A DNA stretch of 64,000 nucleotides from Capnocytophaga periodontitidis. Lineage in GTDB: Bacteria > Bacteroidota > Bacteroidia > Flavobacteriales > Flavobacteriaceae. Positions 1-64,000 of the stretch are shown here, in pieces. A model generated the notes under the pieces. It was not told the DNA's origin and did not search any database. It worked only from the letters and a program-made list of their open reading frames with translations. Numbering within the stretch: position 1 is the first letter of the stretch; every line of letters starts with the position of its first letter. The translations under genes were made by a program, and so were the position numbers. The stretch lies in contig NZ_JAEFDB010000001.1 in NCBI RefSeq assembly GCF_016126015.1, positions 434,001 through 498,000 on the forward strand, read 5' to 3'.

Positions 1-694
1 TGTTGTTGTTTCTTAATTCCTCAGGTATTATCCCCAATACCTTATACCACGCTTGGGCGTTCTCACAAGTGGGGTCTAAGCCTTTGCCTTTGGTATAAAA
101 AGGCTCCCATTGCCAATCCTCACCCCCTGTACAACCGATAGCAGCGTAGTTCATCAGGAATTCCTTAAAGTTATCGGCTATATAAAGCCCGTGGTTCTCA
201 CTACCATCATGACTGAGATACACAACCTTACCATAGTTCTCTGGCTCTAACTCAATAGCGATGTAATCGCCGTTGCCTACTTGGTGAAAGGACATTTTAT
301 TATGCCAAACGCAATCATATTCGTTATTGTAATCGGGATATACCTCTTTTACCCAACCTTTGCGATCGTCCTCATAGTCCAAAAGCAAATCCAATCCAAA
401 AAGCAACTGTCCGCGAAAGATTTCAACTAATTTATCAGGTAGAGAAATGTCTCCCTCATCCGTAATATCATTAATATCCCAATAAAAATCCAAATGAGCA
501 GTGTTTTCTAAGAGTACTTCGCGGAAATGTGAAGGCAATGTATAGCCTAATTTTGCCTCTACGGCTTTGATTTTGTCCTCTGTAGCAGGTTTTTCTATCG
601 TAAGAGGTTCTATCTCGCCACCAAGGTCTTCTATCTTTTCTAAAAATAGATTTAAGCGCTTTTTAAAAAGCTCAAAATTGAAAGTTGTTTTCAT
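1..694 (-). CDS. SMI1/KNR4 (SUKH) family protein, 3' end cut by window
   Basis: The gene reads leftward from ATG at 694 and is still open at base 1, so the C-terminus is missing (231 residues visible). The N-terminal part, with ATEDKIKAVEAKLGYTLPSHFREVLLENT, broken here at HF for reference, follows the SUKH pattern of a short helix and then LGYxLPxxFR. Acidic and aromatic stretches follow. SUKH proteins often act as immunity proteins against secreted or contact-delivered toxins, or are solitary housekeeping copies. No toxin gene is adjacent; a Fic gene lies just downstream on the same strand. Family call is good, role inferred. Confidence 0.8.
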   Translation of the reverse strand, partial: MKTTFNFELFKKRLNLFLEKIEDLGGEIEPLTIEKPATEDKIKAVEAKLGYTLPSHFREVLLENTAHLDFYWDINDITDEGDISLPDKLVEIFRGQLLFGLDLLLDYEDDRKGWVKEVYPDYNNEYDCVWHNKMSFHQVGNGDYIAIELEPENYGKVVYLSHDGSENHGLYIADNFKEFLMNYAAIGCTGGEDWQWEPFYTKGKGLDPTCENAQAWYKVLGIIPEELRNNN

Positions 695-713
695 AATAAT
701 ACTTATTTTAAGA

Positions 714-1775
714 TTAATTGTTTGTTTTTACTTCCCAAAAGCCATTTCGCTTACCATTTTTGCGTTCGATAAGTCCTTTTTCTACCAGATTTGCTGTAAT
801 AGTCTTTACGGTACGTTCCGATTTTCCTATATGCTCAGCAATAATCTTTTGAGTAGCGGTAGGATTTTGTTGTAAGTATTGTAATACTGCCATTTCCTCC
901 AAAGTGCAATTCAAAGTGCAAAATTTGCCCTTTGGAATTTGCTCTTTTGCACTTTGAAGTTCATCCCCTACTAATAAATACCTATTTTTAAGCTCGTTTC
1001 CCTCGCCTAAAATTAGGTTTCTAAAGAAACGTTCTATGTATTCAGTAGTTGCTGTTATCCCTTTAGTAAGGTTGTTGTAATTGGCACGGACTAAAGCGTT
1101 ACGAAAATACCAAGAATGATAGGCAAAGGCTTCATTGCTCATCGCAAAGCCAAAGGTACGCAAATATTGAATCGTGAAAACCGCCGTTGTACGGGTGTTG
1201 CCCTCACCAAAAGGGTGTATTTGCCAGAGTCCTGATACAAATTTAGCTATGTGTTTGATAGCTTCCTCCACAAGCAAGCCTTGATAAGAAAAACGCTTTT
1301 CTTGCTCGAAATCATAATCCAAAGTCTCACGCAAATTGTGTGTACTGGCGTAGAGAACCGTGTCTCCACCGAGTACCCACTCCTTTTTGGTGATATTGTA
1401 GTCGCGCAATTTGCCTGCAAACTTGTAAATACCAGTGAATAACTTGCGATGAATGCCTATATATGCCACTGGGGAAAAGCTAAAAGCTGACTCGGTAAGC
1501 AGTTCAGTGATGTGCGCCGAAACTTTGTCGGCTTCCTCAGTGCGCTCTTCTCCCTGCTCGTGGCGTACTGTCTTGGACTGATAATAACTATCAATGAGGT
1601 GCTTAGCCTCCTCCATAGTAATATCCCCCTCGATGTGTTGCTTAGCTGTTTGCACGAGATAATCCGAAGGTTTCAATCCGTCTACCGCCTGCAAGCCAAT
1701 AGCTGTCTGCCACGCCTCACCTTTTTCACGACGATGGGGTTCAGTTTCCCTTATATATTGCTCGAAGTCATTCAT
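714..1775 (-). CDS. Fic/DOC family protein with C-terminal winged helix
   Basis: This 353-residue protein carries a Fic core motif HPFGEGNTRT near residue 190, a variant of HxFx(D/E)GNGRxxR with Thr replacing the second Gly. The Fic fold normally transfers AMP or another nucleotide from a cofactor onto a hydroxyl side chain of a target protein. The C-terminal 70 residues (EEMAVLQYLQQNP, then a TxKxIAxxIGxSxRTVK pattern) form a winged helix of the kind used for DNA binding in large chromosomal Fic proteins. It lies 19 bases upstream of the SUKH-like gene on the same strand. Catalytic His, Phe and Arg are present, so it is probably active. Confidence 0.88.
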   Translation of the reverse strand: MNDFEQYIRETEPHRREKGEAWQTAIGLQAVDGLKPSDYLVQTAKQHIEGDITMEEAKHLIDSYYQSKTVRHEQGEERTEEADKVSAHITELLTESAFSFSPVAYIGIHRKLFTGIYKFAGKLRDYNITKKEWVLGGDTVLYASTHNLRETLDYDFEQEKRFSYQGLLVEEAIKHIAKFVSGLWQIHPFGEGNTRTTAVFTIQYLRTFGFAMSNEAFAYHSWYFRNALVRANYNNLTKGITATTEYIERFFRNLILGEGNELKNRYLLVGDELQSAKEQIPKGKFCTLNCTLEEMAVLQYLQQNPTATQKIIAEHIGKSERTVKTITANLVEKGLIERKNGKRNGFWEVKTNN

Positions 1776-1797
1776 TTTGCGACATTTCTACTTCTTA

Positions 1798-2238
1798 TTA
1801 ATCCTTTACACCTATAAAAATATCTACTTCGGAGGCATCCCCTTGCTGAGACTTCTCGGTGTAGCGCTCATAGTCATATATATAAGTGCGATTGAGCGTA
1901 GCGTCGTTGTCCCAGATATGTTGCCACATTGCACCTACTGCCTGAGGCATTGTGCCTTTGGCTACAAACTTTTCAAAAGTTTGTTCAGGAAATTCCCTAC
2001 CTTCTAAGCCGTCGGGAATCGTGCTGAGCGTGGTAACTTCCACCCCTATCATACAAGTGTAAGGCTCGGTATAGTCCTTTTGGTAATCGGTGTAGATGCT
2101 GTAAATGGCATCGCTTACCTTATTGGGTATTTTTGCCAAAAGTTGCTCGCTAAAAAAGCGTTGCCAAAGGTTCCCGATGTCCTGCATCGCTTGTCCGTTC
2201 TGATTGGTAGTGCGTACACTGATTCCTATGATTTTCAT
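1798..2238 (-). CDS. GyrI-like / AraC effector-binding domain protein
   Basis: A free-standing 146-residue protein that begins MKIIGISVRTTN. It contains the pattern IGVEV, a PDGLEGREFPEQTFEKFVAKG segment (split by its Pro-rich turn) and a late MWQHIW, followed by an acidic C-terminus with DIFIGV. This is the layout of the SHS2/GyrI-like small-molecule binding domain also found at the end of AraC regulators. Stand-alone copies bind hydrophobic ligands or gyrase; the ligand here cannot be told. It is in line with the Fic gene (22-base gap). Its downstream partner is not functionally linked by anything visible. Confidence 0.65.
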   Translation of the reverse strand: MKIIGISVRTTNQNGQAMQDIGNLWQRFFSEQLLAKIPNKVSDAIYSIYTDYQKDYTEPYTCMIGVEVTTLSTIPDGLEGREFPEQTFEKFVAKGTMPQAVGAMWQHIWDNDATLNRTYIYDYERYTEKSQQGDASEVDIFIGVKD

Positions 2239-2316
2239 TTTTTATATGATTAATTCTTTGTCGTTTTTCCTCGTTTAGTTTTTTCTATAATTATAGACAT
2301 TTTGGATTTTTAGAAT

Positions 2317-3807
2317 TTATCTTATAAAATCTTTACCTATTTCCTTTTTAACGGTATTAAAAATTTCAGGATTATTCATTTCTTGCCAATTGTATTTTAA
2401 ATACTTAGTTCGGTCAAAGTTATTGTTTTTCCTCGTATAAATCCAAATGAAATCTTTATCGCATATAACTATCCTATTGGCATTTAATCTAAGAGCATAC
2501 GATTGTGCTTGCTGAAAAGTTTCTTCTAGTTCTGCATTAGATTTGATATAAAACTTTGTTTCTAATATCATTTTGCCTTTCTCATAACCTTTTTGGGTTT
2601 CAGCAAAGAACACATAATCAGGAAAATTGCGCTCTCCTCGTCCCATTCTTACAGGAAGCTGTCGAACCCAATCATTTTCTGAATAATTAAGGTCTTTCAG
2701 AAAAGGTTCTACTATTTTAACCTCTACTTCTCGTTCGTTTTTGCAATCTTTATTAGGAGTAAAGTTGGCAGACGAGAGTTTAGGTAACCGAGAAATATCC
2801 TCTCCCTTTTGTTCTAGTATTTCTAAAATACGAGTATAGTCCTCATTATGAAGTCTTGTACCATTCACTCCTTGAAAGTTCTTTCGAACAATTGGAAGTC
2901 CCTTTAAATGCTCATCTGTTTTTATTTCAGCAAGAGTAATAGGTTTAATATGTTGGATATGCCCTAATGTTATACTTCCATAATAATGGAAAAAAGGGTC
3001 TCGGACACCATCATTTACAGCTCTACAAACAAATTCAATACTGCTTTTGGGAGAAAGACAATACATAAGGATAATATCTCCTTTCAAAGTATCTTGATTG
3101 CCTTGCCAAAAATAAGTTGTTTCTTCTTTGGCTTCTATTAAATAAGGATAATCATCTTTTGCTCCACCACATAACCAAATATTAGTAGGTTTAGGCAAGA
3201 TTTCTTCTTTTTCTTTCCCAATAAATTTAGGGGCAAAATCATAAAGGAAAGCACATAGTTCAAATATGGTAAGGTTATTTTGTTTTCTAAATTCATTCCA
3301 AAGTTTACAAAATTCTAAGTAGTACAAAGCCCTTTCTCTTTTGTCTTTTCTTAGAGGAACTTTTGGTAGTTCAACATTAAAAGTATCTGCTATTTTCTGT
3401 AATTTAGAAAAATTCATAAAAAAGAAGTAAGGAATATATAGGGGGGCTTCTATTTCTTCTTCTTTTAAATTAAATAAAGCTAATGATAAAGGTTCAATAA
3501 CTGAAATGATAAATTCATATTCTTTAGGATAAAAAATATCAAACTTTTCTTCTTTTTCATCATCAAAACCTTTTAATCCTTCTTCTAAAATATATAAGTA
3601 AAGGTCTTTTAGCTCTATTTCATTAGGAATCTCTGCATAATCTATAATATCTATTAAGATATTTAGATAATAATCTAAATTCTTATTTTTATCAACAGCA
3701 AATTTAGAAAGAATATCATCTAGATATCCTTCCTCAAAAAGCTTAATCACTTCTTGCCCTTCTTTACTCTCTTTATAGTTGTTCCAAATGAATTGATTTA
3801 GTTCCAT
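2317..3807 (-). CDS. Putative modification-dependent restriction enzyme (EVE-like plus PD-(D/E)XK nuclease)
   Basis: 496 residues in three parts. Residues 1-200 are helical, with no recognised family. Residues about 205-320 resemble an EVE/PUA-type domain: a FWQGNQ aromatic patch, then GDIILMYCLSP, then KPITLAEIK and LPIVRKNFQG near the end. EVE domains read modified bases. Residues about 355-470 look like the HsdR-type nuclease domain, with NEREVEVKIVEPFL, a PDYVFF aspartate, then the ILETKF core (E-x-K) and a Q-rich helix. Together this suggests a type IV-like enzyme cutting modified DNA, or a single-gene defence protein. It stands among stable chromosomal genes. The domain reading is mine by eye. 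Confidence 0.6.
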   Translation of the reverse strand: MELNQFIWNNYKESKEGQEVIKLFEEGYLDDILSKFAVDKNKNLDYYLNILIDIIDYAEIPNEIELKDLYLYILEEGLKGFDDEKEEKFDIFYPKEYEFIISVIEPLSLALFNLKEEEIEAPLYIPYFFFMNFSKLQKIADTFNVELPKVPLRKDKRERALYYLEFCKLWNEFRKQNNLTIFELCAFLYDFAPKFIGKEKEEILPKPTNIWLCGGAKDDYPYLIEAKEETTYFWQGNQDTLKGDIILMYCLSPKSSIEFVCRAVNDGVRDPFFHYYGSITLGHIQHIKPITLAEIKTDEHLKGLPIVRKNFQGVNGTRLHNEDYTRILEILEQKGEDISRLPKLSSANFTPNKDCKNEREVEVKIVEPFLKDLNYSENDWVRQLPVRMGRGERNFPDYVFFAETQKGYEKGKMILETKFYIKSNAELEETFQQAQSYALRLNANRIVICDKDFIWIYTRKNNNFDRTKYLKYNWQEMNNPEIFNTVKKEIGKDFIR

Positions 3808-3926
3808 ATGGTTTTATTTTTTGGTTTTTAGCTGAAAAAAACTCTGGCAAAGCTCATTTTAATCACCTTTTTGTGCCATAAACTTTGCCAAAGTGCTGTG
3901 ATTAACCATTAATCATTAATAATTAA

Positions 3927-5555
<1,629 letters not shown>

Positions 5556-5573
5556 TTAATGTTTAATGATTAA

Positions 5574-6062
5574 TTAAAGATCTACGGTAAAAATAGTATT
5601 TAATTGGTTTTTCAAAGCATATTTATAAAAATCTAATACCCCTTTGCTCCAACTCAACAAATAGTTAAGTTCTTCCTCGTTTTTAGTATATGAGTAGTCT
5701 GAGGGAATTTTGTCAAAATTTTTTTTGATAATCTCTTGTAGATTATTCTCTTCAAGATAGTCTACAATTTTTTGAATATTATCGAGGTCATTCACAAATA
5801 TTATACAATCATTATGATCCAATAATAAATAACCTCCAAAAACAATATTAGGAGCTATTCCCTCTTCTTTATACCAATCTCCCTCACAAAGACAATAGTG
5901 AATGCCTTCCCACGCTTTATCTATCTGATAACTTTTGGGTGTACCCAAGAGATTTTCTTCAATAGTGTTGAGCATATAAGCATACATCTTGTCATCATCT
6001 TGTTCTGCAATAGCATCTACCTGCTCATCACTAAGTGCATAAAAAACGCCTAATCGTGCCAT
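5574..6062 (-). CDS. DUF1877-like protein
   Basis: A 162-residue soluble protein if started at the ATG for MARLGVFYALS; an upstream in-frame ATG at 6092 adds ten residues (MHFLNFRINN) without similarity to the family start. The visible pattern is GVFYALSDEQV near the start, DKAWEGIHYCL in the middle, then FGGYLL. A late helical region contains LEENN and WSKGVLDFYKYA. This is the DUF1877 (YfbM) pattern. The function is unknown for the whole family. It sits 27 bases downstream of nothing obviously related and is transcribed toward the ABC-F gene. Confidence 0.7.
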   Translation of the reverse strand: MARLGVFYALSDEQVDAIAEQDDDKMYAYMLNTIEENLLGTPKSYQIDKAWEGIHYCLCEGDWYKEEGIAPNIVFGGYLLLDHNDCIIFVNDLDNIQKIVDYLEENNLQEIIKKNFDKIPSDYSYTKNEEELNYLLSWSKGVLDFYKYALKNQLNTIFTVDL

Positions 6063-6143
6063 ATTGTTTATTCTAAAGTTTAAAAAATGCAAAAGTACGG
6101 AATATTTGTAAGATATGGAAATAGTTGCCTATGTATAAGAAAT

Positions 6144-6542
6144 TTATTCTCTTAGTTCTCTCTCCATTTTTCTTACAAAGCGGTGGAGCTCTTTGCTCTT
6201 ATAAAAATCAAAACAATCCAAACAAATAAGGTTTGCCTTAGGATCTGCCATTTCATTCTTTAATAGTCCGCTGGGAAACTCAAACTGTGTATTTTGGATC
6301 ACGAAATCCTTTGTCTTTTCTAAACCCTCTAACCCATAATGAAAAAATACAACCCCATCTATATGGTCATTAGGAAATCGAAAAGTGCTGTCTATTCGAT
6401 TGTAATTATGCTCCATACATAAGTAGAACGCATATTTTTTGAGTAGTTTTATACGATCTCTTTTTGTCAAATCTGGTAAGGTAGGCTTACAAGAAGACAA
6501 CAAAACAACTATAATAAGCGATATTACTTTGATAATTTTCAT
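6144..6542 (-). CDS. Small predicted lipoprotein
   Basis: 132 residues. The first 18 form a signal peptide with a lipobox-like end (VVLLSSCKP), placing the mature Cys at residue 18; the protein would be anchored to the outer or inner membrane. The rest is charged and has a C-x2-C pair (LICLDC) near residue 105 that might bind a metal or form a disulphide. I do not recognise a family. It lies 10 bases downstream of the methyltransferase stop on the same strand, so it may be co-transcribed. Confidence 0.65.
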   Translation of the reverse strand: MKIIKVISLIIVVLLSSCKPTLPDLTKRDRIKLLKKYAFYLCMEHNYNRIDSTFRFPNDHIDGVVFFHYGLEGLEKTKDFVIQNTQFEFPSGLLKNEMADPKANLICLDCFDFYKSKELHRFVRKMERELRE

Positions 6543-6552
6543 AAGCTACTAT

Positions 6553-7248
6553 TTACTTCTCAGCAGTTACTATCAGTGCCATTGATTTTCCCTTATCAAA
6601 AGAATCTTTTTTGAAATTACCATATAGGTTGATGGCTTGAAATCCTATTTTGGTGAGCCATTGGGTGAGTTCGTGGGCGAAAATAGGTTGTAACAGTTCT
6701 TCATTTTCTATGGTATCGTCTAAAATAGTCTTGAAACGGATTTTTCCTTCCTTATTGAGATAGTAAAATCGCTCAAACTTCACCTTATCGTTGGCTATCA
6801 AGGGAAGATTACCGAGGTAATCGCCTTGTTGCTGGGCTAAATACTTTTCAAAATTGACCAATTGCAGGACGAGTTTACCCCCTTGAGTGAGTTGTCCATA
6901 AGCTTTTTGCAAAAAGAGCTGTACGGAGGCCTTACTATCCAAATGAGGGAGCGTATTACCGATACAAACAATGTTATCAAAGGTGGAAAGCTCATCAATA
7001 GTAAGCATATTGCGCTGTTGTACAGTAATGTCTTTTTCGGCAGCTTTGGCAATCAATCGCTCACTGAGGTCAATAGCGGTAACTTCGTATCCTTGTGAGC
7101 TTAGGTAAGCGGTAAGATTGCCGGTAGCAGCACCTACATCGAGGACAGTATGCCCTCGAAGTTCATTCGCAAAAAATGTTTGGTGAGCTGGAGATAGTGG
7201 AAAGATAAAGTCGTATTTTTCTGCAATTTTGTTATAGAATTTTGACAT
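6553..7248 (-). CDS. Class I SAM-dependent methyltransferase
   Basis: 231 residues with motif I VLDVGAATGNLT near residue 36, the acidic motif II end AIDLSERLI, motif post-I around NMLTIDEL and IVCIGNTLPHL as the motif IV region. The later beta hairpin GGKLVLQLVNF is also typical. This is a small-molecule type class I methyltransferase (Methyltransf_25-like); the substrate cannot be inferred. The length is normal. It is followed by the lipoprotein gene and preceded by a 92-base gap holding the terminator of the upstream Lrp-type gene. Confidence 0.82.
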   Translation of the reverse strand: MSKFYNKIAEKYDFIFPLSPAHQTFFANELRGHTVLDVGAATGNLTAYLSSQGYEVTAIDLSERLIAKAAEKDITVQQRNMLTIDELSTFDNIVCIGNTLPHLDSKASVQLFLQKAYGQLTQGGKLVLQLVNFEKYLAQQQGDYLGNLPLIANDKVKFERFYYLNKEGKIRFKTILDDTIENEELLQPIFAHELTQWLTKIGFQAINLYGNFKKDSFDKGKSMALIVTAEK

Positions 7249-7285
7249 AATAAATAATAGATTTTTAAATAATGAAATATTTTTA

Positions 7286-7322
7286 TAATAAAAGAGCTGC
7301 CTATTTTAGGTAGCTCTTTCAA
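7286..7322 (-). terminator. Rho-independent terminator after the Lrp-type gene
   Basis: The minus strand reads AAAGAGCTACCT, a short loop, AGGCAGCTCTTT and then TTATTA. The stem lies about 20 bases after the stop of the regulator. Confidence 0.75.
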
Positions 7323-7340
7323 AGTTGTTTAAATACTATT

Positions 7341-7823
7341 TTATTGTAATTCACGGAAAGCTTTATGCAATAGGCGACGCTTGTCGTTGATAGATTCTTC
7401 CATAGAAATCATAGTTTCGGAACGAGCGACTCCTTGGATATCATCTATCATATATATAACTTCCTTGGCATGCTTGGTGTCACGAGCACGGATTTTGCAG
7501 AAGATATTGTATTGCCCTGAGGTAATGTGAGCCACCGTTACAAAAGGAATTTCTTCCAAACGTTCTAATACAAATTGAGCCTGATGATTACGCTCTAAAA
7601 AAATTCCTACATACGCTATAAAAGTATAGCCCAATCGTTCATAATCTACTGTGAGTGTAGAACCTTTAATGATACCAAGTTCCTCCATTTTTCGTACTCT
7701 TACGTGAACAGTCCCCGCTGAAATTTCCAACTGCTTGGCTATCTCAGTAAAAGGGGTTCGAGTATCATCAATCAACAGATCTAATATTTGATGATCAGTT
7801 TCATCTAATTTGTATCTCGCCAT
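7341..7823 (-). CDS. Lrp/AsnC family transcriptional regulator
   Basis: 160 residues. Residues 1-60 hold the Lrp winged-helix DNA-binding domain (LDETDHQILDLL, then TPFTEIAKQLEISAGTVHVR). Residues 70-150 hold the RAM ligand-binding and oligomerisation domain, with FVTVAHITSGQYNIF in the typical position. Lrp/AsnC proteins sense amino acids and regulate metabolism genes as octamers. Length and domain order are normal. The neighbouring M14 peptidase gene, 102 bases upstream on the same strand, may be unrelated. Confidence 0.92.
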   Translation of the reverse strand: MARYKLDETDHQILDLLIDDTRTPFTEIAKQLEISAGTVHVRVRKMEELGIIKGSTLTVDYERLGYTFIAYVGIFLERNHQAQFVLERLEEIPFVTVAHITSGQYNIFCKIRARDTKHAKEVIYMIDDIQGVARSETMISMEESINDKRRLLHKAFRELQ

Positions 7824-7925
7824 CTATTATATTTTTATAATTTACTCAGCGCGCAAAGTAAGTATTTTATTTTGAATTATCCAAATAAAAAGACTTATTT
7901 TTTACATTTTCTGTATTACTTTGTG

Positions 7926-8972
7926 TTAAAGCTTTTGTAAATCTAAACTATTTTCAATAGAACTTTTATTGATAGGAGCATTAAGATATTTAGATAGGGG
8001 TATTTCTTTATGCCCATATTTAGTGGATAAATCACCAATTTCAACAATATAAGGGACAAACGAGATTTGAGTATTTTCTAAAACTTCTTTGTAAAGAATA
8101 CCTACATCATTACCACTATGTGTATCATCACGCAAAATAATATCATAAAAACATTTGTCGTTTTCCGGTATATTGAAGTAATCTGCATAGTTTACATTTG
8201 TAATATAAGAAGTAGCGATGTAATCTAATGCTGTTAAAATAGCTATTGCTATATAAGATCTTGTGTGTTCACGGTTGTAATCATTAGGGTAATGTCCTGC
8301 TTCAAAAAGGATTGTAGGTGTACCTAATGAAGTATATTTATCTCCAGTACAGTTGATATTAAAACTATCGTCAAAACGCGCTATTTGATTAGGTATATGA
8401 TGTTGTAAAATGCTATTCATTACAACAATTAGCTCCATTGCTTTCTGTCGTACTTCGTTGATATTACGTTCTTTATTATAAGCAGGAGCTAAGAAAGAAA
8501 CTGTGGCTGGAAATGGAGTTCGTCCTACACTGAAAATAGTTCGTTGATCGTGCAGATTAAAGCAATAATCAGGCTGTACAAGGTCATAAGCTTTACGCAA
8601 ACACTTGCTTTCAGGCTGTGTTAGCTCGTGAGCATCACGATTGAGGTCAATATTGTTGAAGTTTACACGTGTAAACAATTTAGCTCCGTCGGGGTTTAGC
8701 ATTGGGATACAATAGATACTCAATTCGGATAAAATATTAGCTGTTTTAAGTTTTAATAATACATCAAAAAAAGCTTTAGTAGTAGTAGATTCATTACCGT
8801 GCATTTGTGACCAAAGTAATATTTTTTTATTACCTTTACCTACTCTATACAAGTTAATGGGAATACCTTTAACAGAGTTTCCTAAGTGAATAATTTCATC
8901 AAAGGGATATTTATCTAAAAGAGGAATAATCATTTGATAGGTAATATAACGTCCTGAAAGTCTTTTTTCCAT
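7926..8972 (-). CDS. M14-family zinc carboxypeptidase
   Basis: 348 residues. The zinc-binding H-x2-E motif is in SQMHGNESTT (about residue 54), and the third ligand is probably the His of FNLHDQ (about residue 140). PMLNPDGA and IDLNRDAHEL in between match the substrate-binding Asn-Arg pair of the family. The catalytic Glu may be the one in ILFEAGHYP near residue 222. There is no signal peptide, so it is likely cytoplasmic and acts on peptides or peptidoglycan fragments. The promoter-proximal region upstream is shared with the divergent XRE gene and carries palindromic sites. Confidence 0.88.
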   Translation of the reverse strand: MEKRLSGRYITYQMIIPLLDKYPFDEIIHLGNSVKGIPINLYRVGKGNKKILLWSQMHGNESTTTKAFFDVLLKLKTANILSELSIYCIPMLNPDGAKLFTRVNFNNIDLNRDAHELTQPESKCLRKAYDLVQPDYCFNLHDQRTIFSVGRTPFPATVSFLAPAYNKERNINEVRQKAMELIVVMNSILQHHIPNQIARFDDSFNINCTGDKYTSLGTPTILFEAGHYPNDYNREHTRSYIAIAILTALDYIATSYITNVNYADYFNIPENDKCFYDIILRDDTHSGNDVGILYKEVLENTQISFVPYIVEIGDLSTKYGHKEIPLSKYLNAPINKSSIENSLDLQKL

Positions 8973-9056
8973 TTATATATATTTTTTGAGGACAAAAATA
9001 AGAAATTTTTAATAGATGACAATTATATATATGTAAAAACTTAAACATGAAGATTT

Positions 9057-9124
9057 TTACAAATGTAATCTATAATTACATTTACATAAAATAGCATTAA
9101 CCTAATGGATTTTTACAGGTGTAA
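9057..9124. promoter_or_regulatory. Palindromic sites TTACANNTGTAA between divergent genes
   Basis: The 369-base space between the M14 gene and the XRE gene holds TTACAAATGTAA at 9057-9068 and TTACAGGTGTAA at 9113-9124, 56 bases apart and so five to six helical turns. An overlapping TGTAAT-N5-ATTACA palindrome lies at 9064-9080. These look like binding sites for a dimeric regulator, perhaps the Lrp-type or XRE protein next door. The rest of the gap is AT-rich with no gene. Confidence 0.5.
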
Positions 9125-9275
9125 TCACAATAAAAACAAACATTTTTTAGTAGAAAATCTCTCATAAAGGTACTATAGGAAATTTTTATAGTTTATTCAT
9201 TAATTGTTGTAAATAAATTAGTTATGTAAATTAAACAAATTAATACTTCAGTAGTTGGGAAAATATTATTGTTTT

Positions 9276-9312
9276 AAATTTGTATATCTCAAAATATTGA
9301 TTTACATTTGTA
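9276..9312 (+). promoter_or_regulatory. Promoter of the XRE regulator gene
   Basis: A TACATTTG box at about 9302-9309 (TAnnTTTG) has a TTTG element roughly 19 bases upstream. This is the flavobacterial sigma-A promoter form, and it lies about 30 bases before the ATG at 9342. Confidence 0.6.
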
Positions 9313-9341
9313 CATTCTTAATAAAAATGATATAAGTTATA

Positions 9342-9812
9342 ATGTTAAACACATCAGACTTTTCTATTCGCTTACAACAAGTGATGGATTATTATGGATT
9401 GAATGCAGCAGCTTTTGCCGATACTTTAGAAATTCAGCGTTCAGGAATATCACATCTTCTATCAGAACGCAATAAGCCGAGTTTAGATTTTATCTTAAAG
9501 CTTATAGAAAAATTTCCAGAGGTGGATATGTATTGGATAACTCAAGGAAAAGGAACATTTCCTCGTAAAGAGGATAAAGAAGTTTCCGTACCTAAAAAAG
9601 TACAACAACCTGACTTATTCAGTGATATTCCAGAAATAGAAATGGAAAGTCCCTCTCCTACTCTATCCTCTCCTATTAAAGAAGAAAAAAAAGTTAGTTT
9701 AGATAAAGAAGTATCTTTATCATCTTCTATAGTAAATAATACTGTAGGAAAGAAAATTAAGCGTATTATCTTTTTTTATGAAGATAATCATTTTGAAGTT
9801 TTTGATAGTTAG
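9342..9812 (+). CDS. XRE-family transcriptional regulator
   Basis: 156 residues. The N-terminal helix-turn-helix runs over residues 8-65 (YGLNAAAFADTLEIQRSGISH is the core, continuing LLSERNKPSLDFILKL). A WITQGKGTFP segment follows, as is usual in flavobacterial XRE proteins. The remainder is low-complexity and acidic, ending in a short beta segment (IKRIIFFYEDNHFEVF) shared by this chromosomal family. It sits immediately left of the first att repeat, so it is probably chromosomal and not part of element A. Confidence 0.8.
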   Translation: MLNTSDFSIRLQQVMDYYGLNAAAFADTLEIQRSGISHLLSERNKPSLDFILKLIEKFPEVDMYWITQGKGTFPRKEDKEVSVPKKVQQPDLFSDIPEIEMESPSPTLSSPIKEEKKVSLDKEVSLSSSIVNNTVGKKIKRIIFFYEDNHFEVFDS

Positions 9813-9858
9813 ATGCAGGAAAAAGCCCCAAACAAGCCCCATACATTTTAAGAAGTTA

Positions 9859-9913
9859 GGCGTAATTAGTTGATTATCAAACTAATTACGCCTATTTTGT
9901 AGCGGGAACTGGA
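9859..9913. repeat. attL-like 55-bp direct repeat (left copy)
   Basis: Bases 9859-9913 are identical to 38070-38124. The repeat contains an inverted repeat (GGCGTAATTAGTT ... AACTAATTACGCC), which is the transcription terminator of a minus-strand tRNA gene. It then has the sequence TAGCGGGAACTGGA, which is the reverse complement of the last bases of the tRNA. It marks the left edge of element A. Confidence 0.9.
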
Positions 9914-10089
9914 GGGGGTATACTCACTTCATATCCTGCAAATAATTAGCTATCAGTTGTTATTCTCTCTACAAAAAGAAGAATTTATAATGTAATTGAC
10001 ACAAAATAGACACAGTATTCCAAGTACTTTACTTCACAAACAAAGGTTTTGTTTCTCTCTATCTTTATATATCTATTTCTTTTATATGT

Positions 10090-10205
10090 TTTGTATGCAG
10101 TATAATAAAAAGAATATAAATATAAGAAAATAAAGCAATTACGTTCTGAATTTTTACATACAAATCTGCATACAAATCTTTTTGCATACAAATCTTTTTG
10201 TATGC
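10090..10205. repeat. Left-end cluster of GCATACAAA sites
   Basis: Exact GCATACAAA at 10168-10176 and 10184-10192, the near copy ACATACAAA at 10156-10164, and inverted copies at 10090-10098 and 10197-10205. The same 9-mer recurs at the right end. Such terminal clusters could be arm sites for the integrase or operators. The 343 bases between attL and the lipoprotein gene hold no gene. Confidence 0.55.
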
Positions 10206-10210
10206 GGAGC

Positions 10211-10255
10211 AAAAAAATCCACCTAAATGGAGGTAAACCATAGGTGGATTTTTTT
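10211..10255. terminator. Bidirectional terminator after the lipoprotein gene
   Basis: AAATCCACCT pairs with AGGTGGATTT around a 17-base loop, with A-run and T-run on the two sides. It sits directly after the stop of the leftward lipoprotein gene. Confidence 0.8.
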
Positions 10256-10256
10256 A

Positions 10257-10928
10257 TTATTGTAAGTCTAACACAAATGTTTGACAATTTGCATTAACTG
10301 AAAATCTTTTATAATCGTAAGGCTGAGTATCATCTACACTATTATACAAACTTATTTGATGACTTAAATAATTAGAGCTGGTAGACCCTACCGTAGGAAT
10401 TACAACAATTTCAACACTCTTTCCTTTTTCCAGTAAAACTTTCTCTGAATCAGTATCTATACTTATATAAATAGATTTATTTAATTTATTGTTTATATCT
10501 ACTGCTGACATTTGGTCTACATTAGTAATTTCATAATTAGCTACCAATCCTTTTTTAAGAGTTACTTTATTTTGGTTTTTAGCTATTTCTTCCACATTAC
10601 CCAGACAATGGTCATTAAGAGCTTGAATATAATACTCTCTTTCTTCTAAGTTTTTTAAGAGAACTTCTCCCTTTTCATCGGTTACCCCACTGGCTACCTT
10701 GTTAGTTCCTTTTTGCAAATCCTCTGCCGTTTTGTAAAGTGTAACCGTTATTCCTGTAATAGTTTTTTGTTCTGTTATACTTATATTAAAAAGAGCTTTT
10801 GCAGTATTAGGAGCATAAATAGCTTTTACTTTTAGCTCTATTACTTGATTGTCGTTGGTGTCGCTCTTGCTACAGCCTGCTATCATAGCTACCGCTAAGA
10901 ATAGCACTAAAAATACTTGTTTTTTCAT
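10257..10928 (-). CDS. Lipoprotein carried near the left end of element A
   Basis: 223 residues starting MKKQVFLVLFLAVAMIAG-C, a clear lipoprotein signal (lipobox IAGC, mature Cys at 19), followed by the spacer SKSDTNDNQ. Residues 55-115 contain a TVTLYKTAEDLQKG motif and a VTDEKGEVLLKNLEEREYYI segment. This is the pattern of a CarboxypepD-like or Cna-B-like beta sandwich. A surface or outer-membrane location is likely. It faces away from the lytic genes next to the repressor, the usual place for genes expressed in the lysogen, so a role in lysogenic conversion is possible. No specific function is recognised. Confidence 0.75.
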   Translation of the reverse strand: MKKQVFLVLFLAVAMIAGCSKSDTNDNQVIELKVKAIYAPNTAKALFNISITEQKTITGITVTLYKTAEDLQKGTNKVASGVTDEKGEVLLKNLEEREYYIQALNDHCLGNVEEIAKNQNKVTLKKGLVANYEITNVDQMSAVDINNKLNKSIYISIDTDSEKVLLEKGKSVEIVVIPTVGSTSSNYLSHQISLYNSVDDTQPYDYKRFSVNANCQTFVLDLQ

Positions 10929-11002
10929 CGGTTTATAAATTTAAAAATTACTATGGCGCAAATATACAAAAAATTATTCACTTATTAATTTTTTTTGTTA
11001 TT

Positions 11003-11377
11003 TTACTTCTTTATTTTCTCTTCCATTAGTGATATAATCTTATCCTTCAGACCAGAGTTTTCTTGAGTAAGTCGTTTATTTTCTTTTTTTAGTTCTTCAT
11101 AATCTTTAGGAACATTTATAGTTTGATTTTGAGTAATAGTACTACTTACATTATTAAGCGCTTGTTGTACTATTTCCTCTTTTCTCAACATTTCGCCCTC
11201 TCCTGTGAGAAGCCAGTGTAGATTTATTTCTGGGTATTTAGAGTAAATTTTCTCTATACTTTCTGCTGAAAGCCCACTGTTTTTGTCTAAAATACCATTA
11301 GCAAGCCCTGTCTCTTTATAAAATTTATTTTTGCTAAGGTTTTTATAATCAATAAATTGCAAAATTCTTTCTTTCAT
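11003..11377 (-). CDS. XRE-type repressor of element A
   Basis: 124 residues. Residues 3-62 are a helix-turn-helix in the form common to Bacteroidetes phage repressors (NKFYKETGLANGILDKN, then LSAESIEKIYSKYPEINLHWLLTGEG). A linker and a C-terminal coiled coil (YEELKKENKRLTQENSGLKD) follow for oligomerisation. There is no peptidase domain, so it would not be self-cleaving like LexA-type repressors. It is transcribed away from the lytic genes and its upstream region carries face-to-face promoters. Confidence 0.82.
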   Translation of the reverse strand: MKERILQFIDYKNLSKNKFYKETGLANGILDKNSGLSAESIEKIYSKYPEINLHWLLTGEGEMLRKEEIVQQALNNVSSTITQNQTINVPKDYEELKKENKRLTQENSGLKDKIISLMEEKIKK

Positions 11378-11391
11378 AACTGAGAAAAATA

Positions 11392-11495
11392 TCTATAAAA
11401 ATTTGGGAGTTTAGAAAAATAGCTATACTTTTGTACCCGAAAAAGTAACACTAAAAGCGTCACTAATAATGGTAATCATATTTAGGCGACAAATA
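11392..11495. promoter_or_regulatory. Repressor/early promoter region of element A
   Basis: A rightward promoter has TTTG near 11402 and TACTTTTG at about 11430-11437. A leftward promoter toward the repressor has TATATTTG on the minus strand at about 11493-11500. TCTATAAAAATTT at 11392-11404 also occurs, exactly, at 38961 in front of the early promoter of element B, and may be an operator. A very short reading frame of 18 codons begins at ATG 11469. Confidence 0.55.
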
Positions 11496-11526
11496 TACGA
11501 ACTATTTTTGAGACACAAAAATTAAA

Positions 11527-11575
11527 CCTAAAAAAAACAAAAAAAGCCCCGCCACTTTGGGCAGAGCCTTTTTAG
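11527..11575. terminator. Bidirectional terminator between repressor and membrane-protein gene
   Basis: AAAAAGCCCCGCC pairs (with G-U pairs) with GGGCAGAGCCTTTTT. It ends the leftward 134-residue gene. On the plus strand it would also stop the transcript from the 11.43 kb promoter after about 140 bases, unless that transcript is antiterminated. Confidence 0.65.
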
Positions 11576-11725
11576 GAACTATTTACTTGTAAATTGTGGA
11601 TTTGAATAGAAGAAATATTTCCATTCATTTAAGGTTCCCTCTCTATGGGAGAGATTTGCCCAAAGAAAGGGCGAGGCAAAAATAATAAATAAAACCTAAA
11701 AACAATGAAAAAAGAAACACCCTTA

Positions 11726-12130
11726 CTAAACCTTCTCGGTATCAGCGCTTGCCTTGTTGCTATTCTTTATTTGTCCAAAGACATAGCCAATGAGAGCACT
11801 TACAAGCGTTGCATAAATAGTTTCGCTAATGCGTTGCGCGAATACCAAAAGGCTCAAGCAAATAAAAACACCAGCCACCAGCCCAGTATAAGTCCACAAG
11901 TGAGTGCGCCTATTACGCCTCCACGACTCCATACGCCGCTCCTCAAAAATAATTTTACGTTTCCGGATGCCCACACCGTCTACCGCGGGAGTAGTAACTT
12001 TACCCTCAATAGCTTTAGCGATACTAAAAAGCAAAGCCTGTACACCCTCATTCTTAAGAACATTTTCAATCATCTGTGGCACATTGCTTTGCTGTTTTGC
12101 ATTGTCTTGATTTTCTTGTACTTCTTGCAT
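11726..12130 (-). CDS. Small membrane protein, two spans
   Basis: 134 residues with a charged N-terminal half (MQEVQENQDNAKQQ, then IFEERRMESWRRNRRTH), two hydrophobic spans (LWTYTGLVAGVFICLSLLVFA and ISETIYATLVSALIGYVFG) and a short polar tail. A flavobacterial promoter (TTG, then TATATTTG on the minus strand near 12150) precedes it, and a terminator follows. The opposite strand also holds an open frame (11705-12139) but with less protein-like composition, so I prefer this strand. Function unknown; lysogeny-side expression suggests superinfection exclusion or maintenance, which is speculation. Confidence 0.6.
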   Translation of the reverse strand: MQEVQENQDNAKQQSNVPQMIENVLKNEGVQALLFSIAKAIEGKVTTPAVDGVGIRKRKIIFEERRMESWRRNRRTHLWTYTGLVAGVFICLSLLVFAQRISETIYATLVSALIGYVFGQIKNSNKASADTEKV

Positions 12131-12202
12131 ATCATCTAATTTTAAAACGCAAATATAATAAATATAACCTTAGAACAATTAGAAACACTAATAAAATAAC
12201 AA

Positions 12203-12430
12203 ATGATACAAGCACAAACCATTTCCGTAACACTAAAAACCGAAATACAACAACGTATCGACGACACCGTCATCGCCATTCTACACCTCAAAACCAACAC
12301 ACCACAGCGAACCATAAAAAAATGGCTACAAGAGGCAAGCAGCAAACTCACACATTATTCATTCCTCATAGCCCTTTCCGAAATCTTTAGTACCCCCATC
12401 GAAAAACTCATCGACATACACCGCCAGTAG
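12203..12430 (+). CDS. Small early protein of element A
   Basis: 75 residues starting ATG at 12203. The composition is that of a folded helical protein (IQQRIDDTVIAILHLK, then TIKKWLQEASSKL). The middle could be a helix-turn-helix (TPQRTIKKWLQEASSKLTHYS), which would fit an early regulator. I do not recognise a family. Its stop codon TAG lies inside a small palindromic repeat (12426-12451). It is the first rightward gene of the replication block. Confidence 0.55.
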   Translation: MIQAQTISVTLKTEIQQRIDDTVIAILHLKTNTPQRTIKKWLQEASSKLTHYSFLIALSEIFSTPIEKLIDIHRQ

Positions 12431-12451
12431 GGGCGTTTTGCAAACGCCCTC
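12426..12451. repeat. Small palindromic repeat GTAGGGGCG...CGCCC
   Basis: GTAGGGGCG-TTTTGCAAA-CGCCC. A variant of the same palindrome occurs inside coding sequence at 30597 and 54648. Here it supplies the stop codon of the gene before it. Confidence 0.6.
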
Positions 12452-12500
12452 AAACCAAACACAAACCGAACACGAAGCGAACACGTAAAACCATAAAACA

Positions 12501-12782
12501 ATGAATCACATAAACCAAGTTACCCGCATTCTAAACGCCTTGTACAACATCGAATACCTCAAAGTACTATGTACAACCGTCGAAAACGATATGCTAATCA
12601 TCGACTTATCCTACCGAAACGAGAATGCTATAAGCGATATATACAACCGCCTCGCTGGTGGACACCTTAGTCTTAACAGCAATATAGGCGTTGCGCAACT
12701 CTCTTTCTTACTTACTGAATTAGACCAAGAAGACCCACAAAATACAACAATAATAGCTTTCGCCTACCCCGATGAAGATTAA
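12501..12782 (+). CDS. Hypothetical early protein
   Basis: 93 residues, soluble, mixed alpha/beta, with a conserved-looking core (LNALYNIEYLKVLCTTVEND, then MLIIDLSY) and an acidic end. No family recognised. It stands between the first small gene and the primase-helicase, and is followed by a strong terminator, so some regulation of the primase gene may occur at that point. Confidence 0.6.
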   Translation: MNHINQVTRILNALYNIEYLKVLCTTVENDMLIIDLSYRNENAISDIYNRLAGGHLSLNSNIGVAQLSFLLTELDQEDPQNTTIIAFAYPDED

Positions 12783-12807
12783 ATAATGTTAGTCAGTTCG
12801 TTAGTGA

Positions 12808-12846
12808 AGCCGTGCTACCTGCGCAATATCGGCACGGCTTTATTTT
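12808..12846 (+). terminator. Terminator or attenuator before the primase-helicase gene
   Basis: AAGCCGTGC pairs with GCACGGCTT around a 15-base loop, followed by TATTTT. It lies 50 bases before the primase start. No separate promoter is evident after it, so partial readthrough is probable. Confidence 0.7.
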
Positions 12847-12893
12847 CCAATAAACAACTGGCAATTACCCCATACCCTAACACCTAAAAACTA

Positions 12894-15785
12894 ATGAATA
12901 ACGACTACAAGTACACCCCTGAAGAACTATACGCCCACACTAACAAAGGACTTGATATACTCTACCGTTACGAACCCGCCTGCATAGGCTGTATGGGTGC
13001 CAAAAACTTCAAATTCAACAAAGGTGAACGCACCGCCTCTGCCTCTCTTTTCATTCCAAAGGGAGAGAACTTTTGGGCGATAAAAGACTTCTCCAGTGGC
13101 GAATTTATTACCCCCATACAACTCGTTCAAAAGTACACCGGCAAAGAATTTGGCGAAGCCCTCAAGGACTTGTACGCCGAATTTAACGTACCCACAACCG
13201 ACAAAGTATTCCAAAGCAACGTAACTTTTCGCGAAGACACCACCCTACCCGAAAACTATTGGAAAATTATCGCAAAACCAAAAATCGAAAACCCACAAGT
13301 ATATTCCCGCTTTGTAACCGCCGAACTACTCGAAAGTTTCGGTATCATCGAAATTGATTACACCGAACGCCGTACCAAAAGCGGAAAAATAATGCGTGTA
13401 ACCAACACACCCGCCTACCCAATGTTCGCCTATTCCGATAACTACGAGCAATGGGCAAAAACCTATTGCCCAAAAGAATCTAACAAATCCTACAAACACT
13501 CTTATTTCGGACAAAAACCCACCCACTACGTACACGGCTACAAGCGTATCCTCGATAAAATAGGCAATAATTATGAGCGCATAATGGAACTCCAAAAACG
13601 TATGGAAAAACCAGAAACCAGCGATTTAGAAAAAGAAATGTTCCAAGAAGAATTAAACGAAATGCTCCTCCCATACATCATAATATGCTCTGGTGGGTCT
13701 GACGGCGTATCCGTCGCCTCACTATCCGAAGAATTCAATCCTGTATGGTGCAATTCCGAAGCCGAAATCATAACACCTACCATATACCACGAACTAAAAA
13801 AACTCACCAAAAACCTAATAAACCTACCCGATTTAGACCCCTCAGGCATAAAATTCGCCTACAAATACTCACTACAATACTGGAAGTTACCCACCGCATT
13901 CCTCCCCAACTACTATTTCACCGATGAAGACGGAAACACCAAAGGCAAAGACTTTCGCGACTACCTCCTACATCGCGACTTTACACACGCCTCAAAAGAA
14001 TATATAACCAAAAAATTCAAAGAACAATTAAGCGTTGCCGTATCCTGCAACTTTGTAATGCTAAATGAGCGAAAACAATACCGCGTAAACGCCCGAAACC
14101 TATTCTATTTCCTCAACTGTCATAACTTTTTCGGATACAAACCCGAATTTGTAACCGACAAAAATCCCAATGAAACCGACGATATACTAATCCAAATAAA
14201 CAAACACAAAATAAAAGTACCCACCTCAAAAGATATACGCCAATACTGCCAAGAATTCCTTATCCGTCAAGGAACCTCCCCCGACGTGCTCGAAATGCTC
14301 GAAAAAACAAACGCCCTACGAGCCTCCGACCTCGTCAATCTACCCGCACGCACCCTCGACTTTACCAACTACGGCGCCGATTATCAAATCTTTTTCTTTG
14401 ATAACATATCCGTAAAAGTAACAGCCTCCCAGCTACAAACCGTAACCGATAAAGACATCACCTGCTACGTGTGGGACAAACACATCATATCCAACCGATT
14501 CACCGCCCTGCCCTCATTCTTTGAAATGTACCAAGATGAAGCAGGCAACCAGCGCGTACATATACACCAAACCGATTGTGAATTTATGAACTTTATAATC
14601 AACGGAAGCCGCGTACACTGGGAAACCGAAAAAGAACAAAACCCCGATTTCCGCAAAACCTATATACTCAACAGCCCACACCTTACCGAGCAACAGCAAA
14701 TCACCCAAGAACGCCACTTTCTCGGCAAATGCTTTGCCATTGGCTACCTCCTCCACAAATACAAAAAACGCGGCTTTGAAAAATACGTATACGTAATGGA
14801 CGACAAAGTAAAGGACAGCGTAACCGAAAACAACGGACGAAGCGGTAAAGGGCTAATGATTAACGGGCTACGAGAACTCGCACCCTATTTCTATCGAGGC
14901 GGTAAAAACCCCGACCTATTCCGCGACAAACACCTATTCGGGACCTACAAAGGCGAACCACTCATCTATTTTGACGACTTGCACGCCTCAATACCCTTTT
15001 CCGAAGTATACACCTACGTAACCGACGGTATCACCGTAAACGAAAAAACAAAAGGCGACTACCATATACCCTACGAAAAAGCACCAAAAATGGTAGGAAC
15101 CTACAACCACGCCATACGCAATATGACAAGTAGCGATATAGGGCGAATCCTATTCGTAACATTTTCCGATTATTACTACTTTTCACTCACCGACAAGTTT
15201 CAACCCATCGACGACTTTGGGCACGCCTTTTTCCAAGACTGGGACGAAAAACAGTACAACCTATTCTATAACTTTATGCTACAGTGCTTGCAATTTTTCC
15301 TTGCCAATCAGCACGCACCAGTGCTATCGCCTATCGAAAACCTACAAATAAACACCCTCAAAGCCTCCATAGGCGACAACTTTATGGAATGGGCAGAAGA
15401 ATATTTTTGTGAAGAAAACCTAAACCGAGAAATACTAAAAAAAGAAATGTACGACGACTACCGCAATGTAGTCGGCAAAATGGCAGTACAAATAAAGAAT
15501 TTCAAAAAGAACATCGCCCTATTTTGCCAACTCAAAGGCTACGTATTCAACCCAAAAGAACTATGCAATTCACAAGGCTACATCAAGCGCACCGTTTACA
15601 ACCCCGATAACACCCGCACCACCAAAGAATACTTCTTTGTAGGTATCCCCAAAGACGAAACCAACCCACAAACCCCCAACCCAGCAGCCAACCCAGCAAC
15701 CACCACCCCGTCCCACCCGTCCGCCTTGTCCGACCCGTCCAACGACGACAACGACCCCGATTTATTCAACGATTTACCCTATTAA
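12894..15785 (+). CDS. Primase-helicase replication protein of element A
   Basis: 963 residues. Residues about 15-95 hold a CHC2-like primase zinc-binding region: a CIGCMG Cys pair, then KDFSSGEFITPIQLVQK at the position of the DFxxGG-DVIxFV element. A Toprim-like stretch follows near 260-320 (IICSGGSDGVSVAS, then LPDLDPSG). The C-terminal half is an SF3/D5-type helicase, with Walker A GRSGKGLM near residue 650, Walker B LIYFDDL, and a motif C analogue KMVGTYNHAI. It would start and unwind DNA at the element's origin. The last 40 residues are a Pro/Ser/Thr-rich tail (HPSALSDPSNDDND). Length and order are as in phage primase-helicases. Confidence 0.85.
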   Translation: MNNDYKYTPEELYAHTNKGLDILYRYEPACIGCMGAKNFKFNKGERTASASLFIPKGENFWAIKDFSSGEFITPIQLVQKYTGKEFGEALKDLYAEFNVPTTDKVFQSNVTFREDTTLPENYWKIIAKPKIENPQVYSRFVTAELLESFGIIEIDYTERRTKSGKIMRVTNTPAYPMFAYSDNYEQWAKTYCPKESNKSYKHSYFGQKPTHYVHGYKRILDKIGNNYERIMELQKRMEKPETSDLEKEMFQEELNEMLLPYIIICSGGSDGVSVASLSEEFNPVWCNSEAEIITPTIYHELKKLTKNLINLPDLDPSGIKFAYKYSLQYWKLPTAFLPNYYFTDEDGNTKGKDFRDYLLHRDFTHASKEYITKKFKEQLSVAVSCNFVMLNERKQYRVNARNLFYFLNCHNFFGYKPEFVTDKNPNETDDILIQINKHKIKVPTSKDIRQYCQEFLIRQGTSPDVLEMLEKTNALRASDLVNLPARTLDFTNYGADYQIFFFDNISVKVTASQLQTVTDKDITCYVWDKHIISNRFTALPSFFEMYQDEAGNQRVHIHQTDCEFMNFIINGSRVHWETEKEQNPDFRKTYILNSPHLTEQQQITQERHFLGKCFAIGYLLHKYKKRGFEKYVYVMDDKVKDSVTENNGRSGKGLMINGLRELAPYFYRGGKNPDLFRDKHLFGTYKGEPLIYFDDLHASIPFSEVYTYVTDGITVNEKTKGDYHIPYEKAPKMVGTYNHAIRNMTSSDIGRILFVTFSDYYYFSLTDKFQPIDDFGHAFFQDWDEKQYNLFYNFMLQCLQFFLANQHAPVLSPIENLQINTLKASIGDNFMEWAEEYFCEENLNREILKKEMYDDYRNVVGKMAVQIKNFKKNIALFCQLKGYVFNPKELCNSQGYIKRTVYNPDNTRTTKEYFFVGIPKDETNPQTPNPAANPATTTPSHPSALSDPSNDDNDPDLFNDLPY

Positions 15786-15797
15786 AACCATAAAACA

Positions 15798-16343
15798 ATG
15801 AGAACAATCCAAGAACTCGTGCCCCTTATCCAAGAATGGGCAAAAGAAAGAGAAATCTATAAGAAAATAACACGTTTTAACCAGCTCATCAAAACCCACG
15901 AGGAAGTCGGTGAGCTCATAAAAGCGTGTTATGACAACGACAAAACCGCTATTCAGGACGCTATTGGCGATGTAATGGTAACACTTATTAACTACTGCTA
16001 TATGGAAAGAATAGACGTATTAGAGCAAATCAATGATGTTTTGAATTTTGAAAGAAATCGAGGGAATAGCAAAGTAGTGTTAGCATTAAACATTCAAGAT
16101 AGTTTAAATCGTCTAATGCACGCTAATTTCAGATTATTAGGGATAGGTGGAGAAACGCCCTTTTTGTATTTTTACGAAATCATTACCATAATTGGTTATT
16201 TAGATGATATAGCCTTCTTAGAAAACACCACCCTTGAGGAGTGTATAAACATCGCCTACAACGAAATTAAAAACCGAAAAGGCAAGATTATTAACGAAAA
16301 ATTTATCAAAGATGAACACCGAAAACAGCAAAACAGATTTTAA
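15798..16343 (+). CDS. MazG-like nucleotide pyrophosphohydrolase (element A copy)
   Basis: 181 residues. The metal-binding motif is EEVGELIKA near residue 35, followed by DAIGDVMVTLINYCY (E-x2-E ... D-x2-D type), as in all-alpha NTP pyrophosphohydrolases. These hydrolyse non-canonical dNTPs or alarmones, and phages use them to reset host metabolism. A close paralogue is in element B (48348-48860): the first 70 and last 40 residues agree almost completely while the middle is different. The stop overlaps the next start by 32 bases. Confidence 0.8.
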   Translation: MRTIQELVPLIQEWAKEREIYKKITRFNQLIKTHEEVGELIKACYDNDKTAIQDAIGDVMVTLINYCYMERIDVLEQINDVLNFERNRGNSKVVLALNIQDSLNRLMHANFRLLGIGGETPFLYFYEIITIIGYLDDIAFLENTTLEECINIAYNEIKNRKGKIINEKFIKDEHRKQQNRF

Positions 16344-16575
16344 ACTAATAAAATTCTCATTAGAATTTGAACGTGGTTATTCTTGGAAAGAATTACCAGA
16401 AGAGCAACAAAATAGATACGAGGGGTATGTAAAATTCAGCAATGATATAAATGAAGAATTTATCTTAAAAGTCGATGATGATATTTCATTGCAAATCATA
16501 AAATTTATAGCCAATAAACTCGCTGAAAATGCCGAAAACCTTGTGAAAAACATTACTAACTGCTTAAAAACGTAA
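16312..16575 (+). CDS. Hypothetical protein
   Basis: 87 residues, start ATG at 16312 inside the preceding gene. The sequence (FKLIKFSLEFERGYSWKEL, then EEFILKVDDDISLQII) suggests a small alpha/beta protein, acidic in the middle. No known family. Overlap and direction indicate translational coupling with the MazG-like gene. It is distinctly more AT-rich than the primase gene. Confidence 0.55.
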   Translation: MNTENSKTDFKLIKFSLEFERGYSWKELPEEQQNRYEGYVKFSNDINEEFILKVDDDISLQIIKFIANKLAENAENLVKNITNCLKT

Positions 16576-16587
16576 AACCATAAAACA

Positions 16588-16827
16588 ATGAACCTCGACC
16601 TATTCCCCAAAGCATTCTCCTACTGCCTACAGCGAGGCATAACAGTAGAGTGCGAAGCAAAAGACTACTACGGCAACCGCATACAACTGCACGTAAAGCG
16701 CAAAGGCAAAATAGTAGACTCCAGCAAACAATACTACAACAACAAAAACGTTTCCGACAAACAAAAAGAAATATACATCACCCTATACGAACGAGAATTA
16801 AAGAAAAACAAACAACAAACCCTATGA
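16588..16827 (+). CDS. Hypothetical small basic protein
   Basis: 79 residues, rich in Lys and Tyr (QLHVKRKGKIVDSSKQYYNN), with a Lys-rich end, so nucleic-acid binding is possible. The stop overlaps the next start as ATGA (16824-16827), showing translational coupling. No family recognised. Confidence 0.55.
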   Translation: MNLDLFPKAFSYCLQRGITVECEAKDYYGNRIQLHVKRKGKIVDSSKQYYNNKNVSDKQKEIYITLYERELKKNKQQTL

Positions 16828-17081
16828 ATTTGAAAGTACTCACAACCGTAAAAACCAAAAAACAACTATACGAACTATATTTGCCCTACTGGAGCGAACG
16901 ACACCTACGCTTTGCAATCAACGACATTGTAAGAAGCTATCGCCCTTTTGTAGGCAACAAATGCAAAAACATCACCTTCCAAGAATTCCTCACCTTTGTA
17001 GAACTCTATGGAGCCCCAGAAGGATACACCCTATCCGATGAACTCCAACACGAAATAAAAAACCGAAAACTAAAAGTATAA
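16824..17081 (+). CDS. Hypothetical protein, translationally coupled
   Basis: 85 residues starting at ATG 16824, which overlaps the previous stop (ATGA). A longer frame from 16650 exists but runs through the previous gene and is Arg/Gln-rich in that part, so the short start is chosen. The pattern SERHLRFAINDIVRSYRPF and ITFQEFLTFVELYG suggests an all-helical protein. Unknown function. It is the last gene before the RNA gene. Confidence 0.6.
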   Translation: MNLKVLTTVKTKKQLYELYLPYWSERHLRFAINDIVRSYRPFVGNKCKNITFQEFLTFVELYGAPEGYTLSDELQHEIKNRKLKV

Positions 17082-17083
17082 AA

Positions 17084-17114
17084 TTTGCCAATTCAAAAAA
17101 TAGTCGTATGTTTG
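17084..17114 (+). promoter_or_regulatory. Promoter of the element A structured RNA
   Basis: TTTG at 17084-17087, 19 bases, TATGTTTG at 17107-17114. This is a textbook flavobacterial promoter, and the base about 5 after it (17119) is the first base of the long closing helix. Confidence 0.8.
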
Positions 17115-17118
17115 CACC

Positions 17119-17303
17119 GCAAAACATACATAGAGGGCGTAAACCGCTCTAATAAATAGTGCGGATTTTTTATATCCGTACCTCACCTATATAAGGTTTA
17201 GTACCCCCTTGCGGATAGTTAATGCTACCGCAACCGCCCTCGTGTGTGTTTTGCAAAGGGAAAGGCTAAACCTTTTAGTAATTTTAGCCTATTATATTTT
17301 TTT
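17119..17303 (+). ncRNA. Structured small RNA of unknown class, about 185 nt
   Basis: A self-contained RNA gene: promoter, then a closing helix of 20 pairs (17119-17139 with 17235-17254, one bulged A). Inside are TAAACC/GGTTTA (17140-17145 with 17195-17200), a hairpin GTGCGGAT/ATCCGTAC (17159-17166 with 17174-17181) and a hairpin TTGCGG.TAG/GCTACCGCAA (17209-17218 with 17224-17233). A terminator follows (GGCTAAA/TTTAGCC, 17264-17289, then a T-run to 17303). Several G-U pairs within helices support selection on structure. It could be a regulatory RNA, a 6S-like RNA or a packaging RNA; none is shown. No reading frame of note lies in it. Confidence 0.75.
17264..17303 (+). terminator. Terminator of the structured RNA
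   Basis: GGCTAAA pairs with TTTAGCC around a 12-base loop, followed by TATTATATTTTTTT. Confidence 0.8.
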
Positions 17304-17335
17304 CAAAAGTGCAAAATAATGAAAAGAATGTAGCA

Positions 17336-17599
17336 ATGGTGAATAACAGTATCCTTTGCCACACGCCCAACGGTGCGACAACCGTCCCTTACAACTTCAA
17401 TATTGAAGCCGTAAGTAAGTTTTTCAAATCAGTAACCGCCAAAGAGTTTGCCAAGATGATACGCACACTCAACTACAAAGCCTCTCTTATATGGCTTGAA
17501 AACCCACAAGATGTATCACCTAATCTCACCGTCGCAATGTCCTACCTTAATGAGTTTGCTGAAGCGATAGACCCCTATTTCTACAACGACGAAATTTAA
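17336..17599 (+). CDS. Hypothetical protein
   Basis: 87 residues from the ATG at 17336; a GTG at 17309 would add nine residues but lies just past the terminator T-run, so the ATG is preferred. The sequence (VPYNFNIEAVSKFFKSVTAK, then MSYLNEFAEAID) is mostly helical. No family recognised. It has its own terminator downstream, so it may be an independent unit controlled by readthrough from the RNA gene. Confidence 0.55.
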   Translation: MVNNSILCHTPNGATTVPYNFNIEAVSKFFKSVTAKEFAKMIRTLNYKASLIWLENPQDVSPNLTVAMSYLNEFAEAIDPYFYNDEI

Positions 17600-17608
17600 T
17601 CAAAGAAA

Positions 17609-17648
17609 TTTGCCAATTAGCACAATTTGTTAATTGGCAAAATTTTTG
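17609..17648 (+). terminator. Terminator overlapping the next promoter
   Basis: TTTGCCAATTA pairs with TAATTGGCAAA (17609-17619 with 17631-17641), followed by ATTTTTG. The TTTG of the next promoter lies in the loop. Confidence 0.7.
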
Positions 17649-17656
17649 TATCTTTG
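17626..17656 (+). promoter_or_regulatory. Promoter of the toxin-antitoxin-like pair
   Basis: TTTG at 17626-17629, 19 bases, TATCTTTG at 17649-17656. The ATG of the first gene is 31 bases further on. Confidence 0.8.
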
Positions 17657-17686
17657 CACCATACAAACAAAAAAACACTCAATATT

Positions 17687-17902
17687 ATGCCCGCAACAGC
17701 TACAATCACAACCACACGCACCACAAGCAAAACCAGCACCCGCAAGGGCTTGGGACTTGTAATGCCCAAACCTAAAACCGTATCTTCTAAGAAAAAAACA
17801 GAAGATGTATCTTGGGGAGAATTACAAGATATTACTAAAAAACTAATAAAAGAAGGAAAACTAAAACCTTTTGATAAAAAATACGTATATGGTAATTTGT
17901 GA
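17687..17902 (+). CDS. Probable VapB-like antitoxin
   Basis: 71 residues from ATG 17687, which is placed properly after the promoter; the 20 residues before it would lie over the promoter. The first 40 residues are Thr/Lys-rich (ATITTTRTTSKTSTRKG), then a WGELQDITKKLIKEGKLKP helix. The position directly before a PIN gene with overlapping ends (the toxin start at 17889 precedes this stop) supports an antitoxin role. No DNA-binding fold is obvious. The call rests mainly on context. Confidence 0.6.
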   Translation: MPATATITTTRTTSKTSTRKGLGLVMPKPKTVSSKKKTEDVSWGELQDITKKLIKEGKLKPFDKKYVYGNL

Positions 17903-18272
17903 TACAAACATTATAAGTAAATACCTTGAAAGAGTCCCAAAGGTAGTTGAAAATATTGAAGCAATAGGTATAGAAAATATTGCCATAACACCAGTAATAC
18001 TCATTGAACTAAATAAATGGTTAAGTGTTTTTAAGGGTATTGACAAACCTACACGACAAAAGTACAAAAAGAAATTTGATACCTTAAAAATGCTACATCT
18101 CAACAAAGGTATATCCGAACTCTCCATTGATATATCTAAAAAAGACAATAGCCTTGATCCTGCCGATATTCTTATCGGTGCTACGGGAGTGTATTACGAT
18201 TTACCTGTATACACCCACAATCTAAAACACTTCAAACTTATCAAAGGTATTACACTATACAACGAAAAGTAA
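17889..18272 (+). CDS. PIN-domain toxin-like ribonuclease (VapC-like)
   Basis: 127 residues from ATG 17889 (MVICDTNIIS); the frame is open further up, but this start fits the PIN fold exactly. The acidic active-site residues are visible: D of ICDTN, E of ILIELNKW, and D of DPADILIGATG, with YTHNLKHFK at the end as in VapC. PIN toxins cut tRNA or rRNA. As a pair with the gene before it, this would stabilise the element. It is followed by a strong terminator. Confidence 0.82.
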   Translation: MVICDTNIISKYLERVPKVVENIEAIGIENIAITPVILIELNKWLSVFKGIDKPTRQKYKKKFDTLKMLHLNKGISELSIDISKKDNSLDPADILIGATGVYYDLPVYTHNLKHFKLIKGITLYNEK

Positions 18273-18298
18273 CAATCTCCTAAACACCTTCCTCCTCC

Positions 18299-18327
18299 AA
18301 GCCCGCCCATAAAGCGGGCTTTCTTAC
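18299..18327 (+). terminator. Terminator after the PIN gene
   Basis: AAGCCCGC pairs with GCGGGCTT around a 7-base loop, then TCTT. It separates the early block from the late operon. Confidence 0.85.
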
Positions 18328-18401
18328 TTCCGTGTCTAACCAATAGCGACCGTTTCTCACAGCTTCGTGCCGTTTCTGACAAAAGTACCTCCCCACCATA
18401 C

Positions 18402-18409
18402 TATATTTG
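18402..18409 (+). promoter_or_regulatory. Late promoter of element A
   Basis: TATATTTG at 18402-18409 with TGACAAAA further upstream; the next ATG (18443) is 33 bases on. No terminator is seen in the next 17.8 kb of same-strand genes, apart from the hairpin at 23366, so this is the probable start of the late operon. Confidence 0.65.
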
Positions 18410-18442
18410 CCCCCGAATATTAATAACCTTAAATCGCATAAT

Positions 18443-20518
18443 ATGAGTATAACAGCAGACGAGATTAATAGGGGGCTACACCGCGAAGTGCGCACTGGCG
18501 CGCTCTATGGTGCTTTTATGCCCCCCTCCGACTGCTCCTCTACCAAGCTCGGCAACGGCGACACCTCTTTTGCTATCCAAAATATGGCAAAAACAGCCCG
18601 CAAGTACCAGCACCACACCCGCGATTTAACCCTAAAGTTTTTCAGTGGAATGCCCCTCGAAAAACTTTGTAATGATATTCACCAATTCTTGTATTGGCAC
18701 TTTCAATATAGTATCGACGGCGACAAACAGCTACTGCGTTCCCCCGCTTGTAGCTGGCTCTCCCGTTTCGACGGTATCGACTGCAAAAGCTACAGCATAT
18801 TTGCCTCAACAATACTCCTCAATGCAGGAATAAAGCACTATATGCGCCGTATTAAGCAAGCAATGAACCCCAACGGCTTCACCCACGTATACGTAGTAGT
18901 ACCGAAAAACCAAAAAACCGCAAATCTCACACAAGGTTATTACGTAATCGACGGTACCATCAACACAATGCAAGAACTGCCATACCTCGAAAAAGACGAT
19001 GTATCGGTTTATCATAATGAAAAGTCTGGTTTATCATCGCCCCTACCTACAATGCTCACAAGCGACACCCGACATCAAAAACGGCAAGCGTGGCGAGCAT
19101 TTGTAGAGGCGATAGATAATATCGGAAAACTCAACCCTAATAACCCCGAACTCGCCCACCTCAAAGCGCGTGTATACCAACTCGCCAAAGAGAAACAAAC
19201 CAATGTACCTTTCAAGATAGACGGCTTTACAATCACCCTCGACGGACGTAAATACAACCTTTGGAAAAAAGAATACGAAGCCACCGCCCTCGGTGAAGCC
19301 GATGTAAACCAGCAGTTAGAAGAGTTGCTAAACCAATCCTATGAGGCAGGCAAGCAAAATGCCGAAGCCACTGGCGCGTATCACAAGCAAAAAGCACAAC
19401 AAACAGTCAATGCTGTAGGTAATGCAGCTTCAGCCACCGCTACCGCCACCATTGTAGCCATAGGAGGAAAAGCCGCTTTAGCTTCCAACGCTGTCCCTGG
19501 AGTGGGTACCATTGTAGGACTATGTATTGCCGCTGTAACCGCTATTGTAGCCCTCGCCATAATGCTTTGGGGCGACCCTTGCGCGGGTGCTTTCTACACC
19601 TCCGACTATATCAATCGCGGACTAAAAGAACAATTCTTTGAGCAGTTCAAAACCACAATGAACACCCTGCGCACCAAGTTAGAGCAGGGATTGGAGCCTA
19701 CCGCTACAAGTGAACTCAATAAACTTTTGAAAGAAATAGACCTCGGTAGCGCACACTATTACCACGAATGCCAAGTACACAACCAAAAATGTAGTACCGA
19801 AACACTAAAGAGTTACGACACATTCGTCAAAAACACCAAAAAAGCCGTTGATGATATGCTTGATATGCTCAAATTCAAGCTATCCGAAAACTTTAATGTA
19901 GCAATTATAGAACGCCAAGGCAGTGTATCCGAACGAAGTTGGTACTTCATAGTGCCCAGTGGCAAAGATGTAATATCAGCCAAATACCGCTTCCTAAAAG
20001 TAGAAAGCCGCGACAAGAAAAAAGGCATATATCCTTATGGAAGCGAACAGAGTTTTGACGCGTGGCTTGAAGAGAATGTAACCACCTTGCGGGTAGAATA
20101 CGGCGCACAACAAGCTGAAGCCTACCGTCGTGAGATGTTACCTTTCAAAGAAAAAATCGCCGCCATACGCCGTAATATATACCTCCCAGTCGTTACCCAA
20201 GTAACAATGGAAGACGAACTAAGGCGTGAGCAATACAGTATCTATCTCAAGTACGATAAAAAGTACCAACAAGAACTGTTAGACCTCGCCAAAAGCAAAA
20301 CAGAAGCCTACAACCTTGCCAATAAAACATTTTGGGAAGAACTCAAAAAAATACGAGCCCAACGCCTATACGAAGAGCAACACAGCGACGAAAATCGCCG
20401 TAAAATCGCACAATCAGAAGCAAATAGAATGGTAGGGCTCGAAAACAAAAAACTCCTAAACCTCGCCCTTGTTGGCGCATTAGGAATAGGAGTACTAACA
20501 CTCATCAGCAAAAACTAA
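18443..20518 (+). CDS. Large transglutaminase-like virion-associated protein with C-terminal anchor
   Basis: 691 residues from ATG 18443; an in-frame TTG at 18407 is part of the promoter. Residues about 90-200 show a transglutaminase/papain-like core, with Cys in FDGIDCKSYSIFAS, His in FTHVYVVVP, and Asp in YYVIDGT. Such domains cleave or cross-link proteins. The middle holds a long Ala/Gly-rich hydrophobic stretch (TATATIVAIGGKAALASN, then VPGVGTIVGLCIAAVTAIV). Long helices follow, and a last hydrophobic segment (LALVGALGIGVLTLI) ends in SKN. It is the first gene of the late operon. A role in capsid maturation or entry is likely but unproven. Confidence 0.7.
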   Translation: MSITADEINRGLHREVRTGALYGAFMPPSDCSSTKLGNGDTSFAIQNMAKTARKYQHHTRDLTLKFFSGMPLEKLCNDIHQFLYWHFQYSIDGDKQLLRSPACSWLSRFDGIDCKSYSIFASTILLNAGIKHYMRRIKQAMNPNGFTHVYVVVPKNQKTANLTQGYYVIDGTINTMQELPYLEKDDVSVYHNEKSGLSSPLPTMLTSDTRHQKRQAWRAFVEAIDNIGKLNPNNPELAHLKARVYQLAKEKQTNVPFKIDGFTITLDGRKYNLWKKEYEATALGEADVNQQLEELLNQSYEAGKQNAEATGAYHKQKAQQTVNAVGNAASATATATIVAIGGKAALASNAVPGVGTIVGLCIAAVTAIVALAIMLWGDPCAGAFYTSDYINRGLKEQFFEQFKTTMNTLRTKLEQGLEPTATSELNKLLKEIDLGSAHYYHECQVHNQKCSTETLKSYDTFVKNTKKAVDDMLDMLKFKLSENFNVAIIERQGSVSERSWYFIVPSGKDVISAKYRFLKVESRDKKKGIYPYGSEQSFDAWLEENVTTLRVEYGAQQAEAYRREMLPFKEKIAAIRRNIYLPVVTQVTMEDELRREQYSIYLKYDKKYQQELLDLAKSKTEAYNLANKTFWEELKKIRAQRLYEEQHSDENRRKIAQSEANRMVGLENKKLLNLALVGALGIGVLTLISKN

Positions 20519-20530
20519 TACTTAAAAAAT

Positions 20531-21325
20531 ATGTTTGATACAATAGCACAAAACAGAATTGCACGCGCCTCCTTATCCTCACCCTGCCAAGGATTAGGAG
20601 GTTGCGACCCTCACCGCGCACGCGCACAAAGAGCAGAAGCTCATTTTGTAGAAGTGCGAGACCGTTTGAATGAACTTATCAAAGAACGTGATAACTATAA
20701 CAACGGAATGCAACAAAAAGAATACGTATTACTTGAGCAAAAGCAACAAAAAATAAGAGATGATAACAATAAATTAGATGCTGAAATCGCACGTACAAAA
20801 GTAATCGTAGACGCGTGGGAAAACAACCCAAAACAACAAGCCGAAGTTGAAGGATTAGGTTGGGGTTGGTGGGATAGAAACATCAAAGGAACTTGGAATA
20901 AAGCTTTTTCTTGCGACACCTACACTGAACGCGAAAAAGAGTGGATAGAAAAAGTGCGCCCTTATGAACAATGGGTAGCAGGAGTTACTTCCGATATAAA
21001 TAACGCAAAGCAACGATTATCACCAGAAAATTTGCAACAACAGCGAAACACTTTGGCTGAACTTGAAAAATTAAACGCTCAAAAACGCGACCTACTCAAT
21101 AGCTATAATAAGCGTATCGCCGACGCCCGTACCAGCTACCAAGCCAACAAAGACGCTCAAAAACTCGCCCTCGAACGCGAAGCACAAGAAGCAGCCGCCA
21201 AAGAGCAAGCCAAAGCAACCGCCAAAGAGCAAGCCAAGCAAACACAAACTATAATATTAGTAGGCGCAGCAATCGTAGGAGGCTACCTATTATTCCGTAA
21301 ATCACCCACAAAAGTAAACGCATAA
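20531..21325 (+). CDS. Tail-anchored coiled-coil protein
   Basis: 264 residues. After an N-terminus with PCQGLGGCDP the protein is long helical coiled coil (residues 35-95 and 150-225), interrupted by a Trp/Gly-rich segment (VEGLGWGWWDRNIKGTW). It ends with an Ala/Lys repeat (AAAKEQAKATAKEQAKQ), one membrane span (IILVGAAIVGGYLLF) and a short basic tail. This is a C-terminal anchor with the bulk on one side of the membrane. The stop overlaps the next start (TAATGA). No family recognised; probably a virion membrane protein. Confidence 0.65.
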   Translation: MFDTIAQNRIARASLSSPCQGLGGCDPHRARAQRAEAHFVEVRDRLNELIKERDNYNNGMQQKEYVLLEQKQQKIRDDNNKLDAEIARTKVIVDAWENNPKQQAEVEGLGWGWWDRNIKGTWNKAFSCDTYTEREKEWIEKVRPYEQWVAGVTSDINNAKQRLSPENLQQQRNTLAELEKLNAQKRDLLNSYNKRIADARTSYQANKDAQKLALEREAQEAAAKEQAKATAKEQAKQTQTIILVGAAIVGGYLLFRKSPTKVNA

Positions 21326-21699
21326 TGAATACTGGAGCCCTATTAAACGGCATAAGCAATGGGCTAACATTAGCACAACAAGGCAAAGACTTGTACGATA
21401 GTTTTGGCAACAAAAACAATGACAATGGCAACAGCGGTAATACCGTAGTAAACGAAAATCACTACCACGTTACCAAAAGCAAAGAAGAACTCGAAATAGA
21501 ACGCCAACGCCTCGAGTTAGAGCGCCAGCAAGCCTCATTTGCCAACGCCACCGCCCGAAGCCAGCACGCCGAAAAACTTAGAAACGAACGTAAAATCGTC
21601 GATAGTATCACCGATAAAGGTAGCGATAACACCGCCTTATATATGTTAGGAGGTATCCTCTTCTTAGGTTTTATTATCGTCTTAATGAGAAAAAAATAA
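21325..21699 (+). CDS. Tail-anchored small protein
   Basis: 124 residues: an N-terminal helix, an Asn/Gly-rich linker (FGNKNNDNGNSGNTVVNENH), a coiled coil (KEELEIERQRLELERQQ), then one span (ALYMLGGILFLGFIIVLM) and RKK at the end. The start overlaps the previous gene. It is of the same type as its neighbours and is probably a membrane-anchored virion component. Confidence 0.62.
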   Translation: MNTGALLNGISNGLTLAQQGKDLYDSFGNKNNDNGNSGNTVVNENHYHVTKSKEELEIERQRLELERQQASFANATARSQHAEKLRNERKIVDSITDKGSDNTALYMLGGILFLGFIIVLMRKK

Positions 21700-21700
21700 A

Positions 21701-22240
21701 ATGGAAGCAAAATTAGCAGTATATCAACTCGCCGCACCCTGCACCACTTGTAACAGTGGAGGTATGGGAGGATTCTTTGATTTTCTAAAGGCAAACCCCG
21801 AAAAAAAAGCACAACGCCAGCAAAATCGACAAATCAGACAAGAACAACGCCAGCAAAATCGTGTAATACGGCAAGAGTTACGAGAAAAAAAAGGCGGTAA
21901 TATCTTTCAGCGTAACAATATTACAGCAGGCACAACACTCGAACGTCTAACACAGTTAGTAGATTTAGCAGGAGGAGCCGCCAATGTTATCAATTCTTTC
22001 AAAAGCGGTCAGCCAGTTCGTGTAAACGGTGAAGATTTAAGCCCAGAAGAACAAGAATACGTATACAAAACAGCAGTTGCACGCCAAAACGGCACCCTCA
22101 ACGAAAGCAATAGTAATAGTATGTTCCAACAGCTAATGTTAGCTAAAATGTTAGACGACAATAAGAAAGACAATACCCCCCTATACATCGGGCTCGGTGC
22201 CGCCGCACTTATTGTTATCGTCCTAATGATGAAAAAATAA
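21701..22240 (+). CDS. Tail-anchored small protein with N-terminal Cys/Gly motif
   Basis: 179 residues. The N-terminus carries PCTTCNSGGMGGFFDF, similar in kind to PCQGLGGCDP in the gene two before. A basic repeat-like helix (RQQNRQIRQEQRQQNRVIRQ), a globular middle and one C-terminal span (PLYIGLGAAALIVIVLM) ending MKK follow. The basic repeat may bind nucleic acid on the inner face of a membrane. Function not known. Confidence 0.62.
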   Translation: MEAKLAVYQLAAPCTTCNSGGMGGFFDFLKANPEKKAQRQQNRQIRQEQRQQNRVIRQELREKKGGNIFQRNNITAGTTLERLTQLVDLAGGAANVINSFKSGQPVRVNGEDLSPEEQEYVYKTAVARQNGTLNESNSNSMFQQLMLAKMLDDNKKDNTPLYIGLGAAALIVIVLMMKK

Positions 22241-22273
22241 CACCCTATAACAATTTAAAAACAATCAGAAAAA

Positions 22274-22735
22274 ATGAGCAAAATTAATCAAAAAACACTC
22301 ACCGAAAGTGCTACAACAGCAGCAGGTGTCGTAGCAGGCGCTATGGTTTCACGAGTTGCCGCCGACAAGCTATCAGGCGTACTCAAAAAACCACTCTTGC
22401 GCCACGGAGCTCTCGCCCTTGCAGGACTTGCCCTTGCCGCCTTTGCTACCCCAAAAGAAACAAGCGGTAAACTCCTCCAAAGTGCTGGTGCAGGTATGGC
22501 AGCTACCCAACTCACCGAAGTACTCAAAAGCGTACTCACCAAGGAAAATGAACCGATGAAAGACGGTATCCTCAAAACAGCCCTCGGAGCCCCAGCCGAA
22601 GAAACCACCGTATACGTAGATAGCAGTAGCAATTACGACTACTACCCTTACGAAGAAGTAGACAACCCCTTTGAAGAACAACCACAACAACAAAACTTGT
22701 TCCTCTCAGGAGCCGACCTATTCGCAGAAGCCTAA
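22274..22735 (+). CDS. Small hydrophobic structural-type protein
   Basis: 153 residues. The first 95 are Ala/Gly-rich with two weak hydrophobic segments (TAAGVVAGAMVSRVA and LRHGALALAGLALAAFA), as in membrane-inserting or glycine-zipper proteins. The C-terminal third is acidic and Tyr/Gln-rich (YDYYPYEEVDNPFEEQPQQ). It comes directly before the beta-rich candidate capsid gene. No family recognised. Confidence 0.58.
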   Translation: MSKINQKTLTESATTAAGVVAGAMVSRVAADKLSGVLKKPLLRHGALALAGLALAAFATPKETSGKLLQSAGAGMAATQLTEVLKSVLTKENEPMKDGILKTALGAPAEETTVYVDSSSNYDYYPYEEVDNPFEEQPQQQNLFLSGADLFAEA

Positions 22736-22766
22736 TTATTAATAAACACTTAAAACACAAACACAA

Positions 22767-23354
22767 ATGAATGAGTATTTTGTAAATGAAGAGCAATACC
22801 AACGTGTTGCCACATTCCTCGCCCGCCAAGCAGCCAAATTCAACCTCTCACCAGAAGTAATGGCACGTATGAAACCCACCCCAAGTGAATTATACGTAAA
22901 CGCACTAATCAACTTAGGAGGTAACGTACCACTCCTCAACGGAAACAGCACCCAAGAAGTAGGGGTAACAAACTTTGACGGTAACCGCCTCGACAACGGT
23001 CGCTTCTTTGTCATCGATGCAGTAACCCTATTGTACGGCGAAGCCGCTGCAAGCAAAAAAGTATGGGAAGTCGCTTATAACAAGGAACTCCCAGCCGAAT
23101 TGTTAGCCTCAACCCTCGTATTGCGTCAAAACGGTGAAGTAATTGTAAAATTACCTGTAGCCAGCATCAACAACGCCAAAAAATCTGACGAATTTTACCG
23201 TCGTCTTGGAGCCTTGGCACTCATTGAGCCTACACAAACCGTCGAAGTAACCATCGAAAGCCCTGCAGGAAGCACCATTACCCCTGCAACCAGTGGCGAC
23301 AAATCTTTCGTACAAGTCCTATTCAAAGGCTTTGAAACTTATATGAAACGATAA
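22767..23354 (+). CDS. Beta-rich protein, candidate major capsid protein of element A
   Basis: 195 residues. The first 60 are helical (EEQYQRVATFLARQAAKF). The rest is a run of probable beta strands (RFFVIDAVTLLYG, ASTLVLRQNGEVIVKLPVASI, TQTVEVTIESP, SFVQVLFKGFETYM), a size and strand count suiting a single jelly roll. There are no membrane spans, and the sequence is well balanced. The stop is followed within 12 bases by a 22-pair perfect hairpin, as is often found after very highly expressed genes. The capsid call is an inference from these points and from position; no sequence match is claimed. Confidence 0.5.
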   Translation: MNEYFVNEEQYQRVATFLARQAAKFNLSPEVMARMKPTPSELYVNALINLGGNVPLLNGNSTQEVGVTNFDGNRLDNGRFFVIDAVTLLYGEAAASKKVWEVAYNKELPAELLASTLVLRQNGEVIVKLPVASINNAKKSDEFYRRLGALALIEPTQTVEVTIESPAGSTITPATSGDKSFVQVLFKGFETYMKR

Positions 23355-23365
23355 GAGTAAGTGCC

Positions 23366-23414
23366 ATTTTGTCAGTTTGCCAATGTGTCTATCACATTGG
23401 CAAACTGACAAAAT
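23366..23414 (+). promoter_or_regulatory. 22-bp perfect hairpin after the candidate capsid gene
   Basis: Bases 23366-23387 pair perfectly with 23393-23414 around the loop TCTAT. There is no T-run afterwards, so it is not a standard terminator. It could protect the 3' end of the upstream message or reduce transcription into the downstream genes. Confidence 0.75.
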
Positions 23415-23440
23415 AAACTAATTAACAAATTGAAAACAAG

Positions 23441-23812
23441 ATGACAAGTAGTATAATAACAAACCGCGTTAATGTTAAGATACCCAACGGGCAAAAAGCG
23501 CAAACCGAATACGTTACACTTGAAAAAGGTAAATGCGTAGGCGTGTACTTTATTCCTTTCAAAAACTATAACCCCGAATTTGCTATCGAAATGAGTGTGC
23601 GCGACCCTCAATCAAACACTATTATTGAGCCCGTCGATTACCGCGATTTTCAGCACAAAGGAGGTGGACATATCCAAGGAATGAAGCAAGTTGGCTTTGA
23701 GTGCAACAACAACAAATTCCAAGTTGCTGTCTTGGCAGATCAAAACTTAACCGACGATTTCATCGGTGAATTAATCTTTACCATTCAACGCGATTGCAAC
23801 TGTAACGAATAA
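23441..23812 (+). CDS. Small beta-rich structural-type protein
   Basis: 123 residues with alternating polar/hydrophobic strands (NRVNVKIPNGQ, CVGVYFIPFKN, FQVAVLADQNL, GELIFTIQR) and a Cys pair at the end (CNCNE). It is soluble and resembles a single jelly roll or beta sandwich in size. Its stop overlaps the following start (TAATG). A second capsid or vertex protein is a reasonable guess. The related 120-residue gene at 26772 has a comparable profile. Confidence 0.55.
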   Translation: MTSSIITNRVNVKIPNGQKAQTEYVTLEKGKCVGVYFIPFKNYNPEFAIEMSVRDPQSNTIIEPVDYRDFQHKGGGHIQGMKQVGFECNNNKFQVAVLADQNLTDDFIGELIFTIQRDCNCNE

Positions 23813-24117
23813 TGAGAAAAGGACTATTATATCGCCACCGTATCACCGATGATACCGTATTCGATTTCTATCGCGACACAAACGCCCAAGGAGTCGTCGG
23901 ACTCACAGTTCGCAACGACGGTGAAACCTCATTTATCATCGATGACAGCGTAGGTGAAGAATTTGCCCCACGTGAAATGTTTATGGCTGAAAACGAAATG
24001 CCTATCATAAACAATGCCTTCCGTATCAAATTCAAAAAAGAAGCAGGCAAAACCAATAGTGCCATAATGACCTATATCGTCCCCATAGTAGAAAGTAATA
24101 ACTTAGAAAATCAGTAA
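23812..24117 (+). CDS. Small beta-rich structural-type protein
   Basis: 101 residues, mostly predicted strands (DDTVFDFYRDT, VVGLTVRNDGETSFII, AFRIKFKKEAG, AIMTYIVPIVE). It is coupled to the gene before it by overlapping stop and start. No family. With its two neighbours it makes a group of three small beta proteins, unusual for a tailed phage and suggestive of an icosahedral shell built of jelly rolls. Confidence 0.55.
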   Translation: MRKGLLYRHRITDDTVFDFYRDTNAQGVVGLTVRNDGETSFIIDDSVGEEFAPREMFMAENEMPIINNAFRIKFKKEAGKTNSAIMTYIVPIVESNNLENQ

Positions 24118-24118
24118 A

Positions 24119-25018
24119 ATGGAAAACCCAGCAGAACGTATCGAGCAGTTCCTATCCGAGAACCCCGCAAATATCATCACCGTAACACAAGGCACCGCCC
24201 GTTTAGCCAAACAAGCAGCCCCAAAGTACGGCTTCACCTTGCAGGATATACACACCCTATACGGCTCTGTAAGCGATTTTCTCAAGGCATTACCCGCAAA
24301 AGGCTTTACCACCGATGTAAAAATCGATTTAAAACGCCTCTATGGTGCAGGAGCCAAGCAAACCACCTACAAAATCGAAACCCTCACCCTCAATTTCAAA
24401 AAAGAAACACCTATGAACGAAGTCGCCCCAGCTCCCACCGCTCCCACTATTCCCACCGCTCCCACAGCCCCCACTGCTCCCACTGCTCCCACTGAATCGC
24501 CCGTGCGGCTCGCACCTCCCACCGCTATGGGATACCCAATGGGGCTCGGCTACACCCCAGTAGCCACTACCGATTGGATCAGCAGTAAAGTAATCGAGGA
24601 GCGATACAGAGACCTATTGCGCGACAACGATACCTTACGTGAAGACAATAAAGATTTACGAAGCCAAGTACGCACCCTCACCGAGGAAAAAGCCTCTCTA
24701 AGATTGCAGTTAGATACAGCAGACAAGAAGCACGAGTTGGCATTAAAAGAGGAGTTGTTGAATAAAAAAGGTTTCTGGGAAAGCCCTGCCTTTGAAAAAG
24801 TGAGTGAATCGTTAGGTGCAATAGCCCCGTTAGTTGTCGAAAAAATGATGTCAGCACCAGCACAAGCACCCGTAGCAGCTTTAGCAGGGGCTAATCTATC
24901 ATTAGCAAAGAGTGAATTTATAAAGATGATAAGCAACCCTCAAATCACCGACGAAATCATAGGAGAATTGTACGAATATCTAATGCAACGAAACAATGAA
25001 CAAACAACAAGCCCTTGA
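24119..25018 (+). CDS. Protein with Pro/Ala/Thr-repeat stalk and coiled coil
   Basis: 299 residues: a helical N-terminal domain (1-90), a low-complexity stalk of TAP repeats (residues about 100-128), a tyrosine/glycine-rich link, a coiled coil (residues 160-215: NDTLREDNKDLRSQVRTL) and a hydrophobic C-terminal third. An in-frame ATG at 24413 (MNEVAPAP) lies exactly at the start of the stalk and might give a shorter product. The DNA of the stalk region includes the palindrome CCCGTGCGGCTCGCACC. A spike or scaffold role would fit; unproven. Confidence 0.6.
   Translation: MENPAERIEQFLSENPANIITVTQGTARLAKQAAPKYGFTLQDIHTLYGSVSDFLKALPAKGFTTDVKIDLKRLYGAGAKQTTYKIETLTLNFKKETPMNEVAPAPTAPTIPTAPTAPTAPTAPTESPVRLAPPTAMGYPMGLGYTPVATTDWISSKVIEERYRDLLRDNDTLREDNKDLRSQVRTLTEEKASLRLQLDTADKKHELALKEELLNKKGFWESPAFEKVSESLGAIAPLVVEKMMSAPAQAPVAALAGANLSLAKSEFIKMISNPQITDEIIGELYEYLMQRNNEQTTSP
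24498..24516. repeat. Small palindromic repeat within a gene
   Basis: GCCCGTGCGGCTCGCACC, containing GTGCG-GCT-CGCAC. Near-identical copies lie at 51692 and 56176 in element B, in different reading frames. Confidence 0.6.
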
Positions 25019-25145
25019 AAAATTAGCAACGTTAGACGAAAAAGTATTAGTACGCCTCGCAAGCCTTTCAGATAACAAAAAGGCTTTGAGTTATTTTTCT
25101 AACAGTATTCTTTGGAATGCTTTAAAAGGATTCTTAAAAATATAG
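24996..25145 (+). CDS. Short helical protein, 49 residues
   Basis: ATG at 24996 overlaps the end of the preceding gene by 23 bases, which suggests coupling. The product (MNKQQALEKLATLDEKVLVR, then LASLSDNKKALSYFSNS) is a helical amphipathic peptide. No known family. It was too short for standard calling, but the overlap, direction and codon use support it. Confidence 0.5.
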   Translation: MNKQQALEKLATLDEKVLVRLASLSDNKKALSYFSNSILWNALKGFLKI

Positions 25146-25167
25146 CAATTGCTAATCCTTAAAAAAT

Positions 25168-25671
25168 ATGAAAATGAGTAAAAAAAATAAATTATCGGGT
25201 GCCGCCAGCGAAGTATTTGCCAAGGTAGCCACCGAAGATAACCGAAAAGCTGTATCAACTACGATTAATATAGGCTTTATCCTATTCGGTACAGTTGTTT
25301 TAGGAGTTGCAGGATACGCCTTTTATAATTTATATTGGAAAAATCGCTTTAAGAAAATGAAATACAACCCGAAAGCAGCACCAAGCAATGTGCCTCCAGC
25401 TGCTGCTTTTTCCAAAGCGAATATACTTTATACAGCAATGAGAGGAGGAGGAACTAATGAAAAAGAGGTATACAAAGCTCTTTCAGGTGTCAATTACAAC
25501 GGCTTTGTTGCAATATACAATGCTTTTGGAAAACGTTCTGGTGCTTTGAATTTTTCATTAGGAAACAATGGTGATGAAGATTTGATTAGTTTCTTACAAG
25601 GTGACCTTTCAGAAAAAGAATTAGCTACCTTGAGAAACCTAATGGCATACGATGCAAGAAGTTTATTTTAA
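25168..25671 (+). CDS. N-terminally anchored protein with annexin-like repeat
   Basis: 167 residues with one span at residues 31-53 (INIGFILFGTVVLGVAGYAFY) and a basic juxtamembrane part. Residues about 90-165 match the shape of an annexin repeat: GGGTNEKEVYKALSGVNYNG, then FVAIYNAFGKRSG, then EDLISFLQGDLSEKELATLR. Annexins bind acidic phospholipid, usually through calcium. The next gene has a similar domain. The DNA here is clearly more AT-rich than the neighbouring structural genes. The annexin reading is by eye. Confidence 0.55.
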   Translation: MKMSKKNKLSGAASEVFAKVATEDNRKAVSTTINIGFILFGTVVLGVAGYAFYNLYWKNRFKKMKYNPKAAPSNVPPAAAFSKANILYTAMRGGGTNEKEVYKALSGVNYNGFVAIYNAFGKRSGALNFSLGNNGDEDLISFLQGDLSEKELATLRNLMAYDARSLF

Positions 25672-25691
25672 AACTATTAAAATATGAAGAT

Positions 25692-26204
25692 ATGAATGTA
25701 ACAAAAAAACAAGCATATATCATTGGAGGTATAGCCTTAGTAGGGTTAGGCGTTGGTGCTTATTTTCTATTCAAAAAAGACAAAGGCGAATATGACGAAC
25801 AAGCCGCTGAAAAACAAGCAAACGCACCAGAGATGCCTGTAGGTAAAACGGGTGTAAAAGTTAAGGCTACTCCCGAATACCGAGAAGAGTTATTAAAATT
25901 CGCAAAGAGTTCTGAACTGAAAGAAACTACACGTGCTTTGCTTACCAATATGAATATGAGTTGGATAGGTAGAGATAAGGAGCAAATAAAATCTTTGATA
26001 TATGACAGAATCGCTACCGATGATCATATGAAGATACTAAAAGCCTATTTTCATTGCCATATATTCAACCACGGCATATACAATAAGTGTTGGGACTTGA
26101 CTTCGTGGCTCAAACACGCCTTGAGTAGTGAAGACTGGAACGCAATGACACTAAGGTACCCATCTCTACAGATACCTACTGTATGTTACTGCAAAAAGAA
26201 ATAA
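25692..26204 (+). CDS. Second N-terminally anchored annexin-like protein
   Basis: 170 residues. The N-terminal span (AYIIGGIALVGLGVGAYFLF, residues 8-27) is followed by a charged linker and then a helical domain at 85-160. Its periodicity, GRDKEQIKSLIYDRIATDD, then ILKAYFHCHI and DLTSWLKHALSSEDW, resembles an annexin repeat. The C-terminus is Cys-rich (VCYCKKK). It may be a paralogue of the gene before it with an equal layout, which suggests they act together on a membrane. Confidence 0.5.
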   Translation: MNVTKKQAYIIGGIALVGLGVGAYFLFKKDKGEYDEQAAEKQANAPEMPVGKTGVKVKATPEYREELLKFAKSSELKETTRALLTNMNMSWIGRDKEQIKSLIYDRIATDDHMKILKAYFHCHIFNHGIYNKCWDLTSWLKHALSSEDWNAMTLRYPSLQIPTVCYCKKK

Positions 26205-26208
26205 TAAT

Positions 26209-26769
26209 ATGAGAAACATATTACAAAACCCTCAAACCAATACAGTAGTACAAGTAGGTACTATTGATCAATTTTCAAAAAATTGCAAAATGAAAGTCAA
26301 TACACAAACATTACAAATACGGGTGATAGACAAGCTTACTAATAAACCATTAGTAGGAGCTCACGTCGTTAATGTTGATAACAAAGGCAAGGGTACAATT
26401 ACCGATAAAAACGGCTATTTCTTATATCGCAACCTTGGCTTGAAAACAAGGTTGGACAAGATAAGAATATCGTATGTAGGTTATAAAGCTGTTACTATTG
26501 ATGCTACTTCATTGTTATCTATTAAAGCAATTTATCTAACAATACAAGTAGAAAACCTACCAGAAGTAACCTTGTCGCCTCCTAAAAAAGAGCCTCAAAC
26601 CGTACCGGCTCCAACACCTGCACCCGCACCTGCACCCGTACCACAACCTAATATCAATGTTCAACCTTCGCTCAATAAGAAAGTGAAAGAAAGTGCCAGT
26701 TGGATATGGATAGCATTAGCTATAATATCCGCTGGAGGTATATATTATTTTGCAACTAAAAAGAAATAA
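26209..26769 (+). CDS. CarboxypepD-reg-like domain protein with C-terminal anchor
   Basis: 186 residues. Residues 30-115 are a carboxypeptidase-regulatory-like beta sandwich, with LQIRVIDKLTNKPLVGAHVV, then TDKNGYFLYRN and KIRISYVGYK, the form seen at the front of SusC/TonB-dependent proteins. A Pro/Ala repeat (PAPTPAPAPAPVPQP) follows, and then a single C-terminal span (WIWIALAIISAGGIYYFA) with KKK at the end. The DNA is AT-rich like its two neighbours. It could be a receptor-facing or adhesive virion protein. Confidence 0.62.
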   Translation: MRNILQNPQTNTVVQVGTIDQFSKNCKMKVNTQTLQIRVIDKLTNKPLVGAHVVNVDNKGKGTITDKNGYFLYRNLGLKTRLDKIRISYVGYKAVTIDATSLLSIKAIYLTIQVENLPEVTLSPPKKEPQTVPAPTPAPAPAPVPQPNINVQPSLNKKVKESASWIWIALAIISAGGIYYFATKKK

Positions 26770-26771
26770 AA

Positions 26772-27134
26772 ATGACAGGAAAATTTTCTTTTGCCTCTAT
26801 AACAGGCAATAACAATGGTAATAATAATGGAAAAGGTGCCTCTGCTGAAGGTTTTCGCATTATTGAAATAGATACACCTACCTATGAGGTAAAAGAACAA
26901 GAATCGGGCAGTATGTTACTTGTAACAAGTAGAGAGTGTCTATTAAATTTTTCAAAAGTCAATCAAACAAGTACTTTTATTCTCTACTTTATACCGTCAG
27001 ACCTTAGAGAGCCTAATGTTTCTTTTGAAAGTAATAACAAAGAAATAGTAGGAGTGGATAACTTTAGTATGAGACAAATGCCATTGTTTATTACAGTTCA
27101 CAAAGGTAAGATTTATACAGCCCCAATCTCTTAA
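26772..27134 (+). CDS. Small beta-rich structural-type protein
   Basis: 120 residues. The N-terminus is Asn/Gly-rich (GNNNGNNNGKG), and the rest is predicted strands (FRIIEIDTPTYEVKE, TFILYFIPSD, PLFITVHKGKIYT). The profile is comparable to the proteins at 23441 and 23812. No family recognised. It lies 3 bases after the previous stop and just before the lysis genes. Confidence 0.5.
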   Translation: MTGKFSFASITGNNNGNNNGKGASAEGFRIIEIDTPTYEVKEQESGSMLLVTSRECLLNFSKVNQTSTFILYFIPSDLREPNVSFESNNKEIVGVDNFSMRQMPLFITVHKGKIYTAPIS

Positions 27135-27145
27135 TTTACTAAAAT

Positions 27146-27448
27146 ATGCAAACACTTTTAGATTTATTTTACAAGTACAGTGGCTTTTTACTAGCTGGAG
27201 TAATAGGCGCTTCTATCAACAAACTACGTAAACGAATGAGTTGGAAGCGTTTTTTTCGTTCGTGTATCATCGCTGTATTTACCTCTTTATGTGCAGGCGT
27301 GTTATTCCTACACCTTATGCAATTACCTATCCCAGTCGTAAACGCCCTATGCGGTATTGTAGGAGTATTCTCCGAATCTATACTCGACGAAGCTGAGGAA
27401 TTTATCAATAATGTATCAGAAATTCTGAAGAAAAAGTTTGAAAATTAA
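27146..27448 (+). CDS. Holin-like membrane protein
   Basis: 100 residues with three hydrophobic segments (about 10-27, 38-58 and 61-80), charged ends and an amphipathic C-terminal helix (EAEEFINNVSEILKKKF). Size, topology and position (directly before the spanin-like gene and close to two wall hydrolases) fit a class I-type holin, which would make holes in the inner membrane at the end of infection. No specific holin family is claimed. Confidence 0.65.
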   Translation: MQTLLDLFYKYSGFLLAGVIGASINKLRKRMSWKRFFRSCIIAVFTSLCAGVLFLHLMQLPIPVVNALCGIVGVFSESILDEAEEFINNVSEILKKKFEN

Positions 27449-27460
27449 TACCTTTTACCT

Positions 27461-27952
27461 ATGAAAAACATATTTTTCTTTATAATTCTATTATGTAGTA
27501 TGTTCATTTTGGGCTGTCGTACCTATAAAGCAGAGAAACAGTCTACCGTACAAAAAACAACCGACACTATATGGATAGATCGTACCCTCCCCATCCACGA
27601 CACCCTATACATACCCATAACACCACCACACACCGGCAACAACCAGTGCGACACCCTATGCCAGCAACAACTACAACAACTCCTCGAACGCCTCAACACC
27701 ACCAAACACAGCAGGCAAAACAACTACGGTATCTATTACGACAAATACCGCCAACAACTCATACTATACCAAAACCTACAACAACAACTCAATACCTATA
27801 AATCACACAATCAACAAATACAAACCTCACTCTACAAAATGCAACCCGTACCCTATGTACCCACGTGGATAAAAATACTTGCCGCCATAGGTATATTAGT
27901 AGTAATCTATATATGCTATAGAATCTCCCGATTTTTTACCCTAAAACCCTAA
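27461..27952 (+). CDS. Unimolecular-spanin-like lipoprotein
   Basis: 163 residues. The N-terminus is a lipoprotein signal with the lipobox ILGC (Cys at 19), the middle is Gln-rich and coiled coil (QQLQQLLERLN, then YRQQLILYQNLQQQLNTY), and the C-terminus is one membrane span (WIKILAAIGILVVIYICY). An outer-membrane lipid anchor plus an inner-membrane span in one chain is the defining layout of u-spanins, which fuse the two membranes in the last step of lysis. It follows the holin-like gene. Confidence 0.72.
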   Translation: MKNIFFFIILLCSMFILGCRTYKAEKQSTVQKTTDTIWIDRTLPIHDTLYIPITPPHTGNNQCDTLCQQQLQQLLERLNTTKHSRQNNYGIYYDKYRQQLILYQNLQQQLNTYKSHNQQIQTSLYKMQPVPYVPTWIKILAAIGILVVIYICYRISRFFTLKP

Positions 27953-27958
27953 CACCCT

Positions 27959-28540
27959 ATGAAAGTAAAATACCTCATCATCGGTGGAACACTCATCGGC
28001 GCATTCGCCCTAATGAGCTTTATCAAAGCCAAAACCGCACAAGCCAAAGATGTATTCGAGAAAATACTCTTCAAAGTAGGCTTCCCCAAAAACTTCGATA
28101 TAAGCACCACACGCCTGCGCTTCTATATCGATTTCACCCTACAAAACCCCACCGCACAAGATTTCACCGCACGCACTGGCAACCTCATCACAGCCAAAGC
28201 CTACCGCGTATATCGAGGCAATGAAGTAGTAGCCTTTGGCGACCTCGGCAATATCGATGGCGTAACACTCCCCGCTGGCGGAAGCTACACATTCAAAGAT
28301 ATATACGTCGAAATCCCCACCACCGACCTCGCCAAACATATCCTCAACATATCAGGAGGATTCTCAAGTTGGGGCAACCTCTTAAAAGGCACATTCTCAA
28401 AAGACAAAACCAACAACAACACCCAAACCTTTGTAAACACCCTCAAAGCCAACAGCCAGCAATTCCTAAAAGAATTGCGCTACGAAGTAGACGTCGAAGG
28501 CTTTGGACAGCTATACACCTTTAACAAAAACATCATATAG
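27959..28540 (+). CDS. N-terminally anchored LEA-2-like protein
   Basis: 193 residues. One span at residues 5-22 (YLIIGGTLIGAFALMSFI), then a beta-rich domain (TTRLRFYIDFTLQNPTAQDF, YRVYRGNEVVAFGDLG, TLPAGGSYTF, DIYVEIP) with the layout of LEA type 2 / WHy domains, and a helical end. In phages this domain occurs in membrane-associated virion proteins. It returns to the GC-richer codon use of the structural genes. Family reading is tentative. Confidence 0.55.
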   Translation: MKVKYLIIGGTLIGAFALMSFIKAKTAQAKDVFEKILFKVGFPKNFDISTTRLRFYIDFTLQNPTAQDFTARTGNLITAKAYRVYRGNEVVAFGDLGNIDGVTLPAGGSYTFKDIYVEIPTTDLAKHILNISGGFSSWGNLLKGTFSKDKTNNNTQTFVNTLKANSQQFLKELRYEVDVEGFGQLYTFNKNII

Positions 28541-28556
28541 CAATTAGTAGTTAAAA

Positions 28557-29024
28557 ATGGATTTCAGAAACACCACATACAAGCGCGGTATACGCAACAA
28601 CAACCCAGGGAACATCATCATCAACAACACCCCTTGGGAAGGACTCGTGCCACTCCCTCAAAACACCGACGGCAAATTCCAACAGTTCAAAACATTAGAA
28701 CACGGATTGCGCGCCCTAATGACCAACGCACGCACCTATATTCTAAAATACGGCGCCAACACCATAGAGAAGCTAATGAGCAAATGGGCACCACCACACG
28801 AGAACGACACGAAAAAGTACATCAATTTCATCGCCACACAACTCAACATCAGCCCCACACAAACCCTCACCAAAACCGACCTTACTCAAAAGTTTTTCAT
28901 CACCATAGCCAAAGCCATCGCCCAAATGGAGTGCGCCCCCGACCACGTGCGTATTCCTCAAGCCTCTTACGAAAAAGCCCATAGTATGATGAGCCCCTTA
29001 AAAGACGAAAAAAAAAAGGAATAG
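28557..29024 (+). CDS. Muramidase-like virion or lysis protein, with probable frameshifted anchored form
   Basis: 155 residues. The start YKRGIRNNNPGNIIINNTPW and the later KFQQFKTLEHGLRALMTN are characteristic of phage virion-associated muramidases or transglycosylases. The gene ends in a run of ten A ending A AAA AAG, then GAA TAG. The -1 frame from this heptamer continues 27 codons with a membrane span (ATLLFIALAYGTYYW) and a basic end. It stops at the ATGA overlapping the start of the next gene. A soluble and an anchored form are therefore likely. A sequencing error in the A-run is the alternative. Confidence 0.75.
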   Translation: MDFRNTTYKRGIRNNNPGNIIINNTPWEGLVPLPQNTDGKFQQFKTLEHGLRALMTNARTYILKYGANTIEKLMSKWAPPHENDTKKYINFIATQLNISPTQTLTKTDLTQKFFITIAKAIAQMECAPDHVRIPQASYEKAHSMMSPLKDEKKKE

Positions 29025-29101
29025 GCGCAACTCTACTGTTTATAGCTTTAGCCTATGGAACATATTACTGGTATAAGAAAAATATAAAAATAAGAAAATG
29101 A
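29008..29101 (+). promoter_or_regulatory. Putative -1 frameshift site and extension, muramidase gene
   Basis: The slippery heptamer A AAA AAG lies at 29012-29018 in the correct phase, as in dnaX. The -1 frame reads from 29018 (GGA ATA GGC) to TGA at 29099-29101 and encodes one span followed by YKKNIKIRK. The frame has no start codon of its own after an upstream TAG, so only frameshifting or readthrough could express it. Confidence 0.65.
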
Positions 29102-29493
29102 ATCTAACAAAACACTTTACCCGACAAGAATTCGACTGCAACGACGGCACCCCCGTACCTGCACAGTATATGAGCAACGTAATAGAACTCGCCAAACAAC
29201 TCGAAGTATTGCGCACCGCCGTCGGCAACAAACCCATAAATATCAACAGTGGATACCGCACCCCCACCTACAACGCAACCCTAAAAGGAGCTGCAAAAGA
29301 TAGTCAGCACCTCCAAGCCAAAGCCGCCGACATCACTATACAAGGACTCACCGCCTTACAAGTATACAACATCATCGAAAAACTCATCGCCCAAGGCAAA
29401 ATGAAACAAGGCGGTTTAGGACTCTACGACACTTTTGTACACTACGACATACGAGGCAACGCCTCCCGTTGGAACCTCACAAAAAAAAAGTAA
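29098..29493 (+). CDS. M15 family peptidoglycan peptidase, with probable frameshifted anchored form
   Basis: 131 residues of the M15A (D-Ala-D-Ala carboxypeptidase or L-Ala-D-Glu endopeptidase) type: GYRTPTYNATL, the zinc ligands in SQHLQAKAADI (H-x6-D) and VHYDI. It begins NLTKHFTRQEF as usual for phage enzymes. It cleaves cross-link peptides of the wall. The gene ends T K K K stop on A AAA AAG TAA. The -1 frame gives 39 further codons with a hydrophobic segment (IIGTITLLALTSYLI) and a basic end. It is coupled to the muramidase through the ATGA overlap of the extended form. Confidence 0.85.
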   Translation: MNLTKHFTRQEFDCNDGTPVPAQYMSNVIELAKQLEVLRTAVGNKPININSGYRTPTYNATLKGAAKDSQHLQAKAADITIQGLTALQVYNIIEKLIAQGKMKQGGLGLYDTFVHYDIRGNASRWNLTKKK

Positions 29494-29609
29494 AACAAGT
29501 AGCAACACAAGTAAAGAATATCAGCATAATAGGCACAATAACCCTCTTAGCTCTTACCTCTTATCTCATAACTAAAAAATATGGCAAAAAATCAAACACA
29601 AAAAAGTAA
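29484..29609 (+). promoter_or_regulatory. Putative -1 frameshift site and extension, M15 gene
   Basis: A AAA AAG at 29484-29490, directly followed by TAA. The -1 frame from 29490 (GTA AAA CAA) runs to TAA at 29607-29609. Part of the coding for the span (29544-29572) is a copy of the dispersed CTCTTACCTCTTATCTC repeat, which makes this extension less certain than the one before. Confidence 0.5.
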
Positions 29610-29721
29610 TACTAAAAACAACGATAAAGGCTACTGGCAAGCCTCTATAGCCCTATCAGCCCTCAACGTACTCATAATGCTATACCAATTAACATTGCAC
29701 AAAAAAACAAATGCAAATTAA
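29581..29721 (+). CDS. Short membrane protein, 46 residues
   Basis: ATG at 29581, within the extended frame of the previous gene. A polar start (MAKNQTQKSNTKNNDKG), one span (ASIALSALNVLIMLYQL) and a short basic end. Its stop overlaps the ATG of the next gene at 29711. The type matches the other one-span proteins of the operon. Too short for standard calling. Confidence 0.55.
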   Translation: MAKNQTQKSNTKNNDKGYWQASIALSALNVLIMLYQLTLHKKTNAN

Positions 29722-29926
29722 ATCTATCATACAAGGCTACCGTAACGCCCTCTTCCGCGACGACCTCCACATCGAAGCCGAAGCCTTGCGCCGTCTCGAA
29801 ATCTGTAAAAACTGCCCCTTGCAAAAAACAATAATGGGAGTAAAATGCTGTGGCGTTTGCGGGTGCCCACTTGCAGGACTCACCCGCCAAAACACAAAAG
29901 TCTGTAAAAAATGGAAAAAACAATAA
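29711..29926 (+). CDS. Small Cys-rich protein, probable zinc binder
   Basis: 71 residues with C-x2-C (CKNC) near 33, KCCGVCGCP near 45 and a later Cys. This spacing suits a zinc knuckle or two small zinc sites. The N-terminus is helical and basic (MQIKSIIQGYRNALF). The start overlaps the 46-residue gene. Function unknown; zinc-ribbon proteins of this size occur in many phages. Confidence 0.6.
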   Translation: MQIKSIIQGYRNALFRDDLHIEAEALRRLEICKNCPLQKTIMGVKCCGVCGCPLAGLTRQNTKVCKKWKKQ

Positions 29927-29930
29927 AGAT

Positions 29931-30416
29931 ATGAGTTTCTTAAACACCTTAAAAGCAGTAGAAAGCCTAAATCAAACGACAGTTATACAAAAAAGTTTAG
30001 ACACCTATAACCTTACTCCTTACACTATTGAGGAGTTGCAAACCTATGTCAATACCCACCACCCCGCTTTTGGTGACTATCGAGGTGCGTATTACCAATG
30101 GCAAGTAAAAGCTGAAATCGCCAAACGCAAAGGGCTACCAATTCCAGAAAAACCTTCAAATCCTTTTGGTATAGATTACTCAAAAAAAACAGAAAATCGC
30201 AAAATAAACGAAATGCTTTCTGAACTTCCAAAAGACGAAAGAGTAAAGCGAATGTTAGCAATTAGCAAGGAAAATAAAGAAAAACAAACCGCACCACAAA
30301 CCACACCACAACAACCCGTGAATCCCGAACTAACATTACCTAAAAAAAACAACTACACCACACTATTATTCATCGGTGGAGGACTCTTAGTTGCCTATCT
30401 ATTATTCAAAAAATAA
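29931..30416 (+). CDS. Tail-anchored protein
   Basis: 161 residues from ATG 29931; the open frame reaches back to 29850 but lies over the previous gene. Residues 1-90 form a helical domain (VNTHHPAFGDYRGAYYQWQV is distinctive), then a Lys/Glu/Gln-rich linker, and one span at the end (TTLLFIGGGLLVAYLLF) with KK. The same topology as the genes at 20531, 21325 and 21701. No family recognised. Confidence 0.62.
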   Translation: MSFLNTLKAVESLNQTTVIQKSLDTYNLTPYTIEELQTYVNTHHPAFGDYRGAYYQWQVKAEIAKRKGLPIPEKPSNPFGIDYSKKTENRKINEMLSELPKDERVKRMLAISKENKEKQTAPQTTPQQPVNPELTLPKKNNYTTLLFIGGGLLVAYLLFKK

Positions 30417-30422
30417 TATACA

Positions 30423-33400
30423 ATGAAAGAATTTATTGCCCTACACAACCGCACTGTATCACGCGACGAAATACAAACCGTTATAGCCCTTGCCAAAGAA
30501 CAAAACAACACCGAAGTCATCTATCGCCTATCCAAAATCCTCAACGATCACCCCGATAGCAACCGCTTCAATATCAACATCATCAACTACCCCACCGTAG
30601 GGGCGAATAGCAATTCGCCCTTAAATACAGCACTTGCGGGCACACGCCATTCAGGCGACTACCGCGAAGCCCTCGACGAATGCGGTCGCCTAAAAAAAGG
30701 CTGGCACTTTGTAGACGGCAAAGTCGTAAAAGTGCAAAAACGTAGCGGTTTATTATCACAATACACCGAAAAAGAGTTTGGACACCCATTTACCAAAACA
30801 CTCAAAGCAAAGTTCAAAGAATTAAACTGGAAATACGACAGAAAAAACAAACGTTATTATACCCCCGTTCCCGAAAACGAAGCCGAAAAAGAACAACAAG
30901 CCCAAATGTTCGCTTTCATCGAACAAGAAAAAGCAACATTAGAGGTAAATAAACCAGAAAAATCGCCTAAAACCCCCTCCGACAAGTCCGCCCCGTCCGA
31001 CTCGTCCTCAAAAACCTATACCGCTGAAACATTCGCTAAAGACTTAGATTTTAACACCATTAAACGCTCATATAGTTGGATTTCATTTGACCCTGACGCT
31101 CACGCTGAAAGAGATATTAAACAATGGGGCGAAATGTTCTATAGTCTATATAATTCACTATCTGGAGAAGCTAAAAAGCAAGGTGTTTTAGAAAAGTATA
31201 ATAGCGCGTTTAACAACGGGTATAACTCGCTATTGAAACTCGAAAGAGAAATAATAGCAACTCGTAGCAAAACATTTAGCACGGCTATTACTGGAGGAGC
31301 AGGTATTACCGAAAAACAAATTTCTACTAATGAAAAGAGAATGCGCCTGCAAATTGAAAAAAGCGAATTATGGAGCCAAAAGTACGACAAACTATATAAT
31401 ATATTAGAGAAAATAGCTAAAAACAAACCCGCAGACCTATACCAAGAGGGTGATGTTATCAAGAGTACAGATAACAACGCGACAACAAAGCTACAGCAGA
31501 AGCTAAAAATGTTACAAGACAGAAAAACAATGTTAAAAAACGGCGTTGTAGCAGCTAAAGAATATCAAAAAAACAAAGATTTATCAGTATTCAAAAAATA
31601 TAACATTGACAAAGAAACAACAAAAACTATTGTTAATCATATAGATAAGGGAGGCAAACCAACTGAAAAAGATATGTACAATTGGTTTACAATGCCATAC
31701 CTCAATAGAGATATTAAGGAAGTGGAAAAACGTATTGCAATCCTCGGAAAAAACCAATCACAAGGAGAAAAGGAAACACTTATTGAGGGTGGAAAAATAG
31801 TATATAATGGCGAAGCACAACGCCTACAAATATTCTTTGACGGTATCCCCAGCAAAGAAGTGCGCGAAGCCCTCAAATCTCACGCTTTCAAATGGGCTCC
31901 CACCGCCAAAGCGTGGCAACGTACCCTTACCGAAAACGCCAAATATGCAGTAAACCAATACCTAATAAAAACTGGTATACTCAAATTGCGTACAGCCTTA
32001 TCTGCACCACATCAAGAAGACGAAATCGCCTTCCTCTCCGCCGCTGGTATCGAATACTTCCCCGAAGCCCCCGATGACGAAACACAAGGACTCGGAAAGC
32101 CAGTGCCCGCAGCCGATATATACAAAATGGTAACCGATAAAATAATCGGTATGCTAAAATCAGCCAGCCCCACCGACTATCACCGCGCGTGGAAAGACGA
32201 CGTTTTCTTTATACCTATCAATTACGCCAGCAAAAAACCATATCGAGGCGTAAACCGACTATTGTTGCAAGAACGCATAGGCTTTGCAGGAGCATTTCGC
32301 AACCCCTACTTCCTAACATTCAAGCAAATCAAAAAACACAAAGGAACCCTAAAAAAAGGCGCAAAAGGCTATGAAGTAATATATTACTCAATCCGCTATG
32401 TTGTCCCAGCCGACAAAAATAGCGGGCGTAAAGCCTATTCTTCTACCAACGCACAAAAAGTACTTGATTTCTTACACAAATATAACCTCCCCGAAAGCGA
32501 AGTAACCCGTATCCCAATGATACGCTATTACAACGTATACAACGGAGCAGATATAGAAAACATAGATTTCAAGTTAGACGAACTCCAAATCGGTCGCGCC
32601 GTCCCCGATAGCGCCACCGAAAACCGCGCCGCACAACTCATAGTCGAAAACTACCCCAACCCTCCCGCAATCAAGCACGAGGGCAACCAAGCCTATTATA
32701 ACCCCGCCAGCGACTATATAAAGCTACCCAAACAAGAGCAATTCGATACCATAAACGACTACTACCGTACCCTATTCCACGAGCTCACCCACTCCACTGG
32801 GCACAACAAGCGACTAAATCGAGGAATACACCTAATGTTAGAAAAAGACGATTATGCCAAAGAAGAGTTAGTAGCCGAGTTTGGTGCCGTATTCCTATCC
32901 GCTTGGGCAGGTATAATGTGGTACAACAACAAAAACCACGCCGCCTACCTCAAAGGCTGGAACAGCGCAATCAAAGAAGCCCAAAACGACAACAAATTCC
33001 TAATGCGCGCCGCCTCACTTGCCCAGCAAGCCACCGACTATATCCTTGCACTGGATAAGGACGGCAACCCCGCTTTTCTCAAAAAGCTACAAGGCAAAAA
33101 AGCCCCCAAAAACACCCCCAAAACACCCACCGACAAGTCCGCCCCGTCCGACTCGTCCTCAAACAAAAACATTTTTTTAGAAGAATATAGACAACTCAAA
33201 TCTAAATACCCAGAACACTTGATAATTGTTAGTATGGAAGATCAACAAAACTATACTATGTATGGTAAAGATGCCGTTATTGCAGCCGACATATTAAATT
33301 TACAACTTTTAAAGTTAAAAAGAAATGATGAGTTTTCTATTTCAGTAGGTTTTAAATATAAAAATCTTAGAGAATATTTAGAAAAATTAGTAAAGGCAGG

Positions 33401-35843
33401 GTACAAAGTCGCTCTTGTCGGAAAAGATTTAGATAAACCTAAGAGCTCCCCTAAAAAAAACACCCCCAAAACCCCCACCGACAAGTCCGCCCCGTCCGAC
33501 TCGTCCTCAAACAAAAACACAAAAAAAAAAGCCCCTCGTACCACCCAGTACAAGGGCGTAAAAACCATACCCCTAACCGACCTATACACCGATGAAAAAC
33601 GCTTTCAAAACCGCAAAAAACTCAATGAAGAAATAGTCGAAAATATCGTCAATAACTTCAAACCTACCGACCTCGACCCCTTAGTCGTATGGTACGATGA
33701 AAAGCAAGGAAAAACCTTTGTATTGGCAGGACATCACCGTTACGAAGCCCTAAAACGTTTAGGACATAAAACCGTACCCGTAAAATACGCCAATGATGAT
33801 TATCCCACTGAAGCCGATGCTATTCGTTACGCCAAAGAAATAAGCAATGCCAACCGCACCTTAGAAGAGCCTTACGAACGCGCTGCAATCTATCGCAAAT
33901 ACCGCGATGAGGGATATAGTGAAAAAGAAATCAACGAAAAAGCCAATATCGAGGGAAAAAACCGCTCATATATACTCAACCTATCGTGCCTAAACCCCAA
34001 AGGTAGCATAATGAGCACCCTCGTACAATTCAGCCAAACACAAAGCAAAGCCGACAAAAACGAAATTGAACGTATTGCCGACTGGATAGGGCAAGCACGC
34101 CGTAACGCCCCAGAACTCACCAATGCACACGAGCAAGAAATGTTTGATTTTCTAATGAATAAAGAAGCCAGCAAGCGCACCAATACCAAAGCTAAATTCT
34201 TAGAGTATGTACGCGCCTGTTGGAATCCTTTTGCCCCAAGCGAACCTCTAAATCTCGCCCGTATGAAATACCAATCAGAGGGAGAAAAACAGTACGACGA
34301 AGAAGTCGAAAACCTAAAGACACAAATCAGCACCTATCAAGGATATATTGATAACCTAAAAGATAGGTTTATAAACCCCTCCAATAAGGACTTTGTAAAC
34401 CCCACTGCTCCAGACTATATGGCAGTGAAAAAAATCGCCGACGACAAAATCGCCGAATACAACACCAAAATACAATACTATCAGTCCCAACTAATGAAAG
34501 TCTATCAAAACAAACAGACCTATATAAAACCAACGGGACAAACAGCACTTTTCGGCAAATACCCCGAAATAAATACTTTAGCTTTCAAAAAAATGAAAGT
34601 AACAGAACTTAGAGAATTCACCTTAGAGTTTTATAGACTCTTCCTAAAAGGCAAGAAAAAAGAAATCGAAAAACACTTAAAAGAGGTTGTGTTCACCTCT
34701 GAAGGAGGTCGTAAAATAGCCTATGGTGAAGCTATGTACAGTGCCAAAGCAGCCGTAATAGAACATTTGGATACTTTAATTAAAAACTCTACCTATAACA
34801 ACTGGGGAGATAGAAAAACATCAGACAATGAAGAAATATTAGGTTATCTAAATTTCAAAAGCAAAATTACTATTGACGGCAAAAAACGCCACGTTCGTAT
34901 TGCTATCAGCGTAGATAAAGATAGGAACTTGAAATTCAAAAGTTATGATGTAGGCAAAAAGAAAAGTGTTTCAACTCACAAAGGGGTGAAACCTTTCAGC
35001 GGTGGAGTTGAAACACTTTCTACTGAAAGTGTAGCAAAAACCGTGCCCAATTCCGCACTGTCAGCCCCCGAAGTATTCGTCGAACACTCACCAGACCCCG
35101 CCACCCAGTCCGCACCGTATATAACACCCCGTAACAACAGCATTGCCAATAAAATGGCAACGCTCCAAAATCGCACCTTTGAAACATTCATCATCGCAGA
35201 GCCACAAATGCAAGCCTTTCTCGGTGATGTAGAACGCAAAAATACAGGTAGCACCGCAATCACAATCACAGGAGGAGCAGGAAGCGGAAAAACACGCTTT
35301 GCCTTTCAATTCATCAACGCCCTGGCACAAAACTACAAAGTAGGACACGCCAGCCTCGAAGAGCAACCCGATAGCAAACTATATTTCGACAAAGTACAAC
35401 AGTACCTCGACCAAACCGCACAAGCCAATGTCGAAGCCCCCGAAATAGAAAATATGCAGGACCTACAAGCCCTCATAGAACGCAACGATGTAATTGTAAT
35501 CGACAGCTTTACCAAAATACGCGAATGGAACAGAAACTTCTTACTCGATAGAGATTTGCGCAAAAAGTACAACGGCAAGCTATTCCTAATCATATTCCAG
35601 CAAACCGTAGCAGGCAATATGCGAGGAGGCACAACCTCCGAGTTCGACGGCGATATAATTCTGTACACACAAGTATTCCCCGACTATCGAGAGAATTACA
35701 TATACCCGTCCAAAAACCGCTACAACAGCACCCCCAGCGAACAATTGCGCTACAGCGTATATCACCAGCAACTATTACCCAGCGAGTCCACCCCGCCCGA
35801 CTCCTCCCCAGTAACAAGTAACACCTATGAAGTAATTTATTAG
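30423..35843 (+). CDS. Polyvalent protein: ArdC-type protease, MutS-I-like, ParB-like and RecA-like domains
   Basis: 1806 residues, a chain of unrelated domains. Residues about 440-535 form a DUF3560-like unit (HAFKWAPTAKAWQRTLT). Residues 565-700 resemble the ArdC ssDNA-binding domain, and 730-860 a zincin with FHELTHSTGH and EELVAEFGA. A MutS domain I-like unit is at 918-1010 (DAVIAADILNLQLLK). A ParB-like unit is at 1040-1160 (LAGHHRYEALKRLGHKTVP), and a further helical/beta unit at 1390-1510. A RecA-like ATPase at 1590-1790 has Walker A GGAGSGKT and DVIVIDSF. Linkers of KSAPSDSSS type separate the units. Polyvalent proteins are thought to enter the host with the DNA and counter defences; the ArdC-type protease fits this. 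Confidence 0.8.
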   Translation: MKEFIALHNRTVSRDEIQTVIALAKEQNNTEVIYRLSKILNDHPDSNRFNINIINYPTVGANSNSPLNTALAGTRHSGDYREALDECGRLKKGWHFVDGKVVKVQKRSGLLSQYTEKEFGHPFTKTLKAKFKELNWKYDRKNKRYYTPVPENEAEKEQQAQMFAFIEQEKATLEVNKPEKSPKTPSDKSAPSDSSSKTYTAETFAKDLDFNTIKRSYSWISFDPDAHAERDIKQWGEMFYSLYNSLSGEAKKQGVLEKYNSAFNNGYNSLLKLEREIIATRSKTFSTAITGGAGITEKQISTNEKRMRLQIEKSELWSQKYDKLYNILEKIAKNKPADLYQEGDVIKSTDNNATTKLQQKLKMLQDRKTMLKNGVVAAKEYQKNKDLSVFKKYNIDKETTKTIVNHIDKGGKPTEKDMYNWFTMPYLNRDIKEVEKRIAILGKNQSQGEKETLIEGGKIVYNGEAQRLQIFFDGIPSKEVREALKSHAFKWAPTAKAWQRTLTENAKYAVNQYLIKTGILKLRTALSAPHQEDEIAFLSAAGIEYFPEAPDDETQGLGKPVPAADIYKMVTDKIIGMLKSASPTDYHRAWKDDVFFIPINYASKKPYRGVNRLLLQERIGFAGAFRNPYFLTFKQIKKHKGTLKKGAKGYEVIYYSIRYVVPADKNSGRKAYSSTNAQKVLDFLHKYNLPESEVTRIPMIRYYNVYNGADIENIDFKLDELQIGRAVPDSATENRAAQLIVENYPNPPAIKHEGNQAYYNPASDYIKLPKQEQFDTINDYYRTLFHELTHSTGHNKRLNRGIHLMLEKDDYAKEELVAEFGAVFLSAWAGIMWYNNKNHAAYLKGWNSAIKEAQNDNKFLMRAASLAQQATDYILALDKDGNPAFLKKLQGKKAPKNTPKTPTDKSAPSDSSSNKNIFLEEYRQLKSKYPEHLIIVSMEDQQNYTMYGKDAVIAADILNLQLLKLKRNDEFSISVGFKYKNLREYLEKLVKAGYKVALVGKDLDKPKSSPKKNTPKTPTDKSAPSDSSSNKNTKKKAPRTTQYKGVKTIPLTDLYTDEKRFQNRKKLNEEIVENIVNNFKPTDLDPLVVWYDEKQGKTFVLAGHHRYEALKRLGHKTVPVKYANDDYPTEADAIRYAKEISNANRTLEEPYERAAIYRKYRDEGYSEKEINEKANIEGKNRSYILNLSCLNPKGSIMSTLVQFSQTQSKADKNEIERIADWIGQARRNAPELTNAHEQEMFDFLMNKEASKRTNTKAKFLEYVRACWNPFAPSEPLNLARMKYQSEGEKQYDEEVENLKTQISTYQGYIDNLKDRFINPSNKDFVNPTAPDYMAVKKIADDKIAEYNTKIQYYQSQLMKVYQNKQTYIKPTGQTALFGKYPEINTLAFKKMKVTELREFTLEFYRLFLKGKKKEIEKHLKEVVFTSEGGRKIAYGEAMYSAKAAVIEHLDTLIKNSTYNNWGDRKTSDNEEILGYLNFKSKITIDGKKRHVRIAISVDKDRNLKFKSYDVGKKKSVSTHKGVKPFSGGVETLSTESVAKTVPNSALSAPEVFVEHSPDPATQSAPYITPRNNSIANKMATLQNRTFETFIIAEPQMQAFLGDVERKNTGSTAITITGGAGSGKTRFAFQFINALAQNYKVGHASLEEQPDSKLYFDKVQQYLDQTAQANVEAPEIENMQDLQALIERNDVIVIDSFTKIREWNRNFLLDRDLRKKYNGKLFLIIFQQTVAGNMRGGTTSEFDGDIILYTQVFPDYRENYIYPSKNRYNSTPSEQLRYSVYHQQLLPSESTPPDSSPVTSNTYEVIY
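30597..30620. repeat. Small palindromic repeat within the polyvalent gene
   Basis: GTAGGGGCGAAT-AGC-AATTCGCCC, translated in frame as VGANSNSP. The same palindrome is at 54648 with the product VGANGNSP. Confidence 0.65.
33109..33520. repeat. Duplicated linker DNA flanking the MutS-I-like domain
   Basis: About 60 bases at 33109-33171 and 33459-33520 are nearly identical, encoding TPTDKSAPSDSSSNKN. They exactly enclose the MutS-like module. A third, shorter copy is at 30977-31012. They could act as recombination points for module exchange. Confidence 0.75.
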
Positions 35844-35846
35844 AAT

Positions 35847-36050
35847 ATGAGCACCACAGTAGTAACCAAAGTAGTATCCTACCAAGTAGGCGTAGATATA
35901 TTAGGCTTCCCCATATATCACGAACACCTATTTACCGAAGAACACATCACCGAAGATCACACCAAAAAACACGGCAAGAATATGACCAAGCACCACCGCA
36001 CACACACCGTCGTACCCCGCATATTCGCCTACATCGTAAAACAATTTTAG
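35847..36050 (+). CDS. Small His-rich protein
   Basis: 67 residues, 3 bases after the polyvalent gene. The sequence is rich in His and Thr (YHEHLFTEEHITEDHTKKHG, then NMTKHHRTHT), with hydrophobic ends. It may bind a metal or interact with DNA. No family recognised. Confidence 0.5.
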   Translation: MSTTVVTKVVSYQVGVDILGFPIYHEHLFTEEHITEDHTKKHGKNMTKHHRTHTVVPRIFAYIVKQF

Positions 36051-36073
36051 TAACCAATAAATAATTATTTAAT

Positions 36074-36196
36074 ATGGCAACAACCCGTAAAGTAGGCTTA
36101 AAAGCCAATGGAAAATTAAAAAAAGGATTCCGTTACAACGAAAACGGACGAATCGTTAAAGCCAAGGCTACCACCGCCAAACGCAAAAAACGCTAA
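36074..36196 (+). CDS. Very small, highly basic protein (probable DNA condensing protein)
   Basis: 40 residues, with 14 or so Lys/Arg (LKANGKLKKGFRYNENG, then KAKATTAKRKKR). It begins ATG 36074 after an AT-rich spacer and is the last gene before the late terminator. Small basic peptides of this sort package DNA in the virions of several virus groups. Too short for standard calling; the coding signal is strong. Confidence 0.65.
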   Translation: MATTRKVGLKANGKLKKGFRYNENGRIVKAKATTAKRKKR

Positions 36197-36208
36197 TACC
36201 CCTTTTCT

Positions 36209-36233
36209 CCAGCCCCGTAAGGCTGGTTTTTTT
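36209..36233 (+). terminator. Terminator of the late operon
   Basis: CCAGCC-CCGTAA-GGCTGG followed by seven T. It lies 13 bases after the last late gene. Confidence 0.9.
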
Positions 36234-36261
36234 CTAACAAACATTAAAAAACAACAACATT

Positions 36262-36477
36262 ATGAGCATTAGCACCTTTTTAACAATCATTATCTTTGAA
36301 ATCACTTTTACTTGTCTTTTCCTTTTCTTATGGATACTCCATAATTTTGACAAAATAAGTGATAAACAACGCGATTTAGAGCTACAAGTTAAAGATTTAG
36401 AGCGTGAATTTGAAATTTTTAAAAAAGAATTGCAATTGATAATGAGTAAATTACAAAAAACTTTCACTCCCAAGTGA
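36262..36477 (+). CDS. Small membrane protein with coiled coil
   Basis: 71 residues: one or two N-terminal hydrophobic segments (FLTIIIFEITFTCLFLFLWI), then a heptad coiled coil (QRDLELQVKDLEREFEIF). It stands alone between two terminators. Unknown; a Rz-like or exclusion role can be imagined but nothing shows it. Confidence 0.55.
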   Translation: MSISTFLTIIIFEITFTCLFLFLWILHNFDKISDKQRDLELQVKDLEREFEIFKKELQLIMSKLQKTFTPK

Positions 36478-36488
36478 AAGTTTTTTTT
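36459..36488 (+). terminator. Terminator after the small membrane gene
   Basis: AACTTTCACT-CCCA-AGTGAAAGTT followed by T-run; the stop codon lies within the hairpin. Confidence 0.85.
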
Positions 36489-36830
36489 GCTTTTTGCTTG
36501 CAAAAAACACCTATTTTTTACCCTTACGCACACACACGCACACACACGAATGAACTCCTCTCTGCATTCCACGAACCTCACCTACATACAACACCCATTT
36601 CCACTCCCTGCAACATCATATAAAGAGGGGACTTTTACCCTTTGCATACAAAACTCCCCGCACCCAAAAGATATTACATACAGTGAAAAATTAAGTTTGT
36701 AGGCGGTTTTGTATGCTTGTTAGTGTGTTGTATTTCAGAGTTTTATATATGTTTTTTGTCCTCTGCATACAAAACATACGATAAAAAAGGCATTTTCACA
36801 GCCTCACGCACACACACGCACACACGCACA
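36489..36830. repeat. Right-end non-coding region with GCATACAAA sites and CACACACG tracts
   Basis: Exact GCATACAAA at 36644-36652 and 36765-36773, with an inverted copy at 36708-36716. CA/CG tracts of the kind ACGCACACACACG lie at 36526-36548 and 36805-36830. The 9-mer also clusters at the left end. No convincing gene is seen here; open frames in it are low in coding character. Confidence 0.55.
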
Positions 36831-38051
36831 TCAGAACGCAAACGAAGCCCTCTTAACAGTTTCATCAGCAAATTTATTACGGGCGGTGTAGCTTTCCGTA
36901 ATCTTCAAATCGTAGTGTCGTGCTTGGTCGCGTACCTTAATAGCAGGAATACCACTATTGAGCAGGTCTGTAATCCCAGTATCTTTCAGCGAGTAAAACT
37001 GGAATTTGCTATCAAACTTGTGCAGCTTGCGAAACTTAGCCCACTCGTCCGAAATCTTTTTAGGGTTTATTTGGGTAGGACCAGCTTTAAACTTATCGGT
37101 GCTAAAAAGGTAGTCGCTATTATTTGCCGTGGTGAGGTGCTGGGCAAGGTCTGGCAAAAACACATCTGGTATGGTAACGCTTTCGGTTTTTCGGTTTTTA
37201 GAATTTGTGCCGTCAATTACTATATAGCCACCGTGCAAATATACATCACTTACTTTCAGCTTTGTCAGTTCAGTGCGCCGTATAAAGCAGTAATAAGTAA
37301 GCATACAAAGCACGTAGTAATGAAAATTTGTCTCGCGTAGTGTCTTCACTTTTGCTTTAATATCCACCGCCAACACTTCACGTTTCTTTTGCACCTTAGC
37401 TTTAGGTTTGATACTTTCAGCAGGATTTGCATTGATAAAGTTTTTGGTTTTGCACCAAAGAAAGAAAGTATTTAAGAATTTCAAGTGATTATTATAGGTA
37501 CGTGCACTGTTTTTTCTATCGTAGAACAAATAATCTAAATAATTCTGAATTACAAATGTGTCTATTTCGATTACAAACTTAACCAATAGCTTTTTATCTT
37601 TTAGGTATTTTAGCAATAAATCAAGAAAAGACTTATAAGAGCGTAACGTATCAGTACGTTTTACCCCCTCTTCTACTTCACGTTCTTGCATTTTAAGAAA
37701 TAAATCAGCACAATATTCTAATGATTTGTATTTTACATTTGTATCCTCATAGAAAGGAGACCAGCCATTATCTAATTTTTGATTGATAGAAGCGATCATC
37801 TTTTTGGCGTACTTTTCACGCTCGCGAGTTGGGGAGAGGGGAGGCACACGTTTGCGAAAACGTTTAAACTCATTTTGAGTCGGAATTTTGGCGTAGAAGA
37901 CTATAAACCAATTTTCTTTAACACCTTTCTGTAAGACAGCAGGCTTGTAGTCAATAAATATCGTGCGATGAGGCACATTTTTTTCAGTTGTAGACATTTT
38001 TTTATTTATGGCTATCTTCCTCGTGCAGGGAAATAGCCACAAAACTGACAC
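36831..38051 (-). CDS. int: Tyrosine recombinase (integrase) of element A
   Basis: 406 residues. Residues 20-120 are the arm-binding region, 120-215 the SAM-like core-binding domain (YKSFLDLLLKYLKDKKLLV), and the rest the catalytic domain. The visible catalytic residues are Arg in IRRTELTKL, Lys in the beta hairpin (GTNSKNRK), SLKDTGITDLL (the HxxR box in its Bacteroidetes form), QARHYDL and Tyr in ITESYTAR. It inserts the element at the tRNA-Met end and is encoded 19 bases from the right repeat, the usual place. Length is normal for Bacteroidetes phage integrases. Confidence 0.92.
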   Translation of the reverse strand: MSVLWLFPCTRKIAINKKMSTTEKNVPHRTIFIDYKPAVLQKGVKENWFIVFYAKIPTQNEFKRFRKRVPPLSPTREREKYAKKMIASINQKLDNGWSPFYEDTNVKYKSLEYCADLFLKMQEREVEEGVKRTDTLRSYKSFLDLLLKYLKDKKLLVKFVIEIDTFVIQNYLDYLFYDRKNSARTYNNHLKFLNTFFLWCKTKNFINANPAESIKPKAKVQKKREVLAVDIKAKVKTLRETNFHYYVLCMLTYYCFIRRTELTKLKVSDVYLHGGYIVIDGTNSKNRKTESVTIPDVFLPDLAQHLTTANNSDYLFSTDKFKAGPTQINPKKISDEWAKFRKLHKFDSKFQFYSLKDTGITDLLNSGIPAIKVRDQARHYDLKITESYTARNKFADETVKRASFAF

Positions 38052-38069
38052 AGCTATTTTAAAAAACTT

Positions 38070-38124
38070 GGCGTAATTAGTTGATTATCAAACTAATTAC
38101 GCCTATTTTGTAGCGGGAACTGGA
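38070..38124. repeat. attR-like 55-bp direct repeat (right copy)
   Basis: Identical to 9859-9913. On the minus strand it is tRNA 3' end, then CAAAATA, then a terminator hairpin with a T-run (CGCCAAGTTTTTT). On its right the tRNA sequence goes on to the anticodon loop. Confidence 0.9.
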
Positions 38125-38152
38125 CTCGAACCAGTGACCTTCGGGTTATGAG
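38111..38152 (-). pseudogene. 3' half of a tRNA-Met (CAT), broken at the anticodon loop
   Basis: The minus strand reads CTCATAA (anticodon loop with CAT), CCCGA (3' anticodon stem), variable AGGTC, T-arm ACTGG-TTCGAGT-CCAGT, then acceptor strand and A. The matching 5' stem TCGGG is absent: the preceding bases are TTTTAAA. So only the 3' half is present. It is best explained as the attachment-site remnant at the left edge of element B. Confidence 0.8.
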
Positions 38153-38304
38153 TTTAAAACTATATAGTTTAAAAATTCATAACTTTTTGTTTTACAATAC
38201 TATAAAAACTGATAAACTTGTTAAAAATATAGTGGTTTGTATGCGTTATTAGTATTCGTTTTATCTACCTTTTAGGGTAAAAATCAATTACTTTAGGTAT
38301 GTTT

Positions 38305-38931
38305 TTATGCGGTTTTTCTATCCACATTTTCGGTTGAATAAGTGCGTTTTTTTAATTCTTCAACCTCCTGCTTCAATCGTTTTATTTCTTCATCTTTATT
38401 TTCAGCTACTTCTTTAAAAATAGCACCATACCCTAATATCAACCAAAGAGGTCTAATTTCAGGAATATTGTCCATTATTTTTTCTAAAAGACTTGCAGGA
38501 GTAGGTTTGTTGCCTGAAATAAGTGAAACTAACTCAACATAATCAACATTTATCAATTCTGATAAATCTTGATAATTCATATTTTTTACTCTACAAAGTT
38601 CATCCAAACGCAATCCTAATCTTTCTAAGGATGTTTTATCGTGATTTGGACTATTATACCTGCTTAAATCATCTACTATCCAATTTTCAGGTTCTAAAAC
38701 AGGTTCTTCAAACATATTTCCTTCTCCTGTTTCTAACCATTTTATATTAATAGAAAATTCTTTTTTTAGAGTTTTTTTTATAGATAATGAAACTTTTATT
38801 CCCTTTTTCTCTCTATAAATATCACTCAAACTGCCTTGTTTTATTCCTAAAGCTTCGGCAAAATCCTTTTGAGAACTAAAACCTAACTTTTTTTGAACTT
38901 CAATTAACCTTTGATTTTCAGATGTTTCCAT
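38305..38931 (-). CDS. Repressor of element B with two helix-turn-helix units
   Basis: 208 residues. The first XRE-like unit is at residues 8-65 (KKLGFSSQKDFAEALGIKQ, then GSLSDIYREKKG), with NIKWLETGEGNMF after it. A second unit at about 100-165 (LGLRLDELCRVKNMNYQDLS, then DYVELVSLISGNKP) is followed by LWLILGYGAIF, and a coiled coil ends the protein (EEIKRLKQEVEELKKRT). Double-HTH repressors of this type are found in Bacteroidetes prophages. It is divergent from the early promoter at 38.97 kb. Confidence 0.8.
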   Translation of the reverse strand: METSENQRLIEVQKKLGFSSQKDFAEALGIKQGSLSDIYREKKGIKVSLSIKKTLKKEFSINIKWLETGEGNMFEEPVLEPENWIVDDLSRYNSPNHDKTSLERLGLRLDELCRVKNMNYQDLSELINVDYVELVSLISGNKPTPASLLEKIMDNIPEIRPLWLILGYGAIFKEVAENKDEEIKRLKQEVEELKKRTYSTENVDRKTA

Positions 38932-38960
38932 ATAAATATATTTTTTTCTTCAAAAATAAT

Positions 38961-39002
38961 TCTATAAAAATTTTGTAATATATAGAATGTTCTTTACTTT
39001 TG
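38961..39002 (+). promoter_or_regulatory. Early promoter and operator of element B
   Basis: TTTG at 38972-38975, 19 bases, TACTTTTG at 38995-39002. An inverted repeat TTCTATA ... TATAGAA (38960-38987) covers the TTTG. TCTATAAAAATTT at 38961 is shared exactly with element A (11392). Confidence 0.7.
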
Positions 39003-39053
39003 CCCTCGCAAAACTGCCTATGCAACTTTGCAGGGGTAAAATTATAGAATAAA

Positions 39054-39272
39054 ATGAATTTGACCAAAGAAATTATTAATTTTTTCTCTGAGAAAGGAGA
39101 AAAGCAAACAAGAAGAATGCAACTTGCATTAGCTATTGGTGTTAGTTATGATACTGTAAATAGGTACATAGATAACAATAATAAGAAACTTGACACTACA
39201 AAATGTAGAAGTGCACTTGTTGAAATTACAGGAGTACCAAATGAGAAACTGTTTGAAATGTCTAACCTTTAA
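39054..39272 (+). CDS. Cro-like small regulator
   Basis: 72 residues. The pattern KQTRRMQLALAIGVSYDTVN reads as a helix-turn-helix, and the protein is the first rightward gene opposite the repressor, which is the Cro position. A GVPNEKLFEM end is similar to XRE proteins. It probably controls the switch to lytic growth. Confidence 0.65.
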   Translation: MNLTKEIINFFSEKGEKQTRRMQLALAIGVSYDTVNRYIDNNNKKLDTTKCRSALVEITGVPNEKLFEMSNL

Positions 39273-39283
39273 ATCTATACGTT

Positions 39284-39400
39284 ATGTTTAAACGAATCAC
39301 TTATTATCATCTCGACCAAGATTGTCGTTTGTGCCGTGTAGAGTTGCACACAATCCTTTTTGGTTTTGTTATCAGTCGCCAGTTTTGCGATGTGATATAA
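39284..39400 (+). CDS. Possible 38-residue protein
   Basis: ATG 39284 to TAA 39400: HLDQDCRLCRVELHTILFG and a short end. The Cys pair and hydrophobic end are the only visible traits. It fills the gap between two early genes. Weakly supported. Confidence 0.3.
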   Translation: MFKRITYYHLDQDCRLCRVELHTILFGFVISRQFCDVI

Positions 39401-39417
39401 CTATTAAATGTTTTTCA

Positions 39418-39648
39418 ATGAATGCTGAAACAGTGTACAAGGTTGCCCAGGCGTTGGATAATACCCAACGAGAACGCTTGCGCCAACTATTGAATACCAA
39501 TGTAGAAAGCATTCCAACAACTAAAAAGAAAAAGAAGAAACAACTATGGGACGAAAACGAGTTAAGAGAGCGAATCATCGCCGATTTCCAAAGAAGAGCA
39601 AGAGAGTTCAAAAACAAATACACCCTCCTCACCTCCTCTTCGAGGTAG
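39418..39648 (+). CDS. Small basic early protein
   Basis: 76 residues from ATG 39418; the open frame reaches back to 39322 but earlier codons look non-coding. It is helical (ETVYKVAQALDNTQRERLRQ) with a Lys run and an Arg/Glu-rich end (ELRERIIADFQRRAREF). It may bind DNA. The end overlaps the next frame by about 100 bases. Confidence 0.5.
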   Translation: MNAETVYKVAQALDNTQRERLRQLLNTNVESIPTTKKKKKKQLWDENELRERIIADFQRRAREFKNKYTLLTSSSR

Positions 39649-39863
39649 CTCCGATAAGTGCTACTGCTAAAGTAAAGACTACCTATAAGGTGTCGGCTGA
39701 AAAGCGGAAGATATACAATAACACTTACCGACTAAAATGCAAAGGGTATAGAGTAGAACCGCACAAACATACTATCTATGCCTATAACGAAGAAGTAATG
39801 AACACTACACAAGCCAAGAACTTAATGAAACTCGGCTTTGTAGTACAATTAGAAATACAATAA
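39546..39863 (+). CDS. Hypothetical protein, start uncertain
   Basis: 105 residues if the ATG at 39546 is used. The first 30 residues overlap another gene and are Arg/Lys-rich, so the real start could be later. The C-terminal 70 residues are well formed (VKTTYKVSAEKRKIYNNTYR, then HTIYAYNEEVMNTTQAKNLM). The last bases (FVVQLEIQ) lie in the 44-bp repeat that recurs before the second recombinase. Unknown function. Confidence 0.5.
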   Translation: MGRKRVKRANHRRFPKKSKRVQKQIHPPHLLFEVAPISATAKVKTTYKVSAEKRKIYNNTYRLKCKGYRVEPHKHTIYAYNEEVMNTTQAKNLMKLGFVVQLEIQ

Positions 39864-39882
39864 CTATGGTATACGGATATAT
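39839..39882. repeat. 44-bp direct repeat, first copy (second at 40536-40579)
   Basis: The two copies are identical and each covers the last codons of a gene end, the gap and the first seven codons of a recombinase gene (ATGGTATACGGATATAT). They mark a tandem duplication or recombination boundary. Confidence 0.85.
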
Positions 39883-40519
39883 TCGGGTGAGTTCCGATAA
39901 ACAAACAATAGAGAACCAGCGATTTGAAATTACAAACTTTTGCGTGAAGAAAGGGCTGTTAATAGATGATTGGATTGAAGAAACTATTAGCGGCACCAAA
40001 AGTTATAGCAAACGCCAATTGGGCAAGTTGCTAAAAAAAGTAAAGAAAGATGATATTATTATCTGCAGTGAACTGTCACGATTAGGGCGTAACTTGTTTA
40101 TGATAATGGAAATTCTCAATATATGTATGACCAAAGAGTGCCGTGTATGGACTATTAAAGACAATTACCGCTTAGGAGATGATATACAGAGCAAAGTGCT
40201 TGCTTTTGCTTTTGGTCTATCAGCCGAGATTGAGCGTAACCTTATCAGCCAACGTACTAAAGAGGCGTTGGCACGCAAAAAAGCAGAGGGAATGGTACTT
40301 GGTAGGCAAAGAGGTTTCCGCTGTAGGCTCAACCCAAAATGTACCGAGAAACACGAATGGATCGTCAAAGAATTAGAAAAGGGTACGCAGAAAAAAATCA
40401 TTGCTAAAAAATTAAAAATATCAAAAACATCCTTCTATCGTTACCTTGTATATACAGACCTTCATACGCCTGTAAATTGCCAACAGGAAGGATGGAAAGA
40501 ATATCGAATATATCATTAA
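39866..40519 (+). CDS. Serine recombinase, resolvase/invertase type (first copy)
   Basis: 217 residues. The catalytic domain has YGYIRVSSDKQTIENQR with the nucleophile Ser, CSELSRLGRN with the conserved Ser/Arg, and AEIERNLISQRTKEAL at the dimer helix. A C-terminal helix-turn-helix (KKIIAKKLKISKTSFYRYL) binds DNA. Such enzymes resolve dimers or invert segments; here it may be a phage resolvase or inversion enzyme. A paralogue follows directly. No invertible fibre segment is seen nearby. Confidence 0.88.
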   Translation: MVYGYIRVSSDKQTIENQRFEITNFCVKKGLLIDDWIEETISGTKSYSKRQLGKLLKKVKKDDIIICSELSRLGRNLFMIMEILNICMTKECRVWTIKDNYRLGDDIQSKVLAFAFGLSAEIERNLISQRTKEALARKKAEGMVLGRQRGFRCRLNPKCTEKHEWIVKELEKGTQKKIIAKKLKISKTSFYRYLVYTDLHTPVNCQQEGWKEYRIYH

Positions 40520-40535
40520 ACAATAATTTAATAAA

Positions 40536-40579
40536 TGTAGTACAATTAGAAATACAATAACTATGGTATACGGATATAT
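40536..40579. repeat. 44-bp direct repeat, second copy
   Basis: Identical to 39839-39882; it spans the leader and first codons of the second recombinase gene. Confidence 0.85.
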
Positions 40580-41168
40580 ACGCGTAAGCACTGACAAACA
40601 AACTGTAGAAAACCAACGCTATGAAATAAAGAATTTTTGCAAGAAAAATAATATGAAAATAGATGGTTGGATTTTAGATGAAGGTATTTCAGGAACTAAA
40701 GATCCTGAAAAACGTGAATTAGGAAAACTATTAACAAAGGCAAAATCAGGTGATTATATTCTTTGTTCAGAACTTTCTCGTTTGGGGCGCAGCTTAATGA
40801 TGATTATGGCCATTTTAAACGAGTGTAGTAAGAAAAAAGTGAATATCTGGACTATTAAAGATAATTATCGTTTAGATAATGATATTAGTAGCGCAGTGAT
40901 AGCTTTTGCTTATGGGCTTTCGGCACAAATAGAAAGACAACTTATATCTCAACGAACCAAAGAAGCATTGGCACGCAAAAAGGCTGAGGGGGTAGTATTA
41001 GGGCGTCCAAAAGGACACAAATCTGCTAAAACTAAACTCACAGGAAAAGAAGAACAAATAATAGAACTTTTAGAAAATAACATTAGTTATAGTGCTATCG
41101 GGAGATTAACTAAAGTTCATAGACTTACCGTAGCTTCTTTTGTAAAAAGACATAACCTAAAAAAATAA
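40563..41168 (+). CDS. Serine recombinase, resolvase/invertase type (second copy)
   Basis: 201 residues, similar to the preceding protein across the catalytic domain (YGYIRVSTDKQTVENQR, CSELSRLGRSL, AQIERQLISQRTKEAL). It has a different C-terminal helix-turn-helix (YSAIGRLTKVHRLTVASF), so the target site probably differs. The DNA is more AT-rich than the first copy, so the two are not a recent simple duplication despite the shared 44-bp start. Confidence 0.88.
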   Translation: MVYGYIRVSTDKQTVENQRYEIKNFCKKNNMKIDGWILDEGISGTKDPEKRELGKLLTKAKSGDYILCSELSRLGRSLMMIMAILNECSKKKVNIWTIKDNYRLDNDISSAVIAFAYGLSAQIERQLISQRTKEALARKKAEGVVLGRPKGHKSAKTKLTGKEEQIIELLENNISYSAIGRLTKVHRLTVASFVKRHNLKK

Positions 41169-41175
41169 AATACCT

Positions 41176-41934
41176 ATGAAATCTGTAATCACCCCAGAAA
41201 AAGCAGCGTTTATTCGTGAGCATTACCTTAAACTATCAGGTAAAAGAATTGCAAAAACATTAGGTGTATCACCTTATGCAGTTCAGAGATTTATGCGCAA
41301 AAATAACCTTAGAATATCAGCTGAATTATGTGCTTTTTTCAAAAGCGAGGGAATAAAAAGACCTCTCAACGAAGAAGAAGTTACTTTTATTCACGAACAT
41401 ATTCGCAATCATTCTTTAAAGTGGATAGCCAAAGCATTAAATAGAAGTTGTGTTACAATTAGAAAAGAAGCACACCGCTTAGGGTATACTGAACTACTGA
41501 AAGAAAAATCGCTAATTAGTAGATATCAAAAAGGGAAAATTCCTGAAAACAAAGGTATCAAAATGTCAGAAGAAACTTATGAGAAGGTAAAACACACTTT
41601 TTTTAAGAAAGGGCATTTACCTCATAATACCCTCACTGATTATACTGAGGTGATTCGCAATGAAAAAGGTATTTCTTACATCTATATAAAGATACCTGGA
41701 GCGAGAAAAGCAATTCCTAAGCACCGTTATCTATGGGAGCAAGCACACGGAACAATACCTAAAGGGTATAATGTTATTTTTAAAAATGGGAATACGCTCG
41801 ATTGCTGTTTAGAAAATTTAGCGTGTGTGAGCAATGAAGAACTTATGCAAAAAAATACTATTCACCGTTATCCTAATGAGTTAAAAACAGCTATTAAACA
41901 GATTTCTAAAATAAAAAAACAACTAACAAAATGA
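41176..41934 (+). CDS. HNH homing endonuclease-like protein
   Basis: 252 residues. Two helix-turn-helix-like units (residues 5-45 and 70-105: SLKWIAKALNRSCVTIRKEA) precede an HNH-type nuclease unit at about 180-225. There KHRYLWEQAHG, VIFKNGN and LDCCLENLACVS correspond to the H, N and H-rich positions of phage HNH proteins. The stop overlaps the next start by four bases (ATGA). Probably a selfish endonuclease or one assisting packaging or replication. Confidence 0.78.
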   Translation: MKSVITPEKAAFIREHYLKLSGKRIAKTLGVSPYAVQRFMRKNNLRISAELCAFFKSEGIKRPLNEEEVTFIHEHIRNHSLKWIAKALNRSCVTIRKEAHRLGYTELLKEKSLISRYQKGKIPENKGIKMSEETYEKVKHTFFKKGHLPHNTLTDYTEVIRNEKGISYIYIKIPGARKAIPKHRYLWEQAHGTIPKGYNVIFKNGNTLDCCLENLACVSNEELMQKNTIHRYPNELKTAIKQISKIKKQLTK

Positions 41935-42257
41935 ACTTAGACGACTTAAACGAAACCTTATTCAAACTTTTAGACGACATCAAAGAGGAGCGCGTCGATA
42001 CTTCAAAAGCACAAGCGATGACTAATGTTGCTAATACCATTATCAATTCAGCTAAGATACAGCTTCAAGGAATTAAACAAATGCAAGACTCTGGCATAGT
42101 ACCTTTAACAATGAAAGACTGTAGTCCGAAATTGTTAGGTGACTTATATGATCAAAAGAGTTCTTTTGCTAAAAAACTCGGCTACTCTAATGTAGCAGAA
42201 GCTATTGGAAAAATGGGAAAAGAGCAATTTAATAAACTATTTGAAGAAAGAAACTGA
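41931..42257 (+). CDS. Hypothetical helical early protein
   Basis: 108 residues starting in the ATGA overlap. It is helical and acidic at the start (LNETLFKLLDDIKEERVDT), then KAQAMTNVANTIINSAKIQ, a pattern common in phage proteins next to primase. A role as regulator or loader is unproven. It ends 2 bases before the primase-helicase. Confidence 0.6.
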   Translation: MNLDDLNETLFKLLDDIKEERVDTSKAQAMTNVANTIINSAKIQLQGIKQMQDSGIVPLTMKDCSPKLLGDLYDQKSSFAKKLGYSNVAEAIGKMGKEQFNKLFEERN

Positions 42258-42259
42258 TT

Positions 42260-45200
42260 ATGATTAAATCATCAGTCATAGATAAATTATACGAAGCCGA
42301 CCTTTGTCAAGCTATTGGCAGGGTGTATACCGATGCTTCGTATAAGATACGCAATAACGGAACGGCGGAGGGGTGCTCGCCTTTCAAAAACGAACGCACC
42401 CCCAGCTTCAAGGTTTCCAATGTAAAGAATATATGGAAAGACTTCGGTTCGGGTAAAGGAGGTACAAGCATTATCGACTTTGTCCAAGCCTATAAGGGAG
42501 TTGATTTCCTCGAGGCGGTTAAACTCGCCTGCGAAACCCTCAACATTCCTATAGAATACGAGAAAGAAACCGACGAGCAAAAAGAAAAGCGCACCCAAAA
42601 GCAAAGCCTTACACAAATACTCAAGAAAACTGCCGAAATATACCGTCAGAACTTTGTGAGTTTGCCCCCTGAGAGCGAAGCCAAGAAGTATATGCTTAGC
42701 CGTAATTTCACCGATGAGATTGTGGATAACTTCGGTATAGGGTATGCCTTGGCAGGCTTGTACGAGGCTTTCAAAGAGCAGGCTATCGTGAGCGATGGCG
42801 AAGCATTAGGGCTGTTGCGCAAGAATAACCAAGGCAACTATTACGACTTCTTCAAAGGGCGTATTATTTTCCCTATTTGCGACAAATATGGGCATTGCGT
42901 AGGCTTTGGCGGCAGAATACTTACTAACGATAAGAAGCAACCTAAGTATATCAATAGTGCTGAGTCTGATTTATTCGATAAATCCAACTTGCTGTACGGC
43001 TTCCATTTGGCGCGTAATACCATTGCCAATACGGGCGAGGTGTATTTGGTAGAAGGCTATACCGATGTAATGCGTATGCATCAGATAGGGTTTGCCAATA
43101 CCGTTGCTACCTTGGGCACGGCTCTCACCCCACAACACTTGGCACAGCTGAAGAAACTTTGCCGCAAGGTGATTATCTTCCGCGATAGCGATAGCGCAGG
43201 CCAAACGGCTGCCGAGCGCGATTTACAGCTGATATTGCAAGCGGGGTTATTTGCCGAATTAGTGGTATTCCCGTCGGAAGACAAAGAAGATCCTGACAGT
43301 ATAGGGCAACGCCCCAATGCGGTAGAACTTATCAAATACTCGCGCAACGATGCTATATTGCACCTTATTGGCGAAGCCTACCGTGCAGCCCTCGACCGCT
43401 ATACTGAAAAACACGGAGAAAGCAAAAAAGCACTGCTATTACCCGAAGACAAAAAAAACCTCACCGAATTGGCTGGGAAACTCGTAGGCTGCATTCCTGA
43501 CGATACTACCCGCGAGGCGTATACCGAGCAGCTGAAAGAGATGTTTAATGTCAAGATAACCCCAAAAAAGGAGGAAAAACCTAAACATAGTAACAACTCC
43601 CCACGCGTTCAAAGAGGGGAAGGAAGTGGTATAGACGGCTCGCTCGATAACTATCTTTTCCCCGATGAAGTAGAAGATCCTTACCTATATAAGAATGAGA
43701 TAATAGAATATGGACTTTTTCAGCACCAAAACCGCATTTATACATCAGCGGGCAAGGAGGGTAAGGAATACTTTATGTCGATTTCCAATTTCTCTATTGA
43801 AATAGTACAGCACATGCAAGATGAGAAGTTCCCTATGAAACTCATACGTATCTGCAACATCTATGGTAGCGAAAAGATTTTTGATATACTTTCCGATAAA
43901 ATCAACTCCCTACCCTCGTTTAAGAACGTGGTAACCTCATTTGGTAACTACTACTTTTCGGGAACTCCATCTCAGCACGAACGCCTTTTGCGTTATCTTT
44001 TCGACCGTATGGGTACAGGGCGTAAGATTAGCATACTCGGCTGGCAAACGGAAGGTTTTTGGGCTTGGAATAACAAAATAGTAATACCCCAGGGCGAAGA
44101 TATAGTACTCGACAAAACGGGGCTTTTCAATTACCAAAAGACTTGCTACTACATTCCTTCAGCCAATGCCAATTACGAAAATAACGCCTTTATGTACGGC
44201 GCGCAAAAGAGGTTTAAGAGTACAGACACTTCGTTAGCCCCTCCTGAATATTTTCGCCAAATGTATAAGGTACACCGCTCGCACGCCATTACGGCTATAC
44301 TTTTTGGCATTGGGGCTTTTTACCAAGACATTATTGTATCGGGTACGGGCTTCTATCCTCTGCTCTTTCTCTATGGACCTGCTTCAACGGGTAAAGATAA
44401 TCTATGCGAGGCGGTACAATCACTGATGGGTATTCCTCAAACCGCTATACAGCTTGAGGGAGGAGCGAGCACCATTAAGGCACAAATACGCGAGTTCTCT
44501 CAATTTAGCAATGGTATATCGCAACTATCGGAGTACAAGCGCGGCAACCCACAGATTGATGGTGTGCTAAAAGGCTTGTGGGACAGACGAGGCTATAAGC
44601 GAGGCACCATAGAAAGCCCCGTAGCTACCGAAGAAGTACCTATCTTATCGGCTACTATCCTTACTGGTAACGATTGCCCCGATGCTGAAGCCCTTATCAC
44701 TCGCCTACTATGGGAGGAGATGAAGCAACAAGAGTTTGACGACGAGGCAAAAAAACAGTATAATGTGCTGAAAGATATGTGCAAGAAAGGTATATCGGGT
44801 ATGGCAGACTTCTTTATCCATAAACGAAACTTCTTTGCCGACAAGTTCTTGGAAACTTACCGAGAGGCTAAGAGAAATTTTACCAAAGGAGAACTATTTA
44901 AGAATGTGCCTTCGCGTATTACCGATAACCTCTCAGTACTTCGGGCGGTATTCAATATCTTTAAAAACGATTGGATATTTCCTTTTACCGAAGAAGAGAT
45001 GTTAACGCACTTCGAGATAATGGTAGATAGCCAACGCAAGAAGATAGAAACTGACTCAGCTGCCAATCGTTTTTGGGATTGCATTTTGGTATGTATGCGG
45101 CTCACCCAGGGAGAAGCCTTACGAATGGGTATCAACCTGCGCGAGGAAGGTGGCTATCTAAGTTTTAATTTTAGCACAGTATATAGTATAGTGCAACGCC

Positions 45201-45451
45201 AATGGTTTATACAATATAGAGAGAACGCACCAAGCAAAACCGAATTACGCCGACAGATAAAAGAAGCCGAGAGCTTCGTAGGAGAAGAAAAAGCCGTACG
45301 AATAAACCTAACCATCAACAGCCCTACCAGTGCCATTAAGGTAAACATCAACAAGCTGCCTATACGTGCAGAACTCATCGCAGAGATTGAAAATCAACGA
45401 TTAAGAGGAGAAGTAAAAGACATACAAGACGATAACAATAGTTTTTTCTAA
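42260..45451 (+). CDS. Primase-helicase of element B
   Basis: 1063 residues. Residues 10-95 are a DnaG-type zinc-binding region (CSPFKNERTPSFKVS, then IWKDFGSGKGG and IIDFVQAYKG). Residues 100-330 hold the primase fold with the Toprim motifs VYLVEGYTDVM and IIFRDSDSAGQ. A linker contains PRVQRGEG. The C-terminal half carries an ATPase with Walker A YGPASTGKDN near 715 and a helicase-type core (ILTGNDCPDAEALITRLL). This protein and the adjacent GTAGGA cluster probably make up the replication module. The zinc ligands are fewer than in DnaG. Confidence 0.85.
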   Translation: MIKSSVIDKLYEADLCQAIGRVYTDASYKIRNNGTAEGCSPFKNERTPSFKVSNVKNIWKDFGSGKGGTSIIDFVQAYKGVDFLEAVKLACETLNIPIEYEKETDEQKEKRTQKQSLTQILKKTAEIYRQNFVSLPPESEAKKYMLSRNFTDEIVDNFGIGYALAGLYEAFKEQAIVSDGEALGLLRKNNQGNYYDFFKGRIIFPICDKYGHCVGFGGRILTNDKKQPKYINSAESDLFDKSNLLYGFHLARNTIANTGEVYLVEGYTDVMRMHQIGFANTVATLGTALTPQHLAQLKKLCRKVIIFRDSDSAGQTAAERDLQLILQAGLFAELVVFPSEDKEDPDSIGQRPNAVELIKYSRNDAILHLIGEAYRAALDRYTEKHGESKKALLLPEDKKNLTELAGKLVGCIPDDTTREAYTEQLKEMFNVKITPKKEEKPKHSNNSPRVQRGEGSGIDGSLDNYLFPDEVEDPYLYKNEIIEYGLFQHQNRIYTSAGKEGKEYFMSISNFSIEIVQHMQDEKFPMKLIRICNIYGSEKIFDILSDKINSLPSFKNVVTSFGNYYFSGTPSQHERLLRYLFDRMGTGRKISILGWQTEGFWAWNNKIVIPQGEDIVLDKTGLFNYQKTCYYIPSANANYENNAFMYGAQKRFKSTDTSLAPPEYFRQMYKVHRSHAITAILFGIGAFYQDIIVSGTGFYPLLFLYGPASTGKDNLCEAVQSLMGIPQTAIQLEGGASTIKAQIREFSQFSNGISQLSEYKRGNPQIDGVLKGLWDRRGYKRGTIESPVATEEVPILSATILTGNDCPDAEALITRLLWEEMKQQEFDDEAKKQYNVLKDMCKKGISGMADFFIHKRNFFADKFLETYREAKRNFTKGELFKNVPSRITDNLSVLRAVFNIFKNDWIFPFTEEEMLTHFEIMVDSQRKKIETDSAANRFWDCILVCMRLTQGEALRMGINLREEGGYLSFNFSTVYSIVQRQWFIQYRENAPSKTELRRQIKEAESFVGEEKAVRINLTINSPTSAIKVNINKLPIRAELIAEIENQRLRGEVKDIQDDNNSFF

Positions 45452-45885
45452 TAGACAAATAACCTAAAAATCCGAAAATGAACTATTTTTTTTATAAAAA
45501 CACGATTTTTTTAGAAAATGGCACTTTTTTTTTCCTACATTTCCTACAAACACTTAATATTATAATAATGAGTATATTAACTAAAAAAATACGTAGGAAA
45601 GTACGTAGGATTTGTAGGATTTCGTAGGAACTCGTAGGAAAGTGTAGGAAAATATTTTTGGTTTTCCTACGTAAAAAAAGCCGTTTCCTACACGGTAAAA
45701 AATGCTAATATATTGAAAATCAAATGTAGGATTTGTAAAAATGGCTCTGTAGGAAATGTAGGAAAAAAAAAAGCCCCTTTTTGGAAAAAAGTTACTTTTT
45801 TTCAAAAAAAATGGAGAAAACACCTTTTTTCGTTATAGATAAAATCTATACTACACCTAATACATAACCCTTAAACCATAAACAA
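45452..45885. other. Candidate replication origin: cluster of GTAGGA iterons
   Basis: The 434-base gap contains GTAGGA or its complement 13 times, with no gene. Inverted copies are at 45533, 45542, 45665 and 45686; direct copies at 45593, 45605, 45614, 45624, 45634, 45644, 45726, 45749 and 45758. Five of them are 9-10 bases apart, so they lie on one face of the helix. AT-rich stretches flank the set. This is the form of an iteron origin beside its primase-helicase. Confidence 0.65.
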
Positions 45886-46470
45886 ATGAAATACTTCTTT
45901 AAAATGCTGACGAATATAAAGGTAGATTCTGCCTATCTGCACAAGACTAATTGTGTGGTGAGCGGGCTCTATCGTGAAGGCTCATTAGTTGGCGGACTAT
46001 TACCTGCGGGAACTCAGCTTGACTTGTTGGAATATCTTAAATTTTTATACGATATATTCCCTGAGCAGAAAAGCGACTTTCCGTTATATCACTGTATCAA
46101 CCCTACTATTACTTATGCCAATGATAGTTGGGGAAAATTCTTAATGAATGAAGAATTACGAGTAACGAATGATGAGGGCACAAAAAAGAAAAAAGAGTAC
46201 TTTATCAGCAAGCCATTGCTATGTATTGAGCCTATCATTACGCATTTTAAGAAGAGTAACGCCTATATAGCTGCCCTCTACTGGCATCAGCATTTAGTAG
46301 GATTATGTGCTATTAGTGGGGTTACAAAATTGAAAGATTTTGTCCCCTACCTATATACGGTATATCCTAAAGACATCAATGAGTTAGAAACATTTGTAGA
46401 GAAGAACACCGCTATTGAGTACTATTATAACGATGAAATGATAACCATAAACAATGAAAGAAATGCTTAA
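45886..46470 (+). CDS. Hypothetical protein
   Basis: 194 residues, soluble, with no family recognised. The sequence has two similar halves: SAYLHKTNCVVSGLYREGSL with VGGLLPAGTQLDLLEYLKFL, and later SNAYIAALYWHQHLVGLCA with TKLKDFVPYLYTVYP. It may be an internal duplication of an alpha/beta unit. It is the first gene after the origin-like region and overlaps the next gene. Confidence 0.6.
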   Translation: MKYFFKMLTNIKVDSAYLHKTNCVVSGLYREGSLVGGLLPAGTQLDLLEYLKFLYDIFPEQKSDFPLYHCINPTITYANDSWGKFLMNEELRVTNDEGTKKKKEYFISKPLLCIEPIITHFKKSNAYIAALYWHQHLVGLCAISGVTKLKDFVPYLYTVYPKDINELETFVEKNTAIEYYYNDEMITINNERNA

Positions 46471-46924
46471 CATCACTTTAAACCTACCCAATTACCTTAT
46501 TAAGTATATGCGTACGCTCTATGGTGAGCCGTACGCACCCAAAGCCAATGACGAAATAGGTATCTATATCCTCAACGTGCTGCAACGCAAAAGCAACCTA
46601 TCGGAGTACCAGTACCGCCCGAAAAAAGAATTGTCGCAAACCTATCAACTTACTATTAATACAAGTAATTACGAGAAGCGTGGGGCTATCATTCTGCCAC
46701 AACAGAACGCACTAATAGTGAAGTTCGTTGACAGTCATTTTCGCAGAGAACTCTTTCGTACCGCTGTAATGAACCACTATTATTATAGTATTCCTTATAA
46801 GTTTACCATCATCAACATATTAAGGTCCTACAATATTGAAGAAAACGATTTACCTTACGATACCATTCGCAAGGATTTTAACCGCAAAAAAGAAGAAATT
46901 CAAAAACGATTATTATTAAAATGA
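46454..46924 (+). CDS. Hypothetical protein
   Basis: 156 residues, starting 17 bases before the end of the previous gene. It contains LNLPNYLIKYMRTLYGEPY and FNRKKEEIQKRLLL at the end, and a basic surface in the middle. The pattern is found in Bacteroidetes phage genes beside single-strand handling proteins, but I cannot name it. Its stop overlaps the next start (ATGA). Confidence 0.58.
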   Translation: MKEMLNITLNLPNYLIKYMRTLYGEPYAPKANDEIGIYILNVLQRKSNLSEYQYRPKKELSQTYQLTINTSNYEKRGAIILPQQNALIVKFVDSHFRRELFRTAVMNHYYYSIPYKFTIINILRSYNIEENDLPYDTIRKDFNRKKEEIQKRLLLK

Positions 46925-47214
46925 ACACCCTACACCTCACCATCAAAAAGAAATGGTTTGATATGATACTATCGGGCGTAAAGACAGAAGAGTATCGCGA
47001 CATCAAACCGTATTACAACCTTCGTCTTATAGGAAGAGAGTACGACAGTGTTGTCTTTCGCAATGGCTATGCTCGTGATGCTCCAAGTCTCACCATAGAA
47101 TTAAAAACCATACGCTTTGGCACTGGTAAACCCGAATGGGGTGCAGAAGAAGGTAAAACCTACTTCGTACTATACTTAGGAAAAATTATTAACATTAAAA
47201 ATATCAACAAATGA
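46921..47214 (+). CDS. ASCH-domain protein
   Basis: 97 residues. The N-terminal pattern LTIKKKWFDMILSGVKTEEYR, followed by YDSVVFRNGY and the late KTYFVLYLGKI, fits the ASCH domain, an RNA-binding PUA-like fold also used in nucleotide deamidation. Phages often carry it. Coupled at both ends by ATGA overlaps. Confidence 0.75.
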   Translation: MNTLHLTIKKKWFDMILSGVKTEEYRDIKPYYNLRLIGREYDSVVFRNGYARDAPSLTIELKTIRFGTGKPEWGAEEGKTYFVLYLGKIINIKNINK

Positions 47215-47477
47215 TAACAGAAATTAAAGAGGGAGCGTTTATTTATTGCTCTAAGGATAATATGCCATATAAACTTATGGGAGTTATTACTGAAGATGGT
47301 TTAAACTTATTTCTAAAATTAATAAGAGATTGCTTCGTATTTGAAGGAGTAAGTTGTGACATTAGAGAAGTTTATGATGTAACTACATCACTTATTTGGA
47401 ATAAAAAAACTGAGTTTAAGAACTTGAAGTTTAAATTAGAATTCATGTCTATAGCAATCAATTCAGAAAAGATATAG
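47211..47477 (+). CDS. Hypothetical small protein
   Basis: 88 residues beginning at the ATGA overlap. It is rich in predicted strands (GAFIYCSKDNMPYKLMGVI, then LIRDCFVFEGVSCD). No family recognised. The composition is AT-rich like its neighbours. Confidence 0.5.
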   Translation: MITEIKEGAFIYCSKDNMPYKLMGVITEDGLNLFLKLIRDCFVFEGVSCDIREVYDVTTSLIWNKKTEFKNLKFKLEFMSIAINSEKI

Positions 47478-47518
47478 AATATGAAAAACCTATCTTTAAA
47501 CAAATAATTAAACAACAA

Positions 47519-47743
47519 ATGAGAACAATCAAAGATTTAACCGTAAAAGTAACCTACAGTGTAGGTTTATCAGATGTAAAAGTACCTGAAGAGGTAGCCA
47601 AACAATTAGAACAAATGGCTGATTATGGATTTTCCATTTGTGATAGTGAAATAAACAAATTTCCTGAAGCTTTTGAATGGTGCAGTGAAAATATAAGTGA
47701 GGATGATGCCCTCTACTGGGAATACGAAGTAGAAATTGACTAA
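47519..47743 (+). CDS. Small acidic protein
   Basis: 74 residues, net strongly negative (ICDSEINKFPEAFEWCSE, then NISEDDALYWEYEVEID). The beginning MRTIKDLTVKVTYSVGLSDV is predicted strand. Unknown function; acidic phage proteins of this size are sometimes DNA mimics, which is only a possibility. Confidence 0.52.
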   Translation: MRTIKDLTVKVTYSVGLSDVKVPEEVAKQLEQMADYGFSICDSEINKFPEAFEWCSENISEDDALYWEYEVEID

Positions 47744-47764
47744 TAACACTAAAAATATCAACAA

Positions 47765-48178
47765 ATGAGAACAATCAAATTTAGAGCATTATCAATCTTT
47801 AAAGGTAAAGGGTGGCTATATGGAATACCTTCTTGGGATTTTACTCACTTATTTTCTACTGATGAGGATAATTTAGACGGCTTTAGCTGTTTTGAATGTC
47901 ACCCCGAAACAATAAGTCAATTTACTGGGCAACACGACAAAAATGGCACTGAAATCTATGAGGGCGACATTCTTGCCCACGATTATGGAGGTTACAGCCT
48001 TATTGTGTACCGAGAGGAATGTATGGCATTCTGCCGTATTGATGCCAAAGATGTAGGCAACATCAATGGGTATTACAATCTTCACGAAGAGGCTTGGCGT
48101 TCGTGTTTGCAACGTGCCAAAGTTATTGGAAACCAATATGAAAACCCCGAATTGTTAAATTATAAAGAAGAAGATTAG
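47765..48178 (+). CDS. YopX-family phage protein
   Basis: 137 residues with the YopX pattern: a start MRTIKFRALS with a following GWLYG, then TISQFTGQHDKNGTEIYEGD and a beta end with VIGNQYENPEL. YopX proteins are frequent in phages and prophages; their function is unknown. Length and motif spacing are normal. Confidence 0.85.
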   Translation: MRTIKFRALSIFKGKGWLYGIPSWDFTHLFSTDEDNLDGFSCFECHPETISQFTGQHDKNGTEIYEGDILAHDYGGYSLIVYREECMAFCRIDAKDVGNINGYYNLHEEAWRSCLQRAKVIGNQYENPELLNYKEED

Positions 48179-48181
48179 ACA

Positions 48182-48412
48182 ATGGAAAATACTTTAATGG
48201 TAGAAAAAATCAAAGAATCTGTATTAAAAGATATAACAGAAAAACAAAAAGAAGGAAAATCTATCTCAGAAATATTAGAAGAAAGTAGAGGTTTTACAAT
48301 AACAAATACCTACTACTACAACAATTTTGTAAATTTAAATAGAAACAATGAAAACAATCCAAGAACTCGTGCCCCTTATCCAAGAGTGGGCAAAAGAAAG
48401 AAAAATCTATGA
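48182..48412 (+). CDS. Hypothetical small protein
   Basis: 76 residues, helical at the start (MVEKIKESVLKDITEKQKEG) and Asn/Tyr-rich after (TNTYYYNNFVNLNRNNENN). Its last 21 codons overlap the MazG-like gene in another frame, so the true end or existence is somewhat uncertain. Confidence 0.42.
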   Translation: MENTLMVEKIKESVLKDITEKQKEGKSISEILEESRGFTITNTYYYNNFVNLNRNNENNPRTRAPYPRVGKRKKNL

Positions 48413-48860
48413 GCAACTAACGCCTTTTGACGAACTCCTGAAAACACACGAGGAGGTTGGCGAACTCATCAAAGCGTGTTATAACAATGACAAACCCGCT
48501 ATTCAGGATGCTATTGGCGATGTAATGGTAACACTGATTAACTATTGTTACTTTATAGAATTGGATGCTATAAAGTATATTAAGCAAGCGGTTGATCTAT
48601 CCGTAACAGGTTATTATACCATCTCATACGTAATAAACGCTCATAACGCTTTAGGTAGATTGATAAGCCTTTATGTATGGAATGAAGGCAAAGAAATATC
48701 TGAACCAAGCGGACTTAGAATTTTTAGTATCATACACTATCTCAACGGTATTGCTCATTTGGAAGGCACTACCATTGAGGAGTGCCTAAACATCGCATAC
48801 AACGAAATCAAAGACAGAAAAGGCAAAATTATTAACGGAAAATTTATCAAAGATGAATAA
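48348..48860 (+). CDS. MazG-like nucleotide pyrophosphohydrolase (element B copy)
   Basis: 170 residues. EEVGELIKACYNND and AIQDAIGDVMVTLINYCY are the metal-binding motifs. The first 70 and last 40 residues are almost identical to the protein at 15798 in element A, while residues about 75-125 are unrelated, which points to recombination between the elements or exchange of the middle. Same likely role in nucleotide pool control. Overlaps the next gene by 8 bases. Confidence 0.8.
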   Translation: MKTIQELVPLIQEWAKERKIYEQLTPFDELLKTHEEVGELIKACYNNDKPAIQDAIGDVMVTLINYCYFIELDAIKYIKQAVDLSVTGYYTISYVINAHNALGRLISLYVWNEGKEISEPSGLRIFSIIHYLNGIAHLEGTTIEECLNIAYNEIKDRKGKIINGKFIKDE

Positions 48861-49320
48861 ATTGAATTACCTCACTTGGTTTGTCCCACTTGACATCGCC
48901 AAAGAACTCAAAGATATAGGTTTTAAAGAGCCTTGTTTATTCTCATACTCAGAAGGTGTTGGTATTACTGCAATGGTATGGGGCAGTTTAAAGGGGAAAA
49001 CAGAGTTTTCAATAAAAGATTTTGTGTTAAGTGGCAATTCACCTGGAAGCCCTTTTACAGATATTCCAACTTATGAACAAGTCTTTGAATGGTTTAGAGT
49101 ACGCGGACTATTTTCCTACATACGCCCAAATATGGGGGAAGTGAATTGGTATTCTTATCGAATTTATAACCGCTTTGGCATTGAAAAAGGAAAAGGAATG
49201 TCATTCGATTACAAAAGTGCTCGTCTTTACTGTATGAAAGCACTCATCAAAATATTCAAAGAACGGAAAAAGAATAAAAAAAAGAATAATGGGAAGTATA
49301 ACAATTTAAACACTATTTAA
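48853..49320 (+). CDS. Hypothetical protein
   Basis: 155 residues. LTWFVPLDIAKELKDIGFKE and VFEWFRVRGLFSYIRPN resemble a small family of unnamed phage proteins, followed by a Lys-rich end (RKKNKKKNNGKYNN). Soluble; unknown role. Coupled to the MazG-like gene. Confidence 0.6.
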   Translation: MNKLNYLTWFVPLDIAKELKDIGFKEPCLFSYSEGVGITAMVWGSLKGKTEFSIKDFVLSGNSPGSPFTDIPTYEQVFEWFRVRGLFSYIRPNMGEVNWYSYRIYNRFGIEKGKGMSFDYKSARLYCMKALIKIFKERKKNKKKNNGKYNNLNTI

Positions 49321-49321
49321 A

Positions 49322-49636
49322 ATGAAAATCTACATCTCAGGAAAGATTAGCGGTACAAACCTCACCGAAACCCGCAAACGATTTGCAGCCGTAGCCAAAG
49401 TAACGAAAAGATTAGGCTATGAACCCGTAAACCCTTTTGAAAACGGACTTACCGAGCACGACACTTGGGAAGCGCATATAGTCAAAGATATTGCCACCCT
49501 GCTACAATGCAAGGCTATCTATATGCTACAAGGCTGGCAAGACAGCAAGGGCGCACGTATCGAGCACTATATCGCTACCGAAATAGGATTATCTATAACG
49601 TATGAGATAGAGCAGCCTATAAACGAAAACGAGTAA
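49322..49636 (+). CDS. DUF4406 / nucleoside deoxyribosyltransferase-like protein
   Basis: 104 residues with MKIYISGKISG at the start, FAAVAKVTKRLGYEPVNPFE, then IATLLQCKAIYMLQGWQDSK and GARIEHYIATEIGL. This is the DUF4406 pattern, a fold related to nucleoside 2-deoxyribosyltransferases. It could act on nucleotides during phage growth. A terminator follows. Confidence 0.82.
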   Translation: MKIYISGKISGTNLTETRKRFAAVAKVTKRLGYEPVNPFENGLTEHDTWEAHIVKDIATLLQCKAIYMLQGWQDSKGARIEHYIATEIGLSITYEIEQPINENE

Positions 49637-49642
49637 CTCACC

Positions 49643-49678
49643 AAGGCAAAGGGTATAACACTATCTTTTGCCTTTTTT
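49643..49678 (+). terminator. Terminator
   Basis: AAGGCAAA pairs with TTTTGCCTT around a 15-base loop, followed by TTTTT. Confidence 0.75.
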
Positions 49679-49777
49679 ATTGCAAAAAAATATTCTTATA
49701 ACTAACTAATTAACATATACTTACAAGTGGTTGTTATATTTCAAACAAAATAAAATTAAAAAAAACAAGTAAAACAC

Positions 49778-49808
49778 TTGCGTAATTAAAAATCTTGCCG
49801 TATCTTTG
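49778..49808 (+). promoter_or_regulatory. Promoter
   Basis: TTG at 49778-49780, 20 bases, TATCTTTG at 49801-49808, 48 bases before the next ATG. Confidence 0.78.
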
Positions 49809-49855
49809 CAGTGTAAAATTAAAACAAGTAATAACAATTTAAAAATTCAAAGAAA

Positions 49856-50350
49856 ATGAAAGTTACAATTAAAGACATCTACAACCAAGTATCTTACATC
49901 AACCCAAGTGTATCAACTATCAGCTCAATAGGTGATTTTGTAGAAGAAAGTAGCCGTCAAGCAGCAGCTTACAGCAGAAGAAAGTTAATTGATTATGTAT
50001 CTAATGATTCTTTGGCATTCAAAATCTTAACAAGCAATCTTAAAGATTTTTTCAGTGAAAAGCAAATGTGGGTAATTGCTTACGAATTACAGAAGAATGC
50101 TGAATACGTCGCTAAGTTACAAGCAAAATTAGAAGTTGAAGAAAAAAGAGCAGAAGCCAAAGCGGCAGCAAGTAAAGCAAAATTGAACGCTAACAAAGAA
50201 GCAAGCCAAGAAGTATTAGATTTTGTGAAATCAAGCAAAAAACTTTTAAAAGACTATTATGCTTTTGTAAAATCAAACAAAAAGTATTCTAAAGAGTACT
50301 ACTCTAAGAAGTTCACCTTAGAGAGTGCAACCGAATTTGTAAACTTGTAA
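49856..50350 (+). CDS. Hypothetical Lys/Ala-rich coiled-coil protein
   Basis: 164 residues. After a globular start (VTIKDIYNQVSYINPSVSTI) the protein is helical with a charged Ala-rich coiled coil (QAKLEVEEKRAEAKAAASKA) and a Lys/Tyr-rich end. It has its own strong promoter, so it may be well expressed. No family recognised. Confidence 0.62.
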   Translation: MKVTIKDIYNQVSYINPSVSTISSIGDFVEESSRQAAAYSRRKLIDYVSNDSLAFKILTSNLKDFFSEKQMWVIAYELQKNAEYVAKLQAKLEVEEKRAEAKAAASKAKLNANKEASQEVLDFVKSSKKLLKDYYAFVKSNKKYSKEYYSKKFTLESATEFVNL

Positions 50351-50388
50351 AATTTAAAAACAATATTAACATTTAAACATTTAGAAAA

Positions 50389-50751
50389 ATGACAACAACA
50401 GACAAAACATTAGGCTTACAAGAATGGGTGAACGACAACAACTTCACCACTGAAACAATTAGCGATGAAGCAATCGTTGAATTTGTAAAAGAAAACTACA
50501 GATATTACAACTATATTGATAGTATCGAAGAAGCAGAACAGCTGTACAACGACTCTATTGATGACCGTGATGAGTGGTTAGAGTTAAGAGCGTTAGACAC
50601 CTCCGAACGAATCGAAACGTTCATCGTTAAAGGTGAAGAGTTTGAGGGGTATGCTCGATATGATGAAACCTATACAGTAGAGATTGTAGGTATAGCAGAC
50701 CGTCAAGGCGGTGAAGAGCAGTTTTATATGATTGATATTTCTCATCGCTAA
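50389..50751 (+). CDS. Very acidic small protein, possible DNA mimic
   Basis: 120 residues with 31 Asp/Glu and only 10 Lys/Arg, net charge about -21. Segments such as DSIEEAEQLYNDSIDDRDEW carry much of it. The end (YTVEIVGIADRQGGEEQFYM) is strand. Acidic proteins of this size in phages include DNA mimics that block restriction, but there is no family evidence. It shares the promoter of the gene before it. Confidence 0.6.
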   Translation: MTTTDKTLGLQEWVNDNNFTTETISDEAIVEFVKENYRYYNYIDSIEEAEQLYNDSIDDRDEWLELRALDTSERIETFIVKGEEFEGYARYDETYTVEIVGIADRQGGEEQFYMIDISHR

Positions 50752-50760
50752 TAAAAGAAC

Positions 50761-50789
50761 AAAGCCCCTAACATTACATTAGAGGCTTT
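50761..50789 (+). terminator. Terminator
   Basis: AAAGCC-CCTAA pairs with TTAG-AGGCTTT around CATTACA, with one internal mismatch; T-run is weak. Confidence 0.6.
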
Positions 50790-50859
50790 ACTTTGTAAAA
50801 TTAAAACAAGTCTAACGATTTAACACCCTTAGAAATGAGGGGCAAATATACAAAATAAT

Positions 50860-51204
50860 ATGGATAACAACAAACTTTTTGAACTAAAAATGCCAAAGTT
50901 TTTATTGGCATTACAGCCAGAGCCTGAGCAAATGCCCAATGGCTTTCACTTTATCTACTCTCCTCTCTACTTATCTCTGATATTGGTAATTAGAGAGCGC
51001 ACACAGCAGATAGTTCTTAACAGAGAATTAAAGAGCAAGCCTCAGAAGTTATACGTATTCAATGAAGATGAGCAATTCAAGCTCATAATAATTCAGAATA
51101 ACGTAAAATTAACAGGTGGGGAATTAGCCCCCGAAATATCAGAAACACAATTCTTAGATGAAGCGTGGCAATGGTACAATACTAATATGATAATACAAGA
51201 ATAA
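50860..51204 (+). CDS. Hypothetical protein
   Basis: 114 residues (PKFLLALQPEPEQMPNGFHF, then IYSPLYLSLILVIRERTQQI). It is amphipathic and may bind a partner; no family recognised. It lies alone with the following 67-residue gene between two terminators. Confidence 0.55.
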   Translation: MDNNKLFELKMPKFLLALQPEPEQMPNGFHFIYSPLYLSLILVIRERTQQIVLNRELKSKPQKLYVFNEDEQFKLIIIQNNVKLTGGELAPEISETQFLDEAWQWYNTNMIIQE

Positions 51205-51205
51205 T

Positions 51206-51409
51206 ATGACACCTCACGACAAAGTAATATACATCATTCAGCAATTAGAACTATCCGATAGCAAGGTAGCAAGAGCAATTCAAAAGAGTACATCAGCAGC
51301 AACACACAAGCGAATGAGGCTCAGAGATAACAAGTTTACGGAGGAAGATTTTAAAAGAATACGCGATTTTTACCTCGAAAAACTGAGAAATATAGAAAAT
51401 TTAGAATAA
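51206..51409 (+). CDS. Small helix-turn-helix-like protein
   Basis: 67 residues. HDKVIYIIQQLELSDSKVAR and AIQKSTSAATHKRMRLRDNK suggest a compact helical DNA-binding unit, with NKFTEEDFKRIRDFY after it, similar to the XRE core. A regulator of the following head genes is plausible. It starts one base after the preceding stop. Confidence 0.6.
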   Translation: MTPHDKVIYIIQQLELSDSKVARAIQKSTSAATHKRMRLRDNKFTEEDFKRIRDFYLEKLRNIENLE

Positions 51410-51441
51410 AAAACTTCTAAACCTGTCCCTCGCCCAAAACA

Positions 51442-51479
51442 AAAGATAAAAGGCTAACACACAGCCTTTTATCTTTTTT
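51442..51479 (+). terminator. Terminator
   Basis: GATAAAAGGCT pairs with AGCCTTTTATC, with TTTTTT after it. It closes the early block before the structural genes. Confidence 0.88.
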
Positions 51480-51483
51480 ATTA

Positions 51484-51660
51484 CCCCACAGCCACCCCAC
51501 AGCCCTCCCTTAGCTTCTCTACAGCCACCATACAGCCACCATACAGGCAACATACAGCCAATACCCCTAAAACACCCCGCAAACCCTTACTACACAACGC
51601 CTAACGCCCCCTCTTACCTCTTATCTCTTACCTCCCAACCGTCCTTTCTTAGTACTCCCA
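51484..51660. repeat. CAGCCACC-type tandem repeats and CTCTTACCTCTTATCTC repeat
   Basis: The space after the terminator holds CACAGCC/TACAGCCACC repeated about six times (51486-51562). It also has CTCTTACCTCTTATCTCTTA at 51611-51630, which recurs at 53090 and 61790 in leaders and at 29548. No gene is seen. Confidence 0.6.
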
Positions 51661-51691
51661 ACCGCCCTACTTTTGCATCAAATTGATAAAT

Positions 51692-51716
51692 AGCCCGTGT
51701 GGCTCGCACCAAATTA
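51692..51716. repeat. Small palindromic repeat
   Basis: GCCCGTGTGGCTCGCACC with AAATTAG after it; related copies at 56176 and 24498. It lies just before the ATG of the next gene and would be read through if the upstream TTG start were used. Confidence 0.6.
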
Positions 51717-51718
51717 GT

Positions 51719-52216
51719 ATGGAACTCTGCAACCTCTCCGAATCCTTTACGCGCGAAATATCTCACGTGCTCTTGTTTGAGGCTAATTCTTTCAGCTTCA
51801 ATCAGAATATGCGCGCCCTTACCCCCAATGAAAACAGCTATCTGTTGCGCATCGACCTGCATAACCCCGCACCTTATAACCGCAAGGTGAGTATCAAGCA
51901 GCAAAACCACAACGATTACTTCGATATACAAGTCTCCTTGCCTATCTACGATTTATCTAAGGACACCCGCCAAAAGCTCATCAGCTTTCACAAGCAACGC
52001 CGTTATGTGGTCGCCCTGGTATCCGAGCAGGAAATGCTGGTAGTAGGCAACGCCCGCGAGCCTTTCACCCTCACTATCGACGACAATATAGTTGATAACG
52101 GCAAAGGCTCCGACACCTATATAGTTACCCTTACAGGGCAAACTATCATCTTCCCGAATATCAGTAAGATAACCGAAAAATTCCGTGTCCTTTTCTTTAC
52201 CCCGCCTTTGCAATAA
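51719..52216 (+). CDS. Phage head or tail protein of unknown class
   Basis: 165 residues from ATG 51719; a TTG at 51683 is in frame but would translate the palindromic repeat, so ATG is preferred. The protein is beta-rich (NSYLLRIDLHNPAPYNRKVS, then YFDIQVSLPIYDLS and TYIVTLTGQTIIFP). It is the first structural gene before the protease. The exact role cannot be told. Confidence 0.55.
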   Translation: MELCNLSESFTREISHVLLFEANSFSFNQNMRALTPNENSYLLRIDLHNPAPYNRKVSIKQQNHNDYFDIQVSLPIYDLSKDTRQKLISFHKQRRYVVALVSEQEMLVVGNAREPFTLTIDDNIVDNGKGSDTYIVTLTGQTIIFPNISKITEKFRVLFFTPPLQ

Positions 52217-52264
52217 TTTTGCATCATCATCAGGGTTCAGACTCTAACCCCTAACACCTAAAAT

Positions 52265-53053
52265 ATGCTATTCTCTATTAATTATAATTACCTCACTGGA
52301 ATATTCCCCGAACTCCTCTTAGCCTATCGCAAGGGCAAGGTAGGGTTAGAGAGTTCGCATTGGTATGAAGAGTATTATCGCTATGATTTTGAGCAGCGCA
52401 ACGCCTCTTTGCAACAAGGACGTGACAGCTTCCCCGTAGTGGTTGAACTCAAACAGCCCATCGTTAAATACACCTCTTACGGATATATCGGTACTCAATA
52501 TATTATTACGTTATTAAAGGCGCTGGAATCGCACCAAGCCGTTACCGCTATCGTGCTCGACATCGATAGCGGAGGCGGAATGGTTTCAGGCACTGAGGAG
52601 CTTGCCAGCGTTATTCGCAGTTTGCAAAAACCTACCGTCGCCTATACCGGTGGTTATATGTGCAGTGCCGCCTATTGGATTGCCAGTGCTTGCGACAAGG
52701 TAGTCGCCGCCCCCTTTGCCGATGCTATTGGCAGTATAGGCACGATGTTGAGTTTCCAAGATTTTGCGCCCCTTTTAGAAAAGTACGGCGTGAAAGTACA
52801 CGAACTCTACGCCCCCGAAAGCACCGAAAAAAACAAGGCTTGGCGCGACCTTAAAGAAGGTAACGAAAAGGCTATAATGCAGATGCTTTCAGAAGCCAAC
52901 GCCCGCTTTATAGGTAGCGTAAAAGCCTACCGCCCCGATGCCAAAGAAGAAGTATTCAAAGGCAACACCTACAGTGCTAAAAAAGCCAAATCATTAGGAC
53001 TTATCGACGAGGTAATGACTCTCAATGAGGTGATTAGCCAATTAACCAATTAG
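52265..53053 (+). CDS. S49-family prohead protease (SppA/ClpP-like)
   Basis: 262 residues. AIVLDIDSGGGMVSGTEEL (residues about 95-113) forms the oxyanion strand, and GGYMCSAAYWIASACD carries the nucleophile Ser (about 132). A SIGTML and the later LGLIDEV complete the pattern. Proteases of this family remove scaffold and mature the head. Position before a scaffold-like gene and the capsid gene supports this role. Confidence 0.88.
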   Translation: MLFSINYNYLTGIFPELLLAYRKGKVGLESSHWYEEYYRYDFEQRNASLQQGRDSFPVVVELKQPIVKYTSYGYIGTQYIITLLKALESHQAVTAIVLDIDSGGGMVSGTEELASVIRSLQKPTVAYTGGYMCSAAYWIASACDKVVAAPFADAIGSIGTMLSFQDFAPLLEKYGVKVHELYAPESTEKNKAWRDLKEGNEKAIMQMLSEANARFIGSVKAYRPDAKEEVFKGNTYSAKKAKSLGLIDEVMTLNEVISQLTN

Positions 53054-53089
53054 AAAAAGTTTAATCCGTAAGGCGTAATAGGCTCTTGC

Positions 53090-53118
53090 CTTTTACCTCT
53101 TACCTCTTATCTATAAAA
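53090..53118. repeat. Dispersed CTCTTACCTCTTATC repeat in leader
   Basis: CTTTTACCTCTTACCTCTTA and TCTATAAAAAG directly before the scaffold-like gene; related to 51611 and 61790. Confidence 0.55.
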
Positions 53119-53121
53119 AGA

Positions 53122-53535
53122 ATGAAATACGCAAAAATCGCCGCTGTATTGGCACTCGCCAATATCGACCTAAAAAGCTCCTTATTTGGGATTGAAAAAT
53201 TTGTCGAACTCAGAGAATCGCAACTCGACAAGATTGAAGCCGCCTTGGTAGCTGCCGAAGCTGCTGCCAACAACACCGCTCTTGAGCAACTTATGGCAGA
53301 ACTGAAAGCCAACAATGAAAAGCTATTGGCTGAAAAAACAGCCCTTACCGCTGAAAAAGAAGCTCTCGCAGCGCAAGTAACCGCTCTTACTGCCGAAACC
53401 GAGAGCCTCAAAACCGAACTTAACAATCGCCCCGCTCACTCATTGCCAGCTAATGACGGCAAAGAAGAAGAGGTAAAAGGAGAGTTCGATGGCATCGTAG
53501 ATATGAACGATGCGCACAATCAATTAGCAAATTAG
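53122..53535 (+). CDS. Scaffold-like coiled-coil protein
   Basis: 137 residues from ATG 53122; the TTG at 53086 belongs to the repeat leader. A short start (KYAKIAAVLALANIDLKSSL) is followed by an Ala/Glu/Leu coiled coil (residues 45-110: LLAEKTALTAEKEALAAQVT) and an acidic end. This is typical of capsid scaffolds and it lies between protease and capsid genes. Confidence 0.75.
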   Translation: MKYAKIAAVLALANIDLKSSLFGIEKFVELRESQLDKIEAALVAAEAAANNTALEQLMAELKANNEKLLAEKTALTAEKEALAAQVTALTAETESLKTELNNRPAHSLPANDGKEEEVKGEFDGIVDMNDAHNQLAN

Positions 53536-53546
53536 TAAATTAAAAT

Positions 53547-54554
53547 ATGGGAAATACAATTAAAGCTACTGAAATTGCAAAAGAGCTCGTACGTTACGGC
53601 AACGCCCGTCCTACCGAACTCCAAGCAGCGATACTCTCTAAAGAAATCCTGCTAAACCGCTACGCCAAACCACTGAGCAAAGTAAAAGGCGAATGGCATA
53701 TACCTGCTGTATTCATCAGCAATGTAGTGCAAGCCTTTTCCGACAAGTGGACGGGTGCTGGCGAAGTGTCTTTCAAAAAGAAACTTTTGAAAAACTTCCG
53801 TCAGAAAATCAACTTCCCTATCAACCCTAACGACATCGTTGGTAGTTGGGAAGAAGCTATGTACGAAGAGGACAAAAAACCCAATGAAATGCCCATTAGC
53901 CAGTTCATTATGGGGCTTATCATCAAAAAAGTGATTTCCGACCTCGACCTCATTAGTATTACGGGCAAGTACGATGCCTCCCAAGTAGGCAGCACTACCC
54001 CCGACTATACAAAAACAATGGACGGACTTAACGAAGTAGTGAACCGCGCCGTTGCCGATACAAGCAACCCTGTTTTCCACATTCCTGTAGATGCAGGGGT
54101 AACAAGTATTGTAGACCGCGTTACTAAGTTCGAAAAAGGCTTGCCAGGGGGCGTGAAAGTGAAAACACTCTTTATCTCTCTCGAAGAGTTCAACGACTAT
54201 GTAGAGCTACGCGAAACACCTGCTAACCAATACATCGACTTCAACGATCCGCAACGTGGAAAAACCAAATACGGACGTGACTTGGTAGGTGTACCAGGAT
54301 TGAAGGCTGGGCGTATCATCGCTTGGGTAGACGGTAACCTCTTCCGCCTATACGACCGCGTAGATAACCCTGCGCGTATCAACGATGTACAGGTGCAAGA
54401 TTACCTCGTCAAAATATTCTCCGAATGGCACTTGGGCTACGACTTTGCCGTAAACCAATACCTATTCGTGGAAACAAACGATGCTCAGAAAAAACGAGGA
54501 TTGAACAACGATGAGCAAAACAAGTTGTTCTACCCTAACCTCGTATTAGCTTAA
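53547..54554 (+). CDS. HK97-type major capsid protein
   Basis: 335 residues. The order protease, scaffold, this gene is the head-gene order of many phages, and the sequence shows the fold's features. A helical start comes first (ELVRYGNARPTELQAAILSK). A long E-loop region (KLLKNFRQKINFP) and a spine helix (MPISQFIMGLIIKKVISDL) follow. The A-domain end is NQYIDFNDPQRGKTKYGRDL, then GVPGLKAGRIIAW. It forms the icosahedral shell. No decoration gene is certain. Confidence 0.8.
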   Translation: MGNTIKATEIAKELVRYGNARPTELQAAILSKEILLNRYAKPLSKVKGEWHIPAVFISNVVQAFSDKWTGAGEVSFKKKLLKNFRQKINFPINPNDIVGSWEEAMYEEDKKPNEMPISQFIMGLIIKKVISDLDLISITGKYDASQVGSTTPDYTKTMDGLNEVVNRAVADTSNPVFHIPVDAGVTSIVDRVTKFEKGLPGGVKVKTLFISLEEFNDYVELRETPANQYIDFNDPQRGKTKYGRDLVGVPGLKAGRIIAWVDGNLFRLYDRVDNPARINDVQVQDYLVKIFSEWHLGYDFAVNQYLFVETNDAQKKRGLNNDEQNKLFYPNLVLA

Positions 54555-54595
54555 TAAGGTTTCAGGGTCAGGGTTCACCCCCTGACCTCTATTTC

Positions 54596-54618
54596 CTAAC
54601 CCCTAACCCCTAATAAAA
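54596..54618. repeat. CCTAACCCCTAA-type leader repeat
   Basis: CTAACCCCTAACCCCTAAT occurs before this gene and a similar TCTAACCCCTAACACCTAA at 52247 before the protease. Short dispersed leader strings like this recur in the region. Confidence 0.5.
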
Positions 54619-55080
54619 ATGGCAAAAGAAGAAAAAAATACACCCGTCGTAGGGGCGAATGGCAATTCGCCCACAAATGGCAATTCGCCCGAAATTGATA
54701 ATGCCTCTACCGAAAGCAACGACACTCAAGTACAAGCCCTCAACGAGCGAGAGGCTGCTCTCAACGAGAGAGAAGAAGCCCTCAACCAGCGTGAACAAGC
54801 CCTCAATGAGGTTGAAAAACATCTCAACGCGCGCGAGCAACAACTCAACCAATTAGAGGAACAACTCAATGGTAAACCCGAAGAACCAACAGCAGAAGCG
54901 CCTCACAAAGGTCACGAGTTTACATTCCGCAATGTGAATTACAAGTTTGCCGACGACGCGCCTCAAATATTGCTCATCGGCGGTGAAGCCCTCTCACAAG
55001 AAGAAATTGCTAATGACGAGGATCTACTCCTCCAACTCATCGGCGGACAATCACCCTTAATTAACAAATTAACAAATTAG
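54619..55080 (+). CDS. Heptad coiled-coil protein
   Basis: 153 residues. Residues 36-90 are seven-residue repeats of LNEREAA / LNQREQA type, a regular coiled coil. The C-terminal domain (HEFTFRNVNYKFADDAPQIL) is globular. The first part contains VGANGNSPTNGNSPE, produced by an in-frame palindromic repeat at 54648-54691. It may be a head-completion or scaffold-related protein. Confidence 0.6.
   Translation: MAKEEKNTPVVGANGNSPTNGNSPEIDNASTESNDTQVQALNEREAALNEREEALNQREQALNEVEKHLNAREQQLNQLEEQLNGKPEEPTAEAPHKGHEFTFRNVNYKFADDAPQILLIGGEALSQEEIANDEDLLLQLIGGQSPLINKLTN
54648..54691. repeat. Palindromic repeat in frame, with partial second copy
   Basis: GTAGGGGCGAAT-GGC-AATTCGCCC, then AATGGCAATTCGCCC. 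The related copy in element A is at 30597. Confidence 0.68.
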
Positions 55081-55084
55081 TACT

Positions 55085-55630
55085 ATGGCAAAAAATTGTT
55101 TTGATAACGTACCCCACGAAAACCTCGATGCTTGTCCTAACGACGAAGTCAGCGGAGGCATCAGCACGCGCATTTTGTACGCCCCTAAGGCGTTTGTCGA
55201 TAAATGCGTATTGCCCGCCAATACTGGCGAACTCGGCAAAGCCAACACCATCGAAGACGGCAACCTTACCCTTATCGCTTCCAAAGCCTTCAAAGGTATC
55301 GATGCTCAGATAGACGAGGGCGAACTCAAAATCACACTCGTAGGCAATGCTGGCAACAAAAAAGCGAAAACCGAGTTAGAGTTTAAGATAGCTCGCTTTA
55401 GCGATGTAACCCTCGATTTCATCAACCGTTACAAAAACGTACCGATGATTTTCGTAGTCCCCGATGCTCAAGGCACGCTATGGGTAATAGGCACCAAGAT
55501 CAACCCTGCTTATGTAGATAGTGCCGAAGCCACTACTGGCAAAAAAGCCGAAGATGATAGCGGTATTACCCTCAAGCTCATCACAAACTCTAAACCGTAC
55601 AAGTATGCAGGTACTATCGCCGAAGCCTAA
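55085..55630 (+). CDS. Tail-tube-like structural protein
   Basis: 181 residues, beta-rich (RILYAPKAFVDKCVLPANTG, GNLTLIASKAFKGIDAQID, ELKITLVG, TLWVIGTKINPAYVD). Size, beta content and position after the capsid genes are in line with a tail-tube or head-tail joining protein. No motif fixes it. The last bases overlap the next open frame. Confidence 0.55.
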   Translation: MAKNCFDNVPHENLDACPNDEVSGGISTRILYAPKAFVDKCVLPANTGELGKANTIEDGNLTLIASKAFKGIDAQIDEGELKITLVGNAGNKKAKTELEFKIARFSDVTLDFINRYKNVPMIFVVPDAQGTLWVIGTKINPAYVDSAEATTGKKAEDDSGITLKLITNSKPYKYAGTIAEA

Positions 55631-55982
55631 GACTATCACGAATGACGAGAAGCAAATAACGAATGCCGAATTACAAATTACGAATGATTCGGCATTCAAA
55701 TCATTGCTACCTGAAGGAACTGCCTACTTCACCAAACCCAAAGAATTAGGGGGCGGTTTGGAAGCAGTCGATTTAAGCCGTATTCCTTACAATGTCAAAA
55801 GCCTATACATCGCGGGCTTCCCTTACTATGCTTTGAAAGAAGAAGCTGCCGAGTTATTAAAATCACTCAGCAGCGAAACCCTGCAACAGCTCATAGAGAA
55901 GAAAAAACAACAATACCCGCCCGATGTACCTATCTTAGAGCGCGCCTTGGCATTGAAAAAAGCTGTTAGCCCTGACACCTAA
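55521..55982 (+). CDS. Hypothetical structural-type protein, start unclear
   Basis: Up to 153 residues. Residues before about 58 overlap the previous gene or fall in the repeat-rich stretch at 55640-55697, so the real start is uncertain; no in-frame ATG follows the repeat. The clear part is the C-terminal 95 residues (EGTAYFTKPKELGGGLEAVD, then LYIAGFPYYALKEEAAELLK). The inserted palindrome GAATGCCGAAT...ATTCGGCATTC may have replaced the original start. Stop overlaps the next ATG (TAATG). Confidence 0.5.
   Translation: MPKPLLAKKPKMIAVLPSSSSQTLNRTSMQVLSPKPKTITNDEKQITNAELQITNDSAFKSLLPEGTAYFTKPKELGGGLEAVDLSRIPYNVKSLYIAGFPYYALKEEAAELLKSLSSETLQQLIEKKKQQYPPDVPILERALALKKAVSPDT
55661..55697. repeat. 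Palindromic insertion GAATGCCGAAT...ATTCGGCATTC
   Basis: 11-bp perfect arms at 55661-55671 and 55687-55697 in a stretch of ACGAAT/ATTACG repeats. Confidence 0.65.
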
Positions 55983-56683
55983 TGTATAATTACCGAGAAC
56001 AATATAAACGTTTGCTCATAGAGTATGAACGCCTTGGAGGCAATCTTCAGGGCGTTCCTCGCTTTTATTCCTTAGAGAACGAGGCAAAGCTAAAAGCAAA
56101 ACTCAAAAGCCTCACCCCCCGTTCCCCCCTCTCCGAAAGCGAGGGGAACAATCCGCAAACTGACAAATCAGCAAACAGCCCGTGCGGCTCGCACCAAATT
56201 GACAAATCGGTAAATCGGCTCATCTCCGACTACCCTCAAGCCCTACACCCTGTATATCTCGCCAAAAAAAAACACTGGTTACAAGCCTGCTCGCTCAAAC
56301 TAAAACTCAATGCCCTCCCAGCCGACCAAGAAAGCCAAGCCCGCGTCCTACAGCAACAGCTATGGCAACTATTCGAGGAAATGGACGCCTGCGATACCGT
56401 GCTCGACCATTGGCTCAAGTACAAACGCATATTGCTACCCGCCGCCCCCTCCCAAGAAGAAGCGTTAGATAAGTTGAGCCCTACACAACTCGTACAACGC
56501 CTGCACACCCTGCGCAGCAATATTGTATCACGTGAAAAAAGCCTTATAAAATGGAGACTACAAGCCGAGAGCCAAGAGGGAGAAAATTTTACTTTGATAG
56601 AAAAAATATTCAGAAAAATCGAAGAATTAAAGCAACTAAAGCTGTTGGTAAAAACAATTGAAAAAAAGATAAATGTAAAATAA
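55982..56683 (+). CDS. Helical protein carrying repeat-derived inserts
   Basis: 233 residues, almost all helical (YREQYKRLLIEYERLGGNLQ, then ARVLQQQLWQLFEEMDACD). Residues about 43-75 are poorly formed and come from inserted repeats (LTPRSPLSESEGNNP, SANSPCGSHQIDKSVN), so the gene tolerates insertion in this loop. The function is unknown; possibly a chaperone or joining protein of the tail. Confidence 0.58.
   Translation: MYNYREQYKRLLIEYERLGGNLQGVPRFYSLENEAKLKAKLKSLTPRSPLSESEGNNPQTDKSANSPCGSHQIDKSVNRLISDYPQALHPVYLAKKKHWLQACSLKLKLNALPADQESQARVLQQQLWQLFEEMDACDTVLDHWLKYKRILLPAAPSQEEALDKLSPTQLVQRLHTLRSNIVSREKSLIKWRLQAESQEGENFTLIEKIFRKIEELKQLKLLVKTIEKKINVK
56176..56200. repeat. Small palindromic repeat in frame
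   Basis: CAGCCCGTGCGGCTCGCACC with AAATT; matches 51692 and 24498 but in another reading context. Confidence 0.65.
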
Positions 56684-56696
56684 CATTTTAGGAGGA

Positions 56697-56813
56697 TAAA
56701 AAAGTCCTCCGTTATTAAATAAAAAATTCCTACATCTTTTAAAATAATAGCCATCAGGCACGGAGGACTTATGTTTTTCCGCCTGCTGGCTATTTTATTA
56801 TTTAGATGTAGGA
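56697..56813 (-). ncRNA. Small RNA with loop-to-tail pairing, about 117 nt
   Basis: On the minus strand the promoter (TTG, 18 bases, TATCTTTG at 56825-56818) precedes a long hairpin: 56812-56781 pairs with 56759-56729 (about 27 of 32 positions). The loop holds AAGTCCTCCG (56770-56761), which is exactly complementary to CGGAGGACTT at 56711-56702, directly followed by T. The order is stem, loop box, stem, complementary box, U-run, a pseudoknot-like layout with the tail acting as terminator. The loop includes CCTCC. The RNA at 61292 has the same order. Confidence 0.65.
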
Positions 56814-56817
56814 GGTG

Positions 56818-56847
56818 CAAAGATACAAAATAATTTCAAATAACAAG
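56818..56847 (-). promoter_or_regulatory. Leftward promoter of the small RNA
   Basis: Minus-strand CTTG at 56847-56844, 18 bases, TATCTTTG at 56825-56818. Confidence 0.7.
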
Positions 56848-56854
56848 TAAAATA

Positions 56855-57646
56855 ATGAAATCTATATCAAAAATTTGGCAAAGAACACCCATAAGTTATT
56901 ATGGAGGAAAACAAACTATGCTTTCTCATATTCTACCACTAATACCCCAACACAAAATCTATACAGAGCCTTTCTTTGGCGGAGGAGCTGTATTTTGGGC
57001 TAAAGAACCAACAAAAACAGAAATTATAAATGATTTCAATGCTAATGTTTTCAACTTCTATAAAGTATTGAAAACTGATTTTGAAGAATTAAAAATGTTA
57101 ATAGAAAAAACTATTATCAGCCGTGATGCTTATAAATCAGCATTAGTAATTTATAACACACCCCATTTATTTTCAGAAAAACAAAGAGCGTGGGCATTTT
57201 GGTTTGCCACAAATTTTGGTTTTTCTAATCAAGTAATGAATTGCAGAATTACTTCTAATTCAAAAAATGTTAAACTTTTGAATAATAAAATAGAAAGTTT
57301 TACTGATGTATATTCCCAACGATTAAAAAATGTACAATTAGAGAACAATGATGCTTGTGAAGTAATTCAAAAACGAGATTCATTAGATACATTTCACTAT
57401 TGTGATCCTCCTTATGTTGGGGCTAACCAAGGTCATTATGGTGGTTATACACAAGAACATTTTAATGAATTGCTAAAAACTTTGTCTCAGATTAGAGGAA
57501 AATTTATTTTGAGTTCTTATCAGAATGAGGAGCTGACAAAGTATGTTAATCAATTTGGTTGGAAACAACAAAAAATACTACTACACTTAGGAAGTAGTCA
57601 CACAAAAAACAAAAAAAGGCAAGAAATATTAACTTTAAATTTTTAA
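56855..57646 (+). CDS. DNA adenine methylase, D12 class (Dam-like)
   Basis: 263 residues. ISYYGGKQTMLSHIL (about 13-27) is the SAM-binding motif of D12 methylases, YTEPFFGGGAVFWAK the second motif, and FHYCDPPYVGAN (about 181) the catalytic DPPY. It methylates the N6 of adenine in a short site. It may protect phage DNA from restriction. It is followed by a second methylase 2 bases on; no restriction nuclease is present. Confidence 0.92.
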   Translation: MKSISKIWQRTPISYYGGKQTMLSHILPLIPQHKIYTEPFFGGGAVFWAKEPTKTEIINDFNANVFNFYKVLKTDFEELKMLIEKTIISRDAYKSALVIYNTPHLFSEKQRAWAFWFATNFGFSNQVMNCRITSNSKNVKLLNNKIESFTDVYSQRLKNVQLENNDACEVIQKRDSLDTFHYCDPPYVGANQGHYGGYTQEHFNELLKTLSQIRGKFILSSYQNEELTKYVNQFGWKQQKILLHLGSSHTKNKKRQEILTLNF

Positions 57647-57648
57647 AT

Positions 57649-58986
57649 ATGCAAGAAATATTAGCACCTTTAGAATGGTATACCGTTCAAAGAAAAGTTT
57701 CGGAACTTGTCCCTTACGAATACAACCCCCGAAAAATATCCGATTTAGACAAAGAACGTCTCAAAAAATCATTAGAAAAGTTCAATTTGGTAGAAATTCC
57801 TGTGATTGATATTGACAACACTCTCATTGGAGGACACCAAAGAGTAATAATTCTCTTTGAGTTAGGAAGGGGAGAAGAAATCATAGATGTTCGTATTCCT
57901 AATAGAAAACTTACAGAGGATGAATTTAAGGAATACAATCTTAGGTCAAACATTCTAAATGGTGAATTTGACTATGAGAAAATATCTGAGTTTTTCTCTG
58001 ATATCAACCTTACAGAAATAGGTTTTGATATTAATTCGTTTGATGATTTTATTCAATCAGAAAACGCTGTAAAAATAGAAATAGAAGAAGAAGTAGATAT
58101 TACTCCTCCTAAGAACATTCAATCTAAGGAAGGTGATATTTTTGAATTAATTTCAACACAGAAAGGAATTACACATAAAGTTATCTGCGGTGATTCGACC
58201 AAAGAAAAAACTTACAAAAAACTACTTGGAAATGAAATTTTTCAATTAATAGTTACGGACCCTCCTTATAATGTAAATTACGAAGGTGGGACTAAGGATA
58301 AACTGAAAATAAAAAATGACAAAATGAGTGATAGTGCTTTTTTTGAGTTTCTTTATGATTTTTATCAAAATACTTTTAACCACTCAATGATTGGTTGCCC
58401 TACTTACATCTTTTACTCAGATTCTGAGGCTGTAAACTTTAGAACCGCAATGCAAAAAGCTGGATATAAGATTTCAAGTGTATTGATTTGGGTAAAAAAT
58501 CAATTTGTTTTAGGAAGATTAGACTACCACATGAAGCACGAACCTATATTGGTAGGAGAAATTGAAGATGTCGAGAATGTAAAAAAACATCAACCCATTC
58601 TCTATGGTTGGCAATCAGAAGGTAAACACCCTTGGTATACAGATAGAAAACAGTCCTCTGTTCTTGAGTTTGATAAACCTAAAAAAAATGCAGATCATCC
58701 TACTATGAAACCTATAGAACTTATAGGTTATCTTATAAAAAATAGTTCACAACAAAAAGACATTGTAGGAGATCCATTCCTTGGTTCAGGCTCTACTCTT
58801 ATTGCTTGTGAAATGAATTGGAGAACGTGTAGAGGGGTAGAGTTTGATCCTCAATATATGGATGTAATTATACGCCGTTGGATAGCCTATATGAAAACAA
58901 ATCATTTAGGTTTTAAAGTTATTTGTAACGGAGAAGAACTTCCACAGGAAAAAATAAACCTCTTTTTAGTAAAAGAAAGTGAATAA
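57649..58986 (+). CDS. ParB-domain/DNA methyltransferase fusion
   Basis: 445 residues. Residues 1-130 are a ParB/sulfiredoxin-like domain (VSELVPYEYNPRKISD, then LIGGHQRVIILFELGRGE). Residues 165-440 are an N6-adenine or N4-cytosine methyltransferase of beta order: VTDPPYNVNYEGG near 202, and DPFLGSGSTLIACEMN near 376. This ParB-methylase fusion is well known in phages and mobile elements. It acts on phage DNA, together with the Dam-like gene just before it. Confidence 0.9.
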   Translation: MQEILAPLEWYTVQRKVSELVPYEYNPRKISDLDKERLKKSLEKFNLVEIPVIDIDNTLIGGHQRVIILFELGRGEEIIDVRIPNRKLTEDEFKEYNLRSNILNGEFDYEKISEFFSDINLTEIGFDINSFDDFIQSENAVKIEIEEEVDITPPKNIQSKEGDIFELISTQKGITHKVICGDSTKEKTYKKLLGNEIFQLIVTDPPYNVNYEGGTKDKLKIKNDKMSDSAFFEFLYDFYQNTFNHSMIGCPTYIFYSDSEAVNFRTAMQKAGYKISSVLIWVKNQFVLGRLDYHMKHEPILVGEIEDVENVKKHQPILYGWQSEGKHPWYTDRKQSSVLEFDKPKKNADHPTMKPIELIGYLIKNSSQQKDIVGDPFLGSGSTLIACEMNWRTCRGVEFDPQYMDVIIRRWIAYMKTNHLGFKVICNGEELPQEKINLFLVKESE

Positions 58987-59105
58987 GTTTTTTCAAAAGT
59001 TAAAGTTTTCTAATGTGCTGAAAATAAATTGATTATAATTTGCAAGGTTCATAAATATGTTGTTACTTTGCATCGTAGTTAAATGATAATCAATACATTA
59101 AAGTT

Positions 59106-60020
59106 ATGACAGTAGAACAAATTTTAAATCAGAATTCAACCAAAAAAGAAAGAGCATTTGCATTTTATTCATTAGGTTACACTCGCCAACAAGTAGCAGA
59201 TTTACTATGCAATGGAAATTATGGTTATGCCCATAATATGTGGAAAAAATGGAATGAAATTCAATCTACTATGCCATTGGACAATGTTTTTGAATTTTTA
59301 TTCAACAGACGTTTTGGAGTAGAAATAGAATTCTTTGGTGCAACACAAAGTACTTTAGAAAGAAACTTGAGAGCAGAAGGAATAAGATACGAGTTTGAAC
59401 GTTACAATCACGAAACTCGTAATCATTGGAAGTTCACTACTGATTCAAGCATTCGTGGAGATCATCCATTTGAAATGGTGAGTCCTATACTACAAGGATA
59501 TGAAGGGCTTCAAAGTTTAAAAAAAGCTACTACAGCTCTCCGTTTAAGTAAAACAAATGTAAATACAAGTTGTGGAGTTCACATTCATTTAGAAGTTAAT
59601 GATTATTCCTTAGAGAATATGAAAACATTAGTTAAAAACTTTTATATATTGGAAAAGCAATTTGATAAGATGATGCCTGAGAGCCGTAGAAATAACCAAT
59701 ATTGTAAAGGTTTATCCATCTTAGGAAGTAAAGACACTTTCTTTTCAAACCTTAATAATTGCAGAAGTGTTCGTGAGATAGTAAGTTTATTCAATACTCG
59801 TTATTTAAAGTTGAATTTACAAAGTTATCTCAAATATGGTACGGTTGAATTTAGGCAACATTCAGGCTCTACAAAATTCAGTAAAATCAAAAATTGGATA
59901 TTGATTTGTGCGCGTTTGGTAGAGTTCTCAAAACAAAATATTGTATTATCAAATTTAGAAACAATTTTAAATGAAGAACTTACAGAATATTTTGAGGAGC
60001 GGGTATTGGATTTTGCTTAG
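59106..60020 (+). CDS. Amidoligase family protein
   Basis: 304 residues. The first 60 are a helix-turn-helix-like front (GYTRQQVADLLCNGNYGYA). From about 69 on, the amidoligase pattern is seen: RRFGVEIEFFG, a later HPFEMVSPILQG, CGVHIHLEV and TVEFRQHSGS. Amidoligases of this type are related to glutamine synthetase and form amide bonds with ATP. In phages they are predicted to modify proteins or wall peptides. The presence of a DNA-binding-like front is unusual. It is followed by a small gene with its own promoter. Confidence 0.82.
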   Translation: MTVEQILNQNSTKKERAFAFYSLGYTRQQVADLLCNGNYGYAHNMWKKWNEIQSTMPLDNVFEFLFNRRFGVEIEFFGATQSTLERNLRAEGIRYEFERYNHETRNHWKFTTDSSIRGDHPFEMVSPILQGYEGLQSLKKATTALRLSKTNVNTSCGVHIHLEVNDYSLENMKTLVKNFYILEKQFDKMMPESRRNNQYCKGLSILGSKDTFFSNLNNCRSVREIVSLFNTRYLKLNLQSYLKYGTVEFRQHSGSTKFSKIKNWILICARLVEFSKQNIVLSNLETILNEELTEYFEERVLDFA

Positions 60021-60035
60021 TAATTACTATCTTTG
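60006..60035 (+). promoter_or_regulatory. Promoter of the small gene after the amidoligase
   Basis: TTG at 60006-60008, 19 bases, TATCTTTG at 60028-60035; the ATG at 60043 is only about 8 bases later, so the leader is extremely short. The promoter lies across the end of the amidoligase gene. Confidence 0.65.
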
Positions 60036-60042
60036 CCCCCGT

Positions 60043-60294
60043 ATGAAAAAGGTAATGATAATAGATACAGGAGAAACTTTCACGGCAGATGATTGCCGTG
60101 AAATAGTTTCTTCTTTGAAAAAGATGAATGCTTTTACCTATAATTTGGATAATAATACTTACATGCTTCAATATGCCAAACGATCTGTATTATGGGATAA
60201 CTTAGATATTAGAGCTACAGATGAAGATGCATTTGTAGAAGATCTAATGAAGAACAATATTATTGAGGTTTTTCCTTTGGAAAAACTAAATTGA
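60043..60294 (+). CDS. Small protein downstream of the amidoligase
   Basis: 83 residues from ATG 60043; the frame is open further up but that part overlaps the amidoligase end. It is a small alpha/beta protein (MKKVMIIDTGETFTADDCRE, then IVSSLKKMNAFTYNLDNN) with an acidic C-terminal part. It could be a partner or substrate of the amidoligase; only position suggests this. Followed by a terminator. Confidence 0.6.
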   Translation: MKKVMIIDTGETFTADDCREIVSSLKKMNAFTYNLDNNTYMLQYAKRSVLWDNLDIRATDEDAFVEDLMKNNIIEVFPLEKLN

Positions 60295-60310
60295 TTATTT
60301 TTAACTATTT

Positions 60311-60348
60311 AAAAAAGTCTTTCTTTGAATAAGGGAAAGACTTTTTTT
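60311..60348 (+). terminator. Terminator
   Basis: AAAAAAGTCTTTC pairs with GAAAGACTTTTTTT around an 11-base loop. Confidence 0.88.
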
Positions 60349-60357
60349 ATTATAATC

Positions 60358-60388
60358 TTGCAAGAGTAAAATATTGTTTATACTTTTG
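60358..60388 (+). promoter_or_regulatory. Promoter of the 60.4 kb genes
   Basis: TTG at 60358-60360, 20 bases, TACTTTTG at 60381-60388; ATG 25 bases later. Confidence 0.75.
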
Positions 60389-60412
60389 TATCTCTAAATA
60401 AAACTAACACGA

Positions 60413-60661
60413 ATGGAAACAAAAGAACTAAACTCTTATTTTGGTAATACCCTTAAATCACAATTGCCAAAAGACTTTGTACAACTTATCGACAAAGTAG
60501 AACAACTAACCCACGAAGAAAGAGAAATCTTGCAAACCGCTATGATTCGTTCCAGCGAGAAACATTTAGGAAAAATTTCTAAGTATATTTCTTTCTTCTT
60601 TTGGTTTACAATCATCGGGGTTGTATGTGCAATTATTCTATTTTTACAAAACAATAAATAG
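60413..60661 (+). CDS. Small tail-anchored membrane protein
   Basis: 82 residues: a helical cytoplasmic part (FVQLIDKVEQLTHEEREILQ) and one C-terminal span (YISFFFWFTIIGVVCAIILF) with a short end. With its own promoter and terminator it is a cargo-type unit. It may act in superinfection exclusion, which is a guess. Confidence 0.58.
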   Translation: METKELNSYFGNTLKSQLPKDFVQLIDKVEQLTHEEREILQTAMIRSSEKHLGKISKYISFFFWFTIIGVVCAIILFLQNNK

Positions 60662-60667
60662 GTTAGT

Positions 60668-61222
60668 ATGAAAAAGATTTTAATTATTATCTCCTTCCTT
60701 AATGTTTTCTTTGTTTCAGCTCAGAATGAAGACCTTACTAAACCTTACACATTTACTGAAGTAGTTAATGTAACACCTAATCTTACAGCTAAAATGCTGT
60801 ACACTAATGCTAAAATTTGGTTTACAACAGTCTATAAAGACCCTCGTGAAGTAGTCTTGTTAGATGACAACGAGAATTTTATTCTTATGGGTAGAGGCAC
60901 TATAAAATATGATAGCCAAATTTTTGTTGGTTTTAAAGCAAGAGAAGGATGGATAACCTATGATGTTAAAATAATGTGTAAAGATGGTAAATACAAATAT
61001 GAATTTACAAATTTTTATCATAAAGGAGCTTCTCATTCATTAGGACTTGTTACTAATGAACTTTATTTACCTACTTTTACAGGTGCTTTTGGAGGTTCAG
61101 AAAAGTATAAAGTAAAAGTAACAACAGAACTAAGAGCTATGATATATTTAAATATTACATCTCTAATTGATAATTTAAAAATAGCAATGGATAAACCTCT
61201 CCCCACACAAGAGAATTGGTAA
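60668..61222 (+). CDS. Secreted protein of unknown function
   Basis: 184 residues with an N-terminal signal (MKKILIIISFLNVFFVSAQN, cleavage likely after SAQ). The mature part contains beta strands in a YDSQIFVGFKAREGWITYDV pattern, reminiscent of the DUF4468-type domain of Bacteroidetes (FTEVVNVTPNLTAKMLYTNA). Periplasmic location is likely. It follows the membrane protein by 6 bases and ends at a terminator. Confidence 0.65.
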   Translation: MKKILIIISFLNVFFVSAQNEDLTKPYTFTEVVNVTPNLTAKMLYTNAKIWFTTVYKDPREVVLLDDNENFILMGRGTIKYDSQIFVGFKAREGWITYDVKIMCKDGKYKYEFTNFYHKGASHSLGLVTNELYLPTFTGAFGGSEKYKVKVTTELRAMIYLNITSLIDNLKIAMDKPLPTQENW

Positions 61223-61242
61223 ACTTAAAAAAATGAAAGAAA

Positions 61243-61274
61243 TAACCTGCAAAAATTTTGTAGGTTATTTTTTT
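61243..61274 (+). terminator. Terminator overlapping the next promoter
   Basis: AACCTGC pairs with GTAGGTT around AAAAATTTT, followed by eight T. The TTTG of the next promoter lies in the loop. Confidence 0.7.
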
Positions 61275-61287
61275 GTTCTTATTTTTG
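61257..61287 (+). promoter_or_regulatory. Promoter of the 61.3 kb RNA
   Basis: TTTG at 61257-61260, 19 bases, TATTTTTG at 61280-61287. Confidence 0.7.
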
Positions 61288-61291
61288 CAAC

Positions 61292-61433
61292 GCGTAATCA
61301 AGAGCAACACTTGTACAATGTTGCAAGAAAATAATTATTGTAAAATATTCCGTGAAGGTGTGTATAGTAGTAATGCTATACAACAAAAGCATCCGTGCTC
61401 TTGATTACGCAACACCCACTCACGGATTTTTTT
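61292..61433 (+). ncRNA. Small RNA or leader with loop-to-tail pairing, about 140 nt
   Basis: GCGTAATCAAGAGCA (61292-61306) pairs perfectly with TGCTCTTGATTACGC (61396-61410). Inside the loop, CCGTGA (61350-61355, extended by GGTGT) pairs with TCACGG (61420-61425, extended by ACACC), which is followed directly by ATTTTTTT. A small hairpin TGTATAG/CTATACA is also in the loop. The order a, b, a', b', U-run equals that of the RNA at 56697. It may end there as a separate RNA or act as an attenuator for the next genes. Confidence 0.65.
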
Positions 61434-61447
61434 ATTTCTTCAACACA

Positions 61448-61705
61448 ATGAACGATTACAAAGAAATCCTCAAAACATTACTTTTGCAGTATTATATGCC
61501 TCATCCTATAGGGGCGGTTGAAAAGCAATACAAAACTACCTCGCAGGTGCTTGCTATGGCACAGGGCATCATACCCTCCGAACCCATAGACCAGCACGAT
61601 GTTTACGATGTACTTCAAGAATTAGGGTTCACTATCGAACTGGTAGAAACCCCCGATAATACGCTTGTCTATTGTTGGTGTTTATACCGAAAAGCCTTGC
61701 AGTAG
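61448..61705 (+). CDS. Hypothetical protein
   Basis: 85 residues from ATG 61448; the open frame extends up to 61352 across the RNA region but this part is not protein-like. KEILKTLLLQYYMPHPIGAV and TTSQVLAMAQGIIPSEPID suggest a small helical protein. Its stop lies in the following terminator hairpin. Unknown function. Confidence 0.55.
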   Translation: MNDYKEILKTLLLQYYMPHPIGAVEKQYKTTSQVLAMAQGIIPSEPIDQHDVYDVLQELGFTIELVETPDNTLVYCWCLYRKALQ

Positions 61706-61718
61706 CAAGGCTTTTTTT
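61692..61718 (+). terminator. Terminator over the stop codon
   Basis: AAGCCTTGC-AGTA-GCAAGGCTT followed by TTTTT; the gene's stop TAG lies in the loop. Confidence 0.85.
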
Positions 61719-61745
61719 GTCCTTTCACTTTTTTACCACCCGCAC

Positions 61746-61753
61746 TACCTTTG
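61746..61753 (+). promoter_or_regulatory. Promoter of the fibre gene
   Basis: TACCTTTG at 61746-61753 (TAnnTTTG) with T-rich upstream; followed by the dispersed CTCTTACCTCTTATCTC repeat at 61790-61815 as leader. Confidence 0.55.
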
Positions 61754-61816
61754 CAAAGTAAACCAAAGGAAGCAGTAAAACACCTATTACTTCTTACCTC
61801 TTATCTCTTACCTAAA

Positions 61817-62851
61817 ATGGAACCCAAATACAAAGTCAATCCCCTAACGGGCGAGTTACAAGAATACGTTTTTGAATACAACGGCATATTAGCCTTGCGC
61901 AATTTCACGGCAAAGGTGGAAGATGAACGCCTTATCCTCCACGCAGCCGATGATGTGAACTTCTCTATCCTCGAAGCCTTAGTAAGCGAGGTAGAAATCA
62001 ACGGAGTGGTATACGACAATCCCACCGCTGCCCAAGAAGCCCTTACCCGCCTTACCTTCAATCAAAACCGCCCAGTGCTCCTCGACAAAACGTTAAAGGA
62101 TCTTATCCTTGGTGCCGTGCAAAAAGTACCAGGCAAGAAACTCTCTACAGAGGACTTTACCACAGAGCTCCGCATCAAGTTGGAAGGCTTGCAGCAGGTC
62201 GATACATCAAGCTTGTTACCCAAAGGCGATTATATGGGTACGGCGCAAGATTTAAAAAAGATGATAGATGATCTCAATGCTATTTTGCAAAGTGACGACA
62301 CCGAACTCGACCAACTGCAAGAAATTGTTACCTACATCAAGCAAAACAAGCATATCCTTAGCACTCTCGGTATTACCAATATTGCAGGCTTAGAAGATGC
62401 TTTAGCTTCCAAAGCCGACAAAAATCACAATCACGACGAGCGTTATGCCCCCTTACATCACACCCACAGTGAGTACGCCCTACGTACGCATAGACACAAC
62501 TGGGATGATATTGATGGGAAGCCTACAAACATTGTTACTGCTGAGAAGGTAAAAGAAATTATCGGAAGAGTAGGAATACCTATAGGTGATCATCAGATAT
62601 ACACAGTATCTAAAGAGCAACTTAACAACATTATTTTTGCAAAGTCTGATGCAACTATAGATTGCAGCCAAATACCACACTTAGGTTCGGTTTCCGCTAT
62701 AAAAGTGTACGACGGGGGGCAAGTGAATTTTACTTGTAATGGAAAGAATATCATCTATAAAGGAGATACTGCTTTTAATGGACAAGGAGGCTCTACTGCT
62801 GTAGTGAGTGTGTATGATAACAATTGTTTTGTAAGAATTAGCAATGTTTAA
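61817..62851 (+). CDS. Tail-fibre or receptor-binding-like protein
   Basis: 344 residues from ATG 61817; the frame upstream is the repeat leader. After an N-terminal part there is a helical trimer-type region, then the His-rich KNHNHDERYAPLHHTHSEYA and HRHNWDDIDGKP, typical of phage fibre and baseplate proteins (H-x-H metal rings). The C-terminal 100 residues are beta-rich and may hold the receptor-binding head. It likely defines host range. Confidence 0.72.
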   Translation: MEPKYKVNPLTGELQEYVFEYNGILALRNFTAKVEDERLILHAADDVNFSILEALVSEVEINGVVYDNPTAAQEALTRLTFNQNRPVLLDKTLKDLILGAVQKVPGKKLSTEDFTTELRIKLEGLQQVDTSSLLPKGDYMGTAQDLKKMIDDLNAILQSDDTELDQLQEIVTYIKQNKHILSTLGITNIAGLEDALASKADKNHNHDERYAPLHHTHSEYALRTHRHNWDDIDGKPTNIVTAEKVKEIIGRVGIPIGDHQIYTVSKEQLNNIIFAKSDATIDCSQIPHLGSVSAIKVYDGGQVNFTCNGKNIIYKGDTAFNGQGGSTAVVSVYDNNCFVRISNV

Positions 62852-62854
62852 TCT

Positions 62855-63379
62855 ATGAACGCAATACTATATTTTGACTGGGGAAATAATAGTAATAAAA
62901 ACAATAGTCCGACAGATAATTTATTTTGTATAGATTTGATAACTCCTATTAAAGAAAAAGGAATTTCTCGTTTTGAATTTACACCTAATACATTTAATTT
63001 TTTACTGAGAAAATATCACGGAGATCTACAACCTAATGATATAAAGCTAAAGGTAGTAGGTTCTTTAACCGATTTGAATAGAAAAGATTTTTACTTCACA
63101 AATTTATCTAATTTATTTGAAGAGGAAGCTATTGACAAAGACTATGAATTTTCAGTCTTAACATTTTCAATTCTTGTTCAGAAAGAAAATGGAAACTATC
63201 CTAACATATCACATACTACAGTTATTTTGGGAGATAAAACATATCTACAAGGTATAGATTATTATTTTAACACGTTCAATCAAGGTAATGGTATAACACA
63301 AGTTGATATAACGTTTACTGGCTTCGTAAAATCTATCGAAGTCTCTAAAAAGTGTATAATATATTTAGAAATTAATTAA
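62855..63379 (+). CDS. Hypothetical virion-type protein
   Basis: 174 residues, beta-rich and AT-rich in DNA (SRFEFTPNTFNFLLRKYHGD, then YEFSVLTFSILVQKENGNYP and TQVDITFTGFVKSIEVS). It starts 3 bases after the fibre gene; it may be a fibre partner. Unknown family. Confidence 0.55.
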   Translation: MNAILYFDWGNNSNKNNSPTDNLFCIDLITPIKEKGISRFEFTPNTFNFLLRKYHGDLQPNDIKLKVVGSLTDLNRKDFYFTNLSNLFEEEAIDKDYEFSVLTFSILVQKENGNYPNISHTTVILGDKTYLQGIDYYFNTFNQGNGITQVDITFTGFVKSIEVSKKCIIYLEIN

Positions 63380-63416
63380 AAAATACGCATATTTTATAAT
63401 ATTAATATAAATTAAA

Positions 63417-63914
63417 ATGGAAAAAATCTTTGTAATTCTTTGGATACTACTCGGTATCTACATTCTTGTACTCCTTATGATATTCGCCGACCTTTGGAGT
63501 GGTGTGCGCAAGGCTAAACGTTTGGGTATTGCGCGTAACTCCTACGGCTATAGGCGTACTATTAGCAAGATGGCGCAGTATTACAACTTACTTATAGCTT
63601 GTACTATTGTGGATAGTATTTATGGAATGCTTTCTTGGTTCTTAGAAACCTATTATCAAACCTCATTGTGGTTATTTCCTTTTATCACTTTCTTTATGGC
63701 AATAGTGCTATGTCTAATCGAAATCAAATCGATACGCGAAAAAGCCGAAGACAAAGTGCGTTTAGACCGAGCGGGACAAGTTGTTCAGCAAGTGTTTATC
63801 AATCGTGAGAACTTAGAGGAAGTCGCTAAAACCATCTCTAATTATATGAATGAAAAAGCTGAACAAGCTGAACAGTCCGAAACCCCTCAAACCTCTAATA
63901 ACGAACAACAATGA
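63417..63914 (+). CDS. Phage holin-type membrane protein
   Basis: 165 residues with an N-terminal span (FVILWILLGIYILVLLMIFA), a basic ADLWSGVRKAKRLGI, then two further spans at about 58-100 (LLIACTIVDSIYGMLSWFL and SLWLFPFITFFMAIVLCLIE). A charged C-terminal tail follows. The DLWSGVRKA feature is shared by Bacteroidetes holin-family proteins. The stop overlaps the start of the lysin (ATGA). Confidence 0.78.
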   Translation: MEKIFVILWILLGIYILVLLMIFADLWSGVRKAKRLGIARNSYGYRRTISKMAQYYNLLIACTIVDSIYGMLSWFLETYYQTSLWLFPFITFFMAIVLCLIEIKSIREKAEDKVRLDRAGQVVQQVFINRENLEEVAKTISNYMNEKAEQAEQSETPQTSNNEQQ

Positions 63915-64000
63915 CAAAAAAAGAATTTATAAAACAGTACAAACCTTTTGCTTTGGAAAGCGAAAAGAAAACAGGTATCTCTCACCTCTTTATTTTGGCG
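63911..64000 (+). CDS. Glucosaminidase-type lysin, 3' end cut by window
   Basis: Only 30 residues are visible: MTKKEFIKQYKPFALESEKK and TGISHLFILA. This is the start of the GlcNAcase/FlgJ-type lysozyme domain (xxYxPxAxxxExxTGIxxxFxLAQ). It is coupled with the holin-type gene by an ATGA overlap and would degrade the wall during lysis. Confidence 0.75.
   Translation, partial: MTKKEFIKQYKPFALESEKKTGISHLFILA

Follow-up and report, generated by a model that had tools for sequence, protein, structure and literature searches.

A probable Capnocytophaga prophage related to the tailless salt-lake phage SSIP-1, with a single candidate jelly-roll coat protein

The 64,000-nucleotide stretch of DNA analysed in this study (the window, G000:C1:434001-498000 of its own genome) carries an integrated element, element A, which we are confident represents a temperate icosahedral phage that has no tail, is related to SSIP-1 and resides at a tRNA-Met gene. 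It is very probably a dormant virus whose tailless and probably membrane-lined shell would be built from one jelly-roll coat protein. SSIP-1 is described as a membrane-containing icosahedral phage with two types of coat protein and a PRD1-like architecture (PMC6356626, PMC4958249), whose genome shows hardly any resemblance to GenBank entries according to one of these accounts (PMC6356626) and which is given as unclassified in another source (PMC5332951). Since this phage of the Bacteroidota/Chlorobiota group already has such a virion, at a genome size of 43,788 bp, the proposal of a new type made in an initial sequence-only reading was too strong, and the 28 kb of element A are not unprecedented, as the size comparison had covered only tectiviruses and FLiP. 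Element A, known here from its genes alone, is thus a relative of a known phage and not a wholly new kind.

Results

Boundaries and chromosomal context

The element is enclosed by a perfect 55-bp direct repeat with a spacing of 28,211 bp, the right part of which corresponds to the 3' terminus of a tRNA-Met gene (Table 1). On the basis of these repeats, the tRNA end and the integrase gene beside the right copy, element A spans about 9859-38124, and the range of 11003-36233 proposed initially was too narrow. The left flank finds a partial match in 17 of 20 genomes of the same genus, its own included. Two genomes of this genus contain 200-bp stretches identical to contigs of C. bilenii and C. felis, which identifies the genus as Capnocytophaga. 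Two repressor-like genes recognised by eye (9342-9812 and 38305-38931) flank the element outside the repeats.

The intact tRNA-Met gene is found at G000:C1:516503-516576, 44 kb past element A and on the far side of a tailed-type prophage. The latter, element B, was delimited by eye; it adjoins element A, covers 38305-64000 of the window and continues to G000:C1:516500, so that both elements lie in tandem ahead of the intact gene. Its genes, equally assigned by eye, include serine recombinases (39866 and 40563), a 1063-aa primase-helicase (42260), an SppA-like protease (52265), a capsid-like protein (53547), methyltransferases (56855 and 57649) and a fibre-like protein (61751).

Table 1. Features of element A in window coordinates, with the basis of each assignment.
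Feature	Position	Strand	Basis
Left attachment repeat	9859..9913	.	55 bp, perfect copy of 38070-38124
Lipoprotein-like cargo gene, between left repeat and regulator	10257..10928	-	sequence by eye
Probable repressor	11003..11377	-	resembles genes at the left end of relatives G117 and G193; phrog_8 (transcriptional regulator), E 6e-4
Primase/helicase-like replication protein, 963 aa	12894..15785	+	tblastn to tailed Bacteroidota phages
MazG-like pyrophosphatase	15798..16343	+	phrog_1992, E 2.6e-44
f0, transglutaminase-like, C-terminal membrane segment	18407..20518	+	relative of SSIP-1 structural protein gp34
Late protein, C-terminal anchor	20531..21325	+	hydropathy
Late protein, C-terminal anchor	21325..21699	+	hydropathy
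Late protein, C-terminal anchor	21701..22240	+	hydropathy
f9, small alanine/glycine-rich core protein	22274..22735	+	positional counterpart of SSIP-1 gp44
f3, candidate major capsid protein, single jelly roll	22767..23354	+	predicted fold, profile comparison
Perfect hairpin, 22 bp, directly 3' of f3 gene	23366..23414	+	folding
f11, small beta-sandwich protein, jelly-roll-like by matches	23441..23812	+	AF2 pLDDT 91.5, eight strands
f27, small core protein	23812..24117	+	conservation
f1, core protein, Pro-rich linker and coiled-coil-like stretch	24119..25018	+	conservation
f12, 49-aa core protein overlapping f1	24996..25145	+	conservation
f7, N-terminal anchor	25168..25671	+	hydropathy
Second f7-family protein, N-terminal anchor	25692..26204	+	hydropathy
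f4, CarboxypepD_reg-like beta domain, C-terminal anchor	26209..26769	+	PF13715, E 3.5e-10
Small protein	26772..27134	+	no BLASTP relative in the other ten element stretches
Holin	27146..27448	+	PF16083, E 2.9e-7; phrog_6384, E 1.4e-4
Spanin-like protein, lipoprotein-type signal and C-terminal membrane segment	27461..27952	+	sequence by eye
f5, N-terminal anchor, conserved in relatives	27959..28540	+	comparison with relatives
Virion-lysozyme-like hydrolase	28557..29024	+	phrog_873, E 1.9e-35
Peptidase M15 endolysin	29098..29493	+	PF08291, E 7.7e-17; phrog_894
Late protein, C-terminal anchor, true start probably internal	29850..30416	+	hydropathy
f6, 1806-aa polyvalent protein	30423..35843	+	ArdC, zincin, MutS-I, ParB, LPD3, then RecA-like ATPase end
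Very basic protein, 40 aa	36074..36196	+	sequence
Tyrosine integrase	36831..38051	-	PF00589 Phage_integrase, E 1.9e-14; phrog_1, E 6e-36
Right attachment repeat	38070..38124	.	adjoins integrase gene

A phage programme without recognised virion genes of tailed phages

The phage programme recognised in the initial reading is present throughout, with integrase, regulator, the 963-aa primase-helicase-like protein and a late operon on the + strand, and the same holds for the holin (Phage_holin_3_3), the two wall hydrolases and the tiny basic protein of 40 aa. The proposed spanin has a spanin-like counterpart by eye at 27461, which however finds no family match in Pfam or PHROGs. In tblastn searches, the replication protein is related to proteins of Polaribacter phage Leef_1 ('DNA primase/TOPRIM', E 1e-86) and Bacteroides phage BT-TP2 (E 2e-89). 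Since this protein is common to tailed Bacteroidota phages, the early module is, as judged from its homologies, a mosaic and uninformative on the type of virion.

Both Pfam and PHROGs were searched with the 21 late ORFs of at least 60 aa, the replication protein, MazG, a PIN protein, the integrase, the regulator at 11003 and the small ORFs at 12501 and 35847, and PHROGs alone with the early ORFs at 11705, 12076, 16312, 16588, 16650, 17309 and 17627 and the ORF at 36262; the gene at 10257, f12, the 40-aa basic protein, two 46-aa ORFs and ORFs in overlapping frames lay outside these scans. Among the 21 late ORFs, neither library returned a whole-protein match above the cut-off to terminase, portal, HK97 capsid or tail families, nor did the early ORFs, the smallest of them compared with PHROGs alone. 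The claimed absence of terminase, portal, HK97 capsid, tape measure and tail genes is therefore upheld in profile searches, where contrary matches are either weak or confined to domains. Within the 1806-aa protein, the similarity to a 'portal' family (phrog_21, E 7e-6) is restricted to the ParB stretch. The lysozyme at 28557 accounts for the matches to a 'tape measure' family (phrog_2276, E 5e-17) and to three head or injection families (PHROGs 873, 992 and 7182). The matches of Terminase_6N to the protein at 12894 (E 0.64), of TMP_2 to 21325 (E 0.11) and of Phage_TTP_13 to 29850 (E 0.029) are weak. The large terminase, portal and HK97 capsid protein that define Caudoviricetes were thus not found in these searches, and an ordinary tailed prophage is disfavoured. 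Conjugation families were likewise without a match above the cut-off in both libraries (best, Mobilization_B, E 0.48). Of the findings that would have spoken against the initial reading, profile searches gave neither a terminase or portal nor a conjugation family above the cut-off, and a capsid-type fold is predicted for the protein at 22767, as detailed below.

A candidate coat protein with a predicted single jelly roll

The window copy of f3 comprises 195 aa with eight strands in the predicted structure, and its length ranges from 183 to 244 aa across 84 ORFs. The best solved structures matching this model include chains of P23-77, HCIV-1, HHIV-2 and SH1, and cell proteins such as C1q and PHM are also found among the matches. 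The predicted fold is that of the SPV1-type coat protein characteristic of Portogloboviridae; Sulfolobus polyhedral virus 1 is, unlike element A, an archaeal virus, and the likeness concerns the coat fold. In a viral library, the protein matched by f3 has the length of SSIP-1 gp46. The structural matches of the confidently modelled f11 are unspecific, and this protein might form vertices or be a second shell protein. From the four beta-rich proteins proposed initially, the two that were modelled (22767 and 23441) are thus predicted as eight-stranded beta barrels or sandwiches, with capsid-type proteins among their matches.

The resemblance of f3 to chains of P23-77, HCIV-1, HHIV-2 and SH1 would also be expected of a true helvetiavirus (Sphaerolipoviridae, Simuloviridae or Matsushitaviridae) in a new host group. 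Sphaerolipoviruses and their relatives resemble element A, as interpreted here, in their single-barrel coats, internal membrane and membrane proteins with C-terminal helices, as described in PMC6414509. We nevertheless regard this assignment as unlikely. Helvetiavirae have two vertical single-jelly-roll coat proteins, and packaging ATPases that, for sphaerolipoviruses, are described as modelled on FtsK, HerA or STIV2 (PMC5332951), whereas element A contains one f3 gene, besides an f11 that is jelly-roll-like with unspecific matches, and a RecA-like ATPase in a 1806-aa protein matching just P-loop families other than FtsK/HerA. Moreover, a profile of f3 found no match among PDB sequences even at E 10.

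The f3 gene is further distinguished by the hairpin at its 3' side. In the 70 bases following the stop codon, folding is stronger than in dinucleotide shuffles (z < -2) in 63 of 71 elements, with a mean z of -4.1, compared to 9/68 after f9, 4/68 after f11, 6/71 after f1 and 17/67 after f12. SSIP-1 contains a hairpin between gp46 and gp47 (z -4.0) and none after gp45 (z 0.1). Hairpins follow each of the two f3 copies in the record L118 (z -3.3 and -3.0), and one is found in L117 (z -3.6). No hairpin follows f3 in G268a (z -0.6), the short GC-rich hairpin of a Persicobacter relative is indistinguishable from shuffles, and in G252 and G268b the gap after f3 is too short for this test. A coat gene, as the structural gene with the highest expression, would be expected to be followed by a strong stem of this kind.

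Anchored late proteins and the transglutaminase-like and polyvalent proteins

About ten one-span membrane proteins had been counted among the late genes. With a membrane segment defined as a 17-residue stretch with mean hydropathy of at least 1.8, and leaving aside the holin and two 46-aa ORFs, ten late proteins do contain such a segment, although those at 18407 and 27461 have more than one. In five of the ten proteins, the hydrophobic segment is located at the extreme C-terminal end, followed by a short, mostly lysine-rich tail.

The transglutaminase-like character of f0, for which an internal start at the ATG at 18443 is possible, is hardly apparent in its own sequence, where DUF553 is matched below the cut-off (E 0.056), but becomes clearer through its relatives. 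Cys126, His160 and Asp182, which we take to be the catalytic triad, are invariant in nine of them. In the polyvalent protein f6, the ATPase end has RecA, KaiC and SRP-type chains as its top profile matches. The ArdC/zincin domains of f6 are followed, ahead of ParB, by a match to MutS domain I (E 4.5e-14); the stretch containing it is missing from most shorter relatives in the alignment.

A conserved gene block in many Flavobacteriaceae

Relatives of f0 are found in 12 of 199 sampled genomes of the family, own genome included; these comprise one weak match (E 1e-4) and another located on a short contig. A profile built from nine relatives led to 89 confirmed loci across the collected genomes, and the 80 best of them were retained; their hosts come from Capnocytophaga, Tenacibaculum, Flavobacterium, Kordia, Bizionia, Maribacter, Aequorivita, Mesonia, Leeuwenhoekiella, Pustulibacterium, Aurantibacter, Cochleicola, Croceivirga and other Flavobacteriaceae, and one MAG labelled Chlorobiota. 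When 2.9 million IMG/VR contigs were pattern-scanned with this f0 profile, five records emerged, two of which duplicate DNA of bacterial genomes already in the set. A relative of 30,467 bp from IMG/VR carries a 127-bp direct repeat at its ends and is therefore probably a closed circle. Two elements per genome are found in Flavobacterium amniphilum, a Tenacibaculum MAG and Kordia periserrulae (pairs L078/L089, L045/L046 and L054/L055), and G268:C3 contains two copies 105 kb apart.

After merging elements carried under two handles, the 96 with f0 reduce to 83 distinct ones, 72 of them with at least 6.5 kb downstream of f0 (an earlier count of 73/81 includes repeats). Among these 72, f9 is detected in 68, f3 in 71, f11 in 68, f27 in 65, f1 in 71 and f12 in 67. 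All seven core genes are present in 64, with their order kept in every case (64/64). In the incomplete eight, f27 alone is missing from three and f12 alone from one, L047 shows only f0, and L113, L117 and L118 show f0, f3 and f1; with a looser cut, f9 also appears in L118 and f12 in L117. The f3 gene is found in 9 of 20 genomes of the same genus and, over the phylum, in 8 of 395 sampled genomes, own genome included in both, with two of the eight outside the family.

This conservation bears on whether element A could be a satellite that has no capsid of its own and uses that of a helper such as element B. Satellites often lack terminase and portal genes, and a tailed-type prophage, identified by eye, adjoins element A ahead of the same tRNA-Met gene. 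We consider such a satellite very unlikely, and this reading is disfavoured by a conserved late block of its own with a capsid-like protein, by its own lysis genes, by the ordered seven-gene core in most distinct elements and by the probably circular 30.5-kb metagenomic relative.

Relationship to SSIP-1 and a Persicobacter replicon

Comparisons with SSIP-1 included either 35 of its 57 annotated genes (the 35th incomplete) or 22 of its late proteins. f0 is related to the structural protein gp34 (hhalign 97.4%, E 9e-12) and the ATPase end of f6 to gp40 (97.1%, E 5.5e-11), both of the latter matching phrog_6891. The polyvalent protein is linked to gp43 indirectly, via a Persicobacter protein (40892-43504) that matches the window with 2e-81 and gp43 with 1e-33. 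For f3, gp45 and gp46 are the best of the 22 late proteins (hhalign 75-79%, E about 2e-5), their own coat role being likewise putative as both are labelled just 'structural protein' in the record; matches to single SSIP-1 sequences are weaker (27-45% for gp46), and with a profile of distant f3 members alone the match is lost (4.5%). The best match of f9 is gp44, which is not significant (11-17%), and no SSIP-1 counterpart of f11 or f27 was found. Both phages share a run of hydrophobic helical protein, coat-type protein or proteins, hairpin and small proteins (gp44 to gp48 in SSIP-1), and SSIP-1 has an annotated integrase and a host in the Bacteroidota/Chlorobiota group. In contrast to the two coat-type genes (gp45 and gp46), the separate ATPase gene and the 43.8 kb of SSIP-1, element A is a chromosomal provirus of 28.2 kb with one coat gene and the ATPase fused to the polyvalent protein. 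Because of this single coat gene, in keeping with the one match that f3 finds in the host genome, element A is regarded as related to SSIP-1 but not as a member of the informal group of SSIP-1-like phages. The 4.5-kb faecal phage contig MT839222.1 encodes a weak relative of gp34 (E 3e-4).

The Persicobacter relative, 'Plasmid13' of Persicobacter sp. JZB09 (CP012856.1, L166), is a circle of 47,579 bp that bridges the window element and SSIP-1. Its proteins match the window in BLASTP with 2e-81 (f6), 9e-20 (f0), 3e-18 (ATPase) and 4e-14 (f3), and SSIP-1 with 1e-33 (gp43), 2e-13 (gp3), 6e-13 (gp34), 1e-12 (gp31) and 3.5e-9 (gp56). It shows f0-f3-f11-f27-f1-f12-f7-f6-ATPase in the same order as the window, whereas it is extrachromosomal, was deposited as a plasmid, encodes the ATPase in a separate gene of 324 aa, as in SSIP-1, and has f5 before f0 instead of before f6; f9 was not found in it by profile. 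About 14 kb recur at 94% identity in another replicon of the strain (L167, CP012861.1). Plasmid13 looks like a circular phage or phage-plasmid of the lineage of element A.

The kinship with SSIP-1 also bears on a domesticated or non-viral cluster, such as a secretion or gene-transfer device, that uses a jelly-roll protein. Such barrels occur in cell proteins, as seen in the matches of f3 to C1q and PHM, and the element is known only as a set of genes. Yet the block is accompanied by an integrase, flanking repeats and genes for replication and lysis, and the record of SSIP-1, an isolated phage, gives homologues of f0, f6 and the ATPase as structural proteins, which makes a non-viral origin highly improbable.

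Finally, FLiP and PhiCjT23, tailless lipid-containing phages of Flavobacteria and thus of the same host group, have ssDNA, a double-jelly-roll coat and genomes of about 9 kb, and a relationship to them is disfavoured and exceedingly improbable in light of the size of f3 with its eight strands, the fact that no double-barrel protein, the hallmark of Finnlakeviridae, was found in the late block, the far larger genome and a replication protein common to tailed phages. PhiCjT23 is described as a lipid-containing temperate ssDNA phage (PMC9719478).

Discussion

The absence of terminase and portal in profile searches, the capsid-type fold predicted for f3 and the proteins shared with SSIP-1 all argue for element A as a tailless icosahedral phage with a jelly-roll shell, as proposed initially, whereas we infer the internal membrane from the anchored proteins and by analogy to SSIP-1. 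Upon induction, such a phage would excise and replicate with its 963-aa primase-helicase, and the late operon would be transcribed from upstream of 18.4 kb. f3 would be made abundantly and form the shell, with the hairpin ending or stabilising its transcript, while f11 and perhaps f27 might occupy vertices or fill gaps. The anchored proteins with their short basic tails could be embedded in an internal membrane vesicle and tether it to the shell, and f0 would be a virion protein. The polyvalent protein may be packaged and co-delivered with the genome; its ArdC and ParB parts would then counteract restriction, and its ATPase end would assist in DNA loading or delivery. The RecA-like character of this ATPase leaves a packaging role uncertain; packaging ATPases are reportedly absent from SPV1 and FLiP (PMC8812541). 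Release would proceed via holin, endolysin and spanin.

The 83 elements in which f3 was found, repeats included, contain 84 f3 ORFs, with a single gene in all but L118, which has two in tandem. In a coat tree of 36 rows, a subsample, the two L118 copies are sisters on long branches (support 98/95), and f3 is thus, as read from this tree, duplicated at least once inside the lineage. SPV1 has been proposed to represent the state before the coat duplication in the ancestry of two-coat viruses (PMC8812541). We tentatively suggest, with somewhat less than even confidence, that this widespread bacterial provirus lineage with its single vertical jelly-roll coat preserves the pre-duplication state of the two-coat helvetiaviruses, and that the step from one to two coats can be studied among close relatives.

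If our interpretation is correct, relatives of SSIP-1 would be common prophages of Flavobacteriia, as seen in nearly half of the sampled genomes of the window's genus. They would be easily missed, as the IMG/VR scan returned only the few records described above and a 2025 survey of temperate gut phages is reported to have sought non-tailed phages with profiles of Microviridae, Tectiviridae and Inoviridae (PMC12629997). With relatives in many Flavobacteria that link to a single known salt-lake phage, a large group of viruses seems to have been almost overlooked. Its one-coat and two-coat members would make the proposed origin of two-coat viruses testable.
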